From Lewinella cohaerens DSM 23179 (GTDB taxonomy: Bacteria; Bacteroidota; Bacteroidia; Chitinophagales; Saprospiraceae), in contig NZ_KB903565.1 in assembly GCF_000379805.1 (NCBI RefSeq), forward strand, positions 186,697 through 250,696: a stretch of 64,000 nucleotides of DNA. The letters run 5' to 3'. This document shows positions 1 through 64,000 of the stretch, in pieces. The stretch's first letter is position 1. Every line of letters begins with the position of its first letter. A program made the translations under genes and the position numbers. The notes beneath the pieces were generated by a model that ran no database searches, was not told the DNA's origin, and saw only the letters and a program-made list of their open reading frames with translations.

Positions 1-1799
1 ACAAGGATGAGCAACCCATTTTTATCGCTACGGCGTTGGGGGTTGGTGTCAATTTTATTTTCTTAATCCTACTGGCTTTATTGTGGGCCAACAATGGTTT
101 TGAGCCCGTTTATTACCAAGGGCCGGTACTTTATCACCAAGCTGCAACGGAATTTTCCATCGGCCTTTTTCTGGATGCTTACTCGTTGGTGTATCTGCTT
201 ACGGCAACCTTCTTGACTGGGGTGATTGTCACTTTTAGTAAATATTATATTCATAGGGAAAAAGGGTATAAGCGCTTTTTCAATAATCTCAAATTCTTCT
301 ACTTTGGTCTTGTGCTTGTGCTATTGTCTGGCAACCTAGAGACGCTGTTTGTTGGTTGGGAAGTATTGGGCGTTACGTCTTTCTTCTTGATAGGGTTCTA
401 TCGTGAGCGTTACCTACCTGTAAAGAATGCCCTGAAAGTAGTTTCCTTGTACAGGGTAGCAGACGTTGCCTTGCTATTGGGCATCTGGGTTTGTCACCAT
501 TATTTTGGGCATAGTATTAACTTTTCGGAACTGGATGGCTTGCACAATCCACAGGCACATATTCTGGATGAAAGTTTCTACCAGTTTATGATTCCCGGTG
601 TATTTCTGCTGGCGGCAATGGTGAAGTCGGCACAGTTTCCTTTTTCTTTTTGGGTGCCACGGGCCATGGAGGGCCCAACGACTTCGAGTGCTATTTTCTA
701 CGGCTCTTTGTCGGTGCATATTGGTGTCTTTTTGCTGATCCGCACGGCCCCGTTTTGGGAAGAGAATCTGCTGTTTCATTGGCTGATTGGTGGTGTTGGT
801 TTGTTGACCTGTGTTATGGCAACGCTTACCGCACGAGTACAATCGTCGATTAAAACCCAGATTGCCTATTCTTCGATTGCTCAGATAGGCTTGATGTTTA
901 TGGAGGTAGCTTTAGGCTGGTATGGTGTGGCTTTGATCCACTTTGTGGGCAATGCGCTCTTGCGGAGTCACCAATTGTTGGTGTCGCCTTCTGTGCTGAG
1001 TTACCGTATACATGACCAGTTTTTTCACTTTACACCACCTGCTGCACAAGGCACTCAGGGTTTATGGAACAAAATAAAGCTGTCGATTTATGTGCTGAGT
1101 ATCAAAGAGTTTAACCTGGATCGGTTCATGTATCGCTTTTTCTGGAATCCGCTAAAAGTGGCGGGTAATGCCTTTCGTTTTCTGGATGAGAAGCAGACGT
1201 ATATGCTGGCTTTGCCACCATTTTTGATGGGGCTTTATGCTGTGTATCATCAAGACGCGCTGCCCGCCAGTTTGTTGCGATATCTGCCAGAAGCCTTTGC
1301 ACTTTTTGGGCTGATTTTTATTTTGAAAGCTTTTGTGGAACGTAAATCGGCTCGTAGTAGCTGGGTACTCATTATCGTAAATCAGCTCTATCAGTCCTTG
1401 TCTTTTGGCTTCAATGAAGCTTTTGATTTTAATCAGGTTCACTTGTACCTGAGTGGTATTTTTATCTCAGGCATCATTGGTGTATTGGTGATTAATCAGC
1501 TGCGTAACAAGCACGAGGCGGTTTCTCTGCATCAGTTTCATGGACACAGCTATGAATACCCCAAGTTGGCCTTTGTTTTTGCCATAGCATGCCTAGGGTT
1601 GGCTGGGTTTCCAATAACGCCCACCTTCATCGGTGAGGATTTACTGCTTGGGCATATTCACGAAAACCAATTTCCTTTACTGATCTTGATCGTCCTTAAT
1701 TTGATTCTGGATGGTTTGGTCATATTCCGGATTTATGCTCGCCTTTTCCTGGGCCAGCACAAGAAAGGATATCACGAAGTGGCGTATCGTTCTTCGTAA
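1..1799 (+). CDS. NuoL/DabB-like proton-conducting membrane subunit (5' end outside window)
   Basis: The reading frame is open from base 3, so the N-terminus lies upstream of the window and the TTG at 36 is not the true start. The protein is a polytopic membrane protein of the complex I antiporter-like family (PF00361). It shows a GWEVLG segment with the family glutamate, a KSAQFPFSFWVPRAMEGPT segment (family lysine and MEGPT signature), and LGLAGFPITPTF near the end. Relatives act in NADH dehydrogenase, Mrp antiporters, or as DabB, which drives inorganic carbon uptake with DabA. A beta-carbonic anhydrase follows 650 bp downstream, and no other complex I gene is visible, so DabB is the preferred reading. 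DabA is not in the window and would have to lie upstream. The family is sure; the DabB role is inference. Confidence 0.8.
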   Translation, partial: KDEQPIFIATALGVGVNFIFLILLALLWANNGFEPVYYQGPVLYHQAATEFSIGLFLDAYSLVYLLTATFLTGVIVTFSKYYIHREKGYKRFFNNLKFFYFGLVLVLLSGNLETLFVGWEVLGVTSFFLIGFYRERYLPVKNALKVVSLYRVADVALLLGIWVCHHYFGHSINFSELDGLHNPQAHILDESFYQFMIPGVFLLAAMVKSAQFPFSFWVPRAMEGPTTSSAIFYGSLSVHIGVFLLIRTAPFWEENLLFHWLIGGVGLLTCVMATLTARVQSSIKTQIAYSSIAQIGLMFMEVALGWYGVALIHFVGNALLRSHQLLVSPSVLSYRIHDQFFHFTPPAAQGTQGLWNKIKLSIYVLSIKEFNLDRFMYRFFWNPLKVAGNAFRFLDEKQTYMLALPPFLMGLYAVYHQDALPASLLRYLPEAFALFGLIFILKAFVERKSARSSWVLIIVNQLYQSLSFGFNEAFDFNQVHLYLSGIFISGIIGVLVINQLRNKHEAVSLHQFHGHSYEYPKLAFVFAIACLGLAGFPITPTFIGEDLLLGHIHENQFPLLILIVLNLILDGLVIFRIYARLFLGQHKKGYHEVAYRSS

Positions 1800-1877
1800 G
1801 TTTCTGATGAAGAAGTCCCCCTCTTCATTGAGGATTCGATTTTGTTTATTCCAATTGATTCTTTTACTGTTCGGTTC

Positions 1878-1902
1878 GGTAGGGTGCAAGTTGCACCCTA
1901 CC
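1878..1902. repeat. perfect 12-bp palindrome arms around one base
   Basis: GGTAGGGTGCAA and TTGCACCCTACC flank a single G, giving a strong potential hairpin 79 bp after the stop of the NuoL/DabB-like gene. No T-tract follows on either strand, so it is not a standard intrinsic terminator. It may be a transcript-end structure or a small palindromic repeat. Confidence 0.6.
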
Positions 1903-1946
1903 AACTTTACCTATTAGCAGCATAAAATAAGTTGTTTTATGAATAA

Positions 1947-2222
1947 GTACTTTCTATTCCTGCTCATGAGCAGGCTGACAAAAATAAAGTATTCCTTTCG
2001 CTGTTCAATGAAGTCTTTATCAATGTAGGGCAAGCAGCCGGTAGCCACTATTTTGATCAAAACTGGATATACGGTGGCCTGGGATATCGATTGAATAAAA
2101 ACAGTGCCGTAAATGTTGGTTATATGAATCAATACCTAGTAAAAACCGACAATGTGCACATTGAAAACAACCACACCTTGCAAGTAGGATTAAGCTATAA
2201 TTTTGACCTTAGGGCTAAATAA
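1947..2222 (+). pseudogene. DUF2490-type outer-membrane protein, 3' remnant
   Basis: The frame from 1947 to the TAA at 2220-2222 encodes about 91 residues, including FNEVFINVG, WIYGGLGYRLNKNSAV, GYMNQYL and NNHTLQVGLSYNFDLR. These resemble the C-terminal strands of DUF2490 family beta-barrel proteins, which are usually a little over 200 aa. There is no start codon in this frame and a stop lies just upstream. In another frame, an ATG at 1939 opens a signal-peptide-like MNKYFLFLLMS, as if the 5' end of the gene had been joined to its 3' end by an internal deletion with frameshift. A terminator hairpin still follows at 2288. The family is recognised from memory of its conserved end. Confidence 0.6.
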
Positions 2223-2287
2223 GACTGGGTGAGTAATTCCGGATTTCGATTCAACTAGAATAGATGTTATTTGCTATAAACACGGAC

Positions 2288-2317
2288 GCACTTTGAGTTG
2301 TACTCAAAGTGCTTTTT
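2288..2317 (+). terminator. intrinsic terminator after the DUF2490 remnant
   Basis: A perfect 11-bp stem (GCACTTTGAGT / ACTCAAAGTGC) with a 3-base loop is followed directly by TTTTT. It lies 65 bp after the stop of the decayed gene and insulates the carbonic anhydrase gene from upstream transcription. Confidence 0.85.
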
Positions 2318-2446
2318 GTTGAGGTTGTATCTAGAATTCTATGTTTGCGGTGATTTTATTCTTTTGTTGGTGAGGTATACTAATGACAATAAAAGTATTA
2401 CTATCTTTATGGAACAGTAATCGAATCATCTACACAACAGAAAAGA

Positions 2447-3073
2447 ATGAAGATCAAGCAGATTTTTAATAATAATCAAAATTGGATAGCAGAAAAACTT
2501 AGTTTAGATAAGAGTTACTTCGAGAACTTGTCTAAGGGGCAAAGTCCGGAGATTCTTTACATTGGTTGTTCTGATAGTAGAGTGACTGCCGAAGACATGA
2601 TGGGAGCAACGCCAGGAGATGTTTTCGTTCACCGGAACATTGCGAACATGGTGCCGAATACGGACCTGAGCGCGATGTCGGTGATCAATTACGCGGTAAG
2701 CCACCTGAAGGTCAAGCACGTAGTAGTTTGTGGACACTATTTTTGTGGCGGGGTAAAAGCTGCCATGCAGTCTGCTGACTTGGGTATTTTGAACCCCTGG
2801 CTGCGGAATATCCGTGACGTTTATCGTTTACACCAAGATGAATTGGATGCCATTACTGATGAAGAAGCAAAGTACAAAAGACTGGTAGAACTGAACGTAC
2901 AGGAGCAGTGTGTAAATGTCTTGAAGACCTCCGATGTTCAAACTGCTTTCCGCGACCGAGATATTACCGTTCATGGCTGGGTTTTTGACATCCATAGTGG
3001 TAAACTGATCGATTTGGAAATCGACTTTGAGGGCATTCTTTCAGAGATCAGAGAAATTTACCGCTTAGACTAG
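2447..3073 (+). CDS. beta-class carbonic anhydrase
   Basis: This 208-aa protein interconverts CO2 and bicarbonate. The zinc site of the beta class is complete: Cys41 and Asp43-x-Arg45 in GCSDSR, and His97 and Cys100 in CGHYFCGG. The length is normal for the family and no signal peptide is present, so it is cytoplasmic. A start at 2447 fits the conserved N-terminal helix. The gene lies downstream of the NuoL/DabB-like gene in the same direction but behind a terminator, so it probably has its own promoter; TATCTTTA at 2402-2409 is a weak -7 candidate. Its stop overlaps by 4 bp with the stop of the convergent barrel gene. A role in inorganic carbon supply is inferred from the neighbour. Confidence 0.95.
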   Translation: MKIKQIFNNNQNWIAEKLSLDKSYFENLSKGQSPEILYIGCSDSRVTAEDMMGATPGDVFVHRNIANMVPNTDLSAMSVINYAVSHLKVKHVVVCGHYFCGGVKAAMQSADLGILNPWLRNIRDVYRLHQDELDAITDEEAKYKRLVELNVQEQCVNVLKTSDVQTAFRDRDITVHGWVFDIHSGKLIDLEIDFEGILSEIREIYRLD

Positions 3074-3942
3074 TACCTCCTTCCTTTTAGTTTAAAGGTT
3101 CGTACAATATTGAATCCGAGATGGATATCACCGTCTAACCAGTTGCCAGTGGTTTCGCCAATGAATTGTTTGTCAATCATGGCAGTGCTATTGGTGAAAT
3201 GGAATTGAAAAACGTGGCTACCGGTATTCAGGTCAAAACCAATAGATAAGGCATTTGTACGATCAGCCTGTTGGTAAACAGGCAACGTATAATAATATTC
3301 GGAAGTCAGTGCCCAGTTTTTGGAAAGCTGATATTTTCCCGCAGCACCCAGGGCGACCTTGTCATTCGACACGTCCTGGGTGTTTACAATATTAAAGTGT
3401 ACATAGGTAGGAGCCAGTTGTAAGGAAAGGCGGTCGGAAAATTTTCGAGCTAACAACAATTGCGAAACATAACTAAACCTATGCTGCTGCAAAATAGGCC
3501 GTAGCGGATCACTGTCCCGTAAGGAATTATAAGCAACACTGGAATAAAAGGTAGCGGATAGGGGCATCGCCCCCTTGCCACCAGTTGATTGACGCAGTAA
3601 ATTTACTTTTAGAAAACCATCAAATTCCTTTCCCAGCGAGCTGCGGCCTACACCTATGGTGAGCCAGTCGGTGATACCATAATCCAATCCAATCCGGATA
3701 TTGGCTTCATCAAGTCCGAAAAATTCATAGGCCCCACCATTGACCCTTCCAAAACGGTGGTTGATGATCATTTCCATTTCACCGCCTCGCCGCATTTCTA
3801 CCGATTGGCCATTGATCACTCGTGTACCTCGGAACGTTTCGTAGATATACTGTTTATCGGCTGATTGCCCGCATATCGTAGTCAGGAAAGCAATTTGGAG
3901 GATAAGAATCAAACTGCTAGTAAATAAAGATTTATTGATCAT
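3070..3942 (-). CDS. DUF5777 family outer-membrane beta-barrel protein
   Basis: About 290 aa, starting at MINKSL with a signal peptide ending near ICGQ; an upstream ATG at 3963 would add seven residues before it. Segments TFRGTRVINGQSVE, INHRFGRVNGGAYEFFGLDEANIR and YGITDWLTIGVGRSS are typical of DUF5777 barrels of Bacteroidota. The alternating polar/aromatic strands to the end support an outer-membrane barrel of unknown substrate. It is the last gene of a minus-strand cluster behind three c-type cytochromes, suggesting that barrel and cytochromes work together. The functional link is inference. Confidence 0.8.
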   Translation of the reverse strand: MINKSLFTSSLILILQIAFLTTICGQSADKQYIYETFRGTRVINGQSVEMRRGGEMEMIINHRFGRVNGGAYEFFGLDEANIRIGLDYGITDWLTIGVGRSSLGKEFDGFLKVNLLRQSTGGKGAMPLSATFYSSVAYNSLRDSDPLRPILQQHRFSYVSQLLLARKFSDRLSLQLAPTYVHFNIVNTQDVSNDKVALGAAGKYQLSKNWALTSEYYYTLPVYQQADRTNALSIGFDLNTGSHVFQFHFTNSTAMIDKQFIGETTGNWLDGDIHLGFNIVRTFKLKGRRY

Positions 3943-3981
3943 TTTTCTTGATTGATATACCAAGTACCTTGTACCTTAATT

Positions 3982-4359
3982 CTAGTTATCCAAAGCTCCG
4001 GCATCCAGCCAAAGTTTTACTTTCTCTATGTCGCAAAAAGAAACTTTGGGGCCGCTAGGGGGCATGATGCTATATCCCGCGGCATGATCCATGGTGCCCA
4101 GTAGTTGGCCGTTTTGAGCGTAAGGCAATACCCGGTTATAGCCTTCCAGATTGACATTCCCATCTTCGCGACCATTGCGGTGGCAGCGGTTACAGTTGTC
4201 AGTTATAATGGGGACTATGTCGGTGATAAATGTAGCTTCTGTAGCCGTACATTCTTCGTCGATGATGTACTGGTAGAGGTCTTCTTTATTGTCATAATAG
4301 CAACTGCTGTTGACCAACAAAAAGACAAATCCCAGGGCGTAAGTCGTATTGCGTAACAT
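3982..4359 (-). CDS. small mono-heme c-type cytochrome lipoprotein
   Basis: A start at 4359 gives MLRNTTYALGFVFLLVNSSC, a lipoprotein signal with the lipid-attachment Cys at position 20; the longer frame to 4470 would bury this signal. The 125-aa protein has one CxxCH heme site (CNRCH, 56-60) and a later MPPSG, where the Met may be the axial ligand. Its C-terminal half is homologous to the second half of the neighbouring 234-aa cytochrome, including the LW-DAGA / NWINDGA endings. It starts 7 bp after that gene stops, so they form one operon. It likely acts as an electron carrier at the periplasmic or outer-membrane face. Confidence 0.8.
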   Translation of the reverse strand: MLRNTTYALGFVFLLVNSSCYYDNKEDLYQYIIDEECTATEATFITDIVPIITDNCNRCHRNGREDGNVNLEGYNRVLPYAQNGQLLGTMDHAAGYSIMPPSGPKVSFCDIEKVKLWLDAGALDN

Positions 4360-4366
4360 GGTAAGC

Positions 4367-5071
4367 TTAGTTATTCGGAGCACCATCATTGATCCAGTTT
4401 TGTATTTGTTCAATACGACAATCGCTAAATCGACTGCCGGTGGGAGGCATAATTGGATAGTATTGATCACCGCGGATAGTCGCCATCAGGCTACCGTTAT
4501 TCACAGAGGTCAGGATATTGGAATATGAGGATAGATTGACACCACCTTCCAGGCGGCTGTTGTTGTGGCAGCCTACACAATAGTTGTCGATAAGCGGCCG
4601 GATATCTGCTGTAAAAGCGAACGCTTGTGGATCACAAGGCGTGCCACAATCTGTATTTTCAGCCCCCTGTTGTATCCAGGTTCTGATCATGGTTATTTGC
4701 GCACTACTCAGCCGAGCAGCTGGTGGCGGGGGCATGATGTCGTCTCCGTTTTCGGTAATGGATTCATAAAGTTCACTGTCGCCAGGATCGCCGGGTTTTA
4801 CTTCGCGTAGAATTTTTTCGTAGGAATCTAGAATCACTCCTTCTTCATGGGAGATCACATCGTGGCACCCACTGTAAGCACAGGCAGAGACCATGAGAGG
4901 TAGTACTTGATGTTGAAAAGAAATGATGCCGTCTTCACATTCATTCGTAGTACCAGGGTCTTGGGTAGGCGGAATGACAGGAAGACCTCCGACAGGAATG
5001 ACGGGGTCTGTGGTGCAAGCCACAAAAAGGAAGGTGGCCAAAATGCCACAGAAAAGCAGGAGTCGTTGCAT
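4367..5071 (-). CDS. di-heme c-type cytochrome lipoprotein
   Basis: This 234-aa protein starts with a lipoprotein signal (LFVAC, Cys19). It has two heme-binding units: CAYSGCH (64-70), an unusual CX4CH spacing, and CVGCH (165-169), a standard CxxCH. Each is followed by an MPP segment (DIMPPPPA, PIMPPTGS) that could give the axial Met. The units resemble the planctomycete-type cytochrome c (PSCyt1) domains common in Bacteroidota lipoproteins. It sits between the 337-aa di-heme cytochrome and the mono-heme cytochrome on the same strand, with gaps of 32 and 7 bp. Cytochrome identity is strong; the partner is unknown. Confidence 0.85.
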   Translation of the reverse strand: MQRLLLFCGILATFLFVACTTDPVIPVGGLPVIPPTQDPGTTNECEDGIISFQHQVLPLMVSACAYSGCHDVISHEEGVILDSYEKILREVKPGDPGDSELYESITENGDDIMPPPPAARLSSAQITMIRTWIQQGAENTDCGTPCDPQAFAFTADIRPLIDNYCVGCHNNSRLEGGVNLSSYSNILTSVNNGSLMATIRGDQYYPIMPPTGSRFSDCRIEQIQNWINDGAPNN

Positions 5072-5103
5072 AGTGGTATTATTGATGATGATTAATTTTC
5101 GTT

Positions 5104-6117
5104 TTACTGTGCCATTTGTTCAATGTAGGCCCGTAAATCCTCTACTTGCTGCTGGTTCATTCGCTCTTCTGGATAGTGGGGCATATAAGGGCGGTGCCCT
5201 GGGATAGCGTAAGTGCCATAGGCGATGATTTGATAAAGCGAAAAGTGAGAATCCTTGGGGATCATGCGCTGTAAATGTCGAAAACTCAATTCGGAATTAT
5301 CCAAAACGTAATGCGAAACCCCTCCGGCCTGATGGCAGTGAAGGCAGCTTAGTTCATACAAGTCACGCCCTATGGCTGGTCGTCCTATTAGCCCTTCATA
5401 ACCTTGCTCTTTATCGGGGGGAGCATCGAAAAAATGGGCGGGTGATTTGGTATTGTAAAAGCTACGGAGCCATTCGCGCAAAGCGGGGTGCTGAGCCTCA
5501 TTTTGCTGTTTTTGGTTGAGTTGCGCTAGGTCTTCCGCTGTTAAGCCAAGATCATCAAGCGTGTACTCCAATGACCAATAATAGGCCAATACGGCTTCAA
5601 TTTCCCAATCTTCCATCGGTCTTCCCTGCGAACACTCTACCGCACACAGTTGAATGGCTTCCCGAAGGTCATTATGTGCTCGTTCGATTTTCTCGTCACC
5701 GTATTTTTTGACGTAATCATCATTGTACCAACTCTTCCGGTTGACGATACCCTTGAAGGTAGAACCCTGAAGAAATGGGAGACCTTTTGCCTTTACGTAA
5801 GGCAATCTCGCTTCGGGATCACTTACGCGCAGGTCAGGGTCCTCCTGCTCAATATTATGACAAGAGGTACAAGCATAATACTTGCTGATAAAATTGGTGC
5901 GCTGGCCATCAGGCCCTATTGTACGCCCTTCCAGCACTAATTCTTTGCCAATGCGGACTTGATCATCCGTCGGCACCAGGTAATGAGGAGGTAGAGGTTC
6001 GCCAAGTGCCGCTTGCACTTTTTGCAAGCTGTCGTTCCCTGTCCATTCCTTGAGGTTGGGCCGGGCAATGAACAAAATGCTCCCTAGTAAGGATAATATT
6101 AAACTCGCTTTCAGCAT
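5104..6117 (-). CDS. di-heme c-type cytochrome
   Basis: This 337-aa protein has an N-terminal hydrophobic segment that acts as signal or anchor and two CxxCH sites, CTSCH (83-87) and CLHCH (near residue 258). The second unit is a class I type cytochrome c domain ending with a Tyr/Met-rich MPHYPEERMNQQQVEDLRAYIEQM. The layout recalls SoxA-like or thiosulfate-oxidising di-heme cytochromes, but no SoxX or SoxYZ is nearby, so that is only a resemblance. It is the first gene of the cytochrome/DUF5777 cluster. A shorter second-frame reading at its 5' end was ignored. Confidence 0.85.
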   Translation of the reverse strand: MLKASLILSLLGSILFIARPNLKEWTGNDSLQKVQAALGEPLPPHYLVPTDDQVRIGKELVLEGRTIGPDGQRTNFISKYYACTSCHNIEQEDPDLRVSDPEARLPYVKAKGLPFLQGSTFKGIVNRKSWYNDDYVKKYGDEKIERAHNDLREAIQLCAVECSQGRPMEDWEIEAVLAYYWSLEYTLDDLGLTAEDLAQLNQKQQNEAQHPALREWLRSFYNTKSPAHFFDAPPDKEQGYEGLIGRPAIGRDLYELSCLHCHQAGGVSHYVLDNSELSFRHLQRMIPKDSHFSLYQIIAYGTYAIPGHRPYMPHYPEERMNQQQVEDLRAYIEQMAQ

Positions 6118-6201
6118 AAAGAATATACTTCAGATGATGAATTGCCACTCAGTACGGCAGTCAGCTCCAAAGGGTTGCCTCCCGCGAAAATAAGTCGCCT
6201 T

Positions 6202-7347
6202 TTACTCTATCCCAATCAGATTAAAAGCGCCCTCGATAAGGATAGAATCCTGTGCTTGAAAGGCCTGGGGATTTAGTATTTGCACCCAACCATCTCGTTG
6301 TATACCTGTTTTTACCATCCGCTGCTCGAAGGAGACTTGCTGAGATGTTCTTTCTTTTAAAACCAATAAATAGGTCGTTTCGCCAGCACTAACCAATGCC
6401 GTTTCCGGGATCGACATGCCCTTTAAGTCATTGGTCATGATTTCGGCACTCACGTACATGCCTGGGAGCAAGAGGCCCTCATCTTGGTTCAGTTCTCCGT
6501 GTACTCTCACCAGGCGGGTTTCGGGGTCTAGTGTTTTCTGAATGATGTGAACTTTTGCTTCGTAGGTTTTAGTCCCGGTGTCAGGAATACGAAATAGGAT
6601 TTTTTGTCCAATTTTGATCGAAAGAATATCTTTTTCAAAAACGTCCAACTCTACATGAAGGCTGCTGGTATTGATGATCTTTAGCGCTACGTCTTGGGGT
6701 TGCAAATACATCCCTGGCATAGCATTCACCTCGCTGATGTAACCACTGATAGGCGCATAAATGGTCATGTTGTTGGCCAGGGCAGTGGGCGTCAAATCCT
6801 TGGTGCTGATACCCAATAATTGGAGGCGGGCCTTGAGTCCTTCGGTACGCGCCAGGGTCGCCTCGTAATCAGCCGTTGCTTTCAGGCTGTTTTTTTGCGA
6901 AGCAATGTTCTCATCGGCCAAAGTTTCCTGACGTTGGTAATCTGCTTCTAGGTAAGCCAGCTGTGCTACAGTTTCCAGATAATTCTGCTGAAGAACCAGT
7001 AACTCCGGGTTTTCTAAAGTAAACAAGCGCTGTCCTTTGCGGACCATTTGCCCCGGCATCAACTGGATGTTTTTCACGTAGCCTCCTGCATAGGCACTCA
7101 CGGCAGCTTGCTGGCCGGGAGGTACATCTATCATTCCGGAAGCGGTGACAATATTGGGCAAGTCCTGTGCTTGTAGCGTGCCTAGTTGCATCTTCGCCTG
7201 CGCATATTGCTGTGGTGTAACGGTAACCAAGCCATCACTTACTTCTTCGGAAGAGGCCGCAATTTCAATACCTTCGTCAGCTTGTTGATTACAAGTGTTC
7301 AGCAAGAGGAAGGAAAAAAGCAGGAGGAAAAAATTTATATTTTTCAT
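6202..7347 (-). CDS. RND efflux periplasmic adaptor (CzcB/CusB type)
   Basis: About 381 aa, a lipoprotein (FLLLNTCNQQ) that links an inner-membrane RND pump to an outer-membrane channel. It has the usual order: biotinyl-lipoyl-like segment (AAVSAYAGGYVKNIQLMPGQMVRKGQRLF), alpha-hairpin (YLETVAQLAYLEADYQRQETLADENIASQ), second lipoyl half (YAPISGYISEVNAMPGMYLQP) and beta-barrel domain. ATG at 7347 is preferred to 7353 because the signal then begins MKNINFF. It is the last gene of the metal efflux operon, separated from czcA by a 275-bp gap holding an inverted-repeat element. No long His-rich metal-binding extension is present. Confidence 0.92.
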   Translation of the reverse strand: MKNINFFLLLFSFLLLNTCNQQADEGIEIAASSEEVSDGLVTVTPQQYAQAKMQLGTLQAQDLPNIVTASGMIDVPPGQQAAVSAYAGGYVKNIQLMPGQMVRKGQRLFTLENPELLVLQQNYLETVAQLAYLEADYQRQETLADENIASQKNSLKATADYEATLARTEGLKARLQLLGISTKDLTPTALANNMTIYAPISGYISEVNAMPGMYLQPQDVALKIINTSSLHVELDVFEKDILSIKIGQKILFRIPDTGTKTYEAKVHIIQKTLDPETRLVRVHGELNQDEGLLLPGMYVSAEIMTNDLKGMSIPETALVSAGETTYLLVLKERTSQQVSFEQRMVKTGIQRDGWVQILNPQAFQAQDSILIEGAFNLIGIE

Positions 7348-7398
7348 AAACATTGATTTGTAGATTAGTAAAACTTAGGCAACCTGTCCATTGGTCTC

Positions 7399-7615
7399 AC
7401 AAGTTGAATTTTGTGGGTTTCATATGCTTGGGTTTCACATCTCCACGCCTGGCTGGTAGTGTTCGCTAGCGCTCACGGTGGTGCTCGTTCCTCGCGGCAG
7501 TGCCGACTGCGTCGGCGGTAGCCGTCCCGAGGCTTCGGGACGAGCGTGAGCGAGCACCACCCTACCAAGCGCAATGCACAAATCACCAAGCTTCAATCCA
7601 CAAAATTCAACTTGT
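7399..7615. repeat. 217-bp element with perfect 18-bp inverted ends
   Basis: ACAAGTTGAATTTTGTGG at 7399-7416 and its exact reverse complement at 7598-7615 bound the gap between the efflux pump and adaptor genes. Inside are nested pairs: GGTGGTGCTCG (from 7478) with CGAGCACCACC (ending 7561), GCCGAC-tgc-GTCGGC, and GTCCCGA-ggct-TCGGGAC. The transcript would fold into a long branched structure. There is no reading frame of note. It may be a MITE-like insertion or an operon-internal RNA structure. Confidence 0.75.
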
Positions 7616-7622
7616 CGTACCA

Positions 7623-10600
7623 CTAGTTCAAAAGATAATTGAGTTCCAGAATGGTCAAATAGTACTGTAGCCGTTGGTCGAGGTAGTCATTTTCTATCCG
7701 TTTGGCCTGATCCAGTGCTTGGAGATAATGCAAAAAGTCAATCTCTCCGGTTTGAAAGGCACGGGTGGAGGTATGGATAATTTCCTGAGCCAGTTGTTGG
7801 CCATTCGTTCGGTAGTATTCAAGGGCCCGTTCATGTTTGGTCGCCTGGGCCTGTAGCCGTGCCGATGTCGTTTGTAGCTGTATTTGGTAATCCAATTTCT
7901 GCTGGGCGATTATGCTGCGTTGTAATCCTGCCGCAGTGATTTGTGCCTTTGTGCCTTTGCGCCATAGCGGAATACCCACACCCACCTGAAAGCCGTGGTA
8001 GACAGTTGCTGCCGGTGCACCGTTGGTGCCGGCAAAATAGGCGAGCTGCAAATCGGGCAACAGTCCCTTTTGGGCAACCCTCATTGCCATCTCGGCATTG
8101 ATTTCCTCCTGCTGGAGATAGGCGATGGCGGGGTGGTTGCTCAGCGAAGTATCCTGGGAGCTAAGTACTGGAAACTCCTTAGTGTCTACCTGATACAAAT
8201 CTCTGGTTTGAAGCCATTGGTTGAGTGCTTGGTAGCTTTCCGCCAAGGCATCGTCACATTGTTGCAATTGCAAGGTGATTTCCTGTTGCTTGCTGGTGGT
8301 GGAGAGTTGCTCCAGGTAATTGGTTTCTCCCAGTTCGTAGCGTCTGCTGGCAGCGTTGGCTAGCTCGCGATAAAGACTGTCGAGATAGCGGAAGTTTTCT
8401 CGTCGTTTTGCCCAGTAGACGATAGTGAGGTAAGCTTTGGAAACCTCCTTGGTCAGGTGCCTTTCTTCCAGCCGCAAGACTTGTTCCTGCAAGACGGTTT
8501 TTCCCTGCTGAAGTTCTTGCTTGGCGCGATAAACGCCCGGTAACTGAAAGGTTTGTTCTACCCCAATGATACTCAAGGGTTGATTGTTGGCTGCTATATT
8601 GTTTTGATCATAGCCGTAGTAGATATGCGTTCGGTCAATATTATATGCAGCAGGCAATAAGCTTCGCTGTTGGCTTACCGTCAAGCGTTGACTTTCTAGC
8701 CCGGCATTGTTGGCCAATGCTTGTTCCAGGACTTGTTCTAGGGATAAAACCGAGGTTTGCGTCTGCCCAGGCAAGGACAATGCCAATAAAGGCAATAGTG
8801 CCAACAAGGCTTTTGATTTGCGTTTCCGTCCTCTTCCCTTACGGTCAAAATAGGCGTACAGTACCGGGAGAACCAACAAGGTTAGTAGCGTCGCAGAGAT
8901 CAGCCCGCCTACAACGACGGTAGCCAGTGGCCGCTGCACTTCGGCACCGGCAGAAGTAGACAATGCCATTGGCAAAAAGCCCAATGCCGCTGCCGCTGCG
9001 GTCAGTAAAACGGGGCGCAGCCGTTGTTGGGTACCCACCAGAATACGGCGATGCAAGTTGGTCATGCCCTGTGCTTTTAGTTCTTTAAAATGCTCAATCA
9101 AGACAATGCCGTTCAGAACGGCGATCCCGAATAGCGCAATGAATCCCACCCCGGCCGAAATACTGAAAGGCATTCCCCGCAGGTAGAGCAGCAGGATACC
9201 CCCAATCGCCGATAAGGGGATGGCACTGTACACCATCAATGCTTCCTTGGCTGATTGGAAAGCGAAGTAGAGCATGATGAAAATTAAGGCCAGTGCAATG
9301 GGCACCGCTACCATCAGTCGGTTGCGAGCATTGCGCAGGTTCTCAAATTGACCACCATAGGTAATGGAATACCCTACGGGCAGGTCGATGTTTTTCTCAA
9401 TAATCCCCTGCACATCCTGAACAACGGATTCCAAGTCGCGATTACGAACATTCACACCAACGACAATTCGGCGTTTGGTTTCGTCGCGAGAGATTTTGGC
9501 AGGGCCTTTGGTGTAGCTTATTGCTGCCAGCTCCCGCAGGGGTATTTGTTGGCCGTTGGGCAAGGGCACAAAACTGTTTTGCAGGTTTTCAAGGTCCTTG
9601 CGGAAAGGAGCATCATAGCGGACAACGAGGTCAAATTGCTTCTCGCCTTCAAAGACACTACCGGCGGAGAGGCCTGCAAAATTCATGGTCAAAAGATTGT
9701 TGACATCGGCGATGTTAAGGCCGTATTTGGCAATTTTATCTCGCTGATAGCGGACACTCATTTGCGGTAAGCCGGCCACTTTTTCTACCGAAATATCTGC
9801 GGCACCCTCTACGCCGTCGATGGCTTTTTTGATGTCTTGAGCTAGGTCGTTGAGGACGTCCAGGTCTTCGCCAAATACCTTGATGGCAAGGTCGGCCCGC
9901 ACACCGGTAATTAGCTCGTTAAAGCGCATCTCAATGGGCTGGGTAAACTCATACTCAATACCAGGAATCACAGAAAGGGCTTCTTTAAAAGCATCCGCCA
10001 GTCCATCTTTGGTGTCGGCAGTCGTCCATTCGTGGAAAGGTTTCAAGGTAATGATCACATCACTTTCCTCCATAGACATGGGATCGGTTGGTACCTCGGC
10101 TGCGCCAATTCTGGTTACCACTTGATTGACCTCAGGAAATTCTTTGAGGATGGACTCTATCGCTGTAGTGGTCTCAATGGTTTTACTAAGGGAAGTACCC
10201 GTTTTTAAAACAGGTTGAATAACAAAGTCGCCTTCGTCGAGCGTAGGAACAAACTCGCCACCCATCCGGGAAAAAAGTAGCCCACTTCCTAGTAAAAGCA
10301 GCGCTGCTACTGCAAGTACTGCTCCTTTGTTGCGCAAAGCAAAAGCCATCGTTGGGGTGTAAATTCGTTGTAGAAAAGATAAGATCATCACAGAAATATT
10401 GCGCTTACCTTGCTTGGCAGGTTTCAGGAAGAGCGCCGACATGACGGGTACATAAGTAAAGCACAAGAGCATCGCCCCAATTAGCGCAAAGCAAAAAGTG
10501 AGAGCCATCGGGCTAAACATTTTTCCTTCTACATTGGTCAGCGAAAGGATAGGAATGAAAACGATAATGATGATGATTTGCCCAAAAACCGCCGAACGCA

Positions 10601-11948
10601 TCATCTTGGTTGTACTCTTGAAGGTGATTTCGTCCATCATGTTTTGCTTTTCGGATGCGTCGACGCTATTCAGACGGTCTGCTTGGGTGGTGATTTTGTA
10701 GGCCACGTATTCCACGATAATCACTGCTCCGTCGATAATGATACCGAAGTCAATTGCTCCTAAACTCATCAGGTTGGCGTCGACTCCAAAGAGGTACATC
10801 AGCGAGAGGGCAAACAATAAACAGAGTGGAATGACAGATGCGACCACCAGCCCGGAACGGAAGTTGCCGAGTAACAAAACGACGACGAAAATAACGATCA
10901 AACAACCCAAAATCAGGTTTTCAGCTACCGTGCTGGTCGTCTTTCCAATCAATACGCTACGGTCAAGAAAGGCGTTGATGTAGACCCCTTCCGGGAGTGA
11001 TTTCTGGATTTGTGCAACCCGATCTTGTACGCTTTCGATCACGGCTTTAGAGTTGCCGTCTTTGAGCATCATCACTTGTCCGAGCACTTTTTCGCCCTGG
11101 CCGTTGGCGGTGATAGCGCCGAAGCGGGTAGCAGCACCAAACTGTACTTTCGCGATGTCTTTGACAAAAATGGGCGTCCCGTTGCGGTTGTCTACCACAA
11201 TTTGTTCAATGTCTTCCAAGGAGTTGATCAAGCCTTCGCCGCGAACAAAATAGCTTTCATTGGTTTTCTCAATGTACCCCCCTCCTGCAATATTATTGTT
11301 TTGTTCAAGGGCCTGGTACACCTCGGTGACGCTGAGTTCAATACTGCGTAAGCGTTGAGGGTCTATGGCTACCTCGTATTGTTTCAGCTGCCCACCCCAG
11401 GTGTTTACTTCCACCACGCCCGGAATGCCGGAGAGTTGGCGTTTCACAATCCAGTCCTGAATCGTACGCAGCTCCATAATCGAGTAGCGACCCTCATATC
11501 CAGGACGGACATCAAGAATGTATTGGTAAATTTCACCCAGCCCGGTAGTGACTGGCCCCATGAAAGGTTTGCCAAAACCAGCGGGGATTTTCTCTTCGGC
11601 CGCTTTGATCTTTTCTTCGATGAGTTGGCGAGGTAGATAGGTGCCCATCCGGTCTTCAAAAACAATGGTAACTACTGAAAGACCAAATTTTGAAACCGAC
11701 CGAATCTCCTTTACGCCAGGTAAGTTGGCCATCTCTAATTCCACAGGATAAGTGATAAATTGTTCCACATCCTGGGTAGAAAGGTTCCGCGAAGTGGTGA
11801 TTACCTGCACCTGATTGTTGGTGATATCAGGTACGGCACCGATAGAAATTTGGGACAAGGCATAGAGCCCAAACCCAACAATCCCCATAGTAAAAAGCAA
11901 TACAATCAGCTTGTGACGAATGCTGTAATTAATGATCTGCTCTAACAT
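7623..11948 (-). CDS. CzcA/CusA heavy-metal RND pump fused to a TolC-like outer-membrane channel
   Basis: This 1441-aa protein has two parts. Residues 1 to about 1035 are a heavy-metal efflux RND transporter, with IRHKLIVLLFTMGIVGFGLYAL at the start and the proton-relay segment SLGAIDFGIIIDGAVIIVE near 395-415. After a signal-like hydrophobic stretch (KALLALLPLLALSLPGQTQT) the rest is a TolC/CusC-type outer-membrane efflux protein with the LxxVLEQALANNAGLESQR repeat start. Such fusions are known in Bacteroidota. How the channel part crosses the inner membrane, and whether the protein is cut, is not visible. Substrate is a divalent or monovalent metal ion (Co/Zn/Cd or Cu/Ag). It lies downstream of the regulator and kinase pair and starts 64 bp from a candidate response-regulator box at 12012. 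Confidence 0.93.
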   Translation of the reverse strand: MLEQIINYSIRHKLIVLLFTMGIVGFGLYALSQISIGAVPDITNNQVQVITTSRNLSTQDVEQFITYPVELEMANLPGVKEIRSVSKFGLSVVTIVFEDRMGTYLPRQLIEEKIKAAEEKIPAGFGKPFMGPVTTGLGEIYQYILDVRPGYEGRYSIMELRTIQDWIVKRQLSGIPGVVEVNTWGGQLKQYEVAIDPQRLRSIELSVTEVYQALEQNNNIAGGGYIEKTNESYFVRGEGLINSLEDIEQIVVDNRNGTPIFVKDIAKVQFGAATRFGAITANGQGEKVLGQVMMLKDGNSKAVIESVQDRVAQIQKSLPEGVYINAFLDRSVLIGKTTSTVAENLILGCLIVIFVVVLLLGNFRSGLVVASVIPLCLLFALSLMYLFGVDANLMSLGAIDFGIIIDGAVIIVEYVAYKITTQADRLNSVDASEKQNMMDEITFKSTTKMMRSAVFGQIIIIIVFIPILSLTNVEGKMFSPMALTFCFALIGAMLLCFTYVPVMSALFLKPAKQGKRNISVMILSFLQRIYTPTMAFALRNKGAVLAVAALLLLGSGLLFSRMGGEFVPTLDEGDFVIQPVLKTGTSLSKTIETTTAIESILKEFPEVNQVVTRIGAAEVPTDPMSMEESDVIITLKPFHEWTTADTKDGLADAFKEALSVIPGIEYEFTQPIEMRFNELITGVRADLAIKVFGEDLDVLNDLAQDIKKAIDGVEGAADISVEKVAGLPQMSVRYQRDKIAKYGLNIADVNNLLTMNFAGLSAGSVFEGEKQFDLVVRYDAPFRKDLENLQNSFVPLPNGQQIPLRELAAISYTKGPAKISRDETKRRIVVGVNVRNRDLESVVQDVQGIIEKNIDLPVGYSITYGGQFENLRNARNRLMVAVPIALALIFIMLYFAFQSAKEALMVYSAIPLSAIGGILLLYLRGMPFSISAGVGFIALFGIAVLNGIVLIEHFKELKAQGMTNLHRRILVGTQQRLRPVLLTAAAAALGFLPMALSTSAGAEVQRPLATVVVGGLISATLLTLLVLPVLYAYFDRKGRGRKRKSKALLALLPLLALSLPGQTQTSVLSLEQVLEQALANNAGLESQRLTVSQQRSLLPAAYNIDRTHIYYGYDQNNIAANNQPLSIIGVEQTFQLPGVYRAKQELQQGKTVLQEQVLRLEERHLTKEVSKAYLTIVYWAKRRENFRYLDSLYRELANAASRRYELGETNYLEQLSTTSKQQEITLQLQQCDDALAESYQALNQWLQTRDLYQVDTKEFPVLSSQDTSLSNHPAIAYLQQEEINAEMAMRVAQKGLLPDLQLAYFAGTNGAPAATVYHGFQVGVGIPLWRKGTKAQITAAGLQRSIIAQQKLDYQIQLQTTSARLQAQATKHERALEYYRTNGQQLAQEIIHTSTRAFQTGEIDFLHYLQALDQAKRIENDYLDQRLQYYLTILELNYLLN

Positions 11949-12011
11949 TACACGCTTGTTTTTGACTGTGTAAAAATAGGAGCAGGTCCCTGAGGGTTTT
12001 CTTAGCTCTTG

Positions 12012-12031
12012 CTTAAGATTTGCTTAAGATT
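12012..12031 (-). promoter_or_regulatory. candidate response-regulator box upstream of czcA
   Basis: CTTAAGATTTGCTTAAGATT is a direct repeat of CTTAAGA with an 11-bp period, read on the coding strand as TCTTAAG-N4-TCTTAAG. OmpR-family regulators bind such tandem half-sites one helical turn apart. The same arrangement occurs at 14106-14125 before the regulator gene. A -7-like TATTTTTA lies downstream at 11978-11971. Confidence 0.65.
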
Positions 12032-13406
12032 AGGGAAAGTCTAAATAAAATCGCGTCCCTTCTCCCGGCGTACTCTCCACCATAATTTTAATCCCCAACG
12101 CATCACAAGCTTTCTTGACGATGGAAAGTCCCAGGCCATTGCCTTTGATATTTTTGTGTTCGAGGGCTTTTGAACGAAAAAAGGGGTGGAATATCTGTTC
12201 CAGGTGTTCAGGAGAGATACCGATCCCTTCATCACTGATGGCAAGCCTTACCTGATGACTTTCTGACCAAGCACGAATGCTTACTTTCTTCCCTTTCGGG
12301 GAATATTTGATGGCGTTTGTCAGGATGTTTTCAATAATCAAATCCAGGTAGTAAGGAGCGGCGTTGACCTCTAGGTTGGGATCAATCTCTACCTTAACGG
12401 ACTGCGCTTTTTCGTCAATAATAGACTGGTATCGCTTCAGGGTATTGTCCACCAGTGGGAGGAGGCTTACTTTTTCTCGCGTAATTGCACTCGTTTCGCT
12501 GTCAAAGCGGGCCAGGAGTAAAAGCTGATCGGCCAAAACGGAAAGGCGATCGATTTCCTGGATACTAATTTTTATTTTCTCCTGGTATTCTTCTGGTGTT
12601 CGTATCCTGCGAAGGGTTACTTCCAAGGTGCCTTTGAGTACTGCTAAAGGCGTACGTAGTTGATGGGAGGCATCGGCCGTAAATTGCTGCTCCCTCTGCA
12701 GGGCATTCTGAATACGCTCCAATAACTCATTGATAGAGGAGGTAAGCGTGAAGAGTTCATCCTTGGTAGCTGGTAGCGCAATACGTTCGTCGAGGCTGTT
12801 TCGGGTGATCCGGTTAGTTGTAGTCGTAATCAGTTGCACAGGCTTGATACTTTGTCCTGCAAGAAAACGAGTGATAAAAAACAGACAGCCCAACACTATC
12901 GGAAAAAGCCATAATAGCAACCGCTTGAGGCTGGCAAGTACCAATTTGGGTCCCTCTAGCGACATCGCCGCCAAAATGTATCCTTTGAGTTGTGTTTCCT
13001 GCTTGATGGGGAGCTGGATTTGCCTGATTTGCTGTTGGTTGAGCCCTGTATCAAAGTGGATGTCGAAAGCTCGTGATGGATCAAAAGCGAGTGCATCGCC
13101 CATGAGATTGGGCGACTTGTCCATGATTTTTCCGGCACTATTAACCAACTGAATGAAAACGGGGTTGACCTGTACTTCGCGGTGTTCCCGTTCGGCCCAT
13201 TCATTTTTATTTTTAAAAAAGATACTGTCGTTGTGGATAAGTATCTCTTCACTATGTTTATGTGCCTCGAAAGATAAGTTGCTGTCCAGTTCGCTGTAAA
13301 CAGCCGTTTGTACTACAAAATAAATGAGAAAAAAGACGACCGTTACCACGCTGGCCGTAGCCAGCAGGTAGTAAAGCGCAATTCTATTTTTAAACGATAG
13401 CTTCAT
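12030..13406 (-). CDS. sensor histidine kinase, metal-responsive (CusS-like)
   Basis: This 458-aa protein has a first membrane segment (YYLLATASVVTVVFFLIYFVV), a periplasmic domain of about 120 residues, a second membrane segment near 165, a HAMP linker (TTTTNRITRNSLDERIALPATKDE), the H-box ASHQLRTPLAVLKG and a HATPase domain (NILTNAIKYSPKG, DEGIGISPE, GNGLGLSIV). It phosphorylates the response regulator encoded directly upstream with no gap. Its stop overlaps the candidate operator of the downstream pump gene. Metal sensing is inferred from that neighbour. Confidence 0.92.
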   Translation of the reverse strand: MKLSFKNRIALYYLLATASVVTVVFFLIYFVVQTAVYSELDSNLSFEAHKHSEEILIHNDSIFFKNKNEWAEREHREVQVNPVFIQLVNSAGKIMDKSPNLMGDALAFDPSRAFDIHFDTGLNQQQIRQIQLPIKQETQLKGYILAAMSLEGPKLVLASLKRLLLWLFPIVLGCLFFITRFLAGQSIKPVQLITTTTNRITRNSLDERIALPATKDELFTLTSSINELLERIQNALQREQQFTADASHQLRTPLAVLKGTLEVTLRRIRTPEEYQEKIKISIQEIDRLSVLADQLLLLARFDSETSAITREKVSLLPLVDNTLKRYQSIIDEKAQSVKVEIDPNLEVNAAPYYLDLIIENILTNAIKYSPKGKKVSIRAWSESHQVRLAISDEGIGISPEHLEQIFHPFFRSKALEHKNIKGNGLGLSIVKKACDALGIKIMVESTPGEGTRFYLDFP

Positions 13407-14072
13407 TTATTCCTTTGCTATATAACCCACCCCACGCACGGTTTGAATCAAGTCTTCGTCTTTGTCAAGGTCTAGCTTTTTGCGGATAGCATTGATGTAG
13501 ACGTCAATGACCCCAGTGTTATAATCAAAGTGAATATCCCACACGCTTTCAATGATCCTGGACCGGCGACAAACTTTCCCCTTGTTGCGAATCAGGTACT
13601 CCAAGAGCGCAAATTCCTTTTGGGTAAGGGCCACCTCCTTTCCTGCTTTCCATACTTGGTGGGCAGCAACATCCAACACGATATCTCCCAGCGTAAAACG
13701 CTCGTGTTCACCGCTGTTGGGGCGTAGCTGTACCTTGATGCGCTCTAATAACTCCTCGAAATGGAAAGGCTTTTTTATATAATCATTGGCACCAGCTTGC
13801 AAGCCTTGCAGGGTATCTTGCAAGGTGTCTCTGGCGGTCAGGAAAATAACGGGAGTAGCAATATGATGTTTTCGGATTTGCTGACAAATCTCAAGTCCGG
13901 TCTTACCAGGCATCATCCAGTCGAGCAGCATAATGTCGTAGGTGTTGGTCATGGCCCAGTCTAAACCAGTGACTCCATTGTCAGCTACGTCTACGGCATA
14001 AGCTTCCTCTTCGAGTCCTTGCTTGATAAAATTGGCAATACCTGCCTCGTCTTCAACAACTAAAACTCTCAT
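13407..14072 (-). CDS. OmpR/CusR-family response regulator
   Basis: This 221-aa protein has a receiver domain with the acidic pocket VVEDEA, phospho-acceptor Asp51 in LLDWMMPGKTG, and Lys in YIKKPFHFEEL. A winged-helix DNA-binding domain follows (EYLIRNKGKVCRRSRIIESVW, ending VRGVGYIAKE). It is cotranscribed with the kinase (adjacent) and the efflux genes. A TAAATTTG -7 match at 14084-14077 would give an almost leaderless message. A TCTTAAG direct repeat at 14106-14125 upstream suggests autoregulation. Confidence 0.93.
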   Translation of the reverse strand: MRVLVVEDEAGIANFIKQGLEEEAYAVDVADNGVTGLDWAMTNTYDIMLLDWMMPGKTGLEICQQIRKHHIATPVIFLTARDTLQDTLQGLQAGANDYIKKPFHFEELLERIKVQLRPNSGEHERFTLGDIVLDVAAHQVWKAGKEVALTQKEFALLEYLIRNKGKVCRRSRIIESVWDIHFDYNTGVIDVYINAIRKKLDLDKDEDLIQTVRGVGYIAKE

Positions 14073-14105
14073 GGTGCAAATTTACAAAGGAGGAAGAGGA
14101 CTTGT

Positions 14106-14125
14106 CTTAAGAATGGCTTAAGATT
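14106..14125 (-). promoter_or_regulatory. candidate response-regulator box upstream of its own gene
   Basis: CTTAAGAATGGCTTAAGATT repeats CTTAAGA with an 11-bp period, matching the box at 12012-12031 in both half-sites and spacing. It lies 33 bp before the regulator start and overlaps the last codons of the cysteine dioxygenase-like gene. Confidence 0.65.
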
Positions 14126-14787
14126 CTAGCCTTTTGCATTTGTGTTAAACGGTACTGCAAATCTTGCTGATGGCGTCGTTGGGTAGGGATGTCTCCTCGG
14201 AAACCGGACTCTATTCTTTTGATCGCTGTAGGCGGTAAAGCATAGAACACGCCGCCGTCGACTCGTTGAATAACTCCTTTAACTGGATCGTAGATGCGAG
14301 CATCGCCGGTGACGTTATCAATGGCCTCTGGAAAACCATAAACGTGAAGACTAAGAAAAGGCTGCTGGGTCGGGTTGCCCATTTGGTGAATGAGGTCGTG
14401 GCCTACAGGAACGATATCTCCAGGTTGTACCTGCCAGCGAGCAGTGGTCCGCAATTGCTGCTGGCGAACCCTAAAGGTTGCATGTTCAGCCTGACCAAAA
14501 ATTTGTACTGCTCCCCATTGGGTATGGCCGTGATCGTGAATGGCGGAAAAATCTCCGGGCAACCAGGACATGACCATTACTTCAAAATTGGGCCCATGCG
14601 CCACGAGTTTACGACCATAGCTGTCAGCAGGCGAATGCTGGAAGTCTGACCAAGCCTGTAGGTCCTGCGCTTTAACGTTGGCTGCTTTGACAATTTGAGC
14701 CATACGACGTGGATCTACTTGTTGATCAACTTTTAGTGTATCTACAATGTATTTAAGAGAAGCCGGCAAATGAAGGGCGTTTGACAT
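14107..14787 (-). CDS. cysteine dioxygenase family protein (cupin)
   Basis: This 226-aa cupin carries the thiol dioxygenase iron ligands: His84 and His86 in AIHDHGHTQWG and His148 in SLHVYG. Such enzymes oxidise cysteine, or a related thiol, to the sulfinic acid with O2. The bacterial Cys/Tyr crosslink cannot be judged. It is divergent from the thioredoxin/YeeE operon, and a GTGA-N6-TCAC palindrome lies between them at equal distance (26 bp) from both -7 boxes. This ties it to sulfur handling. A related thiol as substrate is possible. Confidence 0.82.
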   Translation of the reverse strand: MSNALHLPASLKYIVDTLKVDQQVDPRRMAQIVKAANVKAQDLQAWSDFQHSPADSYGRKLVAHGPNFEVMVMSWLPGDFSAIHDHGHTQWGAVQIFGQAEHATFRVRQQQLRTTARWQVQPGDIVPVGHDLIHQMGNPTQQPFLSLHVYGFPEAIDNVTGDARIYDPVKGVIQRVDGGVFYALPPTAIKRIESGFRGDIPTQRRHQQDLQYRLTQMQKARILSHS

Positions 14788-14806
14788 CTGGTATTTTGAT
14801 TTTTTA

Positions 14807-14814
14807 CAAAGTTC
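14807..14814 (-). promoter_or_regulatory. -7 element of the cysteine dioxygenase-like gene
   Basis: Read on the minus strand this is GAACTTTG, one mismatch from the Bacteroidota -7 consensus TAnnTTTG. Exactly 26 bases separate its TTTG from the palindrome at 14837-14850. The start codon is 20 bp downstream. No -33 TTG is needed if an activator binds the palindrome. Confidence 0.5.
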
Positions 14815-14836
14815 TTTCTTCAGAAGGACAACTACT

Positions 14837-14850
14837 GTGACTCATATCAC
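14837..14850. promoter_or_regulatory. Crp/Fnr-type operator, shared by divergent promoters
   Basis: GTGACTCATATCAC has the form GTGA-N6-TCAC, the half-site spacing of Crp/Fnr family operators. It stands 26 bp from the TTTG of the -7 box on the right (14877) and 26 bp from the TTTG on the left (14810). That places its centre near -41.5 for both transcripts, a class II activator position. A Crp/Fnr regulator is encoded in the right-hand operon. Confidence 0.72.
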
Positions 14851-14872
14851 TGATCCCTTTATTAGCAGCCCT

Positions 14873-14880
14873 TACTTTTG
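14873..14880 (+). promoter_or_regulatory. -7 element of the thioredoxin/YeeE operon
   Basis: TACTTTTG matches the Bacteroidota consensus TAnnTTTG in full. It lies 19 bp before the ATG at 14900 and 26 bp after the GTGA-N6-TCAC palindrome. No good -33 TTG motif is seen, as expected for an activator-dependent promoter. Confidence 0.65.
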
Positions 14881-14899
14881 CCGAGCAAAATGAGAATCT

Positions 14900-15124
14900 A
14901 TGTCCGCATTTATTAATGATTGGAAAATGGTGATACTAGCCTGCTTGTTCCTTGGGCTAGCACCTTTCTATCCTGAACCCCACTTGTTTGGCAAGCTTCG
15001 TTGGCTGGCCGGTGGTGCTAAAGGGATGGCAATGATGGACTGGTTTGATTTATTTTGGCATGGCTGGCCCTGGGTTTTACTCCTGCGTCTGGCTATTAAG
15101 TCTTTAAAACTAACAGCAAAATGA
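14900..15124 (+). CDS. small two-helix membrane protein of the sulfur operon
   Basis: This 74-aa protein has two hydrophobic segments ([24 protein letters not shown] and [19 protein letters not shown]) joined by a short loop. Similar small proteins with APF-PEPH and DWFDL segments are found beside thioredoxin and YeeE genes in other Bacteroidota; function unknown. It is the first gene after the operator and its stop overlaps the thioredoxin start (ATGA), so the two are translationally coupled. An earlier ATG at 14890 leads to a stop after eight codons. Confidence 0.75.
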
Positions 15125-15432
15125 GTAATAAAAAATCTTTCAAAGAGCTGATCAATAGCGAGCAGCCAGTATTGGTCGATTTCTTTGCAGAATGGTGTGG
15201 ACCTTGTAAAGCCATGGCCCCAATCCTCAAGGAAGTAGCCTCAGAGGCTGGCGAAAAAGCTAAAATTGTAAAGGTAGATATTGATAAAAACCAAGCTCTG
15301 GCCAACCAGCTAGGGATTCGGGGAGTACCTACTTTTATACTATTTCAGAATGGTGAAATGAAATGGCGTCAGTCCGGCATGCAATCCGCTACGGCCTTAC
15401 TTCATGTGATTAACCAGGCAACTGTAGCCTAG
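15121..15432 (+). CDS. thioredoxin
   Basis: This 103-aa protein is a full thioredoxin fold with the redox motif WCGPC (25-29) in [16 protein letters not shown] and the cis-proline GVPTF. No signal peptide, so cytoplasmic. It overlaps the preceding gene by 4 bp and precedes two YeeE/YedE halves. In this context it may reduce persulfides or thiosulfate-derived sulfane sulfur delivered by those transporters; that role is inference. Confidence 0.93.
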
Positions 15433-15486
15433 TGAGATAAGGTGATGGCACAAATAAAAGTGCTAATTTGTATTTTTATGTAATTA

Positions 15487-16131
15487 TTGGAGCTTGTCCA
15501 TGAATTTTGGAACAAGCTCTTTGTTAAGACTAACTACTTTCCAATGATCGCATTTGTAATTTTTGCGTCCTCGATAGTGGACCTTATTCGGCAGCCTTGG
15601 CACTGGTCCATTTCAGGAGTAGCTATCGCGGCTATCCTGTTTTTGATGACCTGGATGGGGCGCAGTTTTGGTGTGTCTACAGCGTTCCGCAACTTCTGTA
15701 CGATGGCAGGGGCAGGAAAACGCCATTCTTTTTTTGATATTGATCTAAAAGACGAAAACTGGCGCCTGGCATTTGTGCTGGGGGCTGTCCTTGGTGGTTT
15801 TATTGCGGTTTACTTTTTGGGAAGCCCAGAAGCAGTGGCTATTTCTGAAAGTACGCTTACTCACCTTAAAGAAGATTTTGGGATGGCTTATCCGCAAGGA
15901 GATGGCTTTTTACCGACGGACTTTTTCAATTTTACCAGTCCTAAAGGAATTATCCTATCCATTATCGGTGGCTTTCTAGTAGGTTTTGGTGCGCGTTATG
16001 GCCGGGGGTGTACCTCTGGGCACGCAATTACCGGACTTTCGCACCTTCAGCTTCCTTCATTGATTACCGTTATTGGCTTCTTCATCGGAGGCTTGTTAAT
16101 GACTTGGGTAATTATGCCTTTGATCTTCTAA
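15487..16131 (+). CDS. YeeE/YedE family sulfur transporter, N-terminal-type half
   Basis: This membrane protein of up to 214 aa has about five helices. GARYGRGCTSGHAITGLSHL (Cys175) is the hallmark of YeeE/YedE (TsuA-like) proteins, where conserved cysteines pass thiosulfate or sulfane sulfur. A second cysteine is in RNFCTMAGAG (Cys71). The start is a TTG at 15487; an in-frame ATG immediately upstream is followed by a stop, and ATG at 15544 would remove 19 residues. It is paired with the next gene, together making one complete-sized transporter. Confidence 0.88.
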   Translation: MELVHEFWNKLFVKTNYFPMIAFVIFASSIVDLIRQPWHWSISGVAIAAILFLMTWMGRSFGVSTAFRNFCTMAGAGKRHSFFDIDLKDENWRLAFVLGAVLGGFIAVYFLGSPEAVAISESTLTHLKEDFGMAYPQGDGFLPTDFFNFTSPKGIILSIIGGFLVGFGARYGRGCTSGHAITGLSHLQLPSLITVIGFFIGGLLMTWVIMPLIF

Positions 16132-16143
16132 AGAAAAATAAAG

Positions 16144-16560
16144 ATGAAACAATTCATATCCTTTTTTACGGTAGGAACGGTCTTTGGTATCATTATGACC
16201 AAATCGGAAGCCGTTTCTTGGTTTCGTATTCACGAAATGTTCCGCTTCGAAAGTTTTCATATGTATGGTATTATTGGTACTGCCGTAGTGCTGGGTGCCA
16301 TTATCATTGCTTTGATGAAGCGTTTTAAGGTGAAAACCTGGCGAGACACTTTTGTGGGCTATATGCCCATGCAGTTGCATATTCCCCGGCATTTGCTGGC
16401 AGGTAGCATCTTTGGTTTAGGTTGGGCGCTTATGGGTGCTTGCCCAGGGCCAATGTTTGTACTGCTAGGTCAAGGTTTTGGCATCATGGCCCTGGTGATT
16501 CTTGGCGGCACCTTGGGTACTTACACTTATGGCGTTGTAAAAGACAAACTACCTCACTAA
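16144..16560 (+). CDS. YeeE/YedE family sulfur transporter, C-terminal-type half
   Basis: This 138-aa membrane protein carries the second family signature, GWALMGACPGPMFVLLGQG, with Cys100 as the likely sulfur relay residue, and RHLLAGSIFGLG before it. It starts 12 bp after the first half. In many bacteria these two halves form the PmpA/PmpB-type split of a single YeeE protein. Together they should move thiosulfate or a persulfide across the inner membrane. Confidence 0.9.
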   Translation: MKQFISFFTVGTVFGIIMTKSEAVSWFRIHEMFRFESFHMYGIIGTAVVLGAIIIALMKRFKVKTWRDTFVGYMPMQLHIPRHLLAGSIFGLGWALMGACPGPMFVLLGQGFGIMALVILGGTLGTYTYGVVKDKLPH

Positions 16561-16578
16561 AAGATTTGCTCCGCTATT

Positions 16579-17847
16579 ATGTATCATTTGCGTTTACTAC
16601 TTATTCCTTTATTGTTTGCCGCAGTTTTAGGGAATACCCAGACCTCTGCAACCACCTTGCCAGCGCTTTGGGAACAAGTAAAAATAGAACCTTTGGCCGC
16701 TTTGCAAGTGTGGACCAGCTACACGATAGGAGAGGAAGTCTATCGACCTGATGAAGGTAAGTATGAAAAGGTAGACGACCGGCTCAATTTTCAACTTCGA
16801 CGTTCCCGGTTTGGCTTAAAAGGAAAAGTTGGTGATCGCATCAAGTTTAATTTTACCTTGGCTGCTGATCTAGTAGGGCGCGACCTATTGGCAGCCACCG
16901 AGGGGGGCGCAAATAACGGTGGGTCTCCCCAGATACGTTTATGGAATGCTTTTGTACAATGGCGCTTAAGCCCACAAAGCGAGAAAGCCCATCTTGTAGC
17001 GGGTTATCAGGTACCCCAAATCGGTAGGGAGAGTATTACCTCTGCCTTGAGAAGTACTTCTATAGAAAAGGCTTGGGTGCAAAACTACCTGCGTAGACAT
17101 TTGGTAGGTATTGGGCCGGGCCGCGCGCTAGGGGTCAATGTTGGAGGCTTGTTTTTAAAAGAAAAACTATCATGGGGTTATGATGTCGGGGTATTTAACC
17201 CAGCAATGAAAGCTTACGGTGGTAACTCGGTAGGTGATGTTTATTCACCGTTATTGACGGGTCGGCTGGTGGCTTACCTGGGAGACCCTGAATCAAAATC
17301 ATATACACCAGGGCATAAGATCAATTATTTTGGCCAACGTCGAGGGCTGAGCTTGGCACTTGAGGGTGCGTGGCAAGCAAAGACAGATGTGTTTCAGGAT
17401 AATCATGCCTACGGCTTTGATTTTTTAGGCAACTATGATGGTTGGAGTCTTGATGGCGAGTACTTGGTGCTAGGCCGTCGTGGTTATGAAGATATTTCGA
17501 CCTCCGCACAAACGGCTTACCTGCGTCTAAGTTATACCTTTAAAATCGGCGAGTATTGGCTGGAACCCAGCGGTATGGTGACCCAGCTGTCAGGGCCACT
17601 CTCTACCGTTGATCAATCAACCGCTACTATCTTGTCGGCCTTTGCTGGCGAGGAAACCGTAGCAGATATTGGAGGTAATTTTTACTTTACATCTAATCTG
17701 AAGTTGAGCATGCACTATACTTTCAGTAAAGGAGATGCAGGCATGGCTGGAGCTGGAGCTGATGTGAACAATTATTTTTTCCAAAGCGGGGTAGGCCCTA
17801 TCTTGCGAGGAGATTGGCTAGGCTTAGGTTTGGTCGCAATTATGTAG
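16579..17847 (+). CDS. outer-membrane porin (porin O/P-like)
   Basis: This 422-aa protein has a signal peptide (LLLIPLLFAAVLGNTQT) and the DRLNFQLRRSRFGLKGKVGDRIKFNFTLAAD start typical of phosphate-selective-porin-like barrels. It continues as amphipathic strands to a C-terminal LGLGLVAIM; the last residue is not the usual Phe. It lies between the YeeE genes and the Crp/Fnr gene, all in one direction with short gaps (18 and 23 bp). It may admit sulfur oxyanions through the outer membrane. The substrate is inferred from context. Confidence 0.82.
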   Translation: MYHLRLLLIPLLFAAVLGNTQTSATTLPALWEQVKIEPLAALQVWTSYTIGEEVYRPDEGKYEKVDDRLNFQLRRSRFGLKGKVGDRIKFNFTLAADLVGRDLLAATEGGANNGGSPQIRLWNAFVQWRLSPQSEKAHLVAGYQVPQIGRESITSALRSTSIEKAWVQNYLRRHLVGIGPGRALGVNVGGLFLKEKLSWGYDVGVFNPAMKAYGGNSVGDVYSPLLTGRLVAYLGDPESKSYTPGHKINYFGQRRGLSLALEGAWQAKTDVFQDNHAYGFDFLGNYDGWSLDGEYLVLGRRGYEDISTSAQTAYLRLSYTFKIGEYWLEPSGMVTQLSGPLSTVDQSTATILSAFAGEETVADIGGNFYFTSNLKLSMHYTFSKGDAGMAGAGADVNNYFFQSGVGPILRGDWLGLGLVAIM

Positions 17848-17870
17848 TTTAGCAAAAATTAAATAAAACC

Positions 17871-18521
17871 ATGACCTTCGAAACCGGAGATATCAGTACA
17901 ATTTTACATCAAAATTTTCCACAAATTGCGGAACGCGAATTGCAGGCCGAGGTTGCCGAAAATGGCCAGTTGATGCATTTTCGAGCAGGTGAAGTCATTA
18001 TGGATTACGGCAGCTATATCAAAATGGTGCCACTGATTATCAAAGGAAGTATCCGAGTTACCAAAGAAGACGATCTGGATGGCAAGGAGATACTGCTTTA
18101 TTTTCTGAGTGCAGGTGATACCTGTTCCATGTCTTTCAGCTGCTGCATGATGAATAAAAAAAGCATGATCCGGACCGAGGCCGTGGAAGATACCACGATG
18201 ATTGGCATCCCCATCCGGTACGTAGATCAGTGGATGAGCAAATACCAAAGCTGGAAGAATTTTGTCATGCTGAGCTACGATAATCGCCTCATTGAACTGG
18301 TGAAAGTCATCGACAGTATTGCTTTCAATAACATGGATCAACGCTTGCAAGAATACCTGAATGCCCGCCAGGAAGCTACTGGTAATGCCTTGATTGAGGC
18401 CACTCACCAAGAGATTGCCAATGACCTCAATGCTTCCCGCGAAGCTATCTCCCGCCTGCTGAAAAAAATGGAAAACCTGGGGAAAGTAGAACTCGGGAGG
18501 AACCAGGTGAGGTTGTTGTAG
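17871..18521 (+). CDS. Crp/Fnr family transcriptional regulator
   Basis: This 216-aa protein has a cyclic-nucleotide-binding-like beta-roll (residues about 25-125) and a C-terminal winged helix with recognition region EIANDLNASREAISRLLKKME (about 181-202). Cys85, Cys91 and Cys92 (DTCSMSFSCCMMNKKS) could sense redox state or sulfur species; there is no N-terminal Fnr cysteine cluster. It closes the sulfur operon and is the obvious candidate to bind the GTGA-N6-TCAC palindromes at 14837 and 18777, which would make the operon autoregulated. The ligand is unknown. Confidence 0.9.
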   Translation: MTFETGDISTILHQNFPQIAERELQAEVAENGQLMHFRAGEVIMDYGSYIKMVPLIIKGSIRVTKEDDLDGKEILLYFLSAGDTCSMSFSCCMMNKKSMIRTEAVEDTTMIGIPIRYVDQWMSKYQSWKNFVMLSYDNRLIELVKVIDSIAFNNMDQRLQEYLNARQEATGNALIEATHQEIANDLNASREAISRLLKKMENLGKVELGRNQVRLL

Positions 18522-18754
18522 CTGTCTTCGCTATTGCGTTCCTCTGATTAGTTAGGCATGTTTTAGGTTTTGGGAGCTTTAGTCCGCTTTTTTTTGTAAA
18601 ATCAACTCCTTTTTACGATAGCTGATCCCAGTTAAGTGGCTGTTTATGAGGTAATACTTGCATTTCGATTGTGAGCTGACCTCCTGATTAGCAGGAGATC
18701 ACACGACTCCTCTACAAACTTTCCCTGTGCAAAGTCAACTAAGGAACAGCACAC

Positions 18755-18776
18755 TTTATTTTCTGCGCAATACTAA
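18755..18776 (+). repeat. CTGCGCAATA-type repeat, copy 1
   Basis: A 22-base stretch that matches the copy at 30139-30160 at 21 positions and the inverted copy at 36564-36581 at 17 of 18. Common core: TTTTCTGCGCAATA. It lies upstream of sulP, abutting the Crp/Fnr palindrome. AGTCAACTA just upstream recalls the TAGTTGA arms of the other copies. Confidence 0.7.
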
Positions 18777-18790
18777 GTGATACACATCAC
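18777..18790. promoter_or_regulatory. Crp/Fnr-type operator upstream of sulP
   Basis: GTGATACACATCAC is GTGA-N6-TCAC with five-base perfect arms (GTGAT/ATCAC). As at 14837, exactly 26 bases separate it from the TTTG of the downstream -7-like box (18817). The shared geometry suggests one regulator for the dioxygenase, thioredoxin/YeeE and sulP transcripts. Confidence 0.72.
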
Positions 18791-18812
18791 CGATTTTTCC
18801 ACAGCGTTTACC

Positions 18813-18820
18813 CACCTTTG
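18813..18820 (+). promoter_or_regulatory. -7-like element of sulP
   Basis: CACCTTTG differs from TAnnTTTG at one fixed position. It lies 29 bp before the ATG at 18850 and 26 bp after the palindrome. Confidence 0.5.
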
Positions 18821-18849
18821 CATTTGTAAAAAGTATAATTTCGATCCTT

Positions 18850-20583
18850 ATGTCACTAAGTGCCTTTATTCCTTCTGTTTCCTGGCTAAAAAACTATTCT
18901 AAAGACCAATTGAAAGGGGACCTTTCTGCTGGCCTTACTGTAGGGGTTATGCTGATCCCACAGGGGATGGCCTACGCAATGATTGCAGGTTTGCCACCTA
19001 TCTATGGCCTTTATGCCAGTACCTTGCCTCTCATTATTTATGCTTTACTGGGAACCTCTCGCCAGCTGGCTGTAGGGCCGGTAGCAATGGTGTCCTTACT
19101 GACGGCCGCCGGCATTGGGGTATTGGCAGAAGGAGGTACGGAAACTTACATCATGCTGGCGATCACGCTAGCCTTTTTGGTAGGGGTTATTCAGTTTCTA
19201 CTGGGGGTATTCCGATTGGGCTTTTTGGTCAATTTTCTTTCCCATCCGGTGATTAGCGGGTTTACCTCGGCGGCAGCCTTAATTATTGGGCTTAGCCAAC
19301 TTAAGCATTTGCTAGGCGTCAACCTCGACCGAAGCCACCATGTACACGAAATACTAATCCAGGCTGTTGAACAGATAGGAGCAATTAATTGGACCACCTT
19401 TGGTATCGGTATCGCGGGTATCGCCCTTATTATGGGCGTAAAAAAAATCAATAAGTCTATTCCTGGTCCTTTGTTGGCAGTGCTTTTTGGTATTCTGGCA
19501 GTATGGGGAATGGGGCTCGTTGATCATGGTGTGAAAATAGTAGGAACAGTTCCAGAAGGCTTACCTTCTTTTGGCTTACCTGATTTTAGCCTAGCTACTA
19601 TTCAGTCATTACTCCCCATTGCACTAGCTATTTCTCTGGTAAGTTTTATGGAAAGTATTGCTGTGGCGAAGGCCATCCAAGCCAAGCATAAAAATTATAA
19701 AGTAGTACCTAATCAGGAACTCATCGCCCTGGGGCTGGCCAATGTGGGTGGTTCCTTCTTTCAGGCTTACCCGGTGACGGGCGGGTTTTCTCGTACTGCC
19801 GTTAATGATCAGGCGGGTGCAAAAACAGGTATGGCATCGATTATTAGTGCCATACTTATTATTACCACCTTGTTATTCCTGACACCACTTTTCTACTATT
19901 TGCCGAAAGCTATCCTGGCATCGGTGATCATGGTCGCTGTTTTTGGACTGATTGATGTCAAAGAAGCCGTACACCTTTGGCGAGCAGATCGCTCTGATTT
20001 TTGGATGTTGGTTATCACTTTTATTGCGACCTTAAGCCTGGGTATAGAGCAGGGAATCGGTGTGGGTGTTATCCTGTCATTAGCGATGATTATTTTTGAA
20101 ACCACTCGCCCTCATATTGCCCAGCTGGGCAAGGTGCCGTCTACTCATTTTTATCGTAACCGAGAGCGTTTTGAGCAGGTAGAAATTCGCAAGGATTTAC
20201 TGATCGTACGCTTTGATGCGCAACTCTATTTCGCTAACCTCAATGTTTTCCGCGAGCGGATCGATGAATGGATGGCTACCAAAGGTCCCGACTTGGATGC
20301 ACTCATTATCAATGCCGAAAGCATCAATACCCTGGATAGTAGTGCGCTGCACCTTTTGGAAGACCTTTTGGAAGACCTGAAAGCCAGGAATTGTAAGCTA
20401 TTATTCACCGGCGTAAAAGGCCCCGTCAGAGACGCACTCGTAAAGGGGCATTTGGTGGAAAAAATCGGTGCAGACAACTTCTTTATGAGTGTACAAGAGG
20501 CCGTAGATGCCCACGATGAACGCAAGACAACAGAAGGCGCAGGTAACGAATACCAAGAGTTTACTTTGCAGACCAATGTGTAA
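18850..20583 (+). CDS. SulP family anion transporter with STAS domain
   Basis: This 577-aa protein starts with GDLSAGLTVGVMLIPQGMAYAMIAGLPPIYGLYAS, the classical SulP signature. About 12 membrane segments follow to residue 420, then a cytoplasmic STAS domain (FYRNRERFEQVEIRKDLLIVRFDAQLYFANL, DALIINAESINTLDSSALHLLEDL). The family carries sulfate, bicarbonate or other anions. The operator shared with the sulfur operon favours sulfate or a sulfur oxyanion; the convergent gamma-carbonic anhydrase-like gene 24 bp beyond its stop would also fit bicarbonate. Sequence alone does not decide. Confidence 0.93.
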   Translation: MSLSAFIPSVSWLKNYSKDQLKGDLSAGLTVGVMLIPQGMAYAMIAGLPPIYGLYASTLPLIIYALLGTSRQLAVGPVAMVSLLTAAGIGVLAEGGTETYIMLAITLAFLVGVIQFLLGVFRLGFLVNFLSHPVISGFTSAAALIIGLSQLKHLLGVNLDRSHHVHEILIQAVEQIGAINWTTFGIGIAGIALIMGVKKINKSIPGPLLAVLFGILAVWGMGLVDHGVKIVGTVPEGLPSFGLPDFSLATIQSLLPIALAISLVSFMESIAVAKAIQAKHKNYKVVPNQELIALGLANVGGSFFQAYPVTGGFSRTAVNDQAGAKTGMASIISAILIITTLLFLTPLFYYLPKAILASVIMVAVFGLIDVKEAVHLWRADRSDFWMLVITFIATLSLGIEQGIGVGVILSLAMIIFETTRPHIAQLGKVPSTHFYRNRERFEQVEIRKDLLIVRFDAQLYFANLNVFRERIDEWMATKGPDLDALIINAESINTLDSSALHLLEDLLEDLKARNCKLLFTGVKGPVRDALVKGHLVEKIGADNFFMSVQEAVDAHDERKTTEGAGNEYQEFTLQTNV

Positions 20584-20607
20584 TCGGCTTCAATGTCTAG
20601 TTTAAGG

Positions 20608-21126
20608 CTACTCCTCTTTAAACCAGCCTGCATATTTGAGGTAAGCATTAGAAATTCGATCAATCGTATCGCCAAATTGCTCCTGACTTAAGGCCTTAAC
20701 CTTCTTGGCAGGCACTCCGGCGTAAATGTGGCCACTTTCGCAGCGGGTATTTTCCAATACCACAGCACCAGCGGCAATAAGGACGTGCTCTTCTACCACC
20801 GCATTGTCCATGACGATGGCTCCCATTCCGATCAGTACATTGTCATGGATGGTGCAACCGTGTACCAAGGCGCGGTGGCCAATACTTACATTGTTGCCAA
20901 TAGTAGTCGCCGCCCGTTCAAAAGTGCCATGAATGACGGCTCCATCCTGGATGTTGACCTTGTTGCCAATGCGGATACTGTTCACATCGCCACGAACCAC
21001 TGCCTGAAACCAGATACTACAGTCATCCCCCATAGTCAGGTCACCAATAAGGGTAGCATTCTCAGCCAAGAAGCAATTCTTCCCCCACTGAGGGGTAAAA
21101 CCACGCACGCTTTTTATCAAAGCCAT
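20608..21126 (-). CDS. gamma-carbonic anhydrase-like hexapeptide-repeat protein (YrdA type)
   Basis: This 172-aa left-handed beta-helix protein has all three metal-binding histidines of the gamma-carbonic anhydrase family (AVIHG, IGHRAL, VHGCTI) and the RGDVNSIRIGNKVNIQD segment. Bacterial YrdA-like members often have weak or no carbonic anhydrase activity. The family is sure, catalysis is not. It is convergent with sulP. Confidence 0.9.
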   Translation of the reverse strand: MALIKSVRGFTPQWGKNCFLAENATLIGDLTMGDDCSIWFQAVVRGDVNSIRIGNKVNIQDGAVIHGTFERAATTIGNNVSIGHRALVHGCTIHDNVLIGMGAIVMDNAVVEEHVLIAAGAVVLENTRCESGHIYAGVPAKKVKALSQEQFGDTIDRISNAYLKYAGWFKEE

Positions 21127-21165
21127 AAGTTTATTGTTTTGCTGCCCCCAAGATAGTAGAAAGAT

Positions 21166-21199
21166 GCAAAGCTGGACTTTAGTTTAAGTCCAGCTTTGC
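21166..21199. repeat. perfect 14-bp stem-loop
   Basis: GCAAAGCTGGACTT and AAGTCCAGCTTTGC flank a 6-base loop, upstream of the gamma-carbonic anhydrase-like gene and 100 bp past the stop of the AIM24-like gene. No T-tract follows on the minus strand, so terminator function is plausible but unproven. Confidence 0.6.
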
Positions 21200-21298
21200 T
21201 AAATTCGATAGGCTGTTAGTACTAAAAAAGCACTTACATGTCCTTATAATCCCTTAAATGGTTCAACGTTGAGCATATAGAAGGTAAACCTCAAATAG

Positions 21299-22105
21299 CT
21301 ACCACCCATCCCCATCAACAATATCGCCAATGGTGCCGAGGATACTTCCCTCTCCTTTGCTTCCGCCTTTGCTGTAGGAACGAGAAGCCGCCATAATGCG
21401 GTCACTTAGTCGACTAAAGGGTAGGCTTTGCACCCACACAGTACCTGGACCTTGCAGGTGGGCATAAAAGAGGCCCTCTCCAGCGAAAAGGACATTGCGG
21501 ATACCTTTGATCATCTCAATGTCGTAGTGTACATCGCGAGTGAATGCCACCAGACAACCCGTATCTACACGCAGTGATTGGCCTGCTTCTAGTCGGCGCT
21601 CAACCACATGGCCGCCAGCGTGAACAAAAGCCATTCCGTCGCCTTCCAGCTTTTGCATGATGAAACCTTCTCCACCAAAGAACCCGCGGCCCAGCTTTTT
21701 ACTGAACTCAATACCCACGCTCACGCCCTTGGCCGCACAGAGGAAAGCATCTTTCTGGCAAATGATTTTTCCACCTCTTTCACTAAGATCCAATGGAATG
21801 ATTTTGCCAGGATAAGGAGAGGCAAAGCTTACCGTTCGTTTCCCCATACCTTGGTGGGTAAATGCAGTCATGAAAAGGCTCTCGCCAGTGATAATCCGCT
21901 TGCCAGCACTCAGTACTTTGCCCCATAGGCCGCTGTTTTCTTCTTGGTGGCTGCCATCTCCGAAAAGGGTCGACAATTCAATATCATCATCCATCATCAT
22001 GAAGCTGCCGCTTTCGGCTATGACCGTTTCATAAGGGTCTAACTCTACTTCTACAAATTGCATTTCTTCACCTAAAATGCGGTAGTCAATCTCGTGAGCG
22101 TTCAT
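21299..22105 (-). CDS. AIM24/TIGR00266 family protein
   Basis: This 268-aa protein has the family pattern of a beta-rich, glycine-rich core: VEVELDPYETVIAESGSFMMMDD near the N-terminus, LFMTAFTHQGMGKRTVSFASPYPGKIIPLDL in the middle and GGEGFIMQKLEGDGMAFVHAGG later. The C-terminus is Ser/Gly-rich. AIM24-like proteins are widespread but their bacterial function is unknown. No signal peptide. Confidence 0.85.
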   Translation of the reverse strand: MNAHEIDYRILGEEMQFVEVELDPYETVIAESGSFMMMDDDIELSTLFGDGSHQEENSGLWGKVLSAGKRIITGESLFMTAFTHQGMGKRTVSFASPYPGKIIPLDLSERGGKIICQKDAFLCAAKGVSVGIEFSKKLGRGFFGGEGFIMQKLEGDGMAFVHAGGHVVERRLEAGQSLRVDTGCLVAFTRDVHYDIEMIKGIRNVLFAGEGLFYAHLQGPGTVWVQSLPFSRLSDRIMAASRSYSKGGSKGEGSILGTIGDIVDGDGW

Positions 22106-22213
22106 CTGGTGTTACAACTTTTGGTTCGTTACCAATATTACGGATTTTCGTCTCAATAGCCCAAGCATTGTTCTACGAAAAAGGGAGAGATTTCGACGAA
22201 GGTTTATCCTTTT

Positions 22214-22350
22214 TATGGGTCATGCCGTTATTGGCGTTGCCTTGCAAACGCCAATTCGGCACCGGGCTATCCAGTCACTACCGTTCCTTTCTATCCCTTG
22301 CCCTGCTCCTCCGTCCGCCGAGCTTCAGGCTATAGCCTTGCGCGCCGAAC
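22214..22350 (+). repeat. repeat family A, copy 2
   Basis: It begins TATGGGTCATGCC and continues with a hairpin TTGGCGTT...AACGCCAA, then TTCGGCACCGGGCTAT, CTATCCCTTG and a GC-rich tail ending GCCGAAC. The same order of blocks occurs at 43414-43558 and 55617-55785, but the hairpin sequence differs in each. Confidence 0.75.
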
Positions 22351-22409
22351 AGTGCTAGAGATTTGGGTCTGCTCAATCAAACAACACCAACTGACGACAC
22401 CACCTGTCC

Positions 22410-22435
22410 GAGGTGCCCGAAGGACGGAGGAGGGC
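22410..22435 (-). repeat. CCTCCTCCGTCCTTCGG repeat, copy 1
   Basis: Its reverse complement matches 25356-25381 at 25 of 26 positions. An inverted partner (CTGCTCCTCCGTCC) lies near 22300, so the two could pair over about 130 bp. Confidence 0.65.
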
Positions 22436-22481
22436 AGCCCTGACCAAAAGAGCTGATAGAGCCGTTTAGTACTAAAGTAAC

Positions 22482-22564
22482 CCCTTATACGGCTCAAAAA
22501 AGCTAATGTGTCCTCCAGTGTCTTATGTGGTTCAAAACTAAATCAACCCCTTATTGGGTTCAAA
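22482..22564 (+). repeat. three degenerate 17-bp units
   Basis: Units of the form CYYTTATNNGGYTCAAA at 22482-22498, 22520-22536 and 22548-22564, spaced 38 and 28 bp apart. A related unit is at 21251-21267. They resemble the short CTTATGTGGTT-type repeats scattered in Bacteroidota intergenic DNA. They lie directly after the DUF1501 stop. Confidence 0.5.
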
Positions 22565-22567
22565 CCC

Positions 22568-23749
22568 TTACAGTACCCCCAACCCATCAAACCCCTTCCC
22601 AATCACCGATTTCGCATCCGCCGCCAGCCACTTATCCAAAACCGTAGCATATACTTGCCGGAAATCAACCTTGTACTTGAGGTCACCTTCCAGGAGGTCT
22701 TCCAGGTTGGGGCCTTCGTTGTAGAAACCGGGCTGGCGTAAATTTCCTCCCATCAGGAAGAGGTTGCTAGCCGCGCCGTGATCCGTACCTCGCGACCCGT
22801 TTTGCGCAACGCGCCGCCCAAATTCAGAGAAGGTCATCACAAGCGTATCCTGCCACAGATTATGCTGCTGCAATTCCTCAGCAAGAGCTTTCATGCCCTC
22901 TGCGTAAACGGAGAGCAAGCGTCCTTGTGGACCAGCTTGATTGGCGTGGGTGTCAAAACCACCCAAGCTAACGTAATAGATCTTAGTGTCAGACCCTGCC
23001 AAAATTAAATCTGCTACCTGGCGCAAATCGCGGCCAAAGGGCGTAGCCGGGAAGTTGGCGCGGGTACGTTTGCCTTCTGTTTTCTCCAGTAAGTACGCCG
23101 TGGAAGATTGTGTCTCAAGGAGTGTCTTGTACAAGTAAGCCACCTGTTCGTGCTCGTGATCATGCGCATCTTGCTGGGCGAGGTAGCGGAGCAAAGGGTT
23201 GCGATTTGTGCGCGCCATCTGTTGGATATCATTGAGTGCAAAACCTCTCTTGTCCACTCCTTTTAACGCCAGACTGAGGCCTTGACCAAATTCCAACGCA
23301 TGGTGAGGAACATCGCAACCAGTGCATCGGCTATCGAGGTAGCGACCCAGCCAGCCGGTAGTAAGGTATTCGTTGCTATTGGCCGCTGTTTGCCAAATAT
23401 CCATACTTCGGAAATGCGACCGATCGGGGTTGGGATAACCCACATTGTTGATGATACTGAGGTGACCTTGATCGTAGAGTGGCCGTAAATCTTCCAGAGA
23501 AGGGTTAAAGCCCAGTTCATCTGTCAGGTTCAGCACGTCCTGGCGAGCAATTGCAAGGTCAGGACGCAGCTCATAATATTTGTCGTTCCGATAAGGAATA
23601 ACGGTGTTTAAGCCATCATTACCACCGGAAAGCTGTACCACGATGAGGATTTTGCCATTGGTGACCAGCGAAGGGCGTTGCAAAAAGGCAGGTGCAAAAA
23701 GAGCAGCCGAGGCTAGGCCTGTATTTTTGAGGAAGGTTCTCCTTTTCAT
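22568..23749 (-). CDS. DUF1501 family secreted protein
   Basis: This 393-aa protein starts MKRRTFLKNTGLASAALFAPAF, a Tat-like signal. LIVVQLSGGNDGLNTVIPYRND, NVGYPNPDRSHFRSMDIWQTA and TFSEFGRRVAQNGSRGTDHG are typical of DUF1501, a sulfatase/alkaline-phosphatase-fold family. It starts 4 bp after the DUF1800 gene stops, the usual partner in Bacteroidota and Planctomycetes. Molecular function is unknown. Confidence 0.92.
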   Translation of the reverse strand: MKRRTFLKNTGLASAALFAPAFLQRPSLVTNGKILIVVQLSGGNDGLNTVIPYRNDKYYELRPDLAIARQDVLNLTDELGFNPSLEDLRPLYDQGHLSIINNVGYPNPDRSHFRSMDIWQTAANSNEYLTTGWLGRYLDSRCTGCDVPHHALEFGQGLSLALKGVDKRGFALNDIQQMARTNRNPLLRYLAQQDAHDHEHEQVAYLYKTLLETQSSTAYLLEKTEGKRTRANFPATPFGRDLRQVADLILAGSDTKIYYVSLGGFDTHANQAGPQGRLLSVYAEGMKALAEELQQHNLWQDTLVMTFSEFGRRVAQNGSRGTDHGAASNLFLMGGNLRQPGFYNEGPNLEDLLEGDLKYKVDFRQVYATVLDKWLAADAKSVIGKGFDGLGVL

Positions 23750-23753
23750 TTTT

Positions 23754-25115
23754 TTAGCTTAATTGAAATTCGGGAGAGGAAAGAATAACGAGAAGCATCC
23801 GGCGTAGCCGTTCTTCACCGCTGGTGTCATCAATCAGCCCCGCCAGATCTTTGATGTTGATCCGAGCAGGGGTAGCGAGAAGGTAATCGCTAAGGCATTG
23901 GAAATCATTAGCAAGGTCATTGCCGTCAATGAGCGCCAGCAGTGGCTGTAGGTTTACTTCGGCATCCAGTTTCCGTGTTTGAGGATCAGAAAGAATCTCC
24001 AACTCGGGCAAATCCCGAAACTGAAGATCCAGCTCTCGTTTGGTCAATAACCCAGCCCCCAAGTTGAGGCGTAACATGAGGGTAGCATTGTCAATCCAAC
24101 TACGGCCACCTGGCCAGCCTGCTACATTAGGAGGGTCGAAGAGCGACTGACCGAGCGCCCGCAGTAATCGCAATTGCGCTTCCGGGTTATTGAAGCTAAT
24201 ATCCAGACTACGCCGCAACACGCTAACGAGCACTACCGGCGACTTGATCTGCTGACTTTGGTATTCCTTGGCATAAAACCAGTCGGCAGTAAACATGCTG
24301 CGCAATAATGCGCCCGTATTGTAATCGCTGGCCAAATATTGCTCACTAAGGCTTTGAATAAGGTCCTCATCAGCAGGAGCGCTTACATAATAAGCCCAGA
24401 ATTTGCGGACCAGAAAGGTCGCCGTAGCAGGTTGTTCCAAGATGATGTCGATAATATCGGCACCATCAAAGCGGCCGGTTTGGCCCATAAATGTTTTGGT
24501 GCCATAGTCGTGCTGCCCTGATCGGAATCGGAATTCCCCTTTGTAGGTACTTCCCCAACCCGTAAAAGCACGGGCGGCTTCTTTGATATCTTGCTCGGTG
24601 TAATTTCCGGGACCAATGGTGAAAAGTTCTAACAACTCCCGAGCGAAATTTTCGTTGGGGCTGTTTTTTTTGTTTTGCTGGTTGTTGAGGTAGCGAATCA
24701 TAGCGGGGTCACGGGCTATCGCCAGGCAAAGATCACGGAAAGAGCCAAGTGCGTGTTCACGTAAGGTGTGGAGTTGACGGATAGCCAGGTGCCCAAAAAC
24801 GGATCGACAAGCAAAGTGGTCGTGCCAAAATAGGGTGAGTCGTTCCAGGAGCGCACTCTCGTCGGGTGTGGCCATGCGGTCCAGCCATTCCAGGGTGTAC
24901 TGTTGGGTAAGTAGTCGACCCGCTTTGCGGCGGTCTTCCGTCACCGTTTCGGCCAGGTCTTCAAAATCAATAACAGTGAGTGGGGTAGCGGCATCTGCCT
25001 CTTGGAAGAGATGGTCAACGGCCTGGGGTATGCTCAGCGACTTTTTTGTTTGCCACTCTAGCGGACTGAGCCCAAAGCCAGCACGTTGATAAAGGTGTTT
25101 AATACGTAGGGACAT
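23754..25115 (-). CDS. DUF1800 family protein
   Basis: This 453-aa protein has RAGFGLSPLEW at the start, LTLFWHDHFA, NENFARELLELFTIGPGNYTEQDIKEAARAFTGW and DPPNVAGWPGGRSWIDNATLMLR, all signatures of DUF1800. No clear signal peptide is seen. It forms a two-gene operon with the DUF1501 gene. Families of this pair are thought to act at the cell envelope; their activity is undescribed. Confidence 0.92.
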   Translation of the reverse strand: MSLRIKHLYQRAGFGLSPLEWQTKKSLSIPQAVDHLFQEADAATPLTVIDFEDLAETVTEDRRKAGRLLTQQYTLEWLDRMATPDESALLERLTLFWHDHFACRSVFGHLAIRQLHTLREHALGSFRDLCLAIARDPAMIRYLNNQQNKKNSPNENFARELLELFTIGPGNYTEQDIKEAARAFTGWGSTYKGEFRFRSGQHDYGTKTFMGQTGRFDGADIIDIILEQPATATFLVRKFWAYYVSAPADEDLIQSLSEQYLASDYNTGALLRSMFTADWFYAKEYQSQQIKSPVVLVSVLRRSLDISFNNPEAQLRLLRALGQSLFDPPNVAGWPGGRSWIDNATLMLRLNLGAGLLTKRELDLQFRDLPELEILSDPQTRKLDAEVNLQPLLALIDGNDLANDFQCLSDYLLATPARINIKDLAGLIDDTSGEERLRRMLLVILSSPEFQLS

Positions 25116-25515
25116 GAAGGATAATTTTGCGATTAGACGCGCTAGTGGGGCAATCGTTTATTTCAAGGTAACTGTTTAACGCAAGGTTGGCCTTTATCCA
25201 TTGCTTCGGCTGAATGATATTCTTGCCACTAGTATCACACAAAATGTGTCCCTTTGGAGGGACCGATTCAAAGAATCGAGGGAGGGCGGCACTCACCGCA
25301 AGGGCGGCCTACCAACCGCGAAGACCTCCCACTTTGCTTGCGGTGCTATTGTGCGGCCCTCCTCCGTCCTTCGGACACCTCCTCCAAAGGAGGACACGTT
25401 GCGCTCCCCTTTAATTTGGCATTAACTTGGGCGGGTTTAGAACTAATACAACGCTGCGTTCGGCGTTGACTTTGCCTGCGTCGGAGGAGTGTACGCAAAA
25501 TGCCGTTTTGCGTAT
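25116..25515. other. gene-free region with an inverted-repeat element
   Basis: No gene is supported in these 400 bp. From about 25246 to 25400 there is an element whose left end GTGTCCCTTTGGAGGG pairs with the right end CCTCCAAAGGAGGACAC. Short reading frames inside it are low-complexity products of the repeat. Confidence 0.6.
25356..25381 (+). repeat. CCTCCTCCGTCCTTCGG repeat, copy 2
   Basis: It matches 22410-22435 (inverted) at 25 of 26 positions and sits in the right arm of the inverted-repeat element at 25246-25400. Confidence 0.65.
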
Positions 25516-26535
25516 TTATAAACCCAAAACCCCACTCCCTTCCTCCCTCGTTGCCATAAATAAAGCGGCTGTTTCTCCAATGGTGGTTTCCGCATCCCGG
25601 TAGGTCATTCCTAGCGTTTCTTCGGAGTGACGGCTGTCGTAGACGTAGTTTTGGTAGCTTGCCCGAACGGTTTCTGAGGTAAGCAAAGGAGTACTTCGGG
25701 TGAAAATGGTCCGGATTTTTTCTGCTATAGCCAGCAATTGTGCGCCCCATTTAGGTAAAGGCTTTTTAGGAGCCGGCACCCCGAGTGCAGTGGTCATCTG
25801 TGTCAACAATTCCCTATAACTAAGATTGGCACCATTGAGGAGAAAACGATCATTTTTTTCATCGCGTTTAAGGGTCAGTAAAATCGCTTCGGCCACATCC
25901 CTTACGTCTACAACGCCAGTGCTCCCTGTAGGGTAATAGGTGGGGCTTTGCTGAGCGTAAGCAAACATTTTTGCGGTACCTTCCGACCAGTGGCCTGCGC
26001 CAAGGATAATACTGGGGTAAACGGCGGCGACCGACATACCTTCTTCCTGCCCGCGCCAGACCTCTAGTTCTGCAAGGAATTTACTGCGGGAATAATTGGT
26101 CACTAGCCTTCCGTCCTCCCATTTGCTGCTTTCAGAAATAAGGTGCCCGTGATTGTTCCGTCCTAATGCGGCAACGGAACTCACATGAATCAGTCGCCTC
26201 ACTTTTTGAAAAAGGGCAGCATCAACCAAATACTGGGTGCCTTTACGGTTTATAGTGAGTAACTTTTCTTTATCGCGTGGAGCAAAAGAAACCAGCGCTG
26301 CACAATGGATTATGGTGTCAATTCCCTCTAGCGCAGCCTCCAAGCTGAAGTAGTCTTCGAGTTCAGCTTCGTGCCAGGTTATTTTGTCAGCAGCAGCCCC
26401 CAAAAGGGTAAGCTGGCTGCCAGGTCGCCGCAAAGCATGAAGTTGAGTATAGCCTTGCTGGATGAGCAAACGGGCAGTATATGATCCTACAAAGCCGGTA
26501 GCACCGGTAATCAATATGGGGGTATGATAATCCAA
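25516..26535 (-). CDS. NAD(P)-dependent epimerase/dehydratase (extended SDR)
   Basis: This 339-aa protein has the nucleotide-binding motif GATGFVG (11-17) and the catalytic YxxxK as YSRSK, with an upstream Ser in HVSSVAALG. The layout resembles dihydroflavonol-4-reductase-like and 3-beta-HSD-like SDRs; substrate unknown. It is the fourth gene of a minus-strand operon with metF, a PNPOx-like gene and a small EF-hand-like gene. Confidence 0.88.
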   Translation of the reverse strand: MDYHTPILITGATGFVGSYTARLLIQQGYTQLHALRRPGSQLTLLGAAADKITWHEAELEDYFSLEAALEGIDTIIHCAALVSFAPRDKEKLLTINRKGTQYLVDAALFQKVRRLIHVSSVAALGRNNHGHLISESSKWEDGRLVTNYSRSKFLAELEVWRGQEEGMSVAAVYPSIILGAGHWSEGTAKMFAYAQQSPTYYPTGSTGVVDVRDVAEAILLTLKRDEKNDRFLLNGANLSYRELLTQMTTALGVPAPKKPLPKWGAQLLAIAEKIRTIFTRSTPLLTSETVRASYQNYVYDSRHSEETLGMTYRDAETTIGETAALFMATREEGSGVLGL

Positions 26536-26577
26536 GGTATTGTTCTACTGATGAGTAGGCCAAAGGTCGCTAAAATT

Positions 26578-26823
26578 TTATTCACCACCAGCCCCCGGTC
26601 GGTCATGATCTCTTGGTGCTGATTGAGGCATGAACCCTAATACGGCACGTAACCTTAGTTGCAAAAGGGAAAAGATACCCACCAGACTGACTACTCCATC
26701 GCCGTCTTGGTCGACCATCTCCTCCAAGCCTTCCCCTAGTTCAGGGTAATCCGAGAGGAGTTCTGCCATGGCATCGGCTTTTGAGAGGGAAGCCTCAACA
26801 TCTTTAGGTTCGTTTGGTTTCAT
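26578..26823 (-). CDS. small EF-hand-like protein
   Basis: With a start at 26823 it has 81 aa. It contains DQDGDGVVS, a calcium-loop-like pattern, followed by a hydrophobic helix (LVGIFSLLQLRLRAVLGF). A longer frame to 27156 overlaps the PNPOx-like gene and is not used. It starts 16 bp after that gene ends. Function unknown. Confidence 0.6.
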   Translation of the reverse strand: MKPNEPKDVEASLSKADAMAELLSDYPELGEGLEEMVDQDGDGVVSLVGIFSLLQLRLRAVLGFMPQSAPRDHDRPGAGGE

Positions 26824-26839
26824 GAAAACAAGCGCTAAG

Positions 26840-27394
26840 CTATTGTGGGGTTGATTCCAGGATACCCGTAGGTTTCCCGTCAATGCTGGTTGTGTTTTTC
26901 TCTGCCCAATAGTTTTTGGTGCCTTCTGGCCCTTTGTCTTCGAAAGAGGTAAGGAGGCGACTGCGCTGTTCCACGAAATCGTAAAGCGGCACGGCATAGC
27001 CACAAGAGGTTTGGACACTCTCAATCTGGACATCGAAAATCTGGCGGGCGCCGGCAAGATCGGGGAAGTGAGCATAAAGTTCTTCCCACTCCGGATCGGC
27101 TGCATGGATCGTTTGGGCAGTGCCATATATCCGTAAAATGAGTGGATTGCCAGCAAAGGAGCAAAACATCAATGTCATGCGATTGACGCCAAGTAAATGT
27201 GCGGCTGTCTCATTGCCGCTACCGGTGAGGTTAAGCCATAGCAAACGATTAGGAGAAAGAACGCGGAGGCTGTCTAGTCCTTTGGGCGAAAGATTGACGC
27301 GGCCATCAATATCAGCGGTAGCAACAAAAAACAACTGCTGCTCTTTAATGAAATCTTGGAGACTGCTATTGAGCTTAGGAAGGATTTTAGACAT
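26840..27394 (-). CDS. pyridoxamine 5'-phosphate oxidase-like flavoprotein
   Basis: This 184-aa protein has the split-barrel FMN-binding pattern: FIKEQQLFFVATADIDGRVNLSPKG, then NRLLWLNLTGSGNETAAHLL and FAGNPLILRIYGTAQTI. Members bind FMN or F420 and reduce varied substrates; true PdxH activity is not implied. It lies 12 bp after metF on the same strand. Confidence 0.85.
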   Translation of the reverse strand: MSKILPKLNSSLQDFIKEQQLFFVATADIDGRVNLSPKGLDSLRVLSPNRLLWLNLTGSGNETAAHLLGVNRMTLMFCSFAGNPLILRIYGTAQTIHAADPEWEELYAHFPDLAGARQIFDVQIESVQTSCGYAVPLYDFVEQRSRLLTSFEDKGPEGTKNYWAEKNTTSIDGKPTGILESTPQ

Positions 27395-27406
27395 GATAAT
27401 TGTTTT

Positions 27407-28363
27407 TTAGTAAACGGCTTCTGCTATTCGGCGGATGATAGACGAATCGCCCATGGTATAATAATGGAGGCAGGGCACTCCCGCTGCTTTTAGCTCTTTG
27501 CTCTGTGCGGTACACCATTCTATGCCTACTTCTTGCCGGGCTTCAGGGGTATCTGCCAAGGTCATTGCTTTTACCAGGTCGTCGGGCATATCAATGTGGA
27601 ATAAACGAGGGATGCTGTTGAGTTGGTATTTTTTTGTTAGCGGTTTAAGGCCGGGAACGATGGGAACATTGATCCCTATTGCTCGGCAAGCATCGACGTA
27701 TTCGAAGTATTTTTTATTGTCGAAAAACATTTGAGTAACGATGTAATTAGCTCCTGCGTCGATTTTAGCTTTGGTATACGCTAAGTCGAGCTCCAAATTG
27801 GGCGACTCGAAGTGTTTCTCCGGGTAACCAGCAATGCCAATACAGAAGTTGGTAGCAGCACCGTTGTCGATATTTGCGTCGAGATATTTGCCGGTATTCA
27901 TATCTGTAACCTGCTTGATGAGGTCCAGGGCAAATTCATGACCACCTTCTTCGGGGATGAACTTTCCTTCGAATTTACGCGCATCACCACGTAAGGCGAG
28001 CACATTGTCGACATTAAGAAAGTTGAGGTCGATGAGTGCATTCTCTGTGTCTTCGGTCGTAAAACCACCGCAAATAAGGTGAGGGACGGCATCTACACCA
28101 TAGCGGTGCATGATGGATGCACAGATGCCAACGGTGCCCGGGCGTTTACGGATGGCTGTTTTTTCGTAGTAACCGCTCTTTCTTTTTTTGTAAATATATT
28201 CCTCCCGGTGGTAAGTAACATCAATGAAAGGAGGCTTAAACTCCATCAGGGGATCAAGTGCGGCAAAGATGTCTTGCATACGTCCTCCCTTAAGAGGAGG
28301 CAGCACCTCGAAGGAGATCAGCGTTTGATCTTTAGCTTGCTCGAAGTATTCCGTGACTTTCAT
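27407..28363 (-). CDS. metF: methylenetetrahydrofolate reductase
   Basis: This roughly 318-aa enzyme reduces 5,10-methylene-THF to 5-methyl-THF with a flavin, for methionine synthesis. Features are ISFEVLPPLKGG near the start, FIDVTYHRE, and NVLALRGD (the LxxRGD folate/FAD loop), with YIVTQMFFDNKKYFEYVD later. ATG at 28363 is chosen over 28387 because a TAGTTTTG -7 box lies at 28392-28385, leaving too short a leader for the longer form. It leads a four-gene operon. Confidence 0.93.
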   Translation of the reverse strand: MKVTEYFEQAKDQTLISFEVLPPLKGGRMQDIFAALDPLMEFKPPFIDVTYHREEYIYKKRKSGYYEKTAIRKRPGTVGICASIMHRYGVDAVPHLICGGFTTEDTENALIDLNFLNVDNVLALRGDARKFEGKFIPEEGGHEFALDLIKQVTDMNTGKYLDANIDNGAATNFCIGIAGYPEKHFESPNLELDLAYTKAKIDAGANYIVTQMFFDNKKYFEYVDACRAIGINVPIVPGLKPLTKKYQLNSIPRLFHIDMPDDLVKAMTLADTPEARQEVGIEWCTAQSKELKAAGVPCLHYYTMGDSSIIRRIAEAVY

Positions 28364-28750
28364 ATCATTTTTTGGGTGTGTGGGCAAAACTACGGATAAA
28401 ATTGGGGCGATGTAATACCATCAATATGGAACGTAGTCAGCTTTTTGTCAGGAATTACGAAGAGCAAGGAAGCATTTCTTCAAAGAAGTACTTTTTTGTG
28501 ACAAAGACCTTGATGCTACGTCTAAACATTAACATAGCTATTGCGAACATTAAGTAGGCTTGTGATAGTTTAAGAAAAAGTTAATGTGCTTGTAAATGCG
28601 GCAGATATCGAAGTTTTAATGAAAATCCTACGATATTTGCCATGACAAACACAATACTTTCCCCGTCTTTGACGTAAATGAACCGATTACTTTAAATCAA
28701 TAATAAAAAGTCGATTTCGACTTACTTTTTTATACAAACCAATTAACAGA
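28364..28750. other. divergent intergenic region between metF and a lipoprotein gene
   Basis: 387 bp without a supported gene. It contains the metF -7 box at 28392-28385 and a 16-bp palindrome, AAGTCGA-TT-TCGACTT, at 28708-28723 just before the lipoprotein gene. A 61-codon frame on the plus strand has no family features and is rejected. Confidence 0.6.
28385..28392 (-). promoter_or_regulatory. metF -7 element
   Basis: On the minus strand the sequence is TAGTTTTG, a full match to TAnnTTTG, 21 bp before the metF ATG. It supports the shorter start. Confidence 0.55.
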
Positions 28751-29707
28751 ATGAAAAACTTTGTGCTAAAGCTAACTGGATTAGGACTTGTAATGGTCGC
28801 TTTATTTTTCACTGCTTGTGGAGAAGACCCTATCGTAGTAGATCCACTAGGCCCTGAAATCAGCTTTGTTGCTGATCCTGGCTTCTTGAATGCTGATAGT
28901 GAGGTAATACTGGGTGAAACTTTCTCTGTGAAAATCCGCATGAGCAAAGGAGATGCGCAGTTGGGTAACCTACTTATTGAAGAAGGAACCAGCAAACTTG
29001 CTACTAGTCGCATCACCATCGACGGTGGTGCAGTTACTACTCAAAACGCTCTTGTGCTTTTCGGGACAGACAAGGATGGAGTGACTTACAGTATTGATAT
29101 CACACCAAGTGGTACGGAAGCCGTTGGCGATTTCACAACCTACACCTTTACTGTTACTGATGACAGTGGTGAAACGGACGCTGTTGACATCGTAATCGAA
29201 ACGACAGAAGAGCCAGGTACCCCTCTTTCTGAAACACTTACGGGAGTATTGTTGAACCAGGCTGGCCCTGCTGGCACCGGTGGTTTGAAACTTGCTGATG
29301 GTACGGGTACAGGTTCTGCAGATGCTATCGCAGAAATTCGTGACTTAGGTATCGACTGTACTGTTGTTCTTCCTGCTGAAAACTGGCGTGCTCAATTTGG
29401 TACCGTTAATGGTGCTAATATGGTGAAGGTTGATGTATCTCAGCTCGAAAACTTCAGTTTCGATGATGTTACGAAGAAAGAAGTTATTACTGATATCTAT
29501 ACAGACAATAGCATTGCACTTACAGATGGTGTAAGCCAAAGTCCTACTTGTGTTGAAACAGCAGTTACTGACGTTTCAGGAGATGTAGCAGTTGGTGACT
29601 TGTTCGTTGTTTTTGCTAACAATAACTACTACCTGATCCGTGTTGATGAAATTAACTACGTAGGAAGTAGTAATGGGGATAACTTTGTATTCTCTATCAA
29701 GTACTAA
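28751..29707 (+). CDS. secreted lipoprotein of unknown function
   Basis: This 318-aa protein starts with a lipoprotein signal (VALFFTACGEDP, Cys24). It is acidic, rich in Thr, Gly and Asp, with Ig-like beta-strand patterns (YTFTVTDDSGETDAVDIVIET) in the first half and a second half DNNSIALTDGV... ending DNFVFSIKY. It has its own terminator (29763). No known catalytic motif. It is likely an outer-membrane surface lipoprotein. Confidence 0.8.
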   Translation: MKNFVLKLTGLGLVMVALFFTACGEDPIVVDPLGPEISFVADPGFLNADSEVILGETFSVKIRMSKGDAQLGNLLIEEGTSKLATSRITIDGGAVTTQNALVLFGTDKDGVTYSIDITPSGTEAVGDFTTYTFTVTDDSGETDAVDIVIETTEEPGTPLSETLTGVLLNQAGPAGTGGLKLADGTGTGSADAIAEIRDLGIDCTVVLPAENWRAQFGTVNGANMVKVDVSQLENFSFDDVTKKEVITDIYTDNSIALTDGVSQSPTCVETAVTDVSGDVAVGDLFVVFANNNYYLIRVDEINYVGSSNGDNFVFSIKY

Positions 29708-29762
29708 GATTGGTTTTTAATCTTTAGATAAAAGGAAGCAGTATTATGCTGATTCCGGGCAG

Positions 29763-29803
29763 GGCCGAAAATTTCCAATGGGAGGTTTTCGGCCTTTGTT
29801 TTT
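29763..29803 (+). terminator. intrinsic terminator of the lipoprotein gene
   Basis: A perfect 9-bp stem GGCCGAAAA / TTTTCGGCC with a 14-base loop is followed by TTTGTTTTT, 56 bp after the stop codon. Confidence 0.8.
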
Positions 29804-30171
29804 AGATTTTGAAACAGAATTTATGGAGGGGTGCGACACTCTCTGGGGTCGGATAGTCTTGGATGCTTTTGATGTTACAAATATTTGACCTCTGCCGAGG
29901 TCATTTTCGGGCCGTTTGGGTATCTACCCTGTGCTGCTGCGAAACTTGTAGAGGAATTATCCAATTTCTCTTATCTTCGAAATTCTCCTAAGGAACGGCA
30001 CGAAAATAAAAACCGATTTGGCTACGCCGCTACTTCGTGGTCGCTTCGCGTCTACTACGTGGTTGTTTTTTACAATAGTTGAATAAGCGCTTCATTTCAA
30101 GCGTTTTAACTATTTGGAAAACTTAGGGAAAATCTCAGTTTGTTTTCTGCGCAATACTAACGCCTCTGTAC
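29804..30171. other. gene-free repeat region before the YdeI-like gene
   Basis: It holds an inverted pair ATTTTCGGGCCGTT (29903-29916) and AACGGCACGAAAAT (29994-30007), a small hairpin GACCTC-tgcc-GAGGTC, a GC-rich stretch around 30020-30060, a stem-loop AATAGTT...AACTATT near 30074-30114 and a CTGCGCAATA-type repeat at 30139. A 65-codon frame across it is rejected as repeat sequence. Confidence 0.6.
30139..30160 (+). repeat. CTGCGCAATA-type repeat, copy 2
   Basis: TTTGTTTTCTGCGCAATA plus CTAA, ending 11 bp before the ATG of the YdeI-like gene. It matches copy 1 at 21 of 22 positions. AACTATTTGGAAAA lies upstream, as in copy 3 on its strand. Confidence 0.7.
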
Positions 30172-30789
30172 ATGCCCGAAATTACCGAAATTTTCTACCC
30201 CCATCAACGCGCTGATTGGCGCAATTGGTTGCAGGAACATCACCAGACCAAGACGGAAATATGGCTGCGGATGTTCCGTAAGGACACGGGTAAACCCTCG
30301 CTGCCCTATGATGACCTCGTAGAGGAATGCCTCTGCTTTGGCTGGATTGATGGTGTAGTAAAAAAACTGGATGAAGAAAGCCGAGTACAGCGAATTACGC
30401 CTCGTCGAGTGAAGAAAAGTTTCTTATCGGAGCTGAATCGCCAGCGGTTTTGGAAACTACAGCATTTGGGTTTGATGACGCCGGCGGGCATGGCCCCTGC
30501 TATCGTTGATCAGATAGGGAGCCCTGATGATCCTTTTGAAATACCGGAGTGGGTGGCTGCTCAGCTGCAAGAAGAGGAAGAGGTGTGGGAGAATTTCCAA
30601 AACTTCCCTCATTTCTATCAGCGACTCAAAGTAGGGTGGGTGATGGAGGCTGGCCCTTCCCGCAAGGAGGTCTCTCAGCAGCGCTTGGACTACTTGATTA
30701 AGATGACCGCGAGGGGAAAGCAGTACGGAACGCAACCACTGGCGGGGATAATGGACGATATTTCACCGATTGTCCGTAAGGATAGTTAA
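30172..30789 (+). CDS. YdeI/OmpD-associated family protein
   Basis: This 205-aa protein has the family pattern FYPHQRADWRNWLQEHHQTKTEIWLRMFRKDTG, then LPYDDLVEECLCFGWIDGVVKKLD, RITPRRVKKSFLSELN and, near the end, GPSRKEVSQQRLDYLIKMTARGK. These proteins are common, short, and of unclear biochemical role. The first bases of the gene follow directly on the CTGCGCAATA repeat, which may thus form its leader. Confidence 0.88.
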   Translation: MPEITEIFYPHQRADWRNWLQEHHQTKTEIWLRMFRKDTGKPSLPYDDLVEECLCFGWIDGVVKKLDEESRVQRITPRRVKKSFLSELNRQRFWKLQHLGLMTPAGMAPAIVDQIGSPDDPFEIPEWVAAQLQEEEEVWENFQNFPHFYQRLKVGWVMEAGPSRKEVSQQRLDYLIKMTARGKQYGTQPLAGIMDDISPIVRKDS

Positions 30790-30829
30790 CTTTGAAGCTG
30801 CAAGATTTAGCCAAATAATACCAAAATAA

Positions 30830-31531
30830 ATGAATAAAGTTGTTGCGAATGCACAAGCAGCTATCAGCGGAATATCCAATGGGATGACGATCATGCTGGG
30901 GGGCTTTGGCTTGTGTGGAATACCAGAAAATTGCATTGCTGCGCTGGTGGAAGCAGGGGTTTCTGACCTGACTTGTATATCTAACAATGCTGGTGTGGAT
31001 GATTTTGGATTGGGCCTACTATTGCAGAAGAAGCAAATCCGAAAGATGATTTCTTCTTATGTAGGAGAGAATGATGAGTTTGAGCGCCAGATGCTCAGTG
31101 GAGAACTAGAGGTGGACCTTATCCCTCAAGGTTCGCTGGCCGCTCGCTGCCAAGCTGGCGGTGCTGGAGTACCTGCCTTTTTTACGCCGGCGGGTTATGG
31201 CACGGAAGTGGCCATAGGCAAAGAAGTCCGCTACTTTAATGGTAAACCTCACATTTTGGAAGATGCCCTGACGGCAGAGTTTGCGATAGTGAAAGCCTGG
31301 AAAGGAGACCGCTTTGGTAACCTGATCTACAAAGGCACGGCACGAAACTTTAATCCAGTGATGGCGATGGCTGGTAAGGTCACGATTGCGGAGGTCGAAG
31401 AGCTGGTAGAGCCCGGAGAGCTTGATCCCAACTTTGTGCATACCCCAGGGGTATTTGTACAGCGTATTTTTCAAGGAGAGAAATACGAGAAACGAATTGA
31501 GCAACGGACGGTGCGGAGCCGGGGAAATTAA
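30830..31531 (+). CDS. scoA: 3-oxoacid CoA-transferase, subunit A
   Basis: This 233-aa subunit has the family I CoA-transferase signature GMTIMLGGFGLCGIPENCIAALVEAG and the ARCQAGGAGVPAFFTPAG segment. It pairs with subunit B 11 bp downstream to move CoA from succinyl-CoA to acetoacetate or a similar acid. Cytoplasmic. Assignment to SCOT rather than another family I member is by overall similarity. Confidence 0.93.
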   Translation: MNKVVANAQAAISGISNGMTIMLGGFGLCGIPENCIAALVEAGVSDLTCISNNAGVDDFGLGLLLQKKQIRKMISSYVGENDEFERQMLSGELEVDLIPQGSLAARCQAGGAGVPAFFTPAGYGTEVAIGKEVRYFNGKPHILEDALTAEFAIVKAWKGDRFGNLIYKGTARNFNPVMAMAGKVTIAEVEELVEPGELDPNFVHTPGVFVQRIFQGEKYEKRIEQRTVRSRGN

Positions 31532-31542
31532 AAAAGAAATCG

Positions 31543-32196
31543 ATGTTAGATAAAACAGGAATTGCGAAACGGATTGCACAAGAATTACAGGACGGCTGGT
31601 ATGTGAATCTGGGGATTGGTATACCGACCTTGATTGCGAACTACGTGCCAGAAGGCCTGAATGTCGTTTTTCAATCAGAGAACGGGATTATGGGTATGGG
31701 CCCTTTTCCTTATGAAGGAGAGGAAGATGCGGATATGATCAACGCGGGTAAGCAAACGATAACGGCTATGCCCGGAGCAGCTATTTTTGATTCTGCTACC
31801 AGTTTTGCAATGATTCGCGGGCAGCACATTCAGCTGACGGTGCTGGGGGCGATGGAGGTTGCCGATAATGGTGACATTGCCAACTGGAAAATACCCGGCA
31901 AGATGGTAAAAGGCATGGGTGGTGCGATGGATTTGGTGGCATCGGCCGAGAACATTATCGTAGCGATGATGCATACCAATCGGAAAGGAGCATCGAAGCT
32001 ATTGCGCCAATGTACGCTACCCCTGACCGGTGTGCAATGTGTGAAGAAAATAGTGACCAATTTGGCTGTGTTGGATGTGACACCAAATGGCTTTAAGCTG
32101 ATTGAACGTGCGCCGGGGGTGTCGGTAGAAGAGATACAAGCGGCAACCGAAGGGCGGTTGATTGTAGAAGGTGAGGTGCCGGAGATGGTGCTTTAG
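31543..32196 (+). CDS. scoB: 3-oxoacid CoA-transferase, subunit B
   Basis: This 217-aa subunit carries the catalytic glutamate, Glu46, in VVFQSENGIMGMGPFP, and the glycine-rich YVNLGIGIPTLIANY before it. NRKGASKLLRQCTLPLTG is typical of subunit B. It forms an operon with subunit A. Ketone body or acetoacetate use is the likely role. Confidence 0.93.
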   Translation: MLDKTGIAKRIAQELQDGWYVNLGIGIPTLIANYVPEGLNVVFQSENGIMGMGPFPYEGEEDADMINAGKQTITAMPGAAIFDSATSFAMIRGQHIQLTVLGAMEVADNGDIANWKIPGKMVKGMGGAMDLVASAENIIVAMMHTNRKGASKLLRQCTLPLTGVQCVKKIVTNLAVLDVTPNGFKLIERAPGVSVEEIQAATEGRLIVEGEVPEMVL

Positions 32197-32544
32197 GGTG
32201 ATTCTCACCCGTACTAGGTACTGGGTACAAGGTATTTGATAGCCCAAGGCTCATCTTAGTCTCCGGACTAAGATGTTATGTTTGGCTGGTCTCCTGACCA
32301 GCTAGCGGAACACGAGATGCTGGTCGGGAGACCAGCGGGATATATGATGTTAGTTTGGGAACTAACATGCGCGACGTTACTGCGAGGTTTGGAAGCGTCT
32401 AATTTCACACTTACCATCCACCTCGCATGCGCTAAGGATGGTAACAGGCCCCGCAGGGGAGACCCGGTGCAGCCGGTGCCGAACAAAGTGAGCTGTGGAC
32501 AGCCTGACCCCGCAGGGGGAGCGCCCAAAAAATAGAAAGAGAAG
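32197..32544. other. gene-free region with hairpin array and GC-rich repeat
   Basis: 348 bp between the CoA-transferase and lptC. The left half is the hairpin array at 32252-32368. The right half has TTACCATCC/GGATGGTAA arms (about 32411 and 32433) and a CCCCGCAGGGG motif occurring twice (about 32451 and 32508). Frames here are repeat-derived and rejected. Confidence 0.65.
32252..32368 (+). repeat. array of four tetraloop hairpins
   Basis: Four perfect stem-loops with 4-base loops stand in a row: 32252-32275 (10-bp stem, loop TCCG), 32285-32302 (7 bp, TCCT), 32319-32336 (7 bp, GGGA) and 32347-32368 (9 bp, TGGG). Their tops share the core GTCTCCnGAC, the third in inverted orientation, the fourth diverged to GTTCCCAAAC when inverted. 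Confidence 0.8.
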
Positions 32545-33084
32545 ATGAAAAGACTACTGGTTTTGTTGACATTGCTGGGGGTAGGTCTACTGGGTTGTGA
32601 GAATGACCTGGCAGAGGTAGAGGCCCTGAAAGCACGCTTGGACGTAAAAGTGGAGCGGGTAGAAGAAGTGGAGATATTGTATAGTGATTCGGCGCAGGTA
32701 AAGGTACGGATTACGGGCCCGGTGATGTTGAATAACCTGGATCGTACGGAGCCTTATCAGGAGTTTGTGGAAGGCGTGTTGGTAGAGTTTTTTGGGCCAG
32801 AAGAGACGATAACCAGTACGATGGTGGCCAAATATGCCATACGCTACGACCGTCGTGGAGAAGTGATCGTGCGCGATAGTGTAGTGTGGGAAAGTGTGGA
32901 AAACCAGAAACTGGAGACGGAAGAGCTGATTTGGCGAGAGAAAGACGAAGAGGTATTTACCAAGAAATTTGCGAAAATAACTACTGCACGAGAAATTATT
33001 TATGGGCACGGTTTTCGGGCTGATCAGAATTTTTCGAATGCCAAAATCCAGCAGGTGGAAGGTGTTATACTTCGCCAACCCTAG
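32545..33084 (+). CDS. lptC: LPS export lipoprotein LptC
   Basis: This 179-aa protein starts with a lipoprotein signal (GVGLLGCEND). The beta-jellyroll pattern of LptC is visible: VEILYSDSAQVKVRITGPVML, then AKYAIRYDRRGEVIVRDSVVWE and TARELIY-like AREIIYGHGFRADQNFSNAKIQQVEGVI. LptC passes LPS from the LptBFG transporter to LptA in the periplasm. In Bacteroidota it is often a short lipoprotein, as here. LpxD follows in the same direction. Confidence 0.85.
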   Translation: MKRLLVLLTLLGVGLLGCENDLAEVEALKARLDVKVERVEEVEILYSDSAQVKVRITGPVMLNNLDRTEPYQEFVEGVLVEFFGPEETITSTMVAKYAIRYDRRGEVIVRDSVVWESVENQKLETEELIWREKDEEVFTKKFAKITTAREIIYGHGFRADQNFSNAKIQQVEGVILRQP

Positions 33085-33115
33085 ATTTGAGATTTTTGTC
33101 TTGCTCTTTTTTCAT

Positions 33116-33176
33116 CCGACGGCGTTAAAAAGCCTCGCCTTAGCTTAGGCTATGGCTACGTTTTTTGCCTTGCCGG
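33116..33176. repeat. structured dispersed repeat between lptC and lpxD
   Basis: CCGACGGCGTTAAAAAGCC pairs imperfectly with the region ending TTTTTTGCCTTGCCGG; an inner GCCTTAGCTTAGGC closes the hairpin. Repeats of this wording (TTAAAAA...GGCTATGGCTACGTTTTTTGCCTTG) are, from memory, common between genes in Bacteroidota. Confidence 0.6.
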
Positions 33177-33268
33177 CTAAAAAAAATAGCGTTGTCAAAT
33201 TTTCACAAACCTAGGATCGCCGAAGTATATTGCAGTAGACGAAGGACAATAAACAAGATAAATATTTT

Positions 33269-34198
33269 ATGAAGTTTCCATTACCCTTGCCCGTAAGTGA
33301 GCTGGCAGAGCAGATAGGTGCTGAATTATTGGGAGATTCCGACCTGTTGGCGACAGGTATAAATGAAGTACACCACGTAGAAGAAGGGGATATCACCTTT
33401 GTGGATGTAGAGAAATACTACGCTAAAGCACTGGGATCGGCAGCGACGATCATCTTGATCAATAAAGCTGCGGAGGTGCCTGCCGGGAAGGTTTTGCTGG
33501 TTGTAGATGACCCGTTTACGACTTATAATGACCTGGTTTGGCGCTACCGCCCGTTGCAGCCACTACAGCGAAGTATTGCAAGCAGTGCCTTGATAGGGGA
33601 AGGTACGACGATAGAACCAGGTGCGGTAATAGGAGAGCAGGCGGTGGTAGGGAAAAACTGCTACATTCATGCGAATGCCTATATCGGCGACCATTCGGTG
33701 CTGGGCGATGAGGTAGTGGTGCAGACTGGTGCGGTGATTGGTAGTGATGCTTTTTATTTCAAGAAGACCGCTGCAGGTTTTCATAAATGGCGCTCTGGCG
33801 GACGGGTTGTATTGGAAGACAGGGTTGATATTGGTGCCAACTGTACGATCAATAAGGGCGTGTCGAGTGATACCATCATCGGCGCTGGCAGCAAGCTTGA
33901 TTGTCAGGTGCAAATTGGGCATGATACCAAGGTAGGAAAGAAGTGCTTGTTTGCTGCGCAAGTAGGAATAGCGGGTAATTGTACTATTGGCAATGAAGTA
34001 GTGATCTATGGGCAGGCAGGAATAGCCCAGAATGTAACCATTGGTGACAAGGCGATAGTTTCGGCGAAAGCTGGTGTGAGTAAAGACTTGGAAGGCGGGA
34101 AGCTTTACTTTGGGGTACCTGCACAGGAAGCGCGTGATGCTTACCGAGAACTGGCCGCGCTGAGGCAGTTGCCGGACTTTTTGAGGAAGAATAAATGA
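33269..34198 (+). CDS. lpxD: UDP-3-O-acylglucosamine N-acyltransferase
   Basis: This 309-aa enzyme adds the N-linked acyl chain in lipid A synthesis, using acyl-ACP. The N-terminal uridine-binding domain (INEVHHVEEGDITFVDVEKYY) is followed by a long hexapeptide-repeat helix. The catalytic His lies in CQVQIGHDTKVG and the family segment IGSDAFYF is present. The length is slightly short of the E. coli enzyme, and Bacteroidota often carry more than one LpxD-like gene, so a paralogue is possible. Confidence 0.88.
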   Translation: MKFPLPLPVSELAEQIGAELLGDSDLLATGINEVHHVEEGDITFVDVEKYYAKALGSAATIILINKAAEVPAGKVLLVVDDPFTTYNDLVWRYRPLQPLQRSIASSALIGEGTTIEPGAVIGEQAVVGKNCYIHANAYIGDHSVLGDEVVVQTGAVIGSDAFYFKKTAAGFHKWRSGGRVVLEDRVDIGANCTINKGVSSDTIIGAGSKLDCQVQIGHDTKVGKKCLFAAQVGIAGNCTIGNEVVIYGQAGIAQNVTIGDKAIVSAKAGVSKDLEGGKLYFGVPAQEARDAYRELAALRQLPDFLRKNK

Positions 34199-34210
34199 TG
34201 TGGCAAAGGA

Positions 34211-35065
34211 TTAGGACTTGCTAGCTACAACCCTTTCCGGATAAGTATAGACATTCAGCCGATCCTGACGGAGGAAGCCAATGAGGGTGATACCGTTTTC
34301 CTCCGCCAATTGTATGGCCAGAGAGGAGGGAGCACCGATGGCCGCAAGTAGTGGCGTGCCTGCGCTAGCGGCTTTCTGAACGAGTTCGAAGCTGATGCGC
34401 CCGCTGAGCAAGACGAGTTTGTCGCGCCAGGGGAATTGTGCTTGTTGCAAGCTACTGCCGATAAGTTTGTCGAGGGCATTGTGTCGCCCAACGTCTTCCT
34501 GCAAGGCCAGTAACTTGCCAGCTGTGTTGAACAAAGCCGCAGCGTGTATGCCTCCTGTGTGGCCAAAGACCTCTTGCTGCTGTGCCAACAAATCGGGCAG
34601 TTGTGTGAGGATGGCGGGGGATACGGTAGGTTTACCTGGAATTGGAAAATGAAAGAAAGTGCGCTGGAGTTGTTCTAAATCGGTTTTTCCACACAGGCCA
34701 CAGCTGGAATTGGTATAACCAAAGCGGTGATAGTTGTCGGGGCGAAAATCTACCTCAGGCTGTAGTGTCACGAGTGCCTCGGTAGGGCTGATGAGTTTGA
34801 CCGTTGCGATGTCGCTGGCCCGATGAATGATACCTTCCGTAAACAGATAGCCATAAATGAGTGCTTCGTCGGCACCAGGCGTGCGCATGGTAATTGCCAG
34901 ATCAACGGTTTCGTCCTGCTGAGGATCGTAGATGCCAATGCTTAAGGGCCACTCGGGCGTGATGGCATCACTGTGGAGGCTACGCCATTGGCCGTCTTCC
35001 CACCTGAGGGTGGCGTGGTGTTTATCCTCTGGGGCGGGTGATTTTTTAGATTTCAGACCTGTAAT
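34211..35065 (-). CDS. fdhD: FdhD sulfurtransferase for formate dehydrogenase
   Basis: FdhD passes sulfur from IscS to the Mo cofactor of formate dehydrogenase. The CxxC motif is in NSSCGLCGKTDLEQL and DVGRHNALDKLIG is typical. The first ATG (34888) starts inside the conserved MRTPGADEALIYGYLFTEG. Upstream the frame stays open for 59 more codons encoding plausible FdhD sequence (SIGIYDPQQDETVDLAITM), but with no ATG, GTG or TTG. The extended form, about 284 aa, fits the family, with an ATT at 35065 (or a CTG) as a possible start; otherwise the start codon has been lost. No formate dehydrogenase is in the window. Confidence 0.75.
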   Translation of the reverse strand: MTGLKSKKSPAPEDKHHATLRWEDGQWRSLHSDAITPEWPLSIGIYDPQQDETVDLAITMRTPGADEALIYGYLFTEGIIHRASDIATVKLISPTEALVTLQPEVDFRPDNYHRFGYTNSSCGLCGKTDLEQLQRTFFHFPIPGKPTVSPAILTQLPDLLAQQQEVFGHTGGIHAAALFNTAGKLLALQEDVGRHNALDKLIGSSLQQAQFPWRDKLVLLSGRISFELVQKAASAGTPLLAAIGAPSSLAIQLAEENGITLIGFLRQDRLNVYTYPERVVASKS

Positions 35066-35101
35066 TTTACTTTAGAAATAGGGAAGGTGTGAGGTGCTTT
35101 A

Positions 35102-35128
35102 GGTGCGGGGTGCGGGGTGCGGGGTGCG
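35102..35128. repeat. GGGGTGC tandem repeat
   Basis: A 7-bp unit (GGGGTGC) is repeated about three and a half times upstream of fdhD. It is followed by two copies of CGTTTACCCCC (35131 and 35156). Copy number could vary by slippage. Confidence 0.6.
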
Positions 35129-35165
35129 AACGTTTACCCCCCTTACACCCTTACACGTTTACCCC

Positions 35166-36554
35166 CTACAAATCATATTCCTGCCCCAATTCTGGAATCT
35201 GAACATCCTGGAAACCCACATCGTTCAGCAATCCTGCCAGGCTTTCCTGTCTATCTATGGTGCCGTGAACAAGGAATACTTTTTTGGTATGCTGTTCTTG
35301 GCCGCGGAGGAATTCGCGAATCTCGTTGCGGTCGGCGTGAGCGCTGAAGGAATCCATCTGCTCTACATGAGCGCGTACTTTCTTGTATTGGCCGAAGAGT
35401 TTGAGGCCCGTAGCCCCATTGCGAATTTTTCCACCTGGTGTTTGTGGGGAAGCATAACCTACCAGCAGGAGGGTGTTGCGCGGGTCTTCGATGGTGTTAA
35501 AAAGGTGGTGCTTTGAGCGACCTGCATTCATCATGCCGGAGGCGCTAATGATAATACAAGGCTCTTCCATACTATTGAGGGCTTTGGAAGCTTCGACCTT
35601 TTTGATGTATTGCAGGTTGTTGAAACCAAAAGGGTTGTCGTCAATGAGGAGGTACCTCTCTAAGTCTTCGTCGTAGCACTCGGGATGAGCGCCAAAGATG
35701 GTAGTGGCGTTCACTGCCAGTGGGCTATCTACAAAAACGGGAATTCTGGGTAACCGTCCTTGTGTCTCTAGTTGGTCTAGAATGTAGACAATTTCTTGGG
35801 TGCGGCCTATGCTGAAGGCCGGGATGAGCAGTTTGCCTTTGCGCCCGATGCAAGCTTCTTGAATGATGCGTAGAAATCTTTCTACCTCTTTGGGCTTTTC
35901 ATCGTGGATACGATCACCGTAGGTAGACTCGCAGATCATGTAGTCAACAGCAGGCATCTTTTGTGGATCGCGAAGAATAGGGCGGTCTGGGCGGCCAATG
36001 TCTCCGGTGAAGCCAAAGTGGATGGTTCGATTGCTTTCGTGGATACGTAAGGTCACATTGGCACTGCCAAGAATGTGGCCGGCATCGCGGTATTGTACCT
36101 GGACATTGTCACGAATATTGATCCACTTATCGTAAGGACATCCGGTGAAGAGCTTCATGGTTTCGTGTACATCTTTGGAGGTGTACAGCGGCTCTTTTTT
36201 ATCTTTAGGATTGCGCTTGTTATAGTATTGTGCATCTCGTTCTTGAATCATGGCACTGTCCAATAGCATAATGGAACAGAGGCTACGCGTGGCATGGGTG
36301 GCGAAAATGCTACCTCGGAACCCATCTTTTACCAGCTTAGGTACCCGGCCAGTGTGGTCGATATGGGCATGAGAAAGAACAAGGCAATCAACTTTGGCGG
36401 GGTCAAAAAGGAAAGATTCATTAAAATCCTTCATCTCTTTGTCGTTGCCCTGGTAGAGGCCACAATCCAGTAAGATGGTATAACCGTCTTCGAGGGTGAG
36501 TAGATGAGCGCTTCCTGTAACTTCCTGAGCGGCACCGCAAAATTTGACTTTCAT
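35166..36554 (-). CDS. MBL-fold beta-CASP ribonuclease-like protein
   Basis: With a start at 36554 it has 462 aa; the longer frame to 36587 crosses a dispersed repeat. It carries the zinc motif HAHIDH (62-67), the motif ESTYGDR and the beta-CASP segment KLLIPAFSIGRTQEIVYIL, ending with the RMK-domain pattern GYASPQTPGGKI and VHG. Relatives are CPSF73-like RNA nucleases found in bacteria and archaea; the RNA target is unknown. A CTGCGCAATA-type repeat lies 9 bp before the start. Confidence 0.9.
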   Translation of the reverse strand: MKVKFCGAAQEVTGSAHLLTLEDGYTILLDCGLYQGNDKEMKDFNESFLFDPAKVDCLVLSHAHIDHTGRVPKLVKDGFRGSIFATHATRSLCSIMLLDSAMIQERDAQYYNKRNPKDKKEPLYTSKDVHETMKLFTGCPYDKWINIRDNVQVQYRDAGHILGSANVTLRIHESNRTIHFGFTGDIGRPDRPILRDPQKMPAVDYMICESTYGDRIHDEKPKEVERFLRIIQEACIGRKGKLLIPAFSIGRTQEIVYILDQLETQGRLPRIPVFVDSPLAVNATTIFGAHPECYDEDLERYLLIDDNPFGFNNLQYIKKVEASKALNSMEEPCIIISASGMMNAGRSKHHLFNTIEDPRNTLLLVGYASPQTPGGKIRNGATGLKLFGQYKKVRAHVEQMDSFSAHADRNEIREFLRGQEQHTKKVFLVHGTIDRQESLAGLLNDVGFQDVQIPELGQEYDL

Positions 36555-36563
36555 GGACTTGTA

Positions 36564-36581
36564 TATTGCGCAGAAAACAAA
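36564..36581 (-). repeat. CTGCGCAATA-type repeat, copy 3
   Basis: The minus strand reads TTTGTTTTCTGCGCAATA, identical over 18 bases to copy 2. It ends 9 bp before the MBL start codon, with the same orientation relative to the gene as in copies 1 and 2. Confidence 0.7.
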
Positions 36582-36689
36582 TGGCATTTTTTGGGGTTTT
36601 CAAATAGTCAACACACTTTTGCCATAGGCATCCCTTCGGGGAAGAGAATCGTTTAGTCAACTATTTTTGAAAAAAGATGCCATTTGTTT
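36575..36689. repeat. 115-bp MITE-like inverted repeat
   Basis: Arms AAACAAATGGCAT (36575-36587) and ATGCCATTTGTTT (36677-36689) are perfect over 13 bp, and continue imperfectly inwards (ATAGTCAAC / AGTCAACTAT). It overlaps the CTGCGCAATA repeat. There is no reading frame. Confidence 0.6.
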
Positions 36690-36787
36690 TCGTGCTGTTT
36701 CTTAAGATTTCTTTTGACAAAGACCAATATACAAGATTATTTTGGAGATATTTTGCAGGATAGTATTACTATTAAAGCAACAGTCCC

Positions 36788-36795
36788 TATCTTTG
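36788..36795 (+). promoter_or_regulatory. carB -7 element
   Basis: TATCTTTG fully matches TAnnTTTG, 86 bp before the carB ATG, which leaves a leader of about 80 bases. No clear -33 motif was found at the usual distance. Confidence 0.45.
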
Positions 36796-36881
36796 CCCGC
36801 AATTTGTGCCGAACCTATGTTTTGCTATCCAGCACCTTCCTTAATTTTTTCGGATAGCAAACGCCGCAAAATTGCAAAACC

Positions 36882-39698
36882 ATGCCAAAAGATCAGTCAA
36901 TTCGTTCCGTTCTCATCATTGGGAGTGGTCCTATTATTATTGGTCAAGCTTGCGAGTTTGATTATTCTGGTACCCAAGCTTCGCGTTCGCTGCGGGAAGA
37001 GGGTATCGAAGTAACCTTGATCAACAGCAACCCCGCAACGATCATGACTGATCCGGTGACGGCGGATCATATCCATTTGTTACCCCTTACGGTAGAAAGC
37101 CTTGAGCATATTTTGCGGGAACGCCAGATAGACGCTGTGTTGCCTACAATGGGTGGACAAACAGCTCTTAACCTGGCTATCGAAGCGGGAAAAGTAGGGC
37201 TGTGGGAAAAATACAACGTTAAATTAATTGGTGTTGACCTGGAAGCCATTGAGTTGGCCGAAAACCGCGAAGCCTTCCGACAGCACATGATTGATATTGG
37301 TTTAGGGGTTGCCCCCTCCTTTATCGCCAATTCTTTTCTGGAAGGTAAAGAAGCTGCCCAGAAAATTGGCTACCCCTTGGTAATTCGCCCTTCTTATACA
37401 TTGGGTGGTACTGGTGGTGGTTTTGTACACACAGCAGATGAATTTGATGCCAAGTTGCGTCACGGCTTGAACATGAGCCCTACGCATGAAGTACTGGTAG
37501 AGAAAGCCGTTCTGGGGTGGAAAGAGTTTGAGTTGGAGCTTTTGCGCGATGCTGCTGATAATGTGGTGATCATTTGTACGGTAGAAAACCTGGACCCAAT
37601 GGGTATTCATACTGGTGATTCTATCACGGTAGCACCGGCGATGACGCTTTCAGATACAGCTTACCAGGAAATGCGTGATCAGGCTATTCAGGCGATGCGC
37701 TCCCTGGGTAATTTTGCAGGAGGATGTAATATCCAATTTTCGCAAAATCCTGAAACGGAGGAGCTGATTGTGATCGAAATCAATCCACGGGTTAGTCGTT
37801 CTTCTGCATTGGCGAGTAAAGCTACCGGGTATCCTATTGCAAAAATTGCAGCCAAGCTGGCCCTTGGTTATACACTGGATGAACTGAAAAATCAGATTAC
37901 CAAAACCACCTCCGCTTATTTTGAGCCTACGCTCGATTATGTCATCGTGAAGATGCCACGCTGGAACTTCGCCAAGTTCCCTGGCGCAGATCATGAGTTG
38001 GGCCTACAAATGAAGTCAGTAGGAGAGGTGATGGGCATTGGCCGAAACTTCCTGGAAGCTTTACAGAAAGCTTGCCAAAGCCTTGAACAAGGGCGTGCAG
38101 GCCTGGGAGCTGATAAAAAAGAATGGATCAGGACGGAAGATATCCTTACGCGTTTAGAAAAAGTAAGTGACGACAGAATTTTCCGCCTTAAAGATGCCAT
38201 GCGCCTTGGGGTACCTAGCAAAACTATCCATAAACTCACTAAGATCGACCCTTGGTTTCTTCAGCAGATTAAGCGGTTGGTAGAGATGGAAGAACGCCTC
38301 ATGCGTTTCAATGTAGCTGAAGATATTCCTGAGAGCTTCATGCGTGAACTGAAGGAGGTAGGCTACTCCGATGCTCAGATCGCTTGGGTACTAAGGGTGG
38401 GAGAAGAACAGGTGACACGACACCGCAAAACGCTTGACGTACGTCGTACCTACAAAATGGTAGACACCTGTGCTGCCGAGTTTGAAGCTCAAACACCCTA
38501 CTTCTACAGTACTTTCGATGGAGAAAACGAGAGTATCCCCAGCGATAAAAAGAAAATCATTGTACTGGGTTCCGGCCCCAATCGGATCGGGCAGGGTATC
38601 GAGTTTGACTATTGCTGTGTGCATGGTCTGATGGCGATCAAAGAAGCAGGTTACGAAGCCATTATGGTGAATTGTAACCCAGAGACCGTGTCTACTGATT
38701 TTGATGTTGCCGATAAACTTTACTTCGAGCCCGTTTACTGGGAGCACCTGGAGGAAATCATTGAACTGGAAGAACCAGAAGGCGTCATTGTTCAGTTGGG
38801 TGGGCAAACTGCCCTGAAACTGGCAGAGACCTTGCACAAAAAAGGTATCAAGATCATTGGTACAGACTATACCAGCATGGACCTGGCTGAAGATCGCGGA
38901 GCTTTCTCTGACCTATTGAAAGAACTAGAGATTCCTTATCCCGATTACGGCGTAGCTGATGATGCCGACCAGGCATTGGAGGTGGCCAATGAAGTAGGCT
39001 ATCCGGTACTGGTACGCCCGAGCTATGTACTCGGCGGCCAGGATATGCGTATTGTGATCAACGACGAGGAGTTGGAGCGTCATGTACTGCATATCTTTAA
39101 GCATATGCCCGATAACCGGGTACTGGTAGATCACTTCCTGGACCGAGCGAAAGAAGCCGAAGTGGATGCAATTTGCGACGGTGATGAGGTTCACGTCATG
39201 GGTATCATGGAGCACATCGAGCCAGCGGGTGTCCACTCAGGGGACTCGGCAGCGGTATTGCCAACTTACAGCCTTTCGGTAGAGGTAGTGAATAAAATGG
39301 TAGAAATCACAGAGCAGCTAGCCAAGGCGCTCAATACTCGTGGTTTAATCAATATTCAGTTTGCGATCAAGGATGAGAAGGTCTACGTCATCGAGGCCAA
39401 CCCTCGGGCTTCACGTACGACTCCCTTTATTGCCAAAGCATACCAGGTGCCTTACCTGAAAATTGCTACAGAGGTGATGATGGGTGTGAAGAAACTCAAG
39501 GATTATCACATTCATGCACGCCCTAGCGGGTTTGCCATTAAGGTGCCTGTCTTTAGTTTTGATAAATTCCCTAATGTGGATAAGCAGTTAGGCCCAGAGA
39601 TGAAATCCACTGGAGAGGCTATCCACTTTATTAAAGACTTGACCGATCCTTTCTTTAGAGAATTGGATCGTCAGCGGTACATGTATCTGACGCGGTAA
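36882..39698 (+). CDS. carB: carbamoyl-phosphate synthase large subunit
   Basis: This 938-aa enzyme makes carbamoyl phosphate from bicarbonate, ammonia (from CarA) and two ATP for arginine and pyrimidines. Two ATP-grasp halves are visible: the first from [23 protein letters not shown], the second from [23 protein letters not shown]. The protein ends shortly after the second ATP-grasp half, so the C-terminal allosteric domain (about 130 aa) of the E. coli enzyme is missing. Large subunits of this length are usual in Bacteroidota, so this is not a truncation. carA is not nearby. Confidence 0.96.
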
Positions 39699-39725
39699 GC
39701 GAGTAAGGTAATGATACTTTTAAGA

Positions 39726-39777
39726 AACAGGGTGTCAGTTGCTCCATAAAAAGAGTAATTGATACCCTGTTTTAGTT
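39726..39777 (+). terminator. carB intrinsic terminator
   Basis: A 19-bp stem (39726-39744 with 39753-39771), perfect apart from three G-U pairs, with an 8-base loop, leads into TTAGTTT. It lies 27 bp past the stop codon. Confidence 0.85.
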
Positions 39778-39978
39778 TGGGTTACACTCCAACTATTGAG
39801 TTCGTAGGGAGTTTGCACTGTTTGTCATGTTAATTGACATACAGAATTTATTGTTACATTTAAGTTACTGCTAGGTTGAATCAGTAAAGAGAATTTCCTG
39901 TGTAAGTTAGATGCTGAAATCAATCGATTTTTTGTTCGCCGGTAATATTGGTAGAAAACAAGTTAAATTATCCCTATT

Positions 39979-41112
39979 GTGAAAACTCATTCTTTCCAAA
40001 GTAACTCGATAGACCAATTAAAAGCTTCTTTGACCTCCTGTCAGGAGAATGAATTCCAACCTAACCTAGCTGTAGTCTTTTGTTCTAAGCAGCAAAATAT
40101 TGAGGCAGTGAGAGCTGTTTTTGTTGGAGCGAATATTGACCTTGTTGGTTGTAGTACCGCTGGAGAAATTGTAGATGCAGTGCTTTACGAGGGGGCTATT
40201 TCTGTGCTGTTATTTAAAGTTAATACGGCTTATTATCAGTTGTTGCATGAAGATTACCTAGAGGGAGAAGTCTATGAGGCTTCTGCAAAGCTTGCTAAGA
40301 GAGCAATACAGGAATATAAAAATCCAGCACTGATTATTATGTCCGGTGGTTTGGCCGTTGATGCTGAACAAATCATTAAGGGCATCCGAACAGGAGCGGG
40401 GCGAGATTTACCAACATACGGAGGGCTAGCTGGCGATGATTTGGAAATGAGAAGTACGACGGTGTTCACTAATCATCGTTTGACCGATCAAGGGCTGGTG
40501 GCACTGGTGTTAGATACCGATAAACTTATAGTTAAAGGTTTAGCTAGAAGTGGTTGGGCTCCTGTTGGAGGAGTGAATACGATAACCAAGGCTGTAGGAA
40601 ATGTAATTTACACTATTAATGGGGAACGTGCCTACGATGTCTTTATTCGTTATTTTGGTATATCTAAAGACCGTCTGATAAGTGATCCATTGATTTCTAT
40701 TCAAACCAATTACCCACTTCAAATTCTTAGAGGGGAAGGGACGTCAATATTGCGTTCTCCAATTCTTGTAAATGAAAAAGAAGGGTCCTTGACGTTGGCA
40801 GGAGGCGTAATAGAAGGGGAACAATTTCAGTTTTCTAATTCACCTGGATTTGAAATTATTGACCAGACCATTGAAGAGTTTGGAGAGTTACAGAAAAATA
40901 CCCCTGAAGCAGAGGGCTTGATTTTATTTTCCTGTAAAGGCCGGCATGGTGCTTTTGGACCTATGCTAGAAGATGAAATAAAAGGTATTTATGACTTATG
41001 GGGGCAACCAATGATTGGCTTTTTATCCTATGGAGAGTTTGGTGATGATGGGGCAGGACGATACGAGTTTCATAATGAAACCTGTGCTTTAGTTATCCTA
41101 AAAGAAAAATAG
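39979..41112 (+). CDS. FIST domain sensory protein
   Basis: This 377-aa protein starts at a GTG. The FIST_N domain (LVGCSTAGEIVDAVLYEGAISVLLF, YGGLAGDDLEMRSTTVF) and FIST_C domain (YDVFIRYFG..., EGLILFSCKGRHGAFG, PMIGFLSYGEFG, TCALVIL) are complete. FIST proteins are predicted to sense small ligands and are often paired with kinases, as here: a histidine kinase starts 2 bp after its stop. GC is lower than in carB and the following genes. Confidence 0.9.
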   Translation: MKTHSFQSNSIDQLKASLTSCQENEFQPNLAVVFCSKQQNIEAVRAVFVGANIDLVGCSTAGEIVDAVLYEGAISVLLFKVNTAYYQLLHEDYLEGEVYEASAKLAKRAIQEYKNPALIIMSGGLAVDAEQIIKGIRTGAGRDLPTYGGLAGDDLEMRSTTVFTNHRLTDQGLVALVLDTDKLIVKGLARSGWAPVGGVNTITKAVGNVIYTINGERAYDVFIRYFGISKDRLISDPLISIQTNYPLQILRGEGTSILRSPILVNEKEGSLTLAGGVIEGEQFQFSNSPGFEIIDQTIEEFGELQKNTPEAEGLILFSCKGRHGAFGPMLEDEIKGIYDLWGQPMIGFLSYGEFGDDGAGRYEFHNETCALVILKEK

Positions 41113-41114
41113 TA

Positions 41115-42122
41115 ATGATGATACAAGAGTTATTACTAAGTGTTGATTCGTTAAAGGCAGTTAGTGAAGAGGAGCGGAATATTTTAGAAATAGGACTCAG
41201 AAAACTTCAGAAAGAATTTCAGCGTCAGGAGTTTAAAATGAAGCGTATTGAAAAAGATAAATTGATAGTTGTTAATATTCTTAATGCAACCATCGCAGAT
41301 TTAGAAAGGAAACAACTCATTATAAAAGAGGCAAATGAGCAACTCTCTCAGCAAAAATCCTTAATTGAAAAAAAATCCTTGCTTTTAGCCGATAATATTC
41401 AAAAATTAGAACACTCTTATAAGGAGCTAGAAGAGTTTTCTTACGTCGCCTCCCATGACTTGAAAAGCCCATTGCGTACCATTGCCAGCTTTTCGCAACT
41501 GATTAAAAAGCGATATGCAGAGCTACTCGATGAAAGAGGAAATGAGTTTGTAGACTTTATTGTAGATGGCGTCATACAGATGAATGGCGTTATTGATGCG
41601 CTGCTAGAGTACGCAAAAGTGAGCAATCAAATCGACACTTTTGTTAATGCGGATTTGAACAGGGTAGTAACGATAGTAAAAGCTAACCTTAAAACAGAGA
41701 TAGCCGATCATCAGGTTACGATCATCAGTGATGACTTACCAACCATCTGCGGGAATGAGATTGGCCTAGTACAGCTTTTTCAAAACTTAATTTCCAATGG
41801 GATAAAATTCAGGTCTGCACAAGACCCTGTGATCAAAATTTCCTGTAAACAAGAGGGCACACATTGGTTGTTTAGGTTGGCAGACAATGGTATTGGCATA
41901 GAAGAGCAGTTTCAGGAAAAAATATTTTCACCTTTCCAACGCCTGGATAAACAGAAAACCAATGGCATGGGTATTGGTCTTTCAATCTGCCGGAAGGTGG
42001 TTAAAATGCACCAGGGCGATATCCATTTTGAACCTGTTAGTACAGGAGGAACGTGTTTCGTCTTTACCTTGAAAGACCAAACGGAAACAAAGGAGCTTAA
42101 GGCACTCGATGAGCCGAATTAG
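41115..42122 (+). CDS. sensor histidine kinase partnered with FIST protein
   Basis: This 335-aa soluble kinase has no membrane segment. An N-terminal coiled coil (about residues 20-110) precedes the H-box SYVASHDLKSPLRTIASF and the HATPase domain (FQNLISNGIKF, ADNGIGIEEQ, TNGMGIGLSICRKVV). It follows the FIST gene with a 2-bp gap, so the FIST protein probably supplies the input. No response regulator is adjacent. It is AT-rich like its partner. Confidence 0.92.
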   Translation: MMIQELLLSVDSLKAVSEEERNILEIGLRKLQKEFQRQEFKMKRIEKDKLIVVNILNATIADLERKQLIIKEANEQLSQQKSLIEKKSLLLADNIQKLEHSYKELEEFSYVASHDLKSPLRTIASFSQLIKKRYAELLDERGNEFVDFIVDGVIQMNGVIDALLEYAKVSNQIDTFVNADLNRVVTIVKANLKTEIADHQVTIISDDLPTICGNEIGLVQLFQNLISNGIKFRSAQDPVIKISCKQEGTHWLFRLADNGIGIEEQFQEKIFSPFQRLDKQKTNGMGIGLSICRKVVKMHQGDIHFEPVSTGGTCFVFTLKDQTETKELKALDEPN

Positions 42123-42149
42123 CCTAAAGGGAAATGTCGAAAGTTCAGC

Positions 42150-42731
42150 TTACTCTTTGGGGGGTAAAGCACGTCGTTTACGATAAGCAACAGCACCTCG
42201 GTACACCAAGCCGGCAAAAAGGGCCACTCCTAGTAATAAATAAATGTAATTGAGCCTCCCCACCTTACCATAAACGGCGATAAAAGAGATACTTACCAAA
42301 AACAGGGTGGGTACTTCGTTGAACATCCTAAACTGCCAAGCGGAAAGCGGCCGCTCTCCGGCGTCCATTCTAATGATAAGTTTTTTGCAATAAAGATGAT
42401 AAGCAGTAAGTAGTACCAATAGCAGCAATTTGAGATGCAGCCAGCCCGGCGTTCCCGTTGAAAAGTAAGCATAAGAGGTCACACCTGCCAAATCCAGTCC
42501 CAGCATCAAAAGCCCAGCCGTCCAAGTGATCATCATGGCCGGATTACAAATGATTTTATACACACGCCAAGCCATTGCCTGAAACTGTTCGGTCAGGGTG
42601 CCACGAGCGGGTTCTTCGCGCTCGTCAGCTTCCACCAGGTATACAAAAATGCGCACCAAATAGAAAAGGCCAGCAAACCAGGAAACGAAACCGACTACGT
42701 GCAGGGCTTTGAAAAAGAAATTGGCGTCCAT
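42150..42731 (-). CDS. HemJ-like (CopD family) membrane protein
   Basis: ATG at 42731 gives 193 aa beginning MDANFFFKALHVVGFVSWFAGLFYLVRIFVYLVE, the typical start of HemJ, an oxygen-independent-type protoporphyrinogen oxidase; the longer frame to 42836 adds unlikely residues. HLKLLLL and RMFNEVPTLFLVSISFIAVYG are also family segments. It has four to five membrane helices. Function in heme synthesis is by homology. Confidence 0.85.
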   Translation of the reverse strand: MDANFFFKALHVVGFVSWFAGLFYLVRIFVYLVEADEREEPARGTLTEQFQAMAWRVYKIICNPAMMITWTAGLLMLGLDLAGVTSYAYFSTGTPGWLHLKLLLLVLLTAYHLYCKKLIIRMDAGERPLSAWQFRMFNEVPTLFLVSISFIAVYGKVGRLNYIYLLLGVALFAGLVYRGAVAYRKRRALPPKE

Positions 42732-42858
42732 ATATTTCTCCGATTTTTTATGTACAAACATAAAGGTAAGCACCATTTTTAGCAAAGGCGTCATCTGTTC
42801 TAGGTATACATAAACTACCAGGTAAGCATTTGACATTATTCACACAATCTTACCTGTC

Positions 42859-43395
42859 ATGAAAAGAACCATTGCCAGACGAGCCGCTCCGGAAGTAAAT
42901 GCCGGAAGCATGGCTGACATCGCTTTCCTCCTCCTCATTTTCTTTTTAGTTACCACTACCATTATGTCAGATAAAGGCATTTTGGTAAAATTACCGCCGT
43001 GGGACATGACGTACGAACCTGTGCCCATCAAGGAGCGCAACCTGATGCGGATCTCGATCAATGCTAATAACCAGCTTATGCTACGCGACGAAGAGATTGC
43101 GCTTGAGGATGTTCGTGAACGGGTAAAAACCTTCATCATGAACCCACAAGCCAACACAAAGCTGGCCGAAGCCTCCAACAAAGCTGTGCTCTCCCTCATC
43201 AATGATCGTGCGACCAGTTTTGATAGCTACTTACTGGTTTACAACGAACTCAAAGGAGCCTACCAAGAGCTGTGGGAGGAAGCTGCCCAACGTTATTACC
43301 AGCAGCATTATGAAAGCTTGCCCATCGAGCATCAAAAGGATATTCGCAGTGCCATACCCCTGGTCATCTCAGAGGCAGAGCCGACGGAGTTTTAA
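42859..43395 (+). CDS. ExbD/TolR family protein
   Basis: This 178-aa protein has one N-terminal membrane helix with the key aspartate Asp20 (GSMADIAFLLLIFFLVTTT), then a periplasmic domain. ExbD works with ExbB to turn proton flow into force for TonB-dependent transport. No ExbB or TonB is adjacent, so it is an orphan here or partners with a distant operon. Its C-terminal half (YNELKGAYQELWEEAAQRYY) is typical of Bacteroidota ExbD proteins. Confidence 0.88.
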   Translation: MKRTIARRAAPEVNAGSMADIAFLLLIFFLVTTTIMSDKGILVKLPPWDMTYEPVPIKERNLMRISINANNQLMLRDEEIALEDVRERVKTFIMNPQANTKLAEASNKAVLSLINDRATSFDSYLLVYNELKGAYQELWEEAAQRYYQQHYESLPIEHQKDIRSAIPLVISEAEPTEF

Positions 43396-43413
43396 TACAA
43401 GAAGTAACATTAG

Positions 43414-43558
43414 TATGGGCCATGCCATCCCTGCGGTCGGCACCGGGCTGTTCACTTTTATGTGCTCATGGCAGAGCCATTGCGCGCATACCGTTGCCAT
43501 CCCTTGTCTTTGGTCCGTCCCGGCCCCGCGCTTCGGCCTTACGGCCTGCGCACTAAAC
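43414..43558 (+). repeat. repeat family A, copy 1
   Basis: It runs from TATGGGCCATGCC to CACTAAAC, through CGGCACCGGGCTGTTCAC, GCGCGCATACCGTT, CATCCCTTG and a CGGCC-rich tail. It matches 55617-55785 closely except that the variable hairpin is almost absent here (CCCTGCGG). It abuts the terminator of the first giant gene. Confidence 0.78.
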
Positions 43559-43597
43559 AAAAAAGCGCCCCGAAACAGTCTCTGTTTCAGGGCGCTT
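43556..43597 (-). terminator. terminator of giant gene 1
   Basis: A 16-bp stem with one mismatch (43563-43578 with 43582-43597) and loop TCT; on the minus strand it runs into TTTTTTGTTT. It is 40 bp after the stop of the 1833-aa protein gene. Confidence 0.85.
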
Positions 43598-43636
43598 CGT
43601 AATAGATACGTTACGTTATCTTTATCGTCTTGCCTA

Positions 43637-46600
43637 TCAGTGCAGTACCACTACCTGCTGAATCATCGGATCAAGACCTTCTGTTTCCAGCTTGATAAGG
43701 TAAGTGCCATTAGGCAAAGCCTGCATGTCAATATCGTAACCTTCTTGTGGCCAGTAGGCTAGATCTTTTTGGAACATCACCTGACCGTAAAGGCTGTAGA
43801 TACTGATGGAAGTAGGCTGTTCTGCCAAAACTGGAGCTTTTACTCGAAGATTCCGATCTACGGGGTTAGGGTATGTATTGAATTGAATCTCTTCTTCACT
43901 GCCCATAAGGCTCGGGAAGTTCGCATCCTCCAGCTTTTCACATACAACACTAGTCGTACAGACCCTCTGGCAAGCATTGGCATCTGTAATCGTGACAGAG
44001 AAGTTCTGTGTGGTATAACCCACTGTGTAAGTGATGGTGCTATTCGTCGGGTCAGAAGTAATGAATCCATCACAGTCTGTCATTTCCCAACTGTAGGTAT
44101 ATGGTGCAGTGCCGCCGGTGGCAATAACACCAATCTCGTTGCCACTAGAATTACAGAAAATCTCTTCCGGAATATCAAATTCACATTCCAGTGTATTTCC
44201 ATAGATATCAATGTATTGTTCTGCAACAGTCGTGTTACCACAATCATCAATCGCTGTCCAGCGACGGATAATGCGTAGTCCAAAGTCTGTGGTCAACTCT
44301 TCTTCTTCAAAGATCAAAGTGATATCTTGATCATAGTTGTCTTTGAGGAATACTTCTGCTGGTGCAGGAACCGGATCGTCACAATACAATACCAAGTTAG
44401 CTGGAACATGGAAGATTTCGGGCCCGTAAGTGTCCACATAAATGAGGAGGATACTTATTTCGGCACTATTTCCACAAGGATCAGTCACAGTCCAAGTCAG
44501 ATTGATTTCGGCGAGGTAACCAGTTTCGGCACAATCTCCTTCGTTGTCGAGGAAAGCCATACCTAACACTGCTTCCAGGTTGCTGGCACAGTTGTCATCA
44601 ATAGCTATAGCGCTGTCTCCAAAATCGTAAATATCCTGTGGATTTCCGAAGTCAAAATCAACGGGTAAGATCAACTCGTCACCATCTTCGAGGCCCACTA
44701 GTAGCGGATGGTCAAAGCTCAATACAGGTGCTGTATCGTCGTTGAAGAATACTTGCTGAGTGGCGGTAGATGTGTTCCCACAAGCATCGGTAGCTGTCCA
44801 GGTGCGGGTAAGCACTTGGCCACAGTCAGGTTCGTTAGTTGTTGTTTCATTAAACACAACATCTACTTCCAATCCGCTACATTCATCGAAAGCGGTAACT
44901 GGAAGTGGAATACTTTCATCGTTACAAGTATCTTCGGGAACATTCCGGAGCAATGGTCCTTCATCATCGATGATCGTGATGCTTTGCGCAAAAATGCTAC
45001 TATTGTCACAAACATCCGTAATAGTCCAGATACGTTCGAAGTTTTGCGGATTACCCGCACAACTTACTTCGATAGGCTGTGAGTCTACGAAGGTGATACT
45101 GGCGACCTGACCACAGCCATCGGTTGCTGATATCTCAGGAATAGCCTCTCCGCAAGAGAGTACCAATTCTGCTGGGCCTATTGCTGTGGGTGGGGTGCTG
45201 TCAATAAATTCAATAAATAACTCGTATTCCGACACATTATCACAGAGATCCAACGCAGTTACGATCAATTGATAACGCGCCAGGTAGCCAGTGCTAAGGC
45301 AGTCCCCGGTGCTTAAAAGTTGTAAGTCGGCACGTACATCGGTGTTCCCACAACCATCTCCCACATTGACAACCGCGACAAAGTCAGGTACTTGTAAGTC
45401 GCCTTCTTCAGTACATTCGGCTGGAAGCTGCACGGTACTGCCGCTTGGTAAACCTGTTAAGCCGGGATAATCAATATTGATGGTAGGTCCATCGCCATTG
45501 CTGAGGGTTAGTCGCTGGGTAGCGCTGGTGGTGTTTCCACAAACATCCGTTGCTGTCCAGGTACGCTCGACGTACTGGCCACCTGCACAATCGATAGGAT
45601 CAGACTGGCTGAACTCCAAGACGGCAAACTCACAATCGTCAACCGCTTGTACATTCGGTACAGGAGGGAGGCTGTTTACACAAGCGTCTTCCGGAATACC
45701 TTGCAGGGCTGGTGGTGTGGTATCTGTAAGGAACCAATAAAGGGTCACCGAACTAGTATTACCACAGTCGTCAGTGGCTGTCCAACGTGTCACAAGATGA
45801 CCGATGTAGCCATACTCAGCACAGCTAAATAGCCCGAAATCTTCGTATTCGAAATCAACCTCGCGTTCACCGCTACAGTTGTCAAAAGCAGATACTGCGT
45901 AGCGTAGTTTCGTGATTTTACTATAATCGCCACAATCGACGTACACTTCCTGACCATCCGTATAGCCATTAACATATTCGTCTGTGAAGGCAAGTACTGG
46001 CGGAGTGGTATCTGAAACAGTGATAAACTGATCCTGAACGGTAGGGTTTCCACAACCGTCTACTGCCGTCCAGCGGCGGCGGATAGTATAGTTGTTTGCA
46101 CAATCGCCATTGATGCGGCTGTCAATAAAAGAGATTTCTACTTCTGAACAGGCGTCTTCGGCAGTAGCTTGTTGGAAGGGCACCTCTTCATCACATTCAA
46201 TCCCCGTATTAGCAGGGAAGAAAGTAAATACAGGTCCTTGTGTATCCACAATACGTAGGAAAAGGGTATAAGTTGTAGTGTTGCCACATTCATCGGTAGC
46301 TGTCCATACACAGCGCCAGAGACTGAGGAAGTCAGAAACGCCACATTCGCCTTCTTCTTCGAGGATATCTTCGTAAGTAACGGTAATGTCCGGTCGTGCC
46401 GAACAGTTATCTGTGATGGTTAAGTCATCGGTAGTTACCATGAATGGTGTCCAGTTAGGATCACGTAGATTACATTCTACGTTCATGGTGGCACCATCGG
46501 CCAAAGGCCCAGTTATGACAGGGGGCGTCGTGTCTACGATAGTAATAGTCTGTGTACAAGTGCTTGGGTTGCCACAGTCATCAGTAGCTGTCCAGGTGCG

Positions 46601-49138
46601 AGTGATTGTGCCAGTATTGCCACAAGCTGCTGCGAAACTGTCGTTGAAGGTGATTGCTACGCCTCCACAGATATCCGTACCGGTCGCCGTGCCCGTTGCA
46701 TTAGGGGCTGTTGGCATGCCGCATTCTATTGTTACGTTGGGTGAGCATACAACCGTTGGTGGCGTAGTATCCACAACAGTGATAGTCTGCGTACAGCTGC
46801 TTGGGTTACCACAAGCGTCGGTAGCTGTCCAGGTGCGAGTTATGGTTTCTGTACCTCCACAACCAGGCGTAGAACTATCACTAAAGGTAACAGTCGCCGG
46901 TCCACAAGCATCCATGGCCGTACCGCTACCAGTGGCAGCAGGGTCTGTTGGCATACCGCATTCTACTGTTACGTTGGGTGGGCATACAATCGTTGGTGGC
47001 GTGGTATCCACAACAGTGATAGTCTGTGTACAAGTACTTGAGGTGCCACAATCATCTGTCGCTGTCCAAGTGCGCGTAATCGTTTCGGTGTTACCACAGC
47101 CGGGAGCCGAGAAGTCAGCAAAGGTGATTGCTACTCCGCCACAAGCATCAGAACCAGTCGCTACGCCGGTAGCGTTAGGATCTGTCGGCATGCCACATTC
47201 TACCGTTGCGTTAGGCGGGCATACGATGGTTGGTGGTGTAGTATCTACTACATTGATAGTTTGCGTACAGCTGCTTGAGTTACCACAGTTGTCTGTCGCT
47301 GTCCATGTGCGAATGATGGTTTCGGTGCCTCCACAACCAGGCGTAGAACTATCACTAAAGGTAACTGTCGCCGGCCCACAAGCATCCATGGCCGTACCGC
47401 TACCAGTGGCAGCAGGATCTATTGGCATGCCACATTCTACCGTTGCGTTGGGCGGGCATACGATGGTTGGTGGTGTGGTGTCTACAATGGTTATGATCTG
47501 GGTGCAAGTGGCGGGACTGCCACAGTCAGCGTTGGCCGTCCAAGTACGGGTAATCGTACCAGTATTGCCACAACCAGGTGTGAATTGGTCGTTGAAAACA
47601 GTAGTAACTGCTCCACAAGCATCAGAAGCGGTTGCCATTCCCGTATCGGCAGGATCGGTAGAGTCACCGCATTCTACAGTAACGTTTGCGGGGCAGACAA
47701 TTGACGCTTGTGAGGTATTCTGAATCGTGAAACGGGTAGTTATTGGGTCATCAGCAATGTTTCCACATTCATCTCTTACCGAGAACTCGTTGATTAGGGT
47801 TACCGAACAACTGGTACGGTTTTCTTCGTAAGAATCAAGTAGCGTATATTCCAGATTAGCCAGGTCGCTGCATTCGTCACTTACGCAATTGCTCAGGTCT
47901 ATAAACTGGGTAAAGGAACCACCGGAAGCAGCGGTAAATCCACCATCTATGCCTATAGGGAACCACTCGCCAGTAGGCGTATTGGCGCCTAAAGAACCTG
48001 GACAACCTTCGAAAGTAGCTGTGAAATCCGCGCAGGTAACGTCAGGTGGTGTAGTATCTACTACATTGATAGTTTGCGTACAGCTGCTAGCATTACCACA
48101 GTTGTCTGTCGCTGTCCATGTGCGAATGATGGTTTCGGTGCCTCCACAACCAGGCGTAGAACTATCACTAAAGGTAACTGTCGCCGGTCCACAAGCATCC
48201 ATGGCCGTGCCGCTACCAGTGGCAGCAGGATCTATTGGCATGCCACATTCTACCATTGCATTGGGCGGGCAGGTAATGGTCGGTGGTGTAACGTCTTCAA
48301 TGATGATGTTCTGTGGGCAAGTAGCAAAAGGAACACCATCAAAATAGAGGGTGTAAGTGCGAACAAAATCAGCACCATCATTATCAAATGGACCAGTAGG
48401 GCCACCATTTCCGAAACCTCCACAAACTTCGGCATCTCCATTGTCGACAAAATCCATGGTGATGGTAGCACCACATGATTCTACGTTAGAGAATACATCG
48501 TTATAGTCCGTAAAGCCAGTGGGGATATCACAACCTTCTTCATCAATATCAGGTAAATTTTGACAAGTAGCTGCTGGGGTACAGCAACTCAGTAGGATAT
48601 TAAGGTCACGCCGGCCTGAACCGCCGGTTTTACAGACAATTAATTCTACCATGCCAGCAGTGACCACGCCAATAGGAATCATTGCTCCATCGCCTATCTG
48701 GAAATCAGGGGTTCCACAGTTGATGGAACCATCTTGGATGTAAAAGTCGAAATTACCGTTTTCCTGGGTTTCTAATTCCAACTCACAACCCGCAAGGGTA
48801 GGGTCGGCGGCATATTCTGGTGTGCCGGTAAGGTCTAGTTCTACGATAGCACAAGCATAGCGGTCACTAGGAGGAGCAGCTACTCCACATGGCATACAGG
48901 AGGTACATGTAGAAACACCATCTGCAGGGACCAAGTCATCACAGTTGCTGCCATCGCAATACATGATGTTACAACTCGTGACAGGGTCTGTAGGAGTGTT
49001 GCAATTTTGTTGTGCGAATAAAGCATTGCTGGCTAGTAGTAAAAGTATTGCTGGCAAGTAAAGGATAGAGAGTAATTGTTTAATAGCAATACCGCATAGA
49101 GGCATCAGCTGTAGCCGAGCTAGTCTTTGTGTGTTCAT
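43637..49138 (-). CDS. giant secreted HYR-repeat protein 1 (T9SS substrate)
   Basis: This 1833-aa protein has a long signal peptide ending LLLASNALFAQ, a unique cysteine-rich N-terminal part (to about residue 270), then about seven HYR-like repeats of roughly 80 residues (DTTPPTIVCPPN-VECG-ATG-DACG-TFSD-TPGCG-TRTWTATD-CGN-CTQTI; about 279-880, interrupted by one CADFTATFEGCP module). More divergent repeats follow to about 1700. The end, NTYPNPVDRNLRVK...TYLIKLETEGLDPMIQQVVVLH, is a type A T9SS sorting domain, so it is secreted and anchored at the cell surface. Adhesion or matrix function is inferred; no enzyme motif is seen. Confidence 0.88.
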   Translation of the reverse strand: MNTQRLARLQLMPLCGIAIKQLLSILYLPAILLLLASNALFAQQNCNTPTDPVTSCNIMYCDGSNCDDLVPADGVSTCTSCMPCGVAAPPSDRYACAIVELDLTGTPEYAADPTLAGCELELETQENGNFDFYIQDGSINCGTPDFQIGDGAMIPIGVVTAGMVELIVCKTGGSGRRDLNILLSCCTPAATCQNLPDIDEEGCDIPTGFTDYNDVFSNVESCGATITMDFVDNGDAEVCGGFGNGGPTGPFDNDGADFVRTYTLYFDGVPFATCPQNIIIEDVTPPTITCPPNAMVECGMPIDPAATGSGTAMDACGPATVTFSDSSTPGCGGTETIIRTWTATDNCGNASSCTQTINVVDTTPPDVTCADFTATFEGCPGSLGANTPTGEWFPIGIDGGFTAASGGSFTQFIDLSNCVSDECSDLANLEYTLLDSYEENRTSCSVTLINEFSVRDECGNIADDPITTRFTIQNTSQASIVCPANVTVECGDSTDPADTGMATASDACGAVTTVFNDQFTPGCGNTGTITRTWTANADCGSPATCTQIITIVDTTPPTIVCPPNATVECGMPIDPAATGSGTAMDACGPATVTFSDSSTPGCGGTETIIRTWTATDNCGNSSSCTQTINVVDTTPPTIVCPPNATVECGMPTDPNATGVATGSDACGGVAITFADFSAPGCGNTETITRTWTATDDCGTSSTCTQTITVVDTTPPTIVCPPNVTVECGMPTDPAATGSGTAMDACGPATVTFSDSSTPGCGGTETITRTWTATDACGNPSSCTQTITVVDTTPPTVVCSPNVTIECGMPTAPNATGTATGTDICGGVAITFNDSFAAACGNTGTITRTWTATDDCGNPSTCTQTITIVDTTPPVITGPLADGATMNVECNLRDPNWTPFMVTTDDLTITDNCSARPDITVTYEDILEEEGECGVSDFLSLWRCVWTATDECGNTTTYTLFLRIVDTQGPVFTFFPANTGIECDEEVPFQQATAEDACSEVEISFIDSRINGDCANNYTIRRRWTAVDGCGNPTVQDQFITVSDTTPPVLAFTDEYVNGYTDGQEVYVDCGDYSKITKLRYAVSAFDNCSGEREVDFEYEDFGLFSCAEYGYIGHLVTRWTATDDCGNTSSVTLYWFLTDTTPPALQGIPEDACVNSLPPVPNVQAVDDCEFAVLEFSQSDPIDCAGGQYVERTWTATDVCGNTTSATQRLTLSNGDGPTINIDYPGLTGLPSGSTVQLPAECTEEGDLQVPDFVAVVNVGDGCGNTDVRADLQLLSTGDCLSTGYLARYQLIVTALDLCDNVSEYELFIEFIDSTPPTAIGPAELVLSCGEAIPEISATDGCGQVASITFVDSQPIEVSCAGNPQNFERIWTITDVCDNSSIFAQSITIIDDEGPLLRNVPEDTCNDESIPLPVTAFDECSGLEVDVVFNETTTNEPDCGQVLTRTWTATDACGNTSTATQQVFFNDDTAPVLSFDHPLLVGLEDGDELILPVDFDFGNPQDIYDFGDSAIAIDDNCASNLEAVLGMAFLDNEGDCAETGYLAEINLTWTVTDPCGNSAEISILLIYVDTYGPEIFHVPANLVLYCDDPVPAPAEVFLKDNYDQDITLIFEEEELTTDFGLRIIRRWTAIDDCGNTTVAEQYIDIYGNTLECEFDIPEEIFCNSSGNEIGVIATGGTAPYTYSWEMTDCDGFITSDPTNSTITYTVGYTTQNFSVTITDANACQRVCTTSVVCEKLEDANFPSLMGSEEEIQFNTYPNPVDRNLRVKAPVLAEQPTSISIYSLYGQVMFQKDLAYWPQEGYDIDMQALPNGTYLIKLETEGLDPMIQQVVVLH
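46530..48290 (-). repeat. tandem 240-bp DNA repeats in giant gene 1
   Basis: The HYR units are also repeated at DNA level with a period near 240 bp. Units at about 47240-47480 and 48045-48285 differ at only a few bases although other units and a different module lie between them. This suggests recent duplication or gene conversion. Confidence 0.8.
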
Positions 49139-49755
49139 AATATTTTAATTGTGTGCGTTTGTGTTAATAGTAAAAAAGTGTTTTTATTTCAAGATTTAGG
49201 GTCCGCTTTATTTAGTTATTAGGCAATACTCACCTAGGTCATTGTGGGAACAATAACTGCGTAATTTTTTTTAGTGATTTTTTAATGCAAAAAAGCTAAG
49301 CTGTTACGAACTTTAGCTCGTACACGATATAGTGTCAGCAAAAGTCTTGCTTGACGAAATGATCATTAATTTTCACTCGGGAGTAATATTCGTTCAAACT
49401 ACTTAAACTAAGGGTAAGTGATTGAAAGACAGCTCTTAAGTGAGTTGGCTAATGTGTAAGACAGCAATGTTTAAAATACAAGGGGAGGAAGATGAAAGCA
49501 CAGTTTTAAACTCATCAAAGCTGCTTGTGGGGGACAAGCCGCTTATTGAAAGGGGGTACGATAATATTTATCGTCAGACTACTTGGCGTCAATTTACAAT
49601 TAAAATTCGATAATATGTAAATTGTAAAAGGATATGTACATATTTTAATTTTGATAAATTGATTTGCGTCAAGTAAATTGTTGTTGTTTGAAAGATCGCA
49701 AGCTTCTGGATGCTAAAAATATTGTTCGCAAAAATGGAAGAGGAATGCCTCTAAA
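49139..49755. other. AT-rich gene-free region between giant genes 1 and 2
   Basis: No gene and no family A repeat is seen. The promoter of giant gene 1 must lie in the left part, but no full TAnnTTTG match was found on the minus strand close to the start. Confidence 0.5.
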
Positions 49756-49793
49756 AAAGACGCCCCGGAACATCACTGTTCCGAGGCGTCTTT
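49753..49793 (-). terminator. terminator of giant gene 2
   Basis: A 17-bp stem with one mismatch (49756-49772 with 49777-49793) and loop TCAC, followed on the minus strand by a T-tract. The top of the hairpin, CGGAACA-TCAC-TGTTCCG, recurs in the terminator of giant gene 3. Confidence 0.85.
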
Positions 49794-49820
49794 CAATCTA
49801 ATTCAAGCACCCCGCACTGT

Positions 49821-52800
49821 CTAGTGCAGTACTACCACTTGCTGAATCATAGTGTCAAGGCCCTCTGTTTCCAGCTTAATGAGGTAAGTGCCACTTGGCA
49901 ACCTTTGAGTATCAATCTCGTAGCCTTCTTGTGGCCAGTAGTTCAGTTCTTTCTGGAACATCACTTGGCCGAAGAGGCTGTAGATGCCTACTGTAACAGG
50001 TTGCTCACCGAATCCGCCAGCCTTTACACGCAAGCGTTCACTCACAGGGTTCGGGTAAACATTCATTACTGTTGGGCTATCGCCGCCGCTCGTTAATTGC
50101 TCTTCTCCAGAGTAGTCACAAACGATAGTAACCGACTGGGTAAGTTGGCAACCATTGGCATCCTTTACGACCACCGTAAATGTTTGGGTGATGAAGCCCA
50201 TAGTATAAAGAATCTGCGAGTGGCTGGGGTCAGAAGTAATATAACCATCTTCCAGTGGGAAGGTCAGCTGCCATTCGTAACTGTAAGGAGGTGTGCCTCC
50301 GCTGATAACCACTCCTAGCAAGTTGTCATCAGAATTACAGATGACAGGGTCGCCATCAATGACAAACTCAGCGCTGAGGGTATTGTCAACCACTAGTATC
50401 TCCTGCTGAGCTTGGCTGGTATTGCCACAATCGTCGGTGGCGGTCCAGGTACGGGTAATGAGCACACCCTCCGGTGTTGCTGTCATGGTTTCGCTGAAGA
50501 CAACTTCTACATCCTCATCATAGTCATCGCTAACGATAATTTCCGCTACAGGCGGTACCGCATCACAGAAGACTTCCACGTCGTCAGGTACATTGAAGAA
50601 GTCAGGGCTACCTTTGTCGATGTAGTACACCGTAAGGCTGGCCTTGGCTGTGTTACCACAAGGGTCGGTAGCAATAAACTCATATTGGTATTCCGTAAGG
50701 AAACCATCTGCTGCACAGTCGTCCGAAGCCGTACTTGTTACAGAAACCGCAGCGGTGAGGCTACTGGCACAGTTGTCGCTTACCTCCACATCCGCTGAAG
50801 TGAAGATCAATGGATTTTCAGGGTCACCGAAGCCACCACCTACGGAGATAAATAGTTCATCACCACTTTCCAACCCAAAGAGCAATGGATGGGTGAAGAT
50901 AATGGTCGGATCATTCTCGTCATCAAAGAAGACCTGCTGGGTAGCTGTACTCATGTTGCCACAGGCATCAGTGGCCGTCCAGGTACGGGTGAGCACCTGT
51001 CCACAGCCAGGTTCATTACTCATGTCCTCCATCATGGAAACTTGTACATCAGCACCGCTACACTCGTCAAAGGCGGTCACTTGGCCGTCCAGGGTGGTGT
51101 CGTTACAGGCATCAGCAGGTACGTCACTGAAGACAGGGCCTTCATTGTCGATGATGGTGATGCTTTGTGCAAATGTAGTCGCATTACCACAAGCATCGGT
51201 CACGGTCCAGATTCTCTCAAAAGCTTGAGGGGCATTGGCGCAGCTTGCGATGATAGATTGGCTATCCTCAAAGGTCGTGCTAGCGATGGTGCCACAAGCA
51301 TCGGTTGCCATCAACATCGGGATGTCCTCCCCACAATTGAGAACGATTTCAGTGGGGCTGGTCACTACTGGTGGTGTTTCATCAGTCAGGTCGATCAACA
51401 ACCCAAAAGAGGAACTGTTGCCACAGGCATCGGTCGCACTCACACTGAGGCTATAACGCCGGACATAGCCTTCGCCGAGGCAGTCGCCTTCGCTTAATAG
51501 CTCTAAACCAATGGAAGACTCTCCTGCATTGCAGCCGTCTTCGATACTTACGGCAGCTTCTAAGGCTGCAAGTAAAAGAACATCGTCCGGTTGATCACAA
51601 TCAACGGGGAACCGTACGGTGTCTCCATCAGCTACAGGGCCAGTTTCAGGATGGTCAAAGGAAATAGCAGGGCCATTGTCATCACTAAGGGTAATACGCT
51701 GGGTAGAGATGGTGGTGTTACCACAAAGATCAGAAGCGGTCCAGGTGCGCTCTACGTATTGTCCGCCTTCACAGTCTAGAGGCTCCGATTGGTTGAAGCT
51801 TAGTACTGCAAATTCACAATCATCTACAGCTTGTACGTTGGGCACAGGCGGCAGCGTGCTGGCACAAATATCGTCGGGTACTCCTTGCAATACAGGTGCC
51901 GTTTCGTCAACCAGGTACCAGTTGATAGTAGCGATGGTTCCATTGCCACATTCGTCAAAGGCTTTCCAGGTGCTTATCAAGTGGCCAGAGTAGCCATATT
52001 CGCTACAGTCGAAGCCACCTAAGTCTTCTAAGTCATAAGACGTTGCTACAGCACCGCTACAATTATCAAAAGCTGCTGCTGCACTAGCTATGATCAAGGA
52101 AATATTCCCGTATTCAGAACACTCAATGAAGACATCCTGTCCTGGCGTGTAGTCGCTGACGAATTCGTCAACAAATTCAATGACAGGTGGGGTGGTGTCC
52201 TCTACGGTAACCACCTGTACCACATCATCACTATTACCACAACCATCGGTGGCCGTCCAGGTACGTGTGAGGGTGTAGTTGTAAGGGCAATCGCCGTCGG
52301 TACGAACCTCGGTAAAGCCATAAACCACTTCAGAGCAGGAGTCAAAAGCTTCGAGCTCGGGGACTGGCGCCGTCTCATCACACTCGATGGTGATGTCATT
52401 AGGTTCAGAGAGGAAAACGGGGGGCGTGGTGTCTATAATTTCGGTAAAGAGGGTATAAACAGTAGTGTTGCCACACACATCTTGTACCGTAAACACCTGC
52501 TGCCAACGTGTAAGCATATTGCCTAGACAAGGGCCGTCATAAAGCTGAGTGAGTTCTACGGTAATCCCCGCAAAGTCAATAGCTGAGCAATTGTCGGTGA
52601 TGGTCAAATCAGCGATTTCGATCAGCGGGTCCCAGGTAGAAGAGGGCAGGTCACACTCTACGACGGAGGTGCCCATGTCGGGTATGCCATTAAAGCTTAC
52701 TTCCGGCCCGGTATCGTCGATGAAAGTGTAGTTGCACACAAACGGATCAGAGAAATTACCACAGCCATCATCGGCAATAAAGGTGACAGTGATGACACGG

Positions 52801-55235
52801 CTACAGGTGCCGTCGTCAACTACGGTGATGTCATCAACTGTGATGGTCAAATCGCCTTCATCAATACAGTTGTCGTCGACACAACCCTGTAGGGGAAGAA
52901 TAGGAATACCGCCTACCGTCCAGCCAGTAAAGACGTCGATCTCATCGCCTTCATTGAGTGAAATGGTAGCATCTGCGGGGCAAACGTTACCATCTTCGGT
53001 CGTGAAAATAGCGTCGATCTGGCAGCTCAAGTCAAAAACAGGAGCGACCTTGTCCAGTAGCGTGAAGGATTGTATGAATGGATCGGAGAAGTTGGTTCCA
53101 CAATCGTCTTGTGCCGTCCAAATTACATCAAATGTAGTGATGCAGTCGTCCTGGATAAAGTTGGCAAAACCGCAGCTTACCAAGCCCAGCCCACAGACAT
53201 CAGAAATATCGGCAGGGTCAGGCCCTGAGAAGTTACCCAGAAAAACACCGTCGATACGCAAATCCACACTGATTGGGAAGTCAGGATCGTTGGAGAAATA
53301 GCAGGTAGATGAAACAAAGCCAGTTGGGCACAAGGCTGGGTCAGTCAGCTCAATGGTCACATCCAGTGATCCGGGTGTAGTACTGATGACTGGAGGAGTC
53401 GTATCTTCAATAGTAAAGGTAGCCATAGTGGTTGCGGTATTCCCACAAGCATCAGTAGCAGTGAAAGTAACGGTGGCTGATCCTGTGGCTCCACAATCAT
53501 CAGAAAGTGTCGTGAAGTTGTTAGACCAAGAGATAGCAGTGCAATCATCAGCCATTGCTCCACCCCGACTGTTAAGCCAAGCGTTGAGTTGGGCGGTATT
53601 GCCGTTGCCATCGCATTCTACGGTCATGTTCATCGCCGGTGTGGTGATGTCAGGGTCGTCGTCTTCCGAGAAAATATGTTCCGTAACGATACGGTCGGTG
53701 CTCACATTACCACATTCATCGCGCAGTACAAATTCGTTGAAGATCGATTTCGGGCAGATGCCAGTTTGGTAAGAATTCACCAGCATATAGTCGATATTGG
53801 CAAAACCAGAGGTCATATCGCTGACGCAGCCAGTAAGGTCAACCGTCATTATCGAACTTCCTCCGGCTGCTACGTCGAACATACCATCAGCACCTACATT
53901 TACCCAGCTACCATTCGGTGTGTTGGGCCCCAATGGGGTGGGGCAACGGTCAAACATCATAGAGAAAGTGCCACAAGTAATAGCTGGCGCATCATCGTCC
54001 AGGTCACAAGGGTCACACTCCGCCAGACAATCACGCGAGTCGATATGATTCTGAATACGTGTGATGTTGTTTGCTGTCCAGGTGGTAGCACCACAAACAA
54101 TGTTTCCCCACATGATGGTGGTGTTATTCGCTTGACTGTGGACACCATCAAATACGTGGCCAATCTCGTGAGCACTCAAGGCCCGTAAACAGTTGGAGGA
54201 GTTCGAAAAGTCTTCACATACATTATAACGGTTACTGCCACAAATATCTCCGATTGCATCGGCACAGCCAACCAGGCCAAAATTGTCAGAGTCATCGTCG
54301 TCGTCATCATCGTTACAACCCCGGATATCCTTGGCCGTCCAAAGTTGGCCAAGATCATGGTTGACGAAGTTCACTCCCGCCCACGGCCGGAAAGCATCGA
54401 GAATATCAAAGGCTTCATCTCCCGCAGCATCGAAAGGGTCGGAAGCCAAAGTCGTCGCCACAAATTGATCGACGATCACAAAACTCAGGCTAAAATCGTC
54501 ATACAGCGGTTCCATCAGGTTGGTGACGTTGATGATGAAATCGTTAACGTCCATCACTGAACCGTATCTGGTAAACATCGTAAAATCCCCAGCGGTGGCC
54601 ATTTCCACTTCCACACATTCCGCCATCATTCTCAGTGGATCGGTAGTGCCTTTCGGATCATCGGGGTGAGGTACCGCATAACGCTTACCAGCATTGTGTA
54701 CACATTCTACCGCAGGGTCAGTCAAGATGTCATTTATTTCATAAAAAACGTACTGATTCTTGGGCAGTCCGTCAATTAACCGACTTAGTGGTTCCAGGTA
54801 ATAAACGTTATCCCCGCGTACCAAGCGGGCAATCAGGTAATCTTCAGTGATAGTGAAACGAGTATCGGCGGTTCCTGTACGCCCCTTAAAGGTGATATTA
54901 GGGCGGGGAGGCATTAGCACATGGCCTTCATCAGTGATGGCTATTTCCCGGTAGTTTGGCCCGCGGAGGTCGTTGTGTTCCAGGTACACCTCCCAGTCTT
55001 GCTGGTCAAGTTGTAAGGAGAAATCAAACGCATTACCACTTTGTGTAAGCGATTGTACTTTCGTAATGTCCAGCTCAAATACTTCGTAGACGGCAAAGCT
55101 TTCGTTGAGCTCAGCATGACGGGTATTGAGCTTTTTGCCAGAGAGTGTGGTGGTTTGTGCTTCGGCGAAGCCTGAAATCAGGAGCATCAAAACTAAGCAC
55201 CAAGCAGCACGGCTTAATACATACAAGTTTTTCAT
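49821..55235 (-). CDS. giant secreted metzincin-HYR protein 2 (T9SS substrate)
   Basis: This 1804-aa protein has a signal peptide (LLISGFAEAQ), a propeptide-like region (to about 205), a reprolysin-like metalloprotease domain (about 206-405), a CxxF-type module, then divergent HYR-like repeats and a type A T9SS sorting domain (NVYPNPVSERLRVK...). The zinc motif is HEIGHVFDGVH (356-366) with Met375 in TIMWGNI as the Met-turn. The position usually held by Gly in HExxHxxGxxH is Asp363, with Gly next. An eight-residue Asp run lies at 309-315. Large parts of the repeat region are close to giant protein 3. Confidence 0.88.
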   Translation of the reverse strand: MKNLYVLSRAAWCLVLMLLISGFAEAQTTTLSGKKLNTRHAELNESFAVYEVFELDITKVQSLTQSGNAFDFSLQLDQQDWEVYLEHNDLRGPNYREIAITDEGHVLMPPRPNITFKGRTGTADTRFTITEDYLIARLVRGDNVYYLEPLSRLIDGLPKNQYVFYEINDILTDPAVECVHNAGKRYAVPHPDDPKGTTDPLRMMAECVEVEMATAGDFTMFTRYGSVMDVNDFIINVTNLMEPLYDDFSLSFVIVDQFVATTLASDPFDAAGDEAFDILDAFRPWAGVNFVNHDLGQLWTAKDIRGCNDDDDDDDSDNFGLVGCADAIGDICGSNRYNVCEDFSNSSNCLRALSAHEIGHVFDGVHSQANNTTIMWGNIVCGATTWTANNITRIQNHIDSRDCLAECDPCDLDDDAPAITCGTFSMMFDRCPTPLGPNTPNGSWVNVGADGMFDVAAGGSSIMTVDLTGCVSDMTSGFANIDYMLVNSYQTGICPKSIFNEFVLRDECGNVSTDRIVTEHIFSEDDDPDITTPAMNMTVECDGNGNTAQLNAWLNSRGGAMADDCTAISWSNNFTTLSDDCGATGSATVTFTATDACGNTATTMATFTIEDTTPPVISTTPGSLDVTIELTDPALCPTGFVSSTCYFSNDPDFPISVDLRIDGVFLGNFSGPDPADISDVCGLGLVSCGFANFIQDDCITTFDVIWTAQDDCGTNFSDPFIQSFTLLDKVAPVFDLSCQIDAIFTTEDGNVCPADATISLNEGDEIDVFTGWTVGGIPILPLQGCVDDNCIDEGDLTITVDDITVVDDGTCSRVITVTFIADDGCGNFSDPFVCNYTFIDDTGPEVSFNGIPDMGTSVVECDLPSSTWDPLIEIADLTITDNCSAIDFAGITVELTQLYDGPCLGNMLTRWQQVFTVQDVCGNTTVYTLFTEIIDTTPPVFLSEPNDITIECDETAPVPELEAFDSCSEVVYGFTEVRTDGDCPYNYTLTRTWTATDGCGNSDDVVQVVTVEDTTPPVIEFVDEFVSDYTPGQDVFIECSEYGNISLIIASAAAAFDNCSGAVATSYDLEDLGGFDCSEYGYSGHLISTWKAFDECGNGTIATINWYLVDETAPVLQGVPDDICASTLPPVPNVQAVDDCEFAVLSFNQSEPLDCEGGQYVERTWTASDLCGNTTISTQRITLSDDNGPAISFDHPETGPVADGDTVRFPVDCDQPDDVLLLAALEAAVSIEDGCNAGESSIGLELLSEGDCLGEGYVRRYSLSVSATDACGNSSSFGLLIDLTDETPPVVTSPTEIVLNCGEDIPMLMATDACGTIASTTFEDSQSIIASCANAPQAFERIWTVTDACGNATTFAQSITIIDNEGPVFSDVPADACNDTTLDGQVTAFDECSGADVQVSMMEDMSNEPGCGQVLTRTWTATDACGNMSTATQQVFFDDENDPTIIFTHPLLFGLESGDELFISVGGGFGDPENPLIFTSADVEVSDNCASSLTAAVSVTSTASDDCAADGFLTEYQYEFIATDPCGNTAKASLTVYYIDKGSPDFFNVPDDVEVFCDAVPPVAEIIVSDDYDEDVEVVFSETMTATPEGVLITRTWTATDDCGNTSQAQQEILVVDNTLSAEFVIDGDPVICNSDDNLLGVVISGGTPPYSYEWQLTFPLEDGYITSDPSHSQILYTMGFITQTFTVVVKDANGCQLTQSVTIVCDYSGEEQLTSGGDSPTVMNVYPNPVSERLRVKAGGFGEQPVTVGIYSLFGQVMFQKELNYWPQEGYEIDTQRLPSGTYLIKLETEGLDTMIQQVVVLH

Positions 55236-55616
55236 AATAAAGTTTTAGATTAAGAAAAGTGTGTTTAAGTAGAAATGTGGTGTCTATACGTTTGGAATAC
55301 AAAAACGTAGTAAGGTGTGTAATCGTAATGATTACCACTTTACAGGTTGAACAGTTATAGTGTTTAGTTACTTTTTATACCTGTTTCTAGAGAAACGTTA
55401 CAAGCAAATGCTAGCTGGGGAGGAAAACGTTATATAAATACGCATTCTTTTGAGAGGAGGGGGCTAATAGAAAGGCCCTAAATAGCAGAAAGGGTGTATG
55501 GGCTGGTGTCATGGTTAGTGTTTTTGGGGATAAGCTAAATTACAGATTAGTGAATATAATTCATTTTGTTATATGTAAGTGACTGTAGTCAAGATTTTAA
55601 CATAAATAACTTTGTT

Positions 55617-55785
55617 TATGGGCCATGCCATCTCCCGTCCCGACTTTTCTAGTCAGGACGGGATCGGCACCGCGCTGTTCACTCTTATGTGCTCATGGCC
55701 GAGCCATTGCGCGCATACCGTTACCATCGCTTGTCCTTGCGCCGTCCCGGCCCCGGGCTTCGGCCTCACGGCCTACGCACTAAAC
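55617..55785 (+). repeat. repeat family A, copy 3
   Basis: Same blocks as copy 1, with an extra strong hairpin near 55637-55666 (CCCGTCCCGACTT...TAGTCAGGACGGG). It abuts the giant gene 3 terminator just as copy 1 abuts that of giant gene 1. Confidence 0.78.
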
Positions 55786-55819
55786 AAAAAACGCCCCGGA
55801 ACATCACTGCTCCGGGGCG
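55786..55819 (-). terminator. terminator of giant gene 3
   Basis: A 12-bp stem with one mismatch (55792-55803 with 55808-55819), loop TCAC, running on the minus strand into TTTTTTGTTT. Almost the same top as the giant gene 2 terminator. Confidence 0.82.
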
Positions 55820-55875
55820 CTTCTAAAGCAAATTCATGAATTTGCCTAGGTTTGCCATAAGGTTTACCCTAAAGG

Positions 55876-58800
55876 TTAATGCAAAATCACCACTTCTCGT
55901 GTCTGCACTTCGTGCCCATCGGCCGTGAGGCGTAGCAGGTAAGTTCCGTTAGGGAAACGGCGTGTATCAATGGTTAGTCCTTCCTGTGTCCATGTATCTA
56001 CCTCCGTGCGAGACAACTCCTGACCAAAGAGGTTGTATAGCGCTACCGTTACGGGTGTGTCTTCCAGGCCATCCGCCTTCACTTGTAGTAGATCATTGAC
56101 GGGGTTAGGGTAAACATTGAGCTTTATAGCGCCATTGTTACCGTTGCCGGTAAAGTCGCCTTCTTCGCCAGAGTAGTCACATACTACGGTTACGGATGCT
56201 GCGTACTCACAGCCATTGGCGTCAGTGATCAGCACAGTAAATGTCTGGGTAATGTAGCCCATCGTGAACAGGATACCCGGCAGAGTCGGATCAGTAGTAA
56301 TGTAGCCATCTTCCAGCGGGAAGGTCAGCTGCCATTCGTAGCTATACGGTGGCGTGCCGCCAGTAGGTGTTACACCTAGGCGGTTGTTGTCGCTGTTACA
56401 CTCAATGACAGAACTACCAAAGCTGAAGGTCGCGTCAATGTCGTTGTTCACCACTAGTATTTCCTGACTTACGGCGTTGGTGTTACCACATTTGTCCGTT
56501 GCTGTCCAGGTGCGAGTGATCAGTACACCGTCAGGCGTAGCGGTCTGTGTTTCGGAGAAGATCACCTCTACTGCTTCGTCGTAATCATCGCTGGCGGTTA
56601 CGTCTGCTACTGGAGGGATAGCCGTACAGAAGACTTCTATATCCGCAGGGATATTGAAGAAGTCTGGAGCGTTGCCATCCACGTAGAAGACGGTAATTGC
56701 AGCCGAGCTGGTGTTTCCACAAGGATCGGTGGCAATGAACTTGTAGTCATACTGCGCAATGTAGCCATCAGCAGCACAATCACCTGAGGTCGTGCTTTCC
56801 ACAAGCACTGCCGCAGTGATGGTGGCACAATTATCAGTCACCGTCACATCGTCGGCAGTCAATAATAGCGGATCACTTGGATCACCAAAACCATCGCCAA
56901 CGGTGAGGAACAGTTCGTCGCCACTTTCCAAACCAAAGAGCAGGTCGCTAGTGAATTCAATTTCCGGCGCTTCATTGTCATCAAAGAAGACTTGCTGGGT
57001 AGCTGTACTCGTGTTGCCACAAGCATCGGTTGCCGTCCAGGTACGGGTGAGTACCTCACCACAACCACTTTCGCTACTCATCACTTCTTCGAGGAAGACC
57101 TGAGCTTGGTTGCCAGTACAGTCATCAACTGCGGTTACCACTACATCAATGCCTGTATTGTTACACATGTCTGCAGGTACACCACTGAATACAGGTCCAT
57201 CATTGTCCAGTACGATGATGCTCTGAGTAAAGGTCATTGCGTTGCCGCAAGCATCGGTCACCGTCCAGGTGCGATCATAAGCTACTGGGTTAGCCGAGCA
57301 GCTCACTTCGATCGGCGCACTGTCCACAAAGGTCATGCTGGCGATTTCGCCGCAGGCATCGGTCGCTTCGATCATCGGGATGTCGTCGCCACAGTTTAGG
57401 GTCAGCTCGTTCGGGCTGCTCACCACGGGTGGCGTCATATCCACAAAGTCAATCATGATGCCCAAGCTAGTGGTGTTCCCACAAGCATCGGTCGCAGTTA
57501 CGCTTAAGCGGTAACGCGCGAAGTAGCCATCCTCCAGGCAATCCCCCTCGTCCATGAGGTTGAGTTCGATGCTAGATTCTCCACTTCCACAACCACTGCC
57601 TACGCTAATCGCATCTTCCAACGCTGCTGCGGAGAAAGCAATGTCCTGGTCACAATCAATAGGCAGTTGTATCAAATCACCGTCCATCACGTCCCCAATT
57701 TCTGGATAGTCGATGGTGATGGTCGGGCCGCTGGTGCCGTTCAGACTGATACGCTGGGTATAGCTGTTCGTGTTACCACAAGCATCTTCAGCACTCCAGG
57801 TACGTTCGATGTACTGTCCACCATCACAGTCAATCGGGTCAGACTGACTGAAGGTAAGAGTCGCCAGTTCACAGTCATCCACCGCTTGTACATCCGCCAC
57901 AGGAGGCAAGTTGTCAAGAGGGGCACAAGCATCTGCGGGCAAGCCCTGGAATACCGGTGCCGTTTCGTCTACGAGGAACCAGTTGATGGTTGCAACGCTT
58001 TCGTTACCACATTCATCGGCTGCTTTCCAGGTGCTGATCAGATGACCAGAGTAACCGTATTCGGCACAGTCAAAACCACCCAGGTCCTGCAGATCATAGG
58101 AGGTAGGAACACCACCGCTGCAGTTGTCAAATGCCGCTGCCGCACTGGCAATGATCAAGGAGATGTTACCGTATTCGGAACACTCGATGAACACATCTTG
58201 TCCTGGTGTGTAGGCACTGACGTATTCGTCCACAAACTCAATTACTGGTGGCGTGGTATCTTCCACGGTCACGATCTGTGTTTCTACACTGGTGTTGCCA
58301 CAACCATCCGAAGCCAGCCAAGTGCGGGTGAGGGTGTAGTTGTTGGGGCAATCGCCATCGGTACGTACTTCGTTGAAGTTGTAGATCACCTCGGAGCAGG
58401 AATCAAACGCTTCCATTTCCGGCATTGCAGCGGTTTGATCACACTCAATGGTCACATCAGCAGGGGAATCTTCAAATACTGGCGGCGTGGTGTCGATGAT
58501 TTCGGTGAAGAGCGTGTATACGGTCGTGTTACCACATACATCCTGCACCGTGAATACCTGCTGCCAACGGGTAAGCAAGTTGCCTGTACAAGGCCCGTCA
58601 TACAATTGCGTAAGTACTTCTGTAATTCCAGCAAAGTCGATAGCCGAGCAGTTGTCCGTAATGGTCAGTTCTCCGATGTCAATCAGCGGGTCCCAGGTAG
58701 TAGAAGGTAGGTCGCATTCTACGACGTAGGTGCCACCGTCTGGAATACCATTGAAGCTCACTTCCGGTCCGGTATCGTCGATGAAAGTGTAGTTGCATAC

Positions 58801-61800
58801 AAACGGATCAGAGAGATTACCACAGCCATCATCGGCAATAAAGGTGACAGTGATGACACGGCTACAGGTGCCGTCGTCAACTACGGTGATATCATCAACC
58901 GTGATAATGAGGTCTGCTTCATCAGCACAGTTGTCGTCTACGCAGCCTTGTAGGGGCAGAATAGCAACGCCACCTACTGTCCATCCGGTAAATACGTCGA
59001 TTTCGTCGCCTTCGTTGAGCGAGATGGTCGCGTCGGCGGGGCAGACGTTACCGTCTTCCGTAAAGTAGGTCTGGTCGATCTGGCAAGCCAGGTCAAATAC
59101 AGGTTCCGTATCGTCAAGGAAGGTGTAGTTGAGGGTGAATGGCTCAGAATCGTTACCACAACCATCATCCGCGATGAAGGTCACGGCGATGGTACGCATA
59201 CAGGTGCCGCTACCGCTAACGGTAATATCATCTACGGTAATGATAATTTCCTCATCAAGTGCACAGTTGTCACTCACACAGCCTGCTAAAGAAGGAACGG
59301 CATTTCCGCCAACAGTCCAGCTGTCGCTTGTCGTAAGTTCGTCGCCTTCGGTGAGGGAAATAGTTGCATCTGCAGGGCAGAGATCACCATCTTCAGTCGT
59401 AAAGGTTTGATCTACCTGACAGGCTAAATCGAACATAGGAGCTTCCTCATCACTGAGGACAATCAGCTGCTGACAAGAGGTAGGCTCGCCACAACCCTCC
59501 GCCGTCCAGGTACGGATGATCGCGTACGCACCGTTGTTACAGCGCATGGTGATCTCATCACTGAAGGTTACGTCTACGTCACCGCACTGGTCTGTAGCAG
59601 TCGCCATACCGGTATCCATCGGGTCGGTAGAGTCGCCACAGGTGAGATCGGCATTAGCGGGACAAACGATCACCGCATTCGAAGTATTTTCGATCGTAAT
59701 GCGAACGAAGAGGTTCGTTTCGGCTACGTTTCCGCATTCGTCGGTCAACGAGTATTCGTTGATAATGGTGGTTGAACAAGCCGTTGTATTTTCCTCGTAA
59801 GAGGCCACCACGGTTAATAACAGGTTGGCTAAATCACCACAGGCTTCCGTTACACAATTGTTCAGATCTACCTCGGTGATAAAGGAGCCACCGGCAGCAG
59901 AAAGAAACGTTCCGTTTGAACTGAGGGTGAACGAAGCTCCTGGTACATTGGGGCCTATAAATCTAGGGCAACCTTCGAAGGTCTCTGCGAAGGTGGTACA
60001 ATTCAGCGCCAGTACGGGTGGCGTATTATCTACTATGGTGATAGTTTGAAGTTGGCTAGTGGAGTTTCCACAACCATCTGTTGCTGCCCAGGTACGGTTG
60101 ATCGTACCCGTATTGCCACAAGAATCGTCAAAGGAGTCGCTGAATGTTATGGCAGCCGTTCCACAAAAATCCGAAGCAGATGGCGTTCCGGTATCCGCCG
60201 GATCGGTAGAGTCACCACATTCCACGTTCGTGTCTGATGGGAAGCTCACAAAGCTAGGAGGAAGATTATCTACAATAGTAATAGACTGAACACACGTACT
60301 GGTGATTCCACAGGGACTGGTTGCCGTCCAGGTACGAGCGATTACGCCAGTGCCTGAACCACAGCCACCAGGATCGAAATTGTCACTAAAAGTGATCGTT
60401 GCCATGCCGCAGTCTGTAGTAGCAGTAGCCGTTCCTGTATCGGCCGGATCCGTCGAATTACCACATTCAACCGTGGTATTGCCAGGACAGACAATGTTTG
60501 GAGGCGTAGTGCTGTTTTCATTAGTAATGGTGATTTTGGTAGTAATGATATCATCAGATACATTGCCACAAGCATCGCGGATCGCGATTTCATTCACCAA
60601 AGTGATGGAACATCCGGCCACGAAATCTTCAGAGTAGGAATCGACGAGGGTCCATTCCAGGTCCGTCAGGTCGCTACAGTTATCTGTGACACAACCGTTG
60701 AGATCAACTTCTACACTAAAGATGCCACCGGAAGCGGCTAGAAAAGTACCATCGTCAGGCACATCCTGCCATTCGCCGTTGGGTGTGTTTGGGCCAAAAC
60801 CATCAGGACAATTGTCGAAGGTGGCGGTAAAATCAGCACAAGTCACTTCGGGACCATCCGTATCTCCGAAAGTAGCCACGATAGTCACCAAATCTGTAGA
60901 AATATTGCCGCAAGCATCTTGAATATCATAGGTGTTGGTCAGCGTTTGGCCACATGCAGCGTTGCCTATGGTGGAACTGACGAGGCGAATTCCTAAGCCA
61001 TTGAAACCATCGGTACAGTCGTCGCTTACGCAGCCGTTAAGGTCCAGTTCAAAGCTAGCTCCGGTACCAATTCCGATACCAACGTTAATCATACCGTCTG
61101 CGGGAATAGGACCGAATCCACCACTGGGTACGTTAGGTGACAAAGTGGCGGAACATCCACCATCAAAGAAAGTCGTGAACTCCGCACAGCTTACATTAGG
61201 GGGAGTCGTATCGACGATATTTATAAATTGTACACAACTTGCAGTGCCGCCACACTCGTCAGTGGCTGTCCAGGTACGAGTAATGAGTCCCGTTCCAGAG
61301 CCACAAGAAGGGTCGAAAGAATCGGAGAAACCAACAATAGGAGCAGCCGGACAATCGTCGTCGGCGGTAGCTGTTCCTGTAGCGGAAGGATCAGTGGGCA
61401 TGCCGCACTCGACGATAAGATCCGCAGGGCAGGTTGTTATGGTGGGATCTACGCCAGGGTCTTCAAAAAGGAATTTCACCAACACGGTTTCGTCCGCCAC
61501 GTTGCCACAGGCATCGCGGAAGGCATATTCGTTGACGATGGTAAGCGAGCAATCAGTACGGTCTTCCTCGTAGGAGGCGATCGTGCTGTATTCAATGTCT
61601 GCTAAGTCGGTGTCGTTATCGCTTATGCAAGCGGATACATCGGCCGTTTGACTGAATATGCCACCCGCTGTAGAGCCGATTTCACCATCAGCGCCAACCA
61701 GAATCCAAGTAGGAGTAGTAATTGTGTTAGGGCCAAGGAAACCAGCACAGTAAGAGAAAGTTTCAGTGAAATCTGCACAGGTCACCTCTGGAGCCTCTGT

Positions 61801-62418
61801 ATTTTCAATCACGGTGCCCTGAATTTCGATATTATCAAAACGCCAGGTGCCGGTGCTTCCCTCTGCATTGTAGCCAAATATTCTAAAAATTATTTTAGAA
61901 TTGCTTAAGGGCTGCATAAAGGTCTGCGTACGCCAGCTTGTATTGTCGGGGATTGGTGTATCAACACTGCCTCCATACCCCGAATTAGGGACGAAAGCGT
62001 CTACCGTTGACCAAATGACAAAAAGGGTAGCAGGCCCAGTTCCCGAACGCCGCTCATCGAAGCTGATGCCGGTGACGTTTAGCGTAAAGCACGGATCTGC
62101 TTCCACAATAACTTCGAGATACCGGTCGGCAGCGATACCACCCGTGGGCCAGTTATTTCCTGAGTAGGAGTCTGTGCTGCCATTTCCCGAAGGAAAAGAA
62201 ACGTTTCCGACATTTGGGCCGAATACAGCAGCAGTAGCGGTTACGTTAGTAGCCATGCTAGTGGCAGCAGTTGTCTCTCCTTCAAAATCCCAGGTGGCCA
62301 GTTGGGCACTGAGCTGGAGCGTTGCAGCTAAGAAGAATAAGACTAAAAAAGATCGTTGAAATGGAATGCATGATTGGGAGCAATATCGTCCGAATCTGTT
62401 GATGTTTTTTTTCATCAA
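55876..62418 (-). CDS. giant secreted HYR-repeat protein 3 (T9SS substrate)
   Basis: This 2180-aa protein has a signal peptide (FLVLFFLAATLQLSAQ), an N-terminal jellyroll-like domain (about 40-205; ATWDFEGETTAAT..., GTWRFDNIEIQGT) of the type found at the start of many Bacteroidota surface proteins. Several CADFTxTFxxC modules alternate with HYR-like repeats, then the same C-terminal repeat series as giant proteins 1 and 2 follows, ending with the sorting domain LNVYPNPVNDLLQVKADG. It is probably exported by T9SS and attached to the surface. Blocks near residues 1170-1300 are almost identical to giant protein 2. No enzyme motif was found. Confidence 0.86.
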   Translation of the reverse strand: MMKKNINRFGRYCSQSCIPFQRSFLVLFFLAATLQLSAQLATWDFEGETTAATSMATNVTATAAVFGPNVGNVSFPSGNGSTDSYSGNNWPTGGIAADRYLEVIVEADPCFTLNVTGISFDERRSGTGPATLFVIWSTVDAFVPNSGYGGSVDTPIPDNTSWRTQTFMQPLSNSKIIFRIFGYNAEGSTGTWRFDNIEIQGTVIENTEAPEVTCADFTETFSYCAGFLGPNTITTPTWILVGADGEIGSTAGGIFSQTADVSACISDNDTDLADIEYSTIASYEEDRTDCSLTIVNEYAFRDACGNVADETVLVKFLFEDPGVDPTITTCPADLIVECGMPTDPSATGTATADDDCPAAPIVGFSDSFDPSCGSGTGLITRTWTATDECGGTASCVQFINIVDTTPPNVSCAEFTTFFDGGCSATLSPNVPSGGFGPIPADGMINVGIGIGTGASFELDLNGCVSDDCTDGFNGLGIRLVSSTIGNAACGQTLTNTYDIQDACGNISTDLVTIVATFGDTDGPEVTCADFTATFDNCPDGFGPNTPNGEWQDVPDDGTFLAASGGIFSVEVDLNGCVTDNCSDLTDLEWTLVDSYSEDFVAGCSITLVNEIAIRDACGNVSDDIITTKITITNENSTTPPNIVCPGNTTVECGNSTDPADTGTATATTDCGMATITFSDNFDPGGCGSGTGVIARTWTATSPCGITSTCVQSITIVDNLPPSFVSFPSDTNVECGDSTDPADTGTPSASDFCGTAAITFSDSFDDSCGNTGTINRTWAATDGCGNSTSQLQTITIVDNTPPVLALNCTTFAETFEGCPRFIGPNVPGASFTLSSNGTFLSAAGGSFITEVDLNNCVTEACGDLANLLLTVVASYEENTTACSTTIINEYSLTDECGNVAETNLFVRITIENTSNAVIVCPANADLTCGDSTDPMDTGMATATDQCGDVDVTFSDEITMRCNNGAYAIIRTWTAEGCGEPTSCQQLIVLSDEEAPMFDLACQVDQTFTTEDGDLCPADATISLTEGDELTTSDSWTVGGNAVPSLAGCVSDNCALDEEIIITVDDITVSGSGTCMRTIAVTFIADDGCGNDSEPFTLNYTFLDDTEPVFDLACQIDQTYFTEDGNVCPADATISLNEGDEIDVFTGWTVGGVAILPLQGCVDDNCADEADLIITVDDITVVDDGTCSRVITVTFIADDGCGNLSDPFVCNYTFIDDTGPEVSFNGIPDGGTYVVECDLPSTTWDPLIDIGELTITDNCSAIDFAGITEVLTQLYDGPCTGNLLTRWQQVFTVQDVCGNTTVYTLFTEIIDTTPPVFEDSPADVTIECDQTAAMPEMEAFDSCSEVIYNFNEVRTDGDCPNNYTLTRTWLASDGCGNTSVETQIVTVEDTTPPVIEFVDEYVSAYTPGQDVFIECSEYGNISLIIASAAAAFDNCSGGVPTSYDLQDLGGFDCAEYGYSGHLISTWKAADECGNESVATINWFLVDETAPVFQGLPADACAPLDNLPPVADVQAVDDCELATLTFSQSDPIDCDGGQYIERTWSAEDACGNTNSYTQRISLNGTSGPTITIDYPEIGDVMDGDLIQLPIDCDQDIAFSAAALEDAISVGSGCGSGESSIELNLMDEGDCLEDGYFARYRLSVTATDACGNTTSLGIMIDFVDMTPPVVSSPNELTLNCGDDIPMIEATDACGEIASMTFVDSAPIEVSCSANPVAYDRTWTVTDACGNAMTFTQSIIVLDNDGPVFSGVPADMCNNTGIDVVVTAVDDCTGNQAQVFLEEVMSSESGCGEVLTRTWTATDACGNTSTATQQVFFDDNEAPEIEFTSDLLFGLESGDELFLTVGDGFGDPSDPLLLTADDVTVTDNCATITAAVLVESTTSGDCAADGYIAQYDYKFIATDPCGNTSSAAITVFYVDGNAPDFFNIPADIEVFCTAIPPVADVTASDDYDEAVEVIFSETQTATPDGVLITRTWTATDKCGNTNAVSQEILVVNNDIDATFSFGSSVIECNSDNNRLGVTPTGGTPPYSYEWQLTFPLEDGYITTDPTLPGILFTMGYITQTFTVLITDANGCEYAASVTVVCDYSGEEGDFTGNGNNGAIKLNVYPNPVNDLLQVKADGLEDTPVTVALYNLFGQELSRTEVDTWTQEGLTIDTRRFPNGTYLLRLTADGHEVQTREVVILH

Positions 62419-63009
62419 ATAGGGTTTGAAAAAAATGATAAAAATGTTGTAGTTGGTGTTTAATGTTGGGTGTTGCGAAAAGATAAGTTGGGCTGTCTCT
62501 CCGTTTATTGAAGACGACAGGTCAACTTATCCCATAGAGGTACTATGGCGTTTTTTTGGACAAAAAAAGATAGATAGGCTATAGAGAAAAAGCTCTTGAT
62601 AGATGGCAAAAATATTTATTCTGTTTAGGTTGTCTATACCTAGTTTCTGTAAAGTATGGCCTCTATGAATTCCAGTAGTTTAGTGAATTATTAAAGTAAG
62701 GTGAAATAAAAGTAGGCTTGGCACAACTTCGTAACTAGAATTAAATGAGGGAAGACAGGGGGCGAGCAAAAAAGAAATGAGCCAATAAATATTTTGCGTG
62801 TAAGTTTTTTCGACAAACAAATGATGGCTCGGTGCTTCATCTGGCTAACGTACCAGAAGTAAAAACGCCATATTACTTGCTAACTTACTGTTTATCAGTA
62901 TTTCCTCTGTGTTACTTTGTGTTAAAAAAAGATAAAGGGAGTTTTTTTAAACGGGTTAAAGTATCTACTTTTGCGCAGGTTTTAACAAACGACCAAAAAG
63001 CGACGTAGC
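62419..63009. other. gene-free divergent region between giant gene 3 and atpB
   Basis: 591 AT-rich bp without a supported gene. It holds the promoters of both neighbours; TACTTTTG at 62966-62973 is a full -7 match for atpB. A TATCTTTT on the minus strand near 62486 is a possible weak -7 box for giant gene 3. Confidence 0.5.
62966..62973 (+). promoter_or_regulatory. atpB -7 element
   Basis: TACTTTTG matches TAnnTTTG fully and lies 36 bp before the GTG start. No -33 TTG is evident at the normal distance. Confidence 0.5.
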
Positions 63010-64000
63010 GTGAAAGTATCTTCCCGTTTCTCATCTTATCTTTTCGTAGTGGTTCTGGCACTGTTGTCTGGACCCGTTTTTGCTCAGCACGATGATCATG
63101 GTCATGGCCACGATCACGACCACGATAGCCACGAGCAATCCCATGCCACCGAGGCCGGTGAGCACGGCGGTTGTGGTGATCATACCGAGGATGGCGAGTA
63201 CGATCCGGTATCTACTGTAATGAATCACATTGCTGATGCCAATGAGTTCCATATCTGGAAAGGTGTTCACATTCCACTTCCTGTATTCCTGTATGCGCCT
63301 GAGCATGGCTGGACAACGGGTACGAGTAGCATGTTCCATCATGGAGAATCAGCTGTTGATCGCTATGTTTTGAACCATGGTCGTGCAAACCGTATTGCTG
63401 ATGATAACTTCCCTATGGGCGAAGTTCACCTCGATGGTATTCTACACCAAGTAGAAACCACTACCGACGCAAAGGGAAAAACCAAAGAAACAGACGTTTA
63501 CTACGCATGTGCCAAAGGTGAGCTTTGGAAATTGGATAAGCCATCTACTCTAGATGGTGGCATCTTGGGCGGAGGTATTACTTCTTTCTACGATTTTTCA
63601 ATCACCAAGAACGTGTTCACCATGATCTTGGCTTCTTTGTTGCTGATCTTTATCTGGGGAGCAGTTGCCAAAGGTTACAAGAAAAATGAAGGTAAGGCAC
63701 CTTCGGGTATTCAGTCATTCTTCGAGCCCTTCTTCACGTTTATTCGTGACGAGGTAACGAAGCCAATGATCGGACCTCGGTACGAGCGCTTTCAGCCATT
63801 CATCATGACCTTGTTTTTCTTTATCCTGTTTTGTAACCTTCTAGGGCTAGTTCCTTTCTTCCCTGGTGGTGCCAACGTAACAGGTAACTTGGCCGTGACA
63901 CTGGTATTGGCTGTATTGGCCTTCATTATTACCAATATTCATGGTAATGGACATTACTGGGAGCACGTGGTATGGATGCCGGGTGTACCGACATTCGTAA
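63010..64000 (+). CDS. atpB: ATP synthase F0 subunit a (3' end outside window)
   Basis: The frame starts at GTG 63010 (no ATG upstream before an in-frame stop) and runs off the window after about 330 codons. The first 25 residues are a signal peptide (SSYLFVVVLALLSGPVFAQ) followed by a His/Asp-rich stretch (HDDHGHGHDHDHDSHEQ). The family core then appears: IQSFFEPFFTFIRDEVTKPMIGPRYERFQPFIMTLFFFILFCNLLGLVPFF, with the transmembrane helices beginning after residue about 190. The essential Arg of the proton channel lies beyond the window. The long periplasmic N-terminal part is usual for Bacteroidota AtpB; the His-rich run is a local feature. Confidence 0.92.
   Translation, partial: MKVSSRFSSYLFVVVLALLSGPVFAQHDDHGHGHDHDHDSHEQSHATEAGEHGGCGDHTEDGEYDPVSTVMNHIADANEFHIWKGVHIPLPVFLYAPEHGWTTGTSSMFHHGESAVDRYVLNHGRANRIADDNFPMGEVHLDGILHQVETTTDAKGKTKETDVYYACAKGELWKLDKPSTLDGGILGGGITSFYDFSITKNVFTMILASLLLIFIWGAVAKGYKKNEGKAPSGIQSFFEPFFTFIRDEVTKPMIGPRYERFQPFIMTLFFFILFCNLLGLVPFFPGGANVTGNLAVTLVLAVLAFIITNIHGNGHYWEHVVWMPGVPTFV

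Follow-up and report, generated by a model that had tools for sequence, protein, structure and literature searches.

The locus raises the question of whether three adjacent giant genes, which have about a thousand C-terminal residues in common but carry different N-terminal heads, encode one surface scaffold with exchangeable heads and, if parts are exchanged, which part moves. The genes lie in a window of 64,000 nucleotides from Lewinella cohaerens DSM 23179. Gene A (43637..49138) encodes 1833 residues comprising a cysteine-rich head, an array of HYR domains and a nine-domain module. Gene B (49821..55235) encodes 1804 residues with a metzincin-like head and the module, and gene C (55876..62418) a jelly-roll head, several HYR-type domains and the module. 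The adjacent trio of reading frames of 1833, 1804 and 2180 residues that had been predicted is confirmed; all are on the minus strand and free of internal stops. Gene C opens with TTG-ATG, giving 2180 residues from the TTG and 2179 from the next ATG, and translation more likely starts at the latter.

Upstream of the trio lies the ATP synthase A chain gene atpB (63010..63999, plus strand, extending past the end of the window), a flank common to G002, a complete genome of the same genus on one contig of 7.5 Mb, and to G001. The downstream flank, a histidine-kinase-like gene named by eye (41115..42122, plus strand), is also common to G002. The order is atpB-C-B-A in the window versus atpB, two reading frames, protease gene, jelly-roll gene in G002. 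A search of the window for tRNA genes found none. A fourth copy of the module (D) is present on a different contig of the same genome (G000:C40) and extends off the end of that contig; further HYR proteins are encoded on other contigs.

The shared C-terminal part proved to be colinear in all three proteins, as predicted, and to end in a T9SS type A signal. It spans 960 residues in A (43637..46519), 959 in B (49821..52700) and 961 in C (55876..58761), all on the minus strand, with identities of 52% (A-B), 47% (A-C) and 69% (B-C); in A, an array of 237-bp HYR units (46541..47686, minus strand) lies directly upstream. Rather than a loose array of repeats, the module is a fixed unit whose nine HYR-type domains keep a near-constant register. 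It was colinear in all 16 close copies, which come from four genomes, and nearly so in three distant copies. The nine columns holding the cysteine of the DxCGN motif were spaced by 78-79, 96-97, 75-77, 99-101, 77-78, 76, 100-102 and 77-78 residues in the close copies, and 143 of the 144 cells held cysteine, the exception being a tyrosine in G3_51. HYR_4C (PF23237) scored 130.8, 66.5 and 87.4 bits in A, B and C against a curated cut-off of 27.

Cysteine makes up 5.5%, 3.9% and 4.45% of A, B and C, compared with 0.83% (67 of 8087 residues) in 17 other hand-picked reading frames of the window, which bears out the expectation of unusual cysteine richness. The module has 36 cysteine columns, 35 of them filled in all 16 close copies. 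Over 19 rows, cysteine was invariant in 31 of its 36 columns, compared with 21 of 65 for aspartate and 17 of 52 for glycine. No other residue of the module is as conserved as cysteine, which makes many disulfides plausible; the conservation half of that prediction held, and the disulfides themselves remain predicted.

Among the genomes searched, the nine-domain unit was met within one family only; scoring was limited to two candidates per genome and the match of G227 was partial, so these counts are lower bounds. The other HYR proteins of the window genome match at most parts of the module. A sequence search of the PDB with the module returned two 75-residue chains covering the sorting-domain region only (E 0.0083 and 0.83), one named Endonuclease I and the other a Por sorting domain. 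In the open-access literature, a coverage that leaves out most subscription papers, we found no report of the nine-domain module, no paper treating the HYR domain and T9SS together and, among papers that mention the HYR domain along with Bacteroidetes, none whose title concerns this subject; gene conversion of surface proteins together with type IX secretion in Bacteroidetes was met in the gingipain paper (PMC5266723).

The T9SS export signal that had been proposed is present in each protein. Sorting domains of type A were placed at 43673..43873 in A, 49830..50060 in B and 55888..56115 in C (minus strand), and all passed both the Pfam and the NCBIfam cut-offs: Por_Secre_tail scored 34.4, 39.1 and 40.5 bits (cut-off 27) and TIGR04183 scored 26.4, 29.4 and 32.8 (cut-off 23) for A, B and C, respectively. 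The N-termini appear hydrophobic by eye. The genome also encodes SprA (2345 bits) and PorU, of the T9SS sortase family (1182 bits). From these domain assignments, A, B and C are probably surface-displayed proteins.

The three heads do differ, as the original prediction had it. The cysteine-rich head of A (48246..49021, minus strand) falls outside known families and was matched in 4 of 80 genomes, counting its own. An AlphaFold model from a four-row alignment had a mean pLDDT of 38.4 and was unusable; the structure prediction called for earlier was informative for the head of C but not for that of A. The head of B, which together with its N-terminal region spans 54008..55160 (minus strand), contains HEIGHVFDGVH and a downstream Met, and all 20 head loci fetched, including that of the window, had HExxHxxxxxH with a downstream Met. 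The canonical metzincin motif is HExxHxxGxxH, with Gly at the eighth position. In B that position is Asp, and the Gly is absent from 18 of the 20 loci. The Reprolysin model of Pfam scored 25.9 on B, below its cut-off of 27; related heads scored 21.3 and 20.6, also below, and 31.1 in G3_38, above. A PDB sequence search with the protease head gave one weak chain (E 0.15), vascular apoptosis-inducing protein 1, a snake-venom metalloprotease. We describe the head of B as a metzincin-like predicted protease, short of a proven metzincin.

The head of C (61797..62310, minus strand) was modelled as a beta-sandwich jelly roll of the CBM/MAM type with a pLDDT of 83.5, from an alignment that excluded L121 because of an internal stop. 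Fold searches matched it to CBM61 (Z 11.4), CBM4 (up to 10.8) and meprin beta (11.0), with low Foldseek TM-scores of 0.31-0.44 by query length. MAM- and reelin-type folds scored about the same as CBMs, so that by fold the head may be of either the carbohydrate- or the protein-binding type. A PDB sequence search with this head gave a single chain of no use (E 0.17). In relatives, the module carries additional head types (beta-helix, DUF4082).

Downstream of each gene lies a strong stem-loop with a T-run, in agreement with the prediction of one terminator per gene: 43562..43598 for A, 49755..49794 for B and 55787..55824 for C (minus strand), with energies of -28.9, -31.4 and -31.3 kcal/mol and none of 200 shuffles equally stable in each case. 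Those of A and C were also found by a simple scan, from whose list that of B was missing. A Bacteroidota-type promoter pattern gave no strict match in the three upstream gaps. A sigma-70 scan gave 31 sites when 26.4 were expected, so no promoter is claimed. Separate transcription of A, B and C is suggested by the terminators and the 0.6-0.7 kb gaps.

The explanation that we favor, and consider probable, is that A, B and C are T9SS surface display proteins with a common stalk and differing heads, and that the stalks recombine within the genus. Sec would carry the proteins into the periplasm, the C-terminal sorting domain would guide them through the SprA translocon, and PorU-type processing, judging from the families, would anchor or free them. 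Anchoring is at the C-terminus, so the module would form a membrane-proximal stalk, presumably stiffened by disulfides among its 36 cysteines, with the heads pointing outward. A would present its cysteine-rich domain, B a putative metalloprotease and C a jelly roll that may bind carbohydrate or protein. Homologous exchange between paralogues, tandem or distant, would replace and homogenize the stalk while the heads stay. The surface location, the head activities and any part in prey or matrix contact or adhesion are things that we infer; our best guess at the role is that the proteins, bound to the surface, capture and digest polymers or the surfaces of other cells. More speculatively, and on balance unlikely, the module could be a disulfide-ribbed ruler of standard length that holds heads at a fixed distance, with stalks that may pair into a mixed protease, binding and beta-helix complex and gene conversion keeping them interchangeable.

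The module might instead be the working part itself, an adhesin or a self-binding scaffold like the adhesin domains of gingipains, with the heads as accessories. Its layout is far more conserved than the heads, G1_32b consists of the module with almost no head, and gingipain adhesin domains remain associated in complexes (PMC5266723). However, no tested function of HYR_4C was found, and a need for rigid length would by itself account for the constraint too; we regard this possibility as doubtful.

Evidence for stalk exchange was clearest in G002, the one genome that supplies the strongest conversion case. Its module genes have a protease head (1331k), a jelly-roll head (1338k) and, 0.88 Mb away, a beta-helix head (2214k). 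Their heads have no mutual match longer than 100 nt, yet the three genes have 3.0-3.5 kb in common at 89-92% DNA identity, rising to 100% in 300-bp windows. Identity at fourfold sites among these modules was 0.80-0.84, compared with between-species values of 0.48 for protease heads, 0.65 for jelly-roll heads and 0.49-0.51 for C- and D-type modules; A-type (0.31) and B-type (0.37) modules were lower still. The modules contain an identical tract of 672 nt, and a run of 156 shared variable sites compares with a maximum of 23 in 2000 permutations, a test that treats conservation as even along the gene.

Two accounts of this likeness were weighed, conversion of the stalk and duplication of the whole gene followed by replacement of the head. 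The second suits 2214k, which is at a separate locus, has a head without a match in 1331k or 1338k and could be a copy with a new head; its sorting domain, however, is not part of the supported group formed by C, 1331k and 1338k, which agrees with a tract bounded on both sides. At the atpB locus, G2_1331k has a head orthologous to that of B (84% identical) on a foreign module (66%) that groups with the stalk of the jelly-roll gene. With locus and head retained and the module foreign, it is the stalk that changed there, and head replacement seems an unlikely source of the G002 modules. In clade tests selected once a first tree or identity profile was in view, a single clade of protease-headed modules was rejected (672 log units, p-AU 1e-5; 17 of 20 rows, leaving out G016, G007 and G2_111k), and the pairing of B with G2_1331k was rejected in two of three module segments but not in columns 1-270 (p 0.115). 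The segment trees of the tract and three-segment tests left out 9 of the 20 genes, and G016, a partial module with a stop inside the match, was left out of all trees and counts. A contig scan gave three loci, a close one (L086, MAG 'Bacteroidetes bacterium isolate Spr20G08_bin78') and two distant ones that were not used. Homologous exchange or conversion of stalks among paralogues of the genus is thus, as part of the favored explanation, what we think likely. The predicted scaffold with exchangeable heads survives in that related genomes bear signs of exchange, but in the best case the stalk was replaced beneath a conserved head; likewise, the comparison of heads at the same locus recovered a retained protease head on a module from elsewhere.

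Plain old tandem duplication, in which head and stalk stayed together and diverged independently so that likeness reflects descent and constraint, would suit the window genome, whose modules diverged long ago (47-69% identity among A, B and C; fourfold-site identity of 0.37 for B-C) and show no long conversion tracts; the C/G2_1338k and D/G2_2221k modules are also as similar as expected of orthologues. Against it, head and module trees of the protease family conflict, G002 modules beneath unrelated heads exceed the between-species level of fourfold identity, and the sorting domains of A and B are out of line with the remaining module. As a general account it is improbable, and for G002 these sequence comparisons largely refute it. 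That the near-identical G002 modules are assembly artefacts is very improbable: long near-identical repeats do assemble poorly, and copy D leaves its contig, but G002 is a single contig and, across 300-bp windows of the module, its three copies diverge by 0-24%, which argues against a collapse that would make them identical throughout.

By analogy, this kind of system is already known from gingipains/HagA and LigA/LigB, which work alike. The gingipain source describes identical repeats within and between the RgpA, Kgp and HagA genes, combinatorial modularity and recombination, and, as here, a T9SS C-terminal domain and a common modular C-terminal part in Porphyromonas gingivalis proteins, some with a protease head and HagA with none (PMC5266723). 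The present proteins differ in that a fixed module of nine HYR domains and 36 cysteines carries metzincin-like and non-protease heads, whereas gingipain adhesins are of the cleaved-adhesin and DUF2436 types. Gingipain heads are cysteine proteases. Neither the gingipain catalytic family nor cleaved-adhesin or DUF2436 was among the Pfam families listed for A, B and C at E up to 1. In fold, the head of C is nevertheless similar to the gingipain K1 and K3 adhesin domains (Z 9.8 and 10.0), as it is to many carbohydrate-binding modules. The window proteins would thus work like gingipains/HagA, and we do not file them as members of that family.

LigA and LigB of Leptospira are lipoproteins. Their common part is at the N-terminal side and made of Big_2 domains, whereas here it is a C-terminal module of T9SS cargo with heads of unrelated folds. 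They are tandem Ig-like surface proteins with differing remainders and a near-identical common part that gene conversion has been proposed to maintain (PMC7821625). In TpsA/TpsC of Neisseria meningitidis, ends of surface proteins are replaced through recombination among related copies (PMC3848433). There the variable end is swapped from cassettes without a signal sequence, whereas here the common part would be overwritten; no such cassettes were seen at the loci fetched. Repeat proteins of Bacteroidota with HYR_4C and HYR (PF02494) are built of the same domains as the module, whose fixed nine-domain arrangement was met within a single family of the genomes searched. Taken singly, giant repeat-rich T9SS proteins are easily overlooked as HYR or sorting-domain proteins. 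A fixed nine-domain part recognizable over paralogues and genera makes heads and stalk separable for study, and offers a natural test of part exchange in surface proteins beyond well-studied pathogens. It predicts, for T9SS cargo of this module family, modularity with a definable joint, and the 36 conserved cysteines raise the testable question of disulfide formation in proteins that cross the SprA channel.

Among the four modules of the window genome, no long recent conversion tract was found, the longest shared runs covering 5-12 variable sites, or 10-24 nt. Of the six pairs, A-B (21 of 2000) and A-D (10 of 2000) were rare in permutations and the other four were not. Over 82 residues of the sorting domain, identities were 60 for A-B, 41 for B-C and 34 for A-C, a likeness of A and B restricted to this domain, given the module values above. 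In sorting-domain trees of 15 of 20 rows (G016 and four without the YPNP anchor omitted) and then 13 (G1_32a and G2_830k also omitted), A with B fitted best, yet an A+B clade was not demonstrated. Clade II without G1_32a was rejected (p 0.025); a stronger p of 0.0016 was partly due to G1_32a grouping with G2_830k. These comparisons argue, with moderate strength, for exchange between A and B in the sorting domain.

The three adjacent giant genes in the window (G000:C35:186697-250696, part of a 7.3-Mb draft genome) proved real: A (43637-49138, leftmost), B (49821-55235, middle) and C (55876-62418, rightmost) are open, full-length reading frames on the minus strand, transcribed in the order C, B, A. 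All three terminate with a T9SS type A sorting domain, as the original prediction had it, and the thousand or so C-terminal residues said to be common to all three were confirmed as 959-961 residues that align end to end (the module, or stalk; the differing N-terminal part is the head). The predicted terminators were found, a strong one 3' of each gene, and by eye they are alike, as expected of duplicated genes. Promoters were sought upstream of A, B and C and none was found, so the claim of separate transcription stays at likely.

Besides the sorting domain, the module comprises nine HYR-type domains and an SprB-like stretch, the latter mostly under the cut-off. A search of the window's own genome revealed a full fourth copy, D, whose identity to the module of B is 64%; it lies on contig C40, in a gene whose 5' end falls beyond the contig edge. 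Further large HYR or HYR_4C ORFs (~1300-3750 aa) occur on contigs C1, C6, C7, C12, C26, C27, C45 and C56, none with a full-length module match in that search. In 80 genomes, that of the window and those of 79 relatives, seven matched the module at E up to 1e-80: four of the same genus, with 4 (window genome), 3, 7 and 3 copies, and three from other genera of the family, with a single copy each, one of these partial with an internal stop. Of the 17 genus copies only G2_111k is distant, which leaves 16 close ones. In profile searches at 1e-60, the order gave 10 matching genomes out of 298 (all of the same family, one by a partial match only) and a draw from the phylum 3 out of 296 (the window genome and two of its family); these counts are lower bounds, since only two candidates were scored per genome and copies may have been missed. 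Within the limits of these searches, the module looks restricted to the family.

When the DxCGN cysteine is located by aligning each copy with B, its spacing is nearly constant in all 16 close copies, with Cys in 143 of 144 cells; in three distant copies the spacing is 74-80 or 94-101 residues. Of 36 cysteine columns (cysteine in at least 12 of the 16 close rows), 35 are filled in every close row and one in 15, while the three distant rows retain 34 apiece. Across all 19 rows 31 of these columns never vary, and no other residue has so large an invariant share; this conservation fits the predicted abundance of disulfides. Sequence outside the module varies freely between genes. There A, for instance, has 237-bp HYR units in an array, and all three genes have, between the HYR domains that precede the module, a recurrent stretch of ~110 residues starting T-C-A-D-F-T or alike (one copy at 61460-61790, minus strand), for which the Pfam search listed no specific family.

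Head types were assigned by sequence or model. The head of B (residues 26-410) belongs to a family for which 38 of 80 genomes gave a match (E up to 1e-15), and HExxHxxxxxH with a downstream Met is kept in all 20 loci fetched; Reprolysin-type Pfam models cleared the cut-off for G3_38 and matched B, G2_1331k and G1_43 below it. Structure prediction succeeded for the head of C, a predicted jelly roll (pLDDT 83.5) matched in 12 of 80 genomes, but gave no usable model for the cysteine-rich head of A, matched in 4 of 80. The folds nearest to the C head were CBM61, CBM4 and meprin-type, with gingipain adhesin domains lower (Z ~10-11); Foldseek TM-scores were low. Other modules in the genus carry a NosD/right-handed beta-helix (G2_2214k), DUF4082 with repeat-like sequence after it (G2_2221k), a beta-helix with a MopE-type region (G3_51), a MopE-type region (G2_830k) or almost no head (G1_32b). 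By eye, the G2_2214k head (L075:7202-10966) looks like a tandem of two near-identical halves (~residues 21-385 and 388-760), which points to a recent duplication within it.

The history of the heads is not that of the stalks. Identity among the four protease heads is 53.5-83.5% over ~410 columns (B and G2_1331k, 84.3% over 407), yet the modules beneath them split between two deep clades. Forcing these modules into one clade carries a penalty of 672 log units (p-AU 1e-5), for a grouping defined by head type but chosen after the first module tree was seen. The G2_1331k module is 94.5% identical to G2_1338k, 84% to window C and 66% to window B, and pairing it with B was rejected in module columns 330-620 and 620-930 but not in columns 1-270. 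A protease-headed gene stands at the atpB (ATP synthase A chain) locus in three of four genomes (window, G002 at L074, G001 at L078); in G003, atpB was not seen within the 17 kb fetched. At the atpB locus, gene order and stalk lineage differ between the window and G002, but the protease head itself is kept. In G002, two ORFs (L074:2073-4166), transporter-like and patatin-like by eye, lie between atpB and the protease-headed gene and are absent there in the window. A second head family, that of G2_2221k and G3_51, suggests the same conflict more weakly: the heads share 50-61% protein identity in their best stretches and the modules fall in different clusters.

In the one-contig genome G002, stalks were homogenised after the two species had diverged. 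Three modules with different heads (protease, 1331k; jelly roll, 1338k; beta-helix, 2214k) share 89-92% DNA identity over 3.0-3.5 kb, while their heads gave no match over 100 nt and 2214k is 0.88 Mb away from 1331k and 1338k. Inside the module, 300-bp windows show 91-99% identity between 1338k and 2214k, and 1331k matches both at 76-86% in the first 0.7 kb and 90-100% thereafter. Fourfold-degenerate sites agree at 0.80-0.84 among these paralogues, above the levels between the two species' heads (protease 0.48, jelly roll 0.65) or modules (C-type and D-type 0.49-0.51, B-type 0.37, A-type 0.31), which places the homogenisation after the split. In a GENECONV-like test, 1331k and 2214k proved to share a tract of 672 identical nt (a run of 156, where 2000 permutations gave no more than 23).

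The proposal of one scaffold with exchangeable heads gains support from these near-identical stalks under unlike heads; the same test found no long recent conversion tract among the window genome's four copies. Among their six pairs, A-B and A-D had runs rare in permutations, but just 14 and 10 nt long. Sorting-domain identities were 60 of 82 for A-B, 41 for B-C and 34 for A-C, against 52%, 69% and 47% over the whole module. Constraining clade II of the module tree on the sorting domain was rejected (p 0.0016, 15 rows), partly because G1_32a groups with G2_830k; without these two, p was 0.025. Clade II plus A was not rejected (p 0.17), and A with B was the best fit, with no A+B clade demonstrated. 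These comparisons lend moderate support to a single A/B exchange in the sorting domain.

The shared architecture, sorting domain, T9SS genes and recombination footprints are established. A, B and C would be exported via the T9SS and anchored by their C-terminal end, with a probably disulfide-bonded stalk pointing outward and a distal head that may act as a protease or bind ligands. Because the sorting domain is C-terminal, the constant module would lie close to the cell, with the varied part facing outward; such polarity follows from T9SS cargo processing. Homologous recombination between long, similar stalks requires no dedicated enzyme. The abstracts of PMC4804311 and PMC11285876 touch on T9SS cargo processing. 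The closest working parallel is the gingipain/HagA set of P. gingivalis, described in PMC5266723 as T9SS cargo with a protease or no head, shared adhesin modules and recombination, although by Pfam search it is not the same family. LigA/LigB, as described in PMC7821625, are likewise tandem surface proteins kept partly alike through proposed gene conversion. Unlike both, the present proteins set heads of at least five kinds on a fixed, cysteine-rich nine-domain stalk that can be recognised across genera.

Elsewhere in the window, a 1441-aa ORF (7623-11948, minus strand) has matches to an AcrB-type efflux pump (residues 5-1034) and to an outer-membrane efflux protein domain (residues 1265-1441), so that pump and channel appear to be fused. 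At 39979-42122 (plus strand), a FIST-domain protein gene is followed 2 bases on by a gene that by eye is histidine-kinase-like, and the two are likely a sensor pair.
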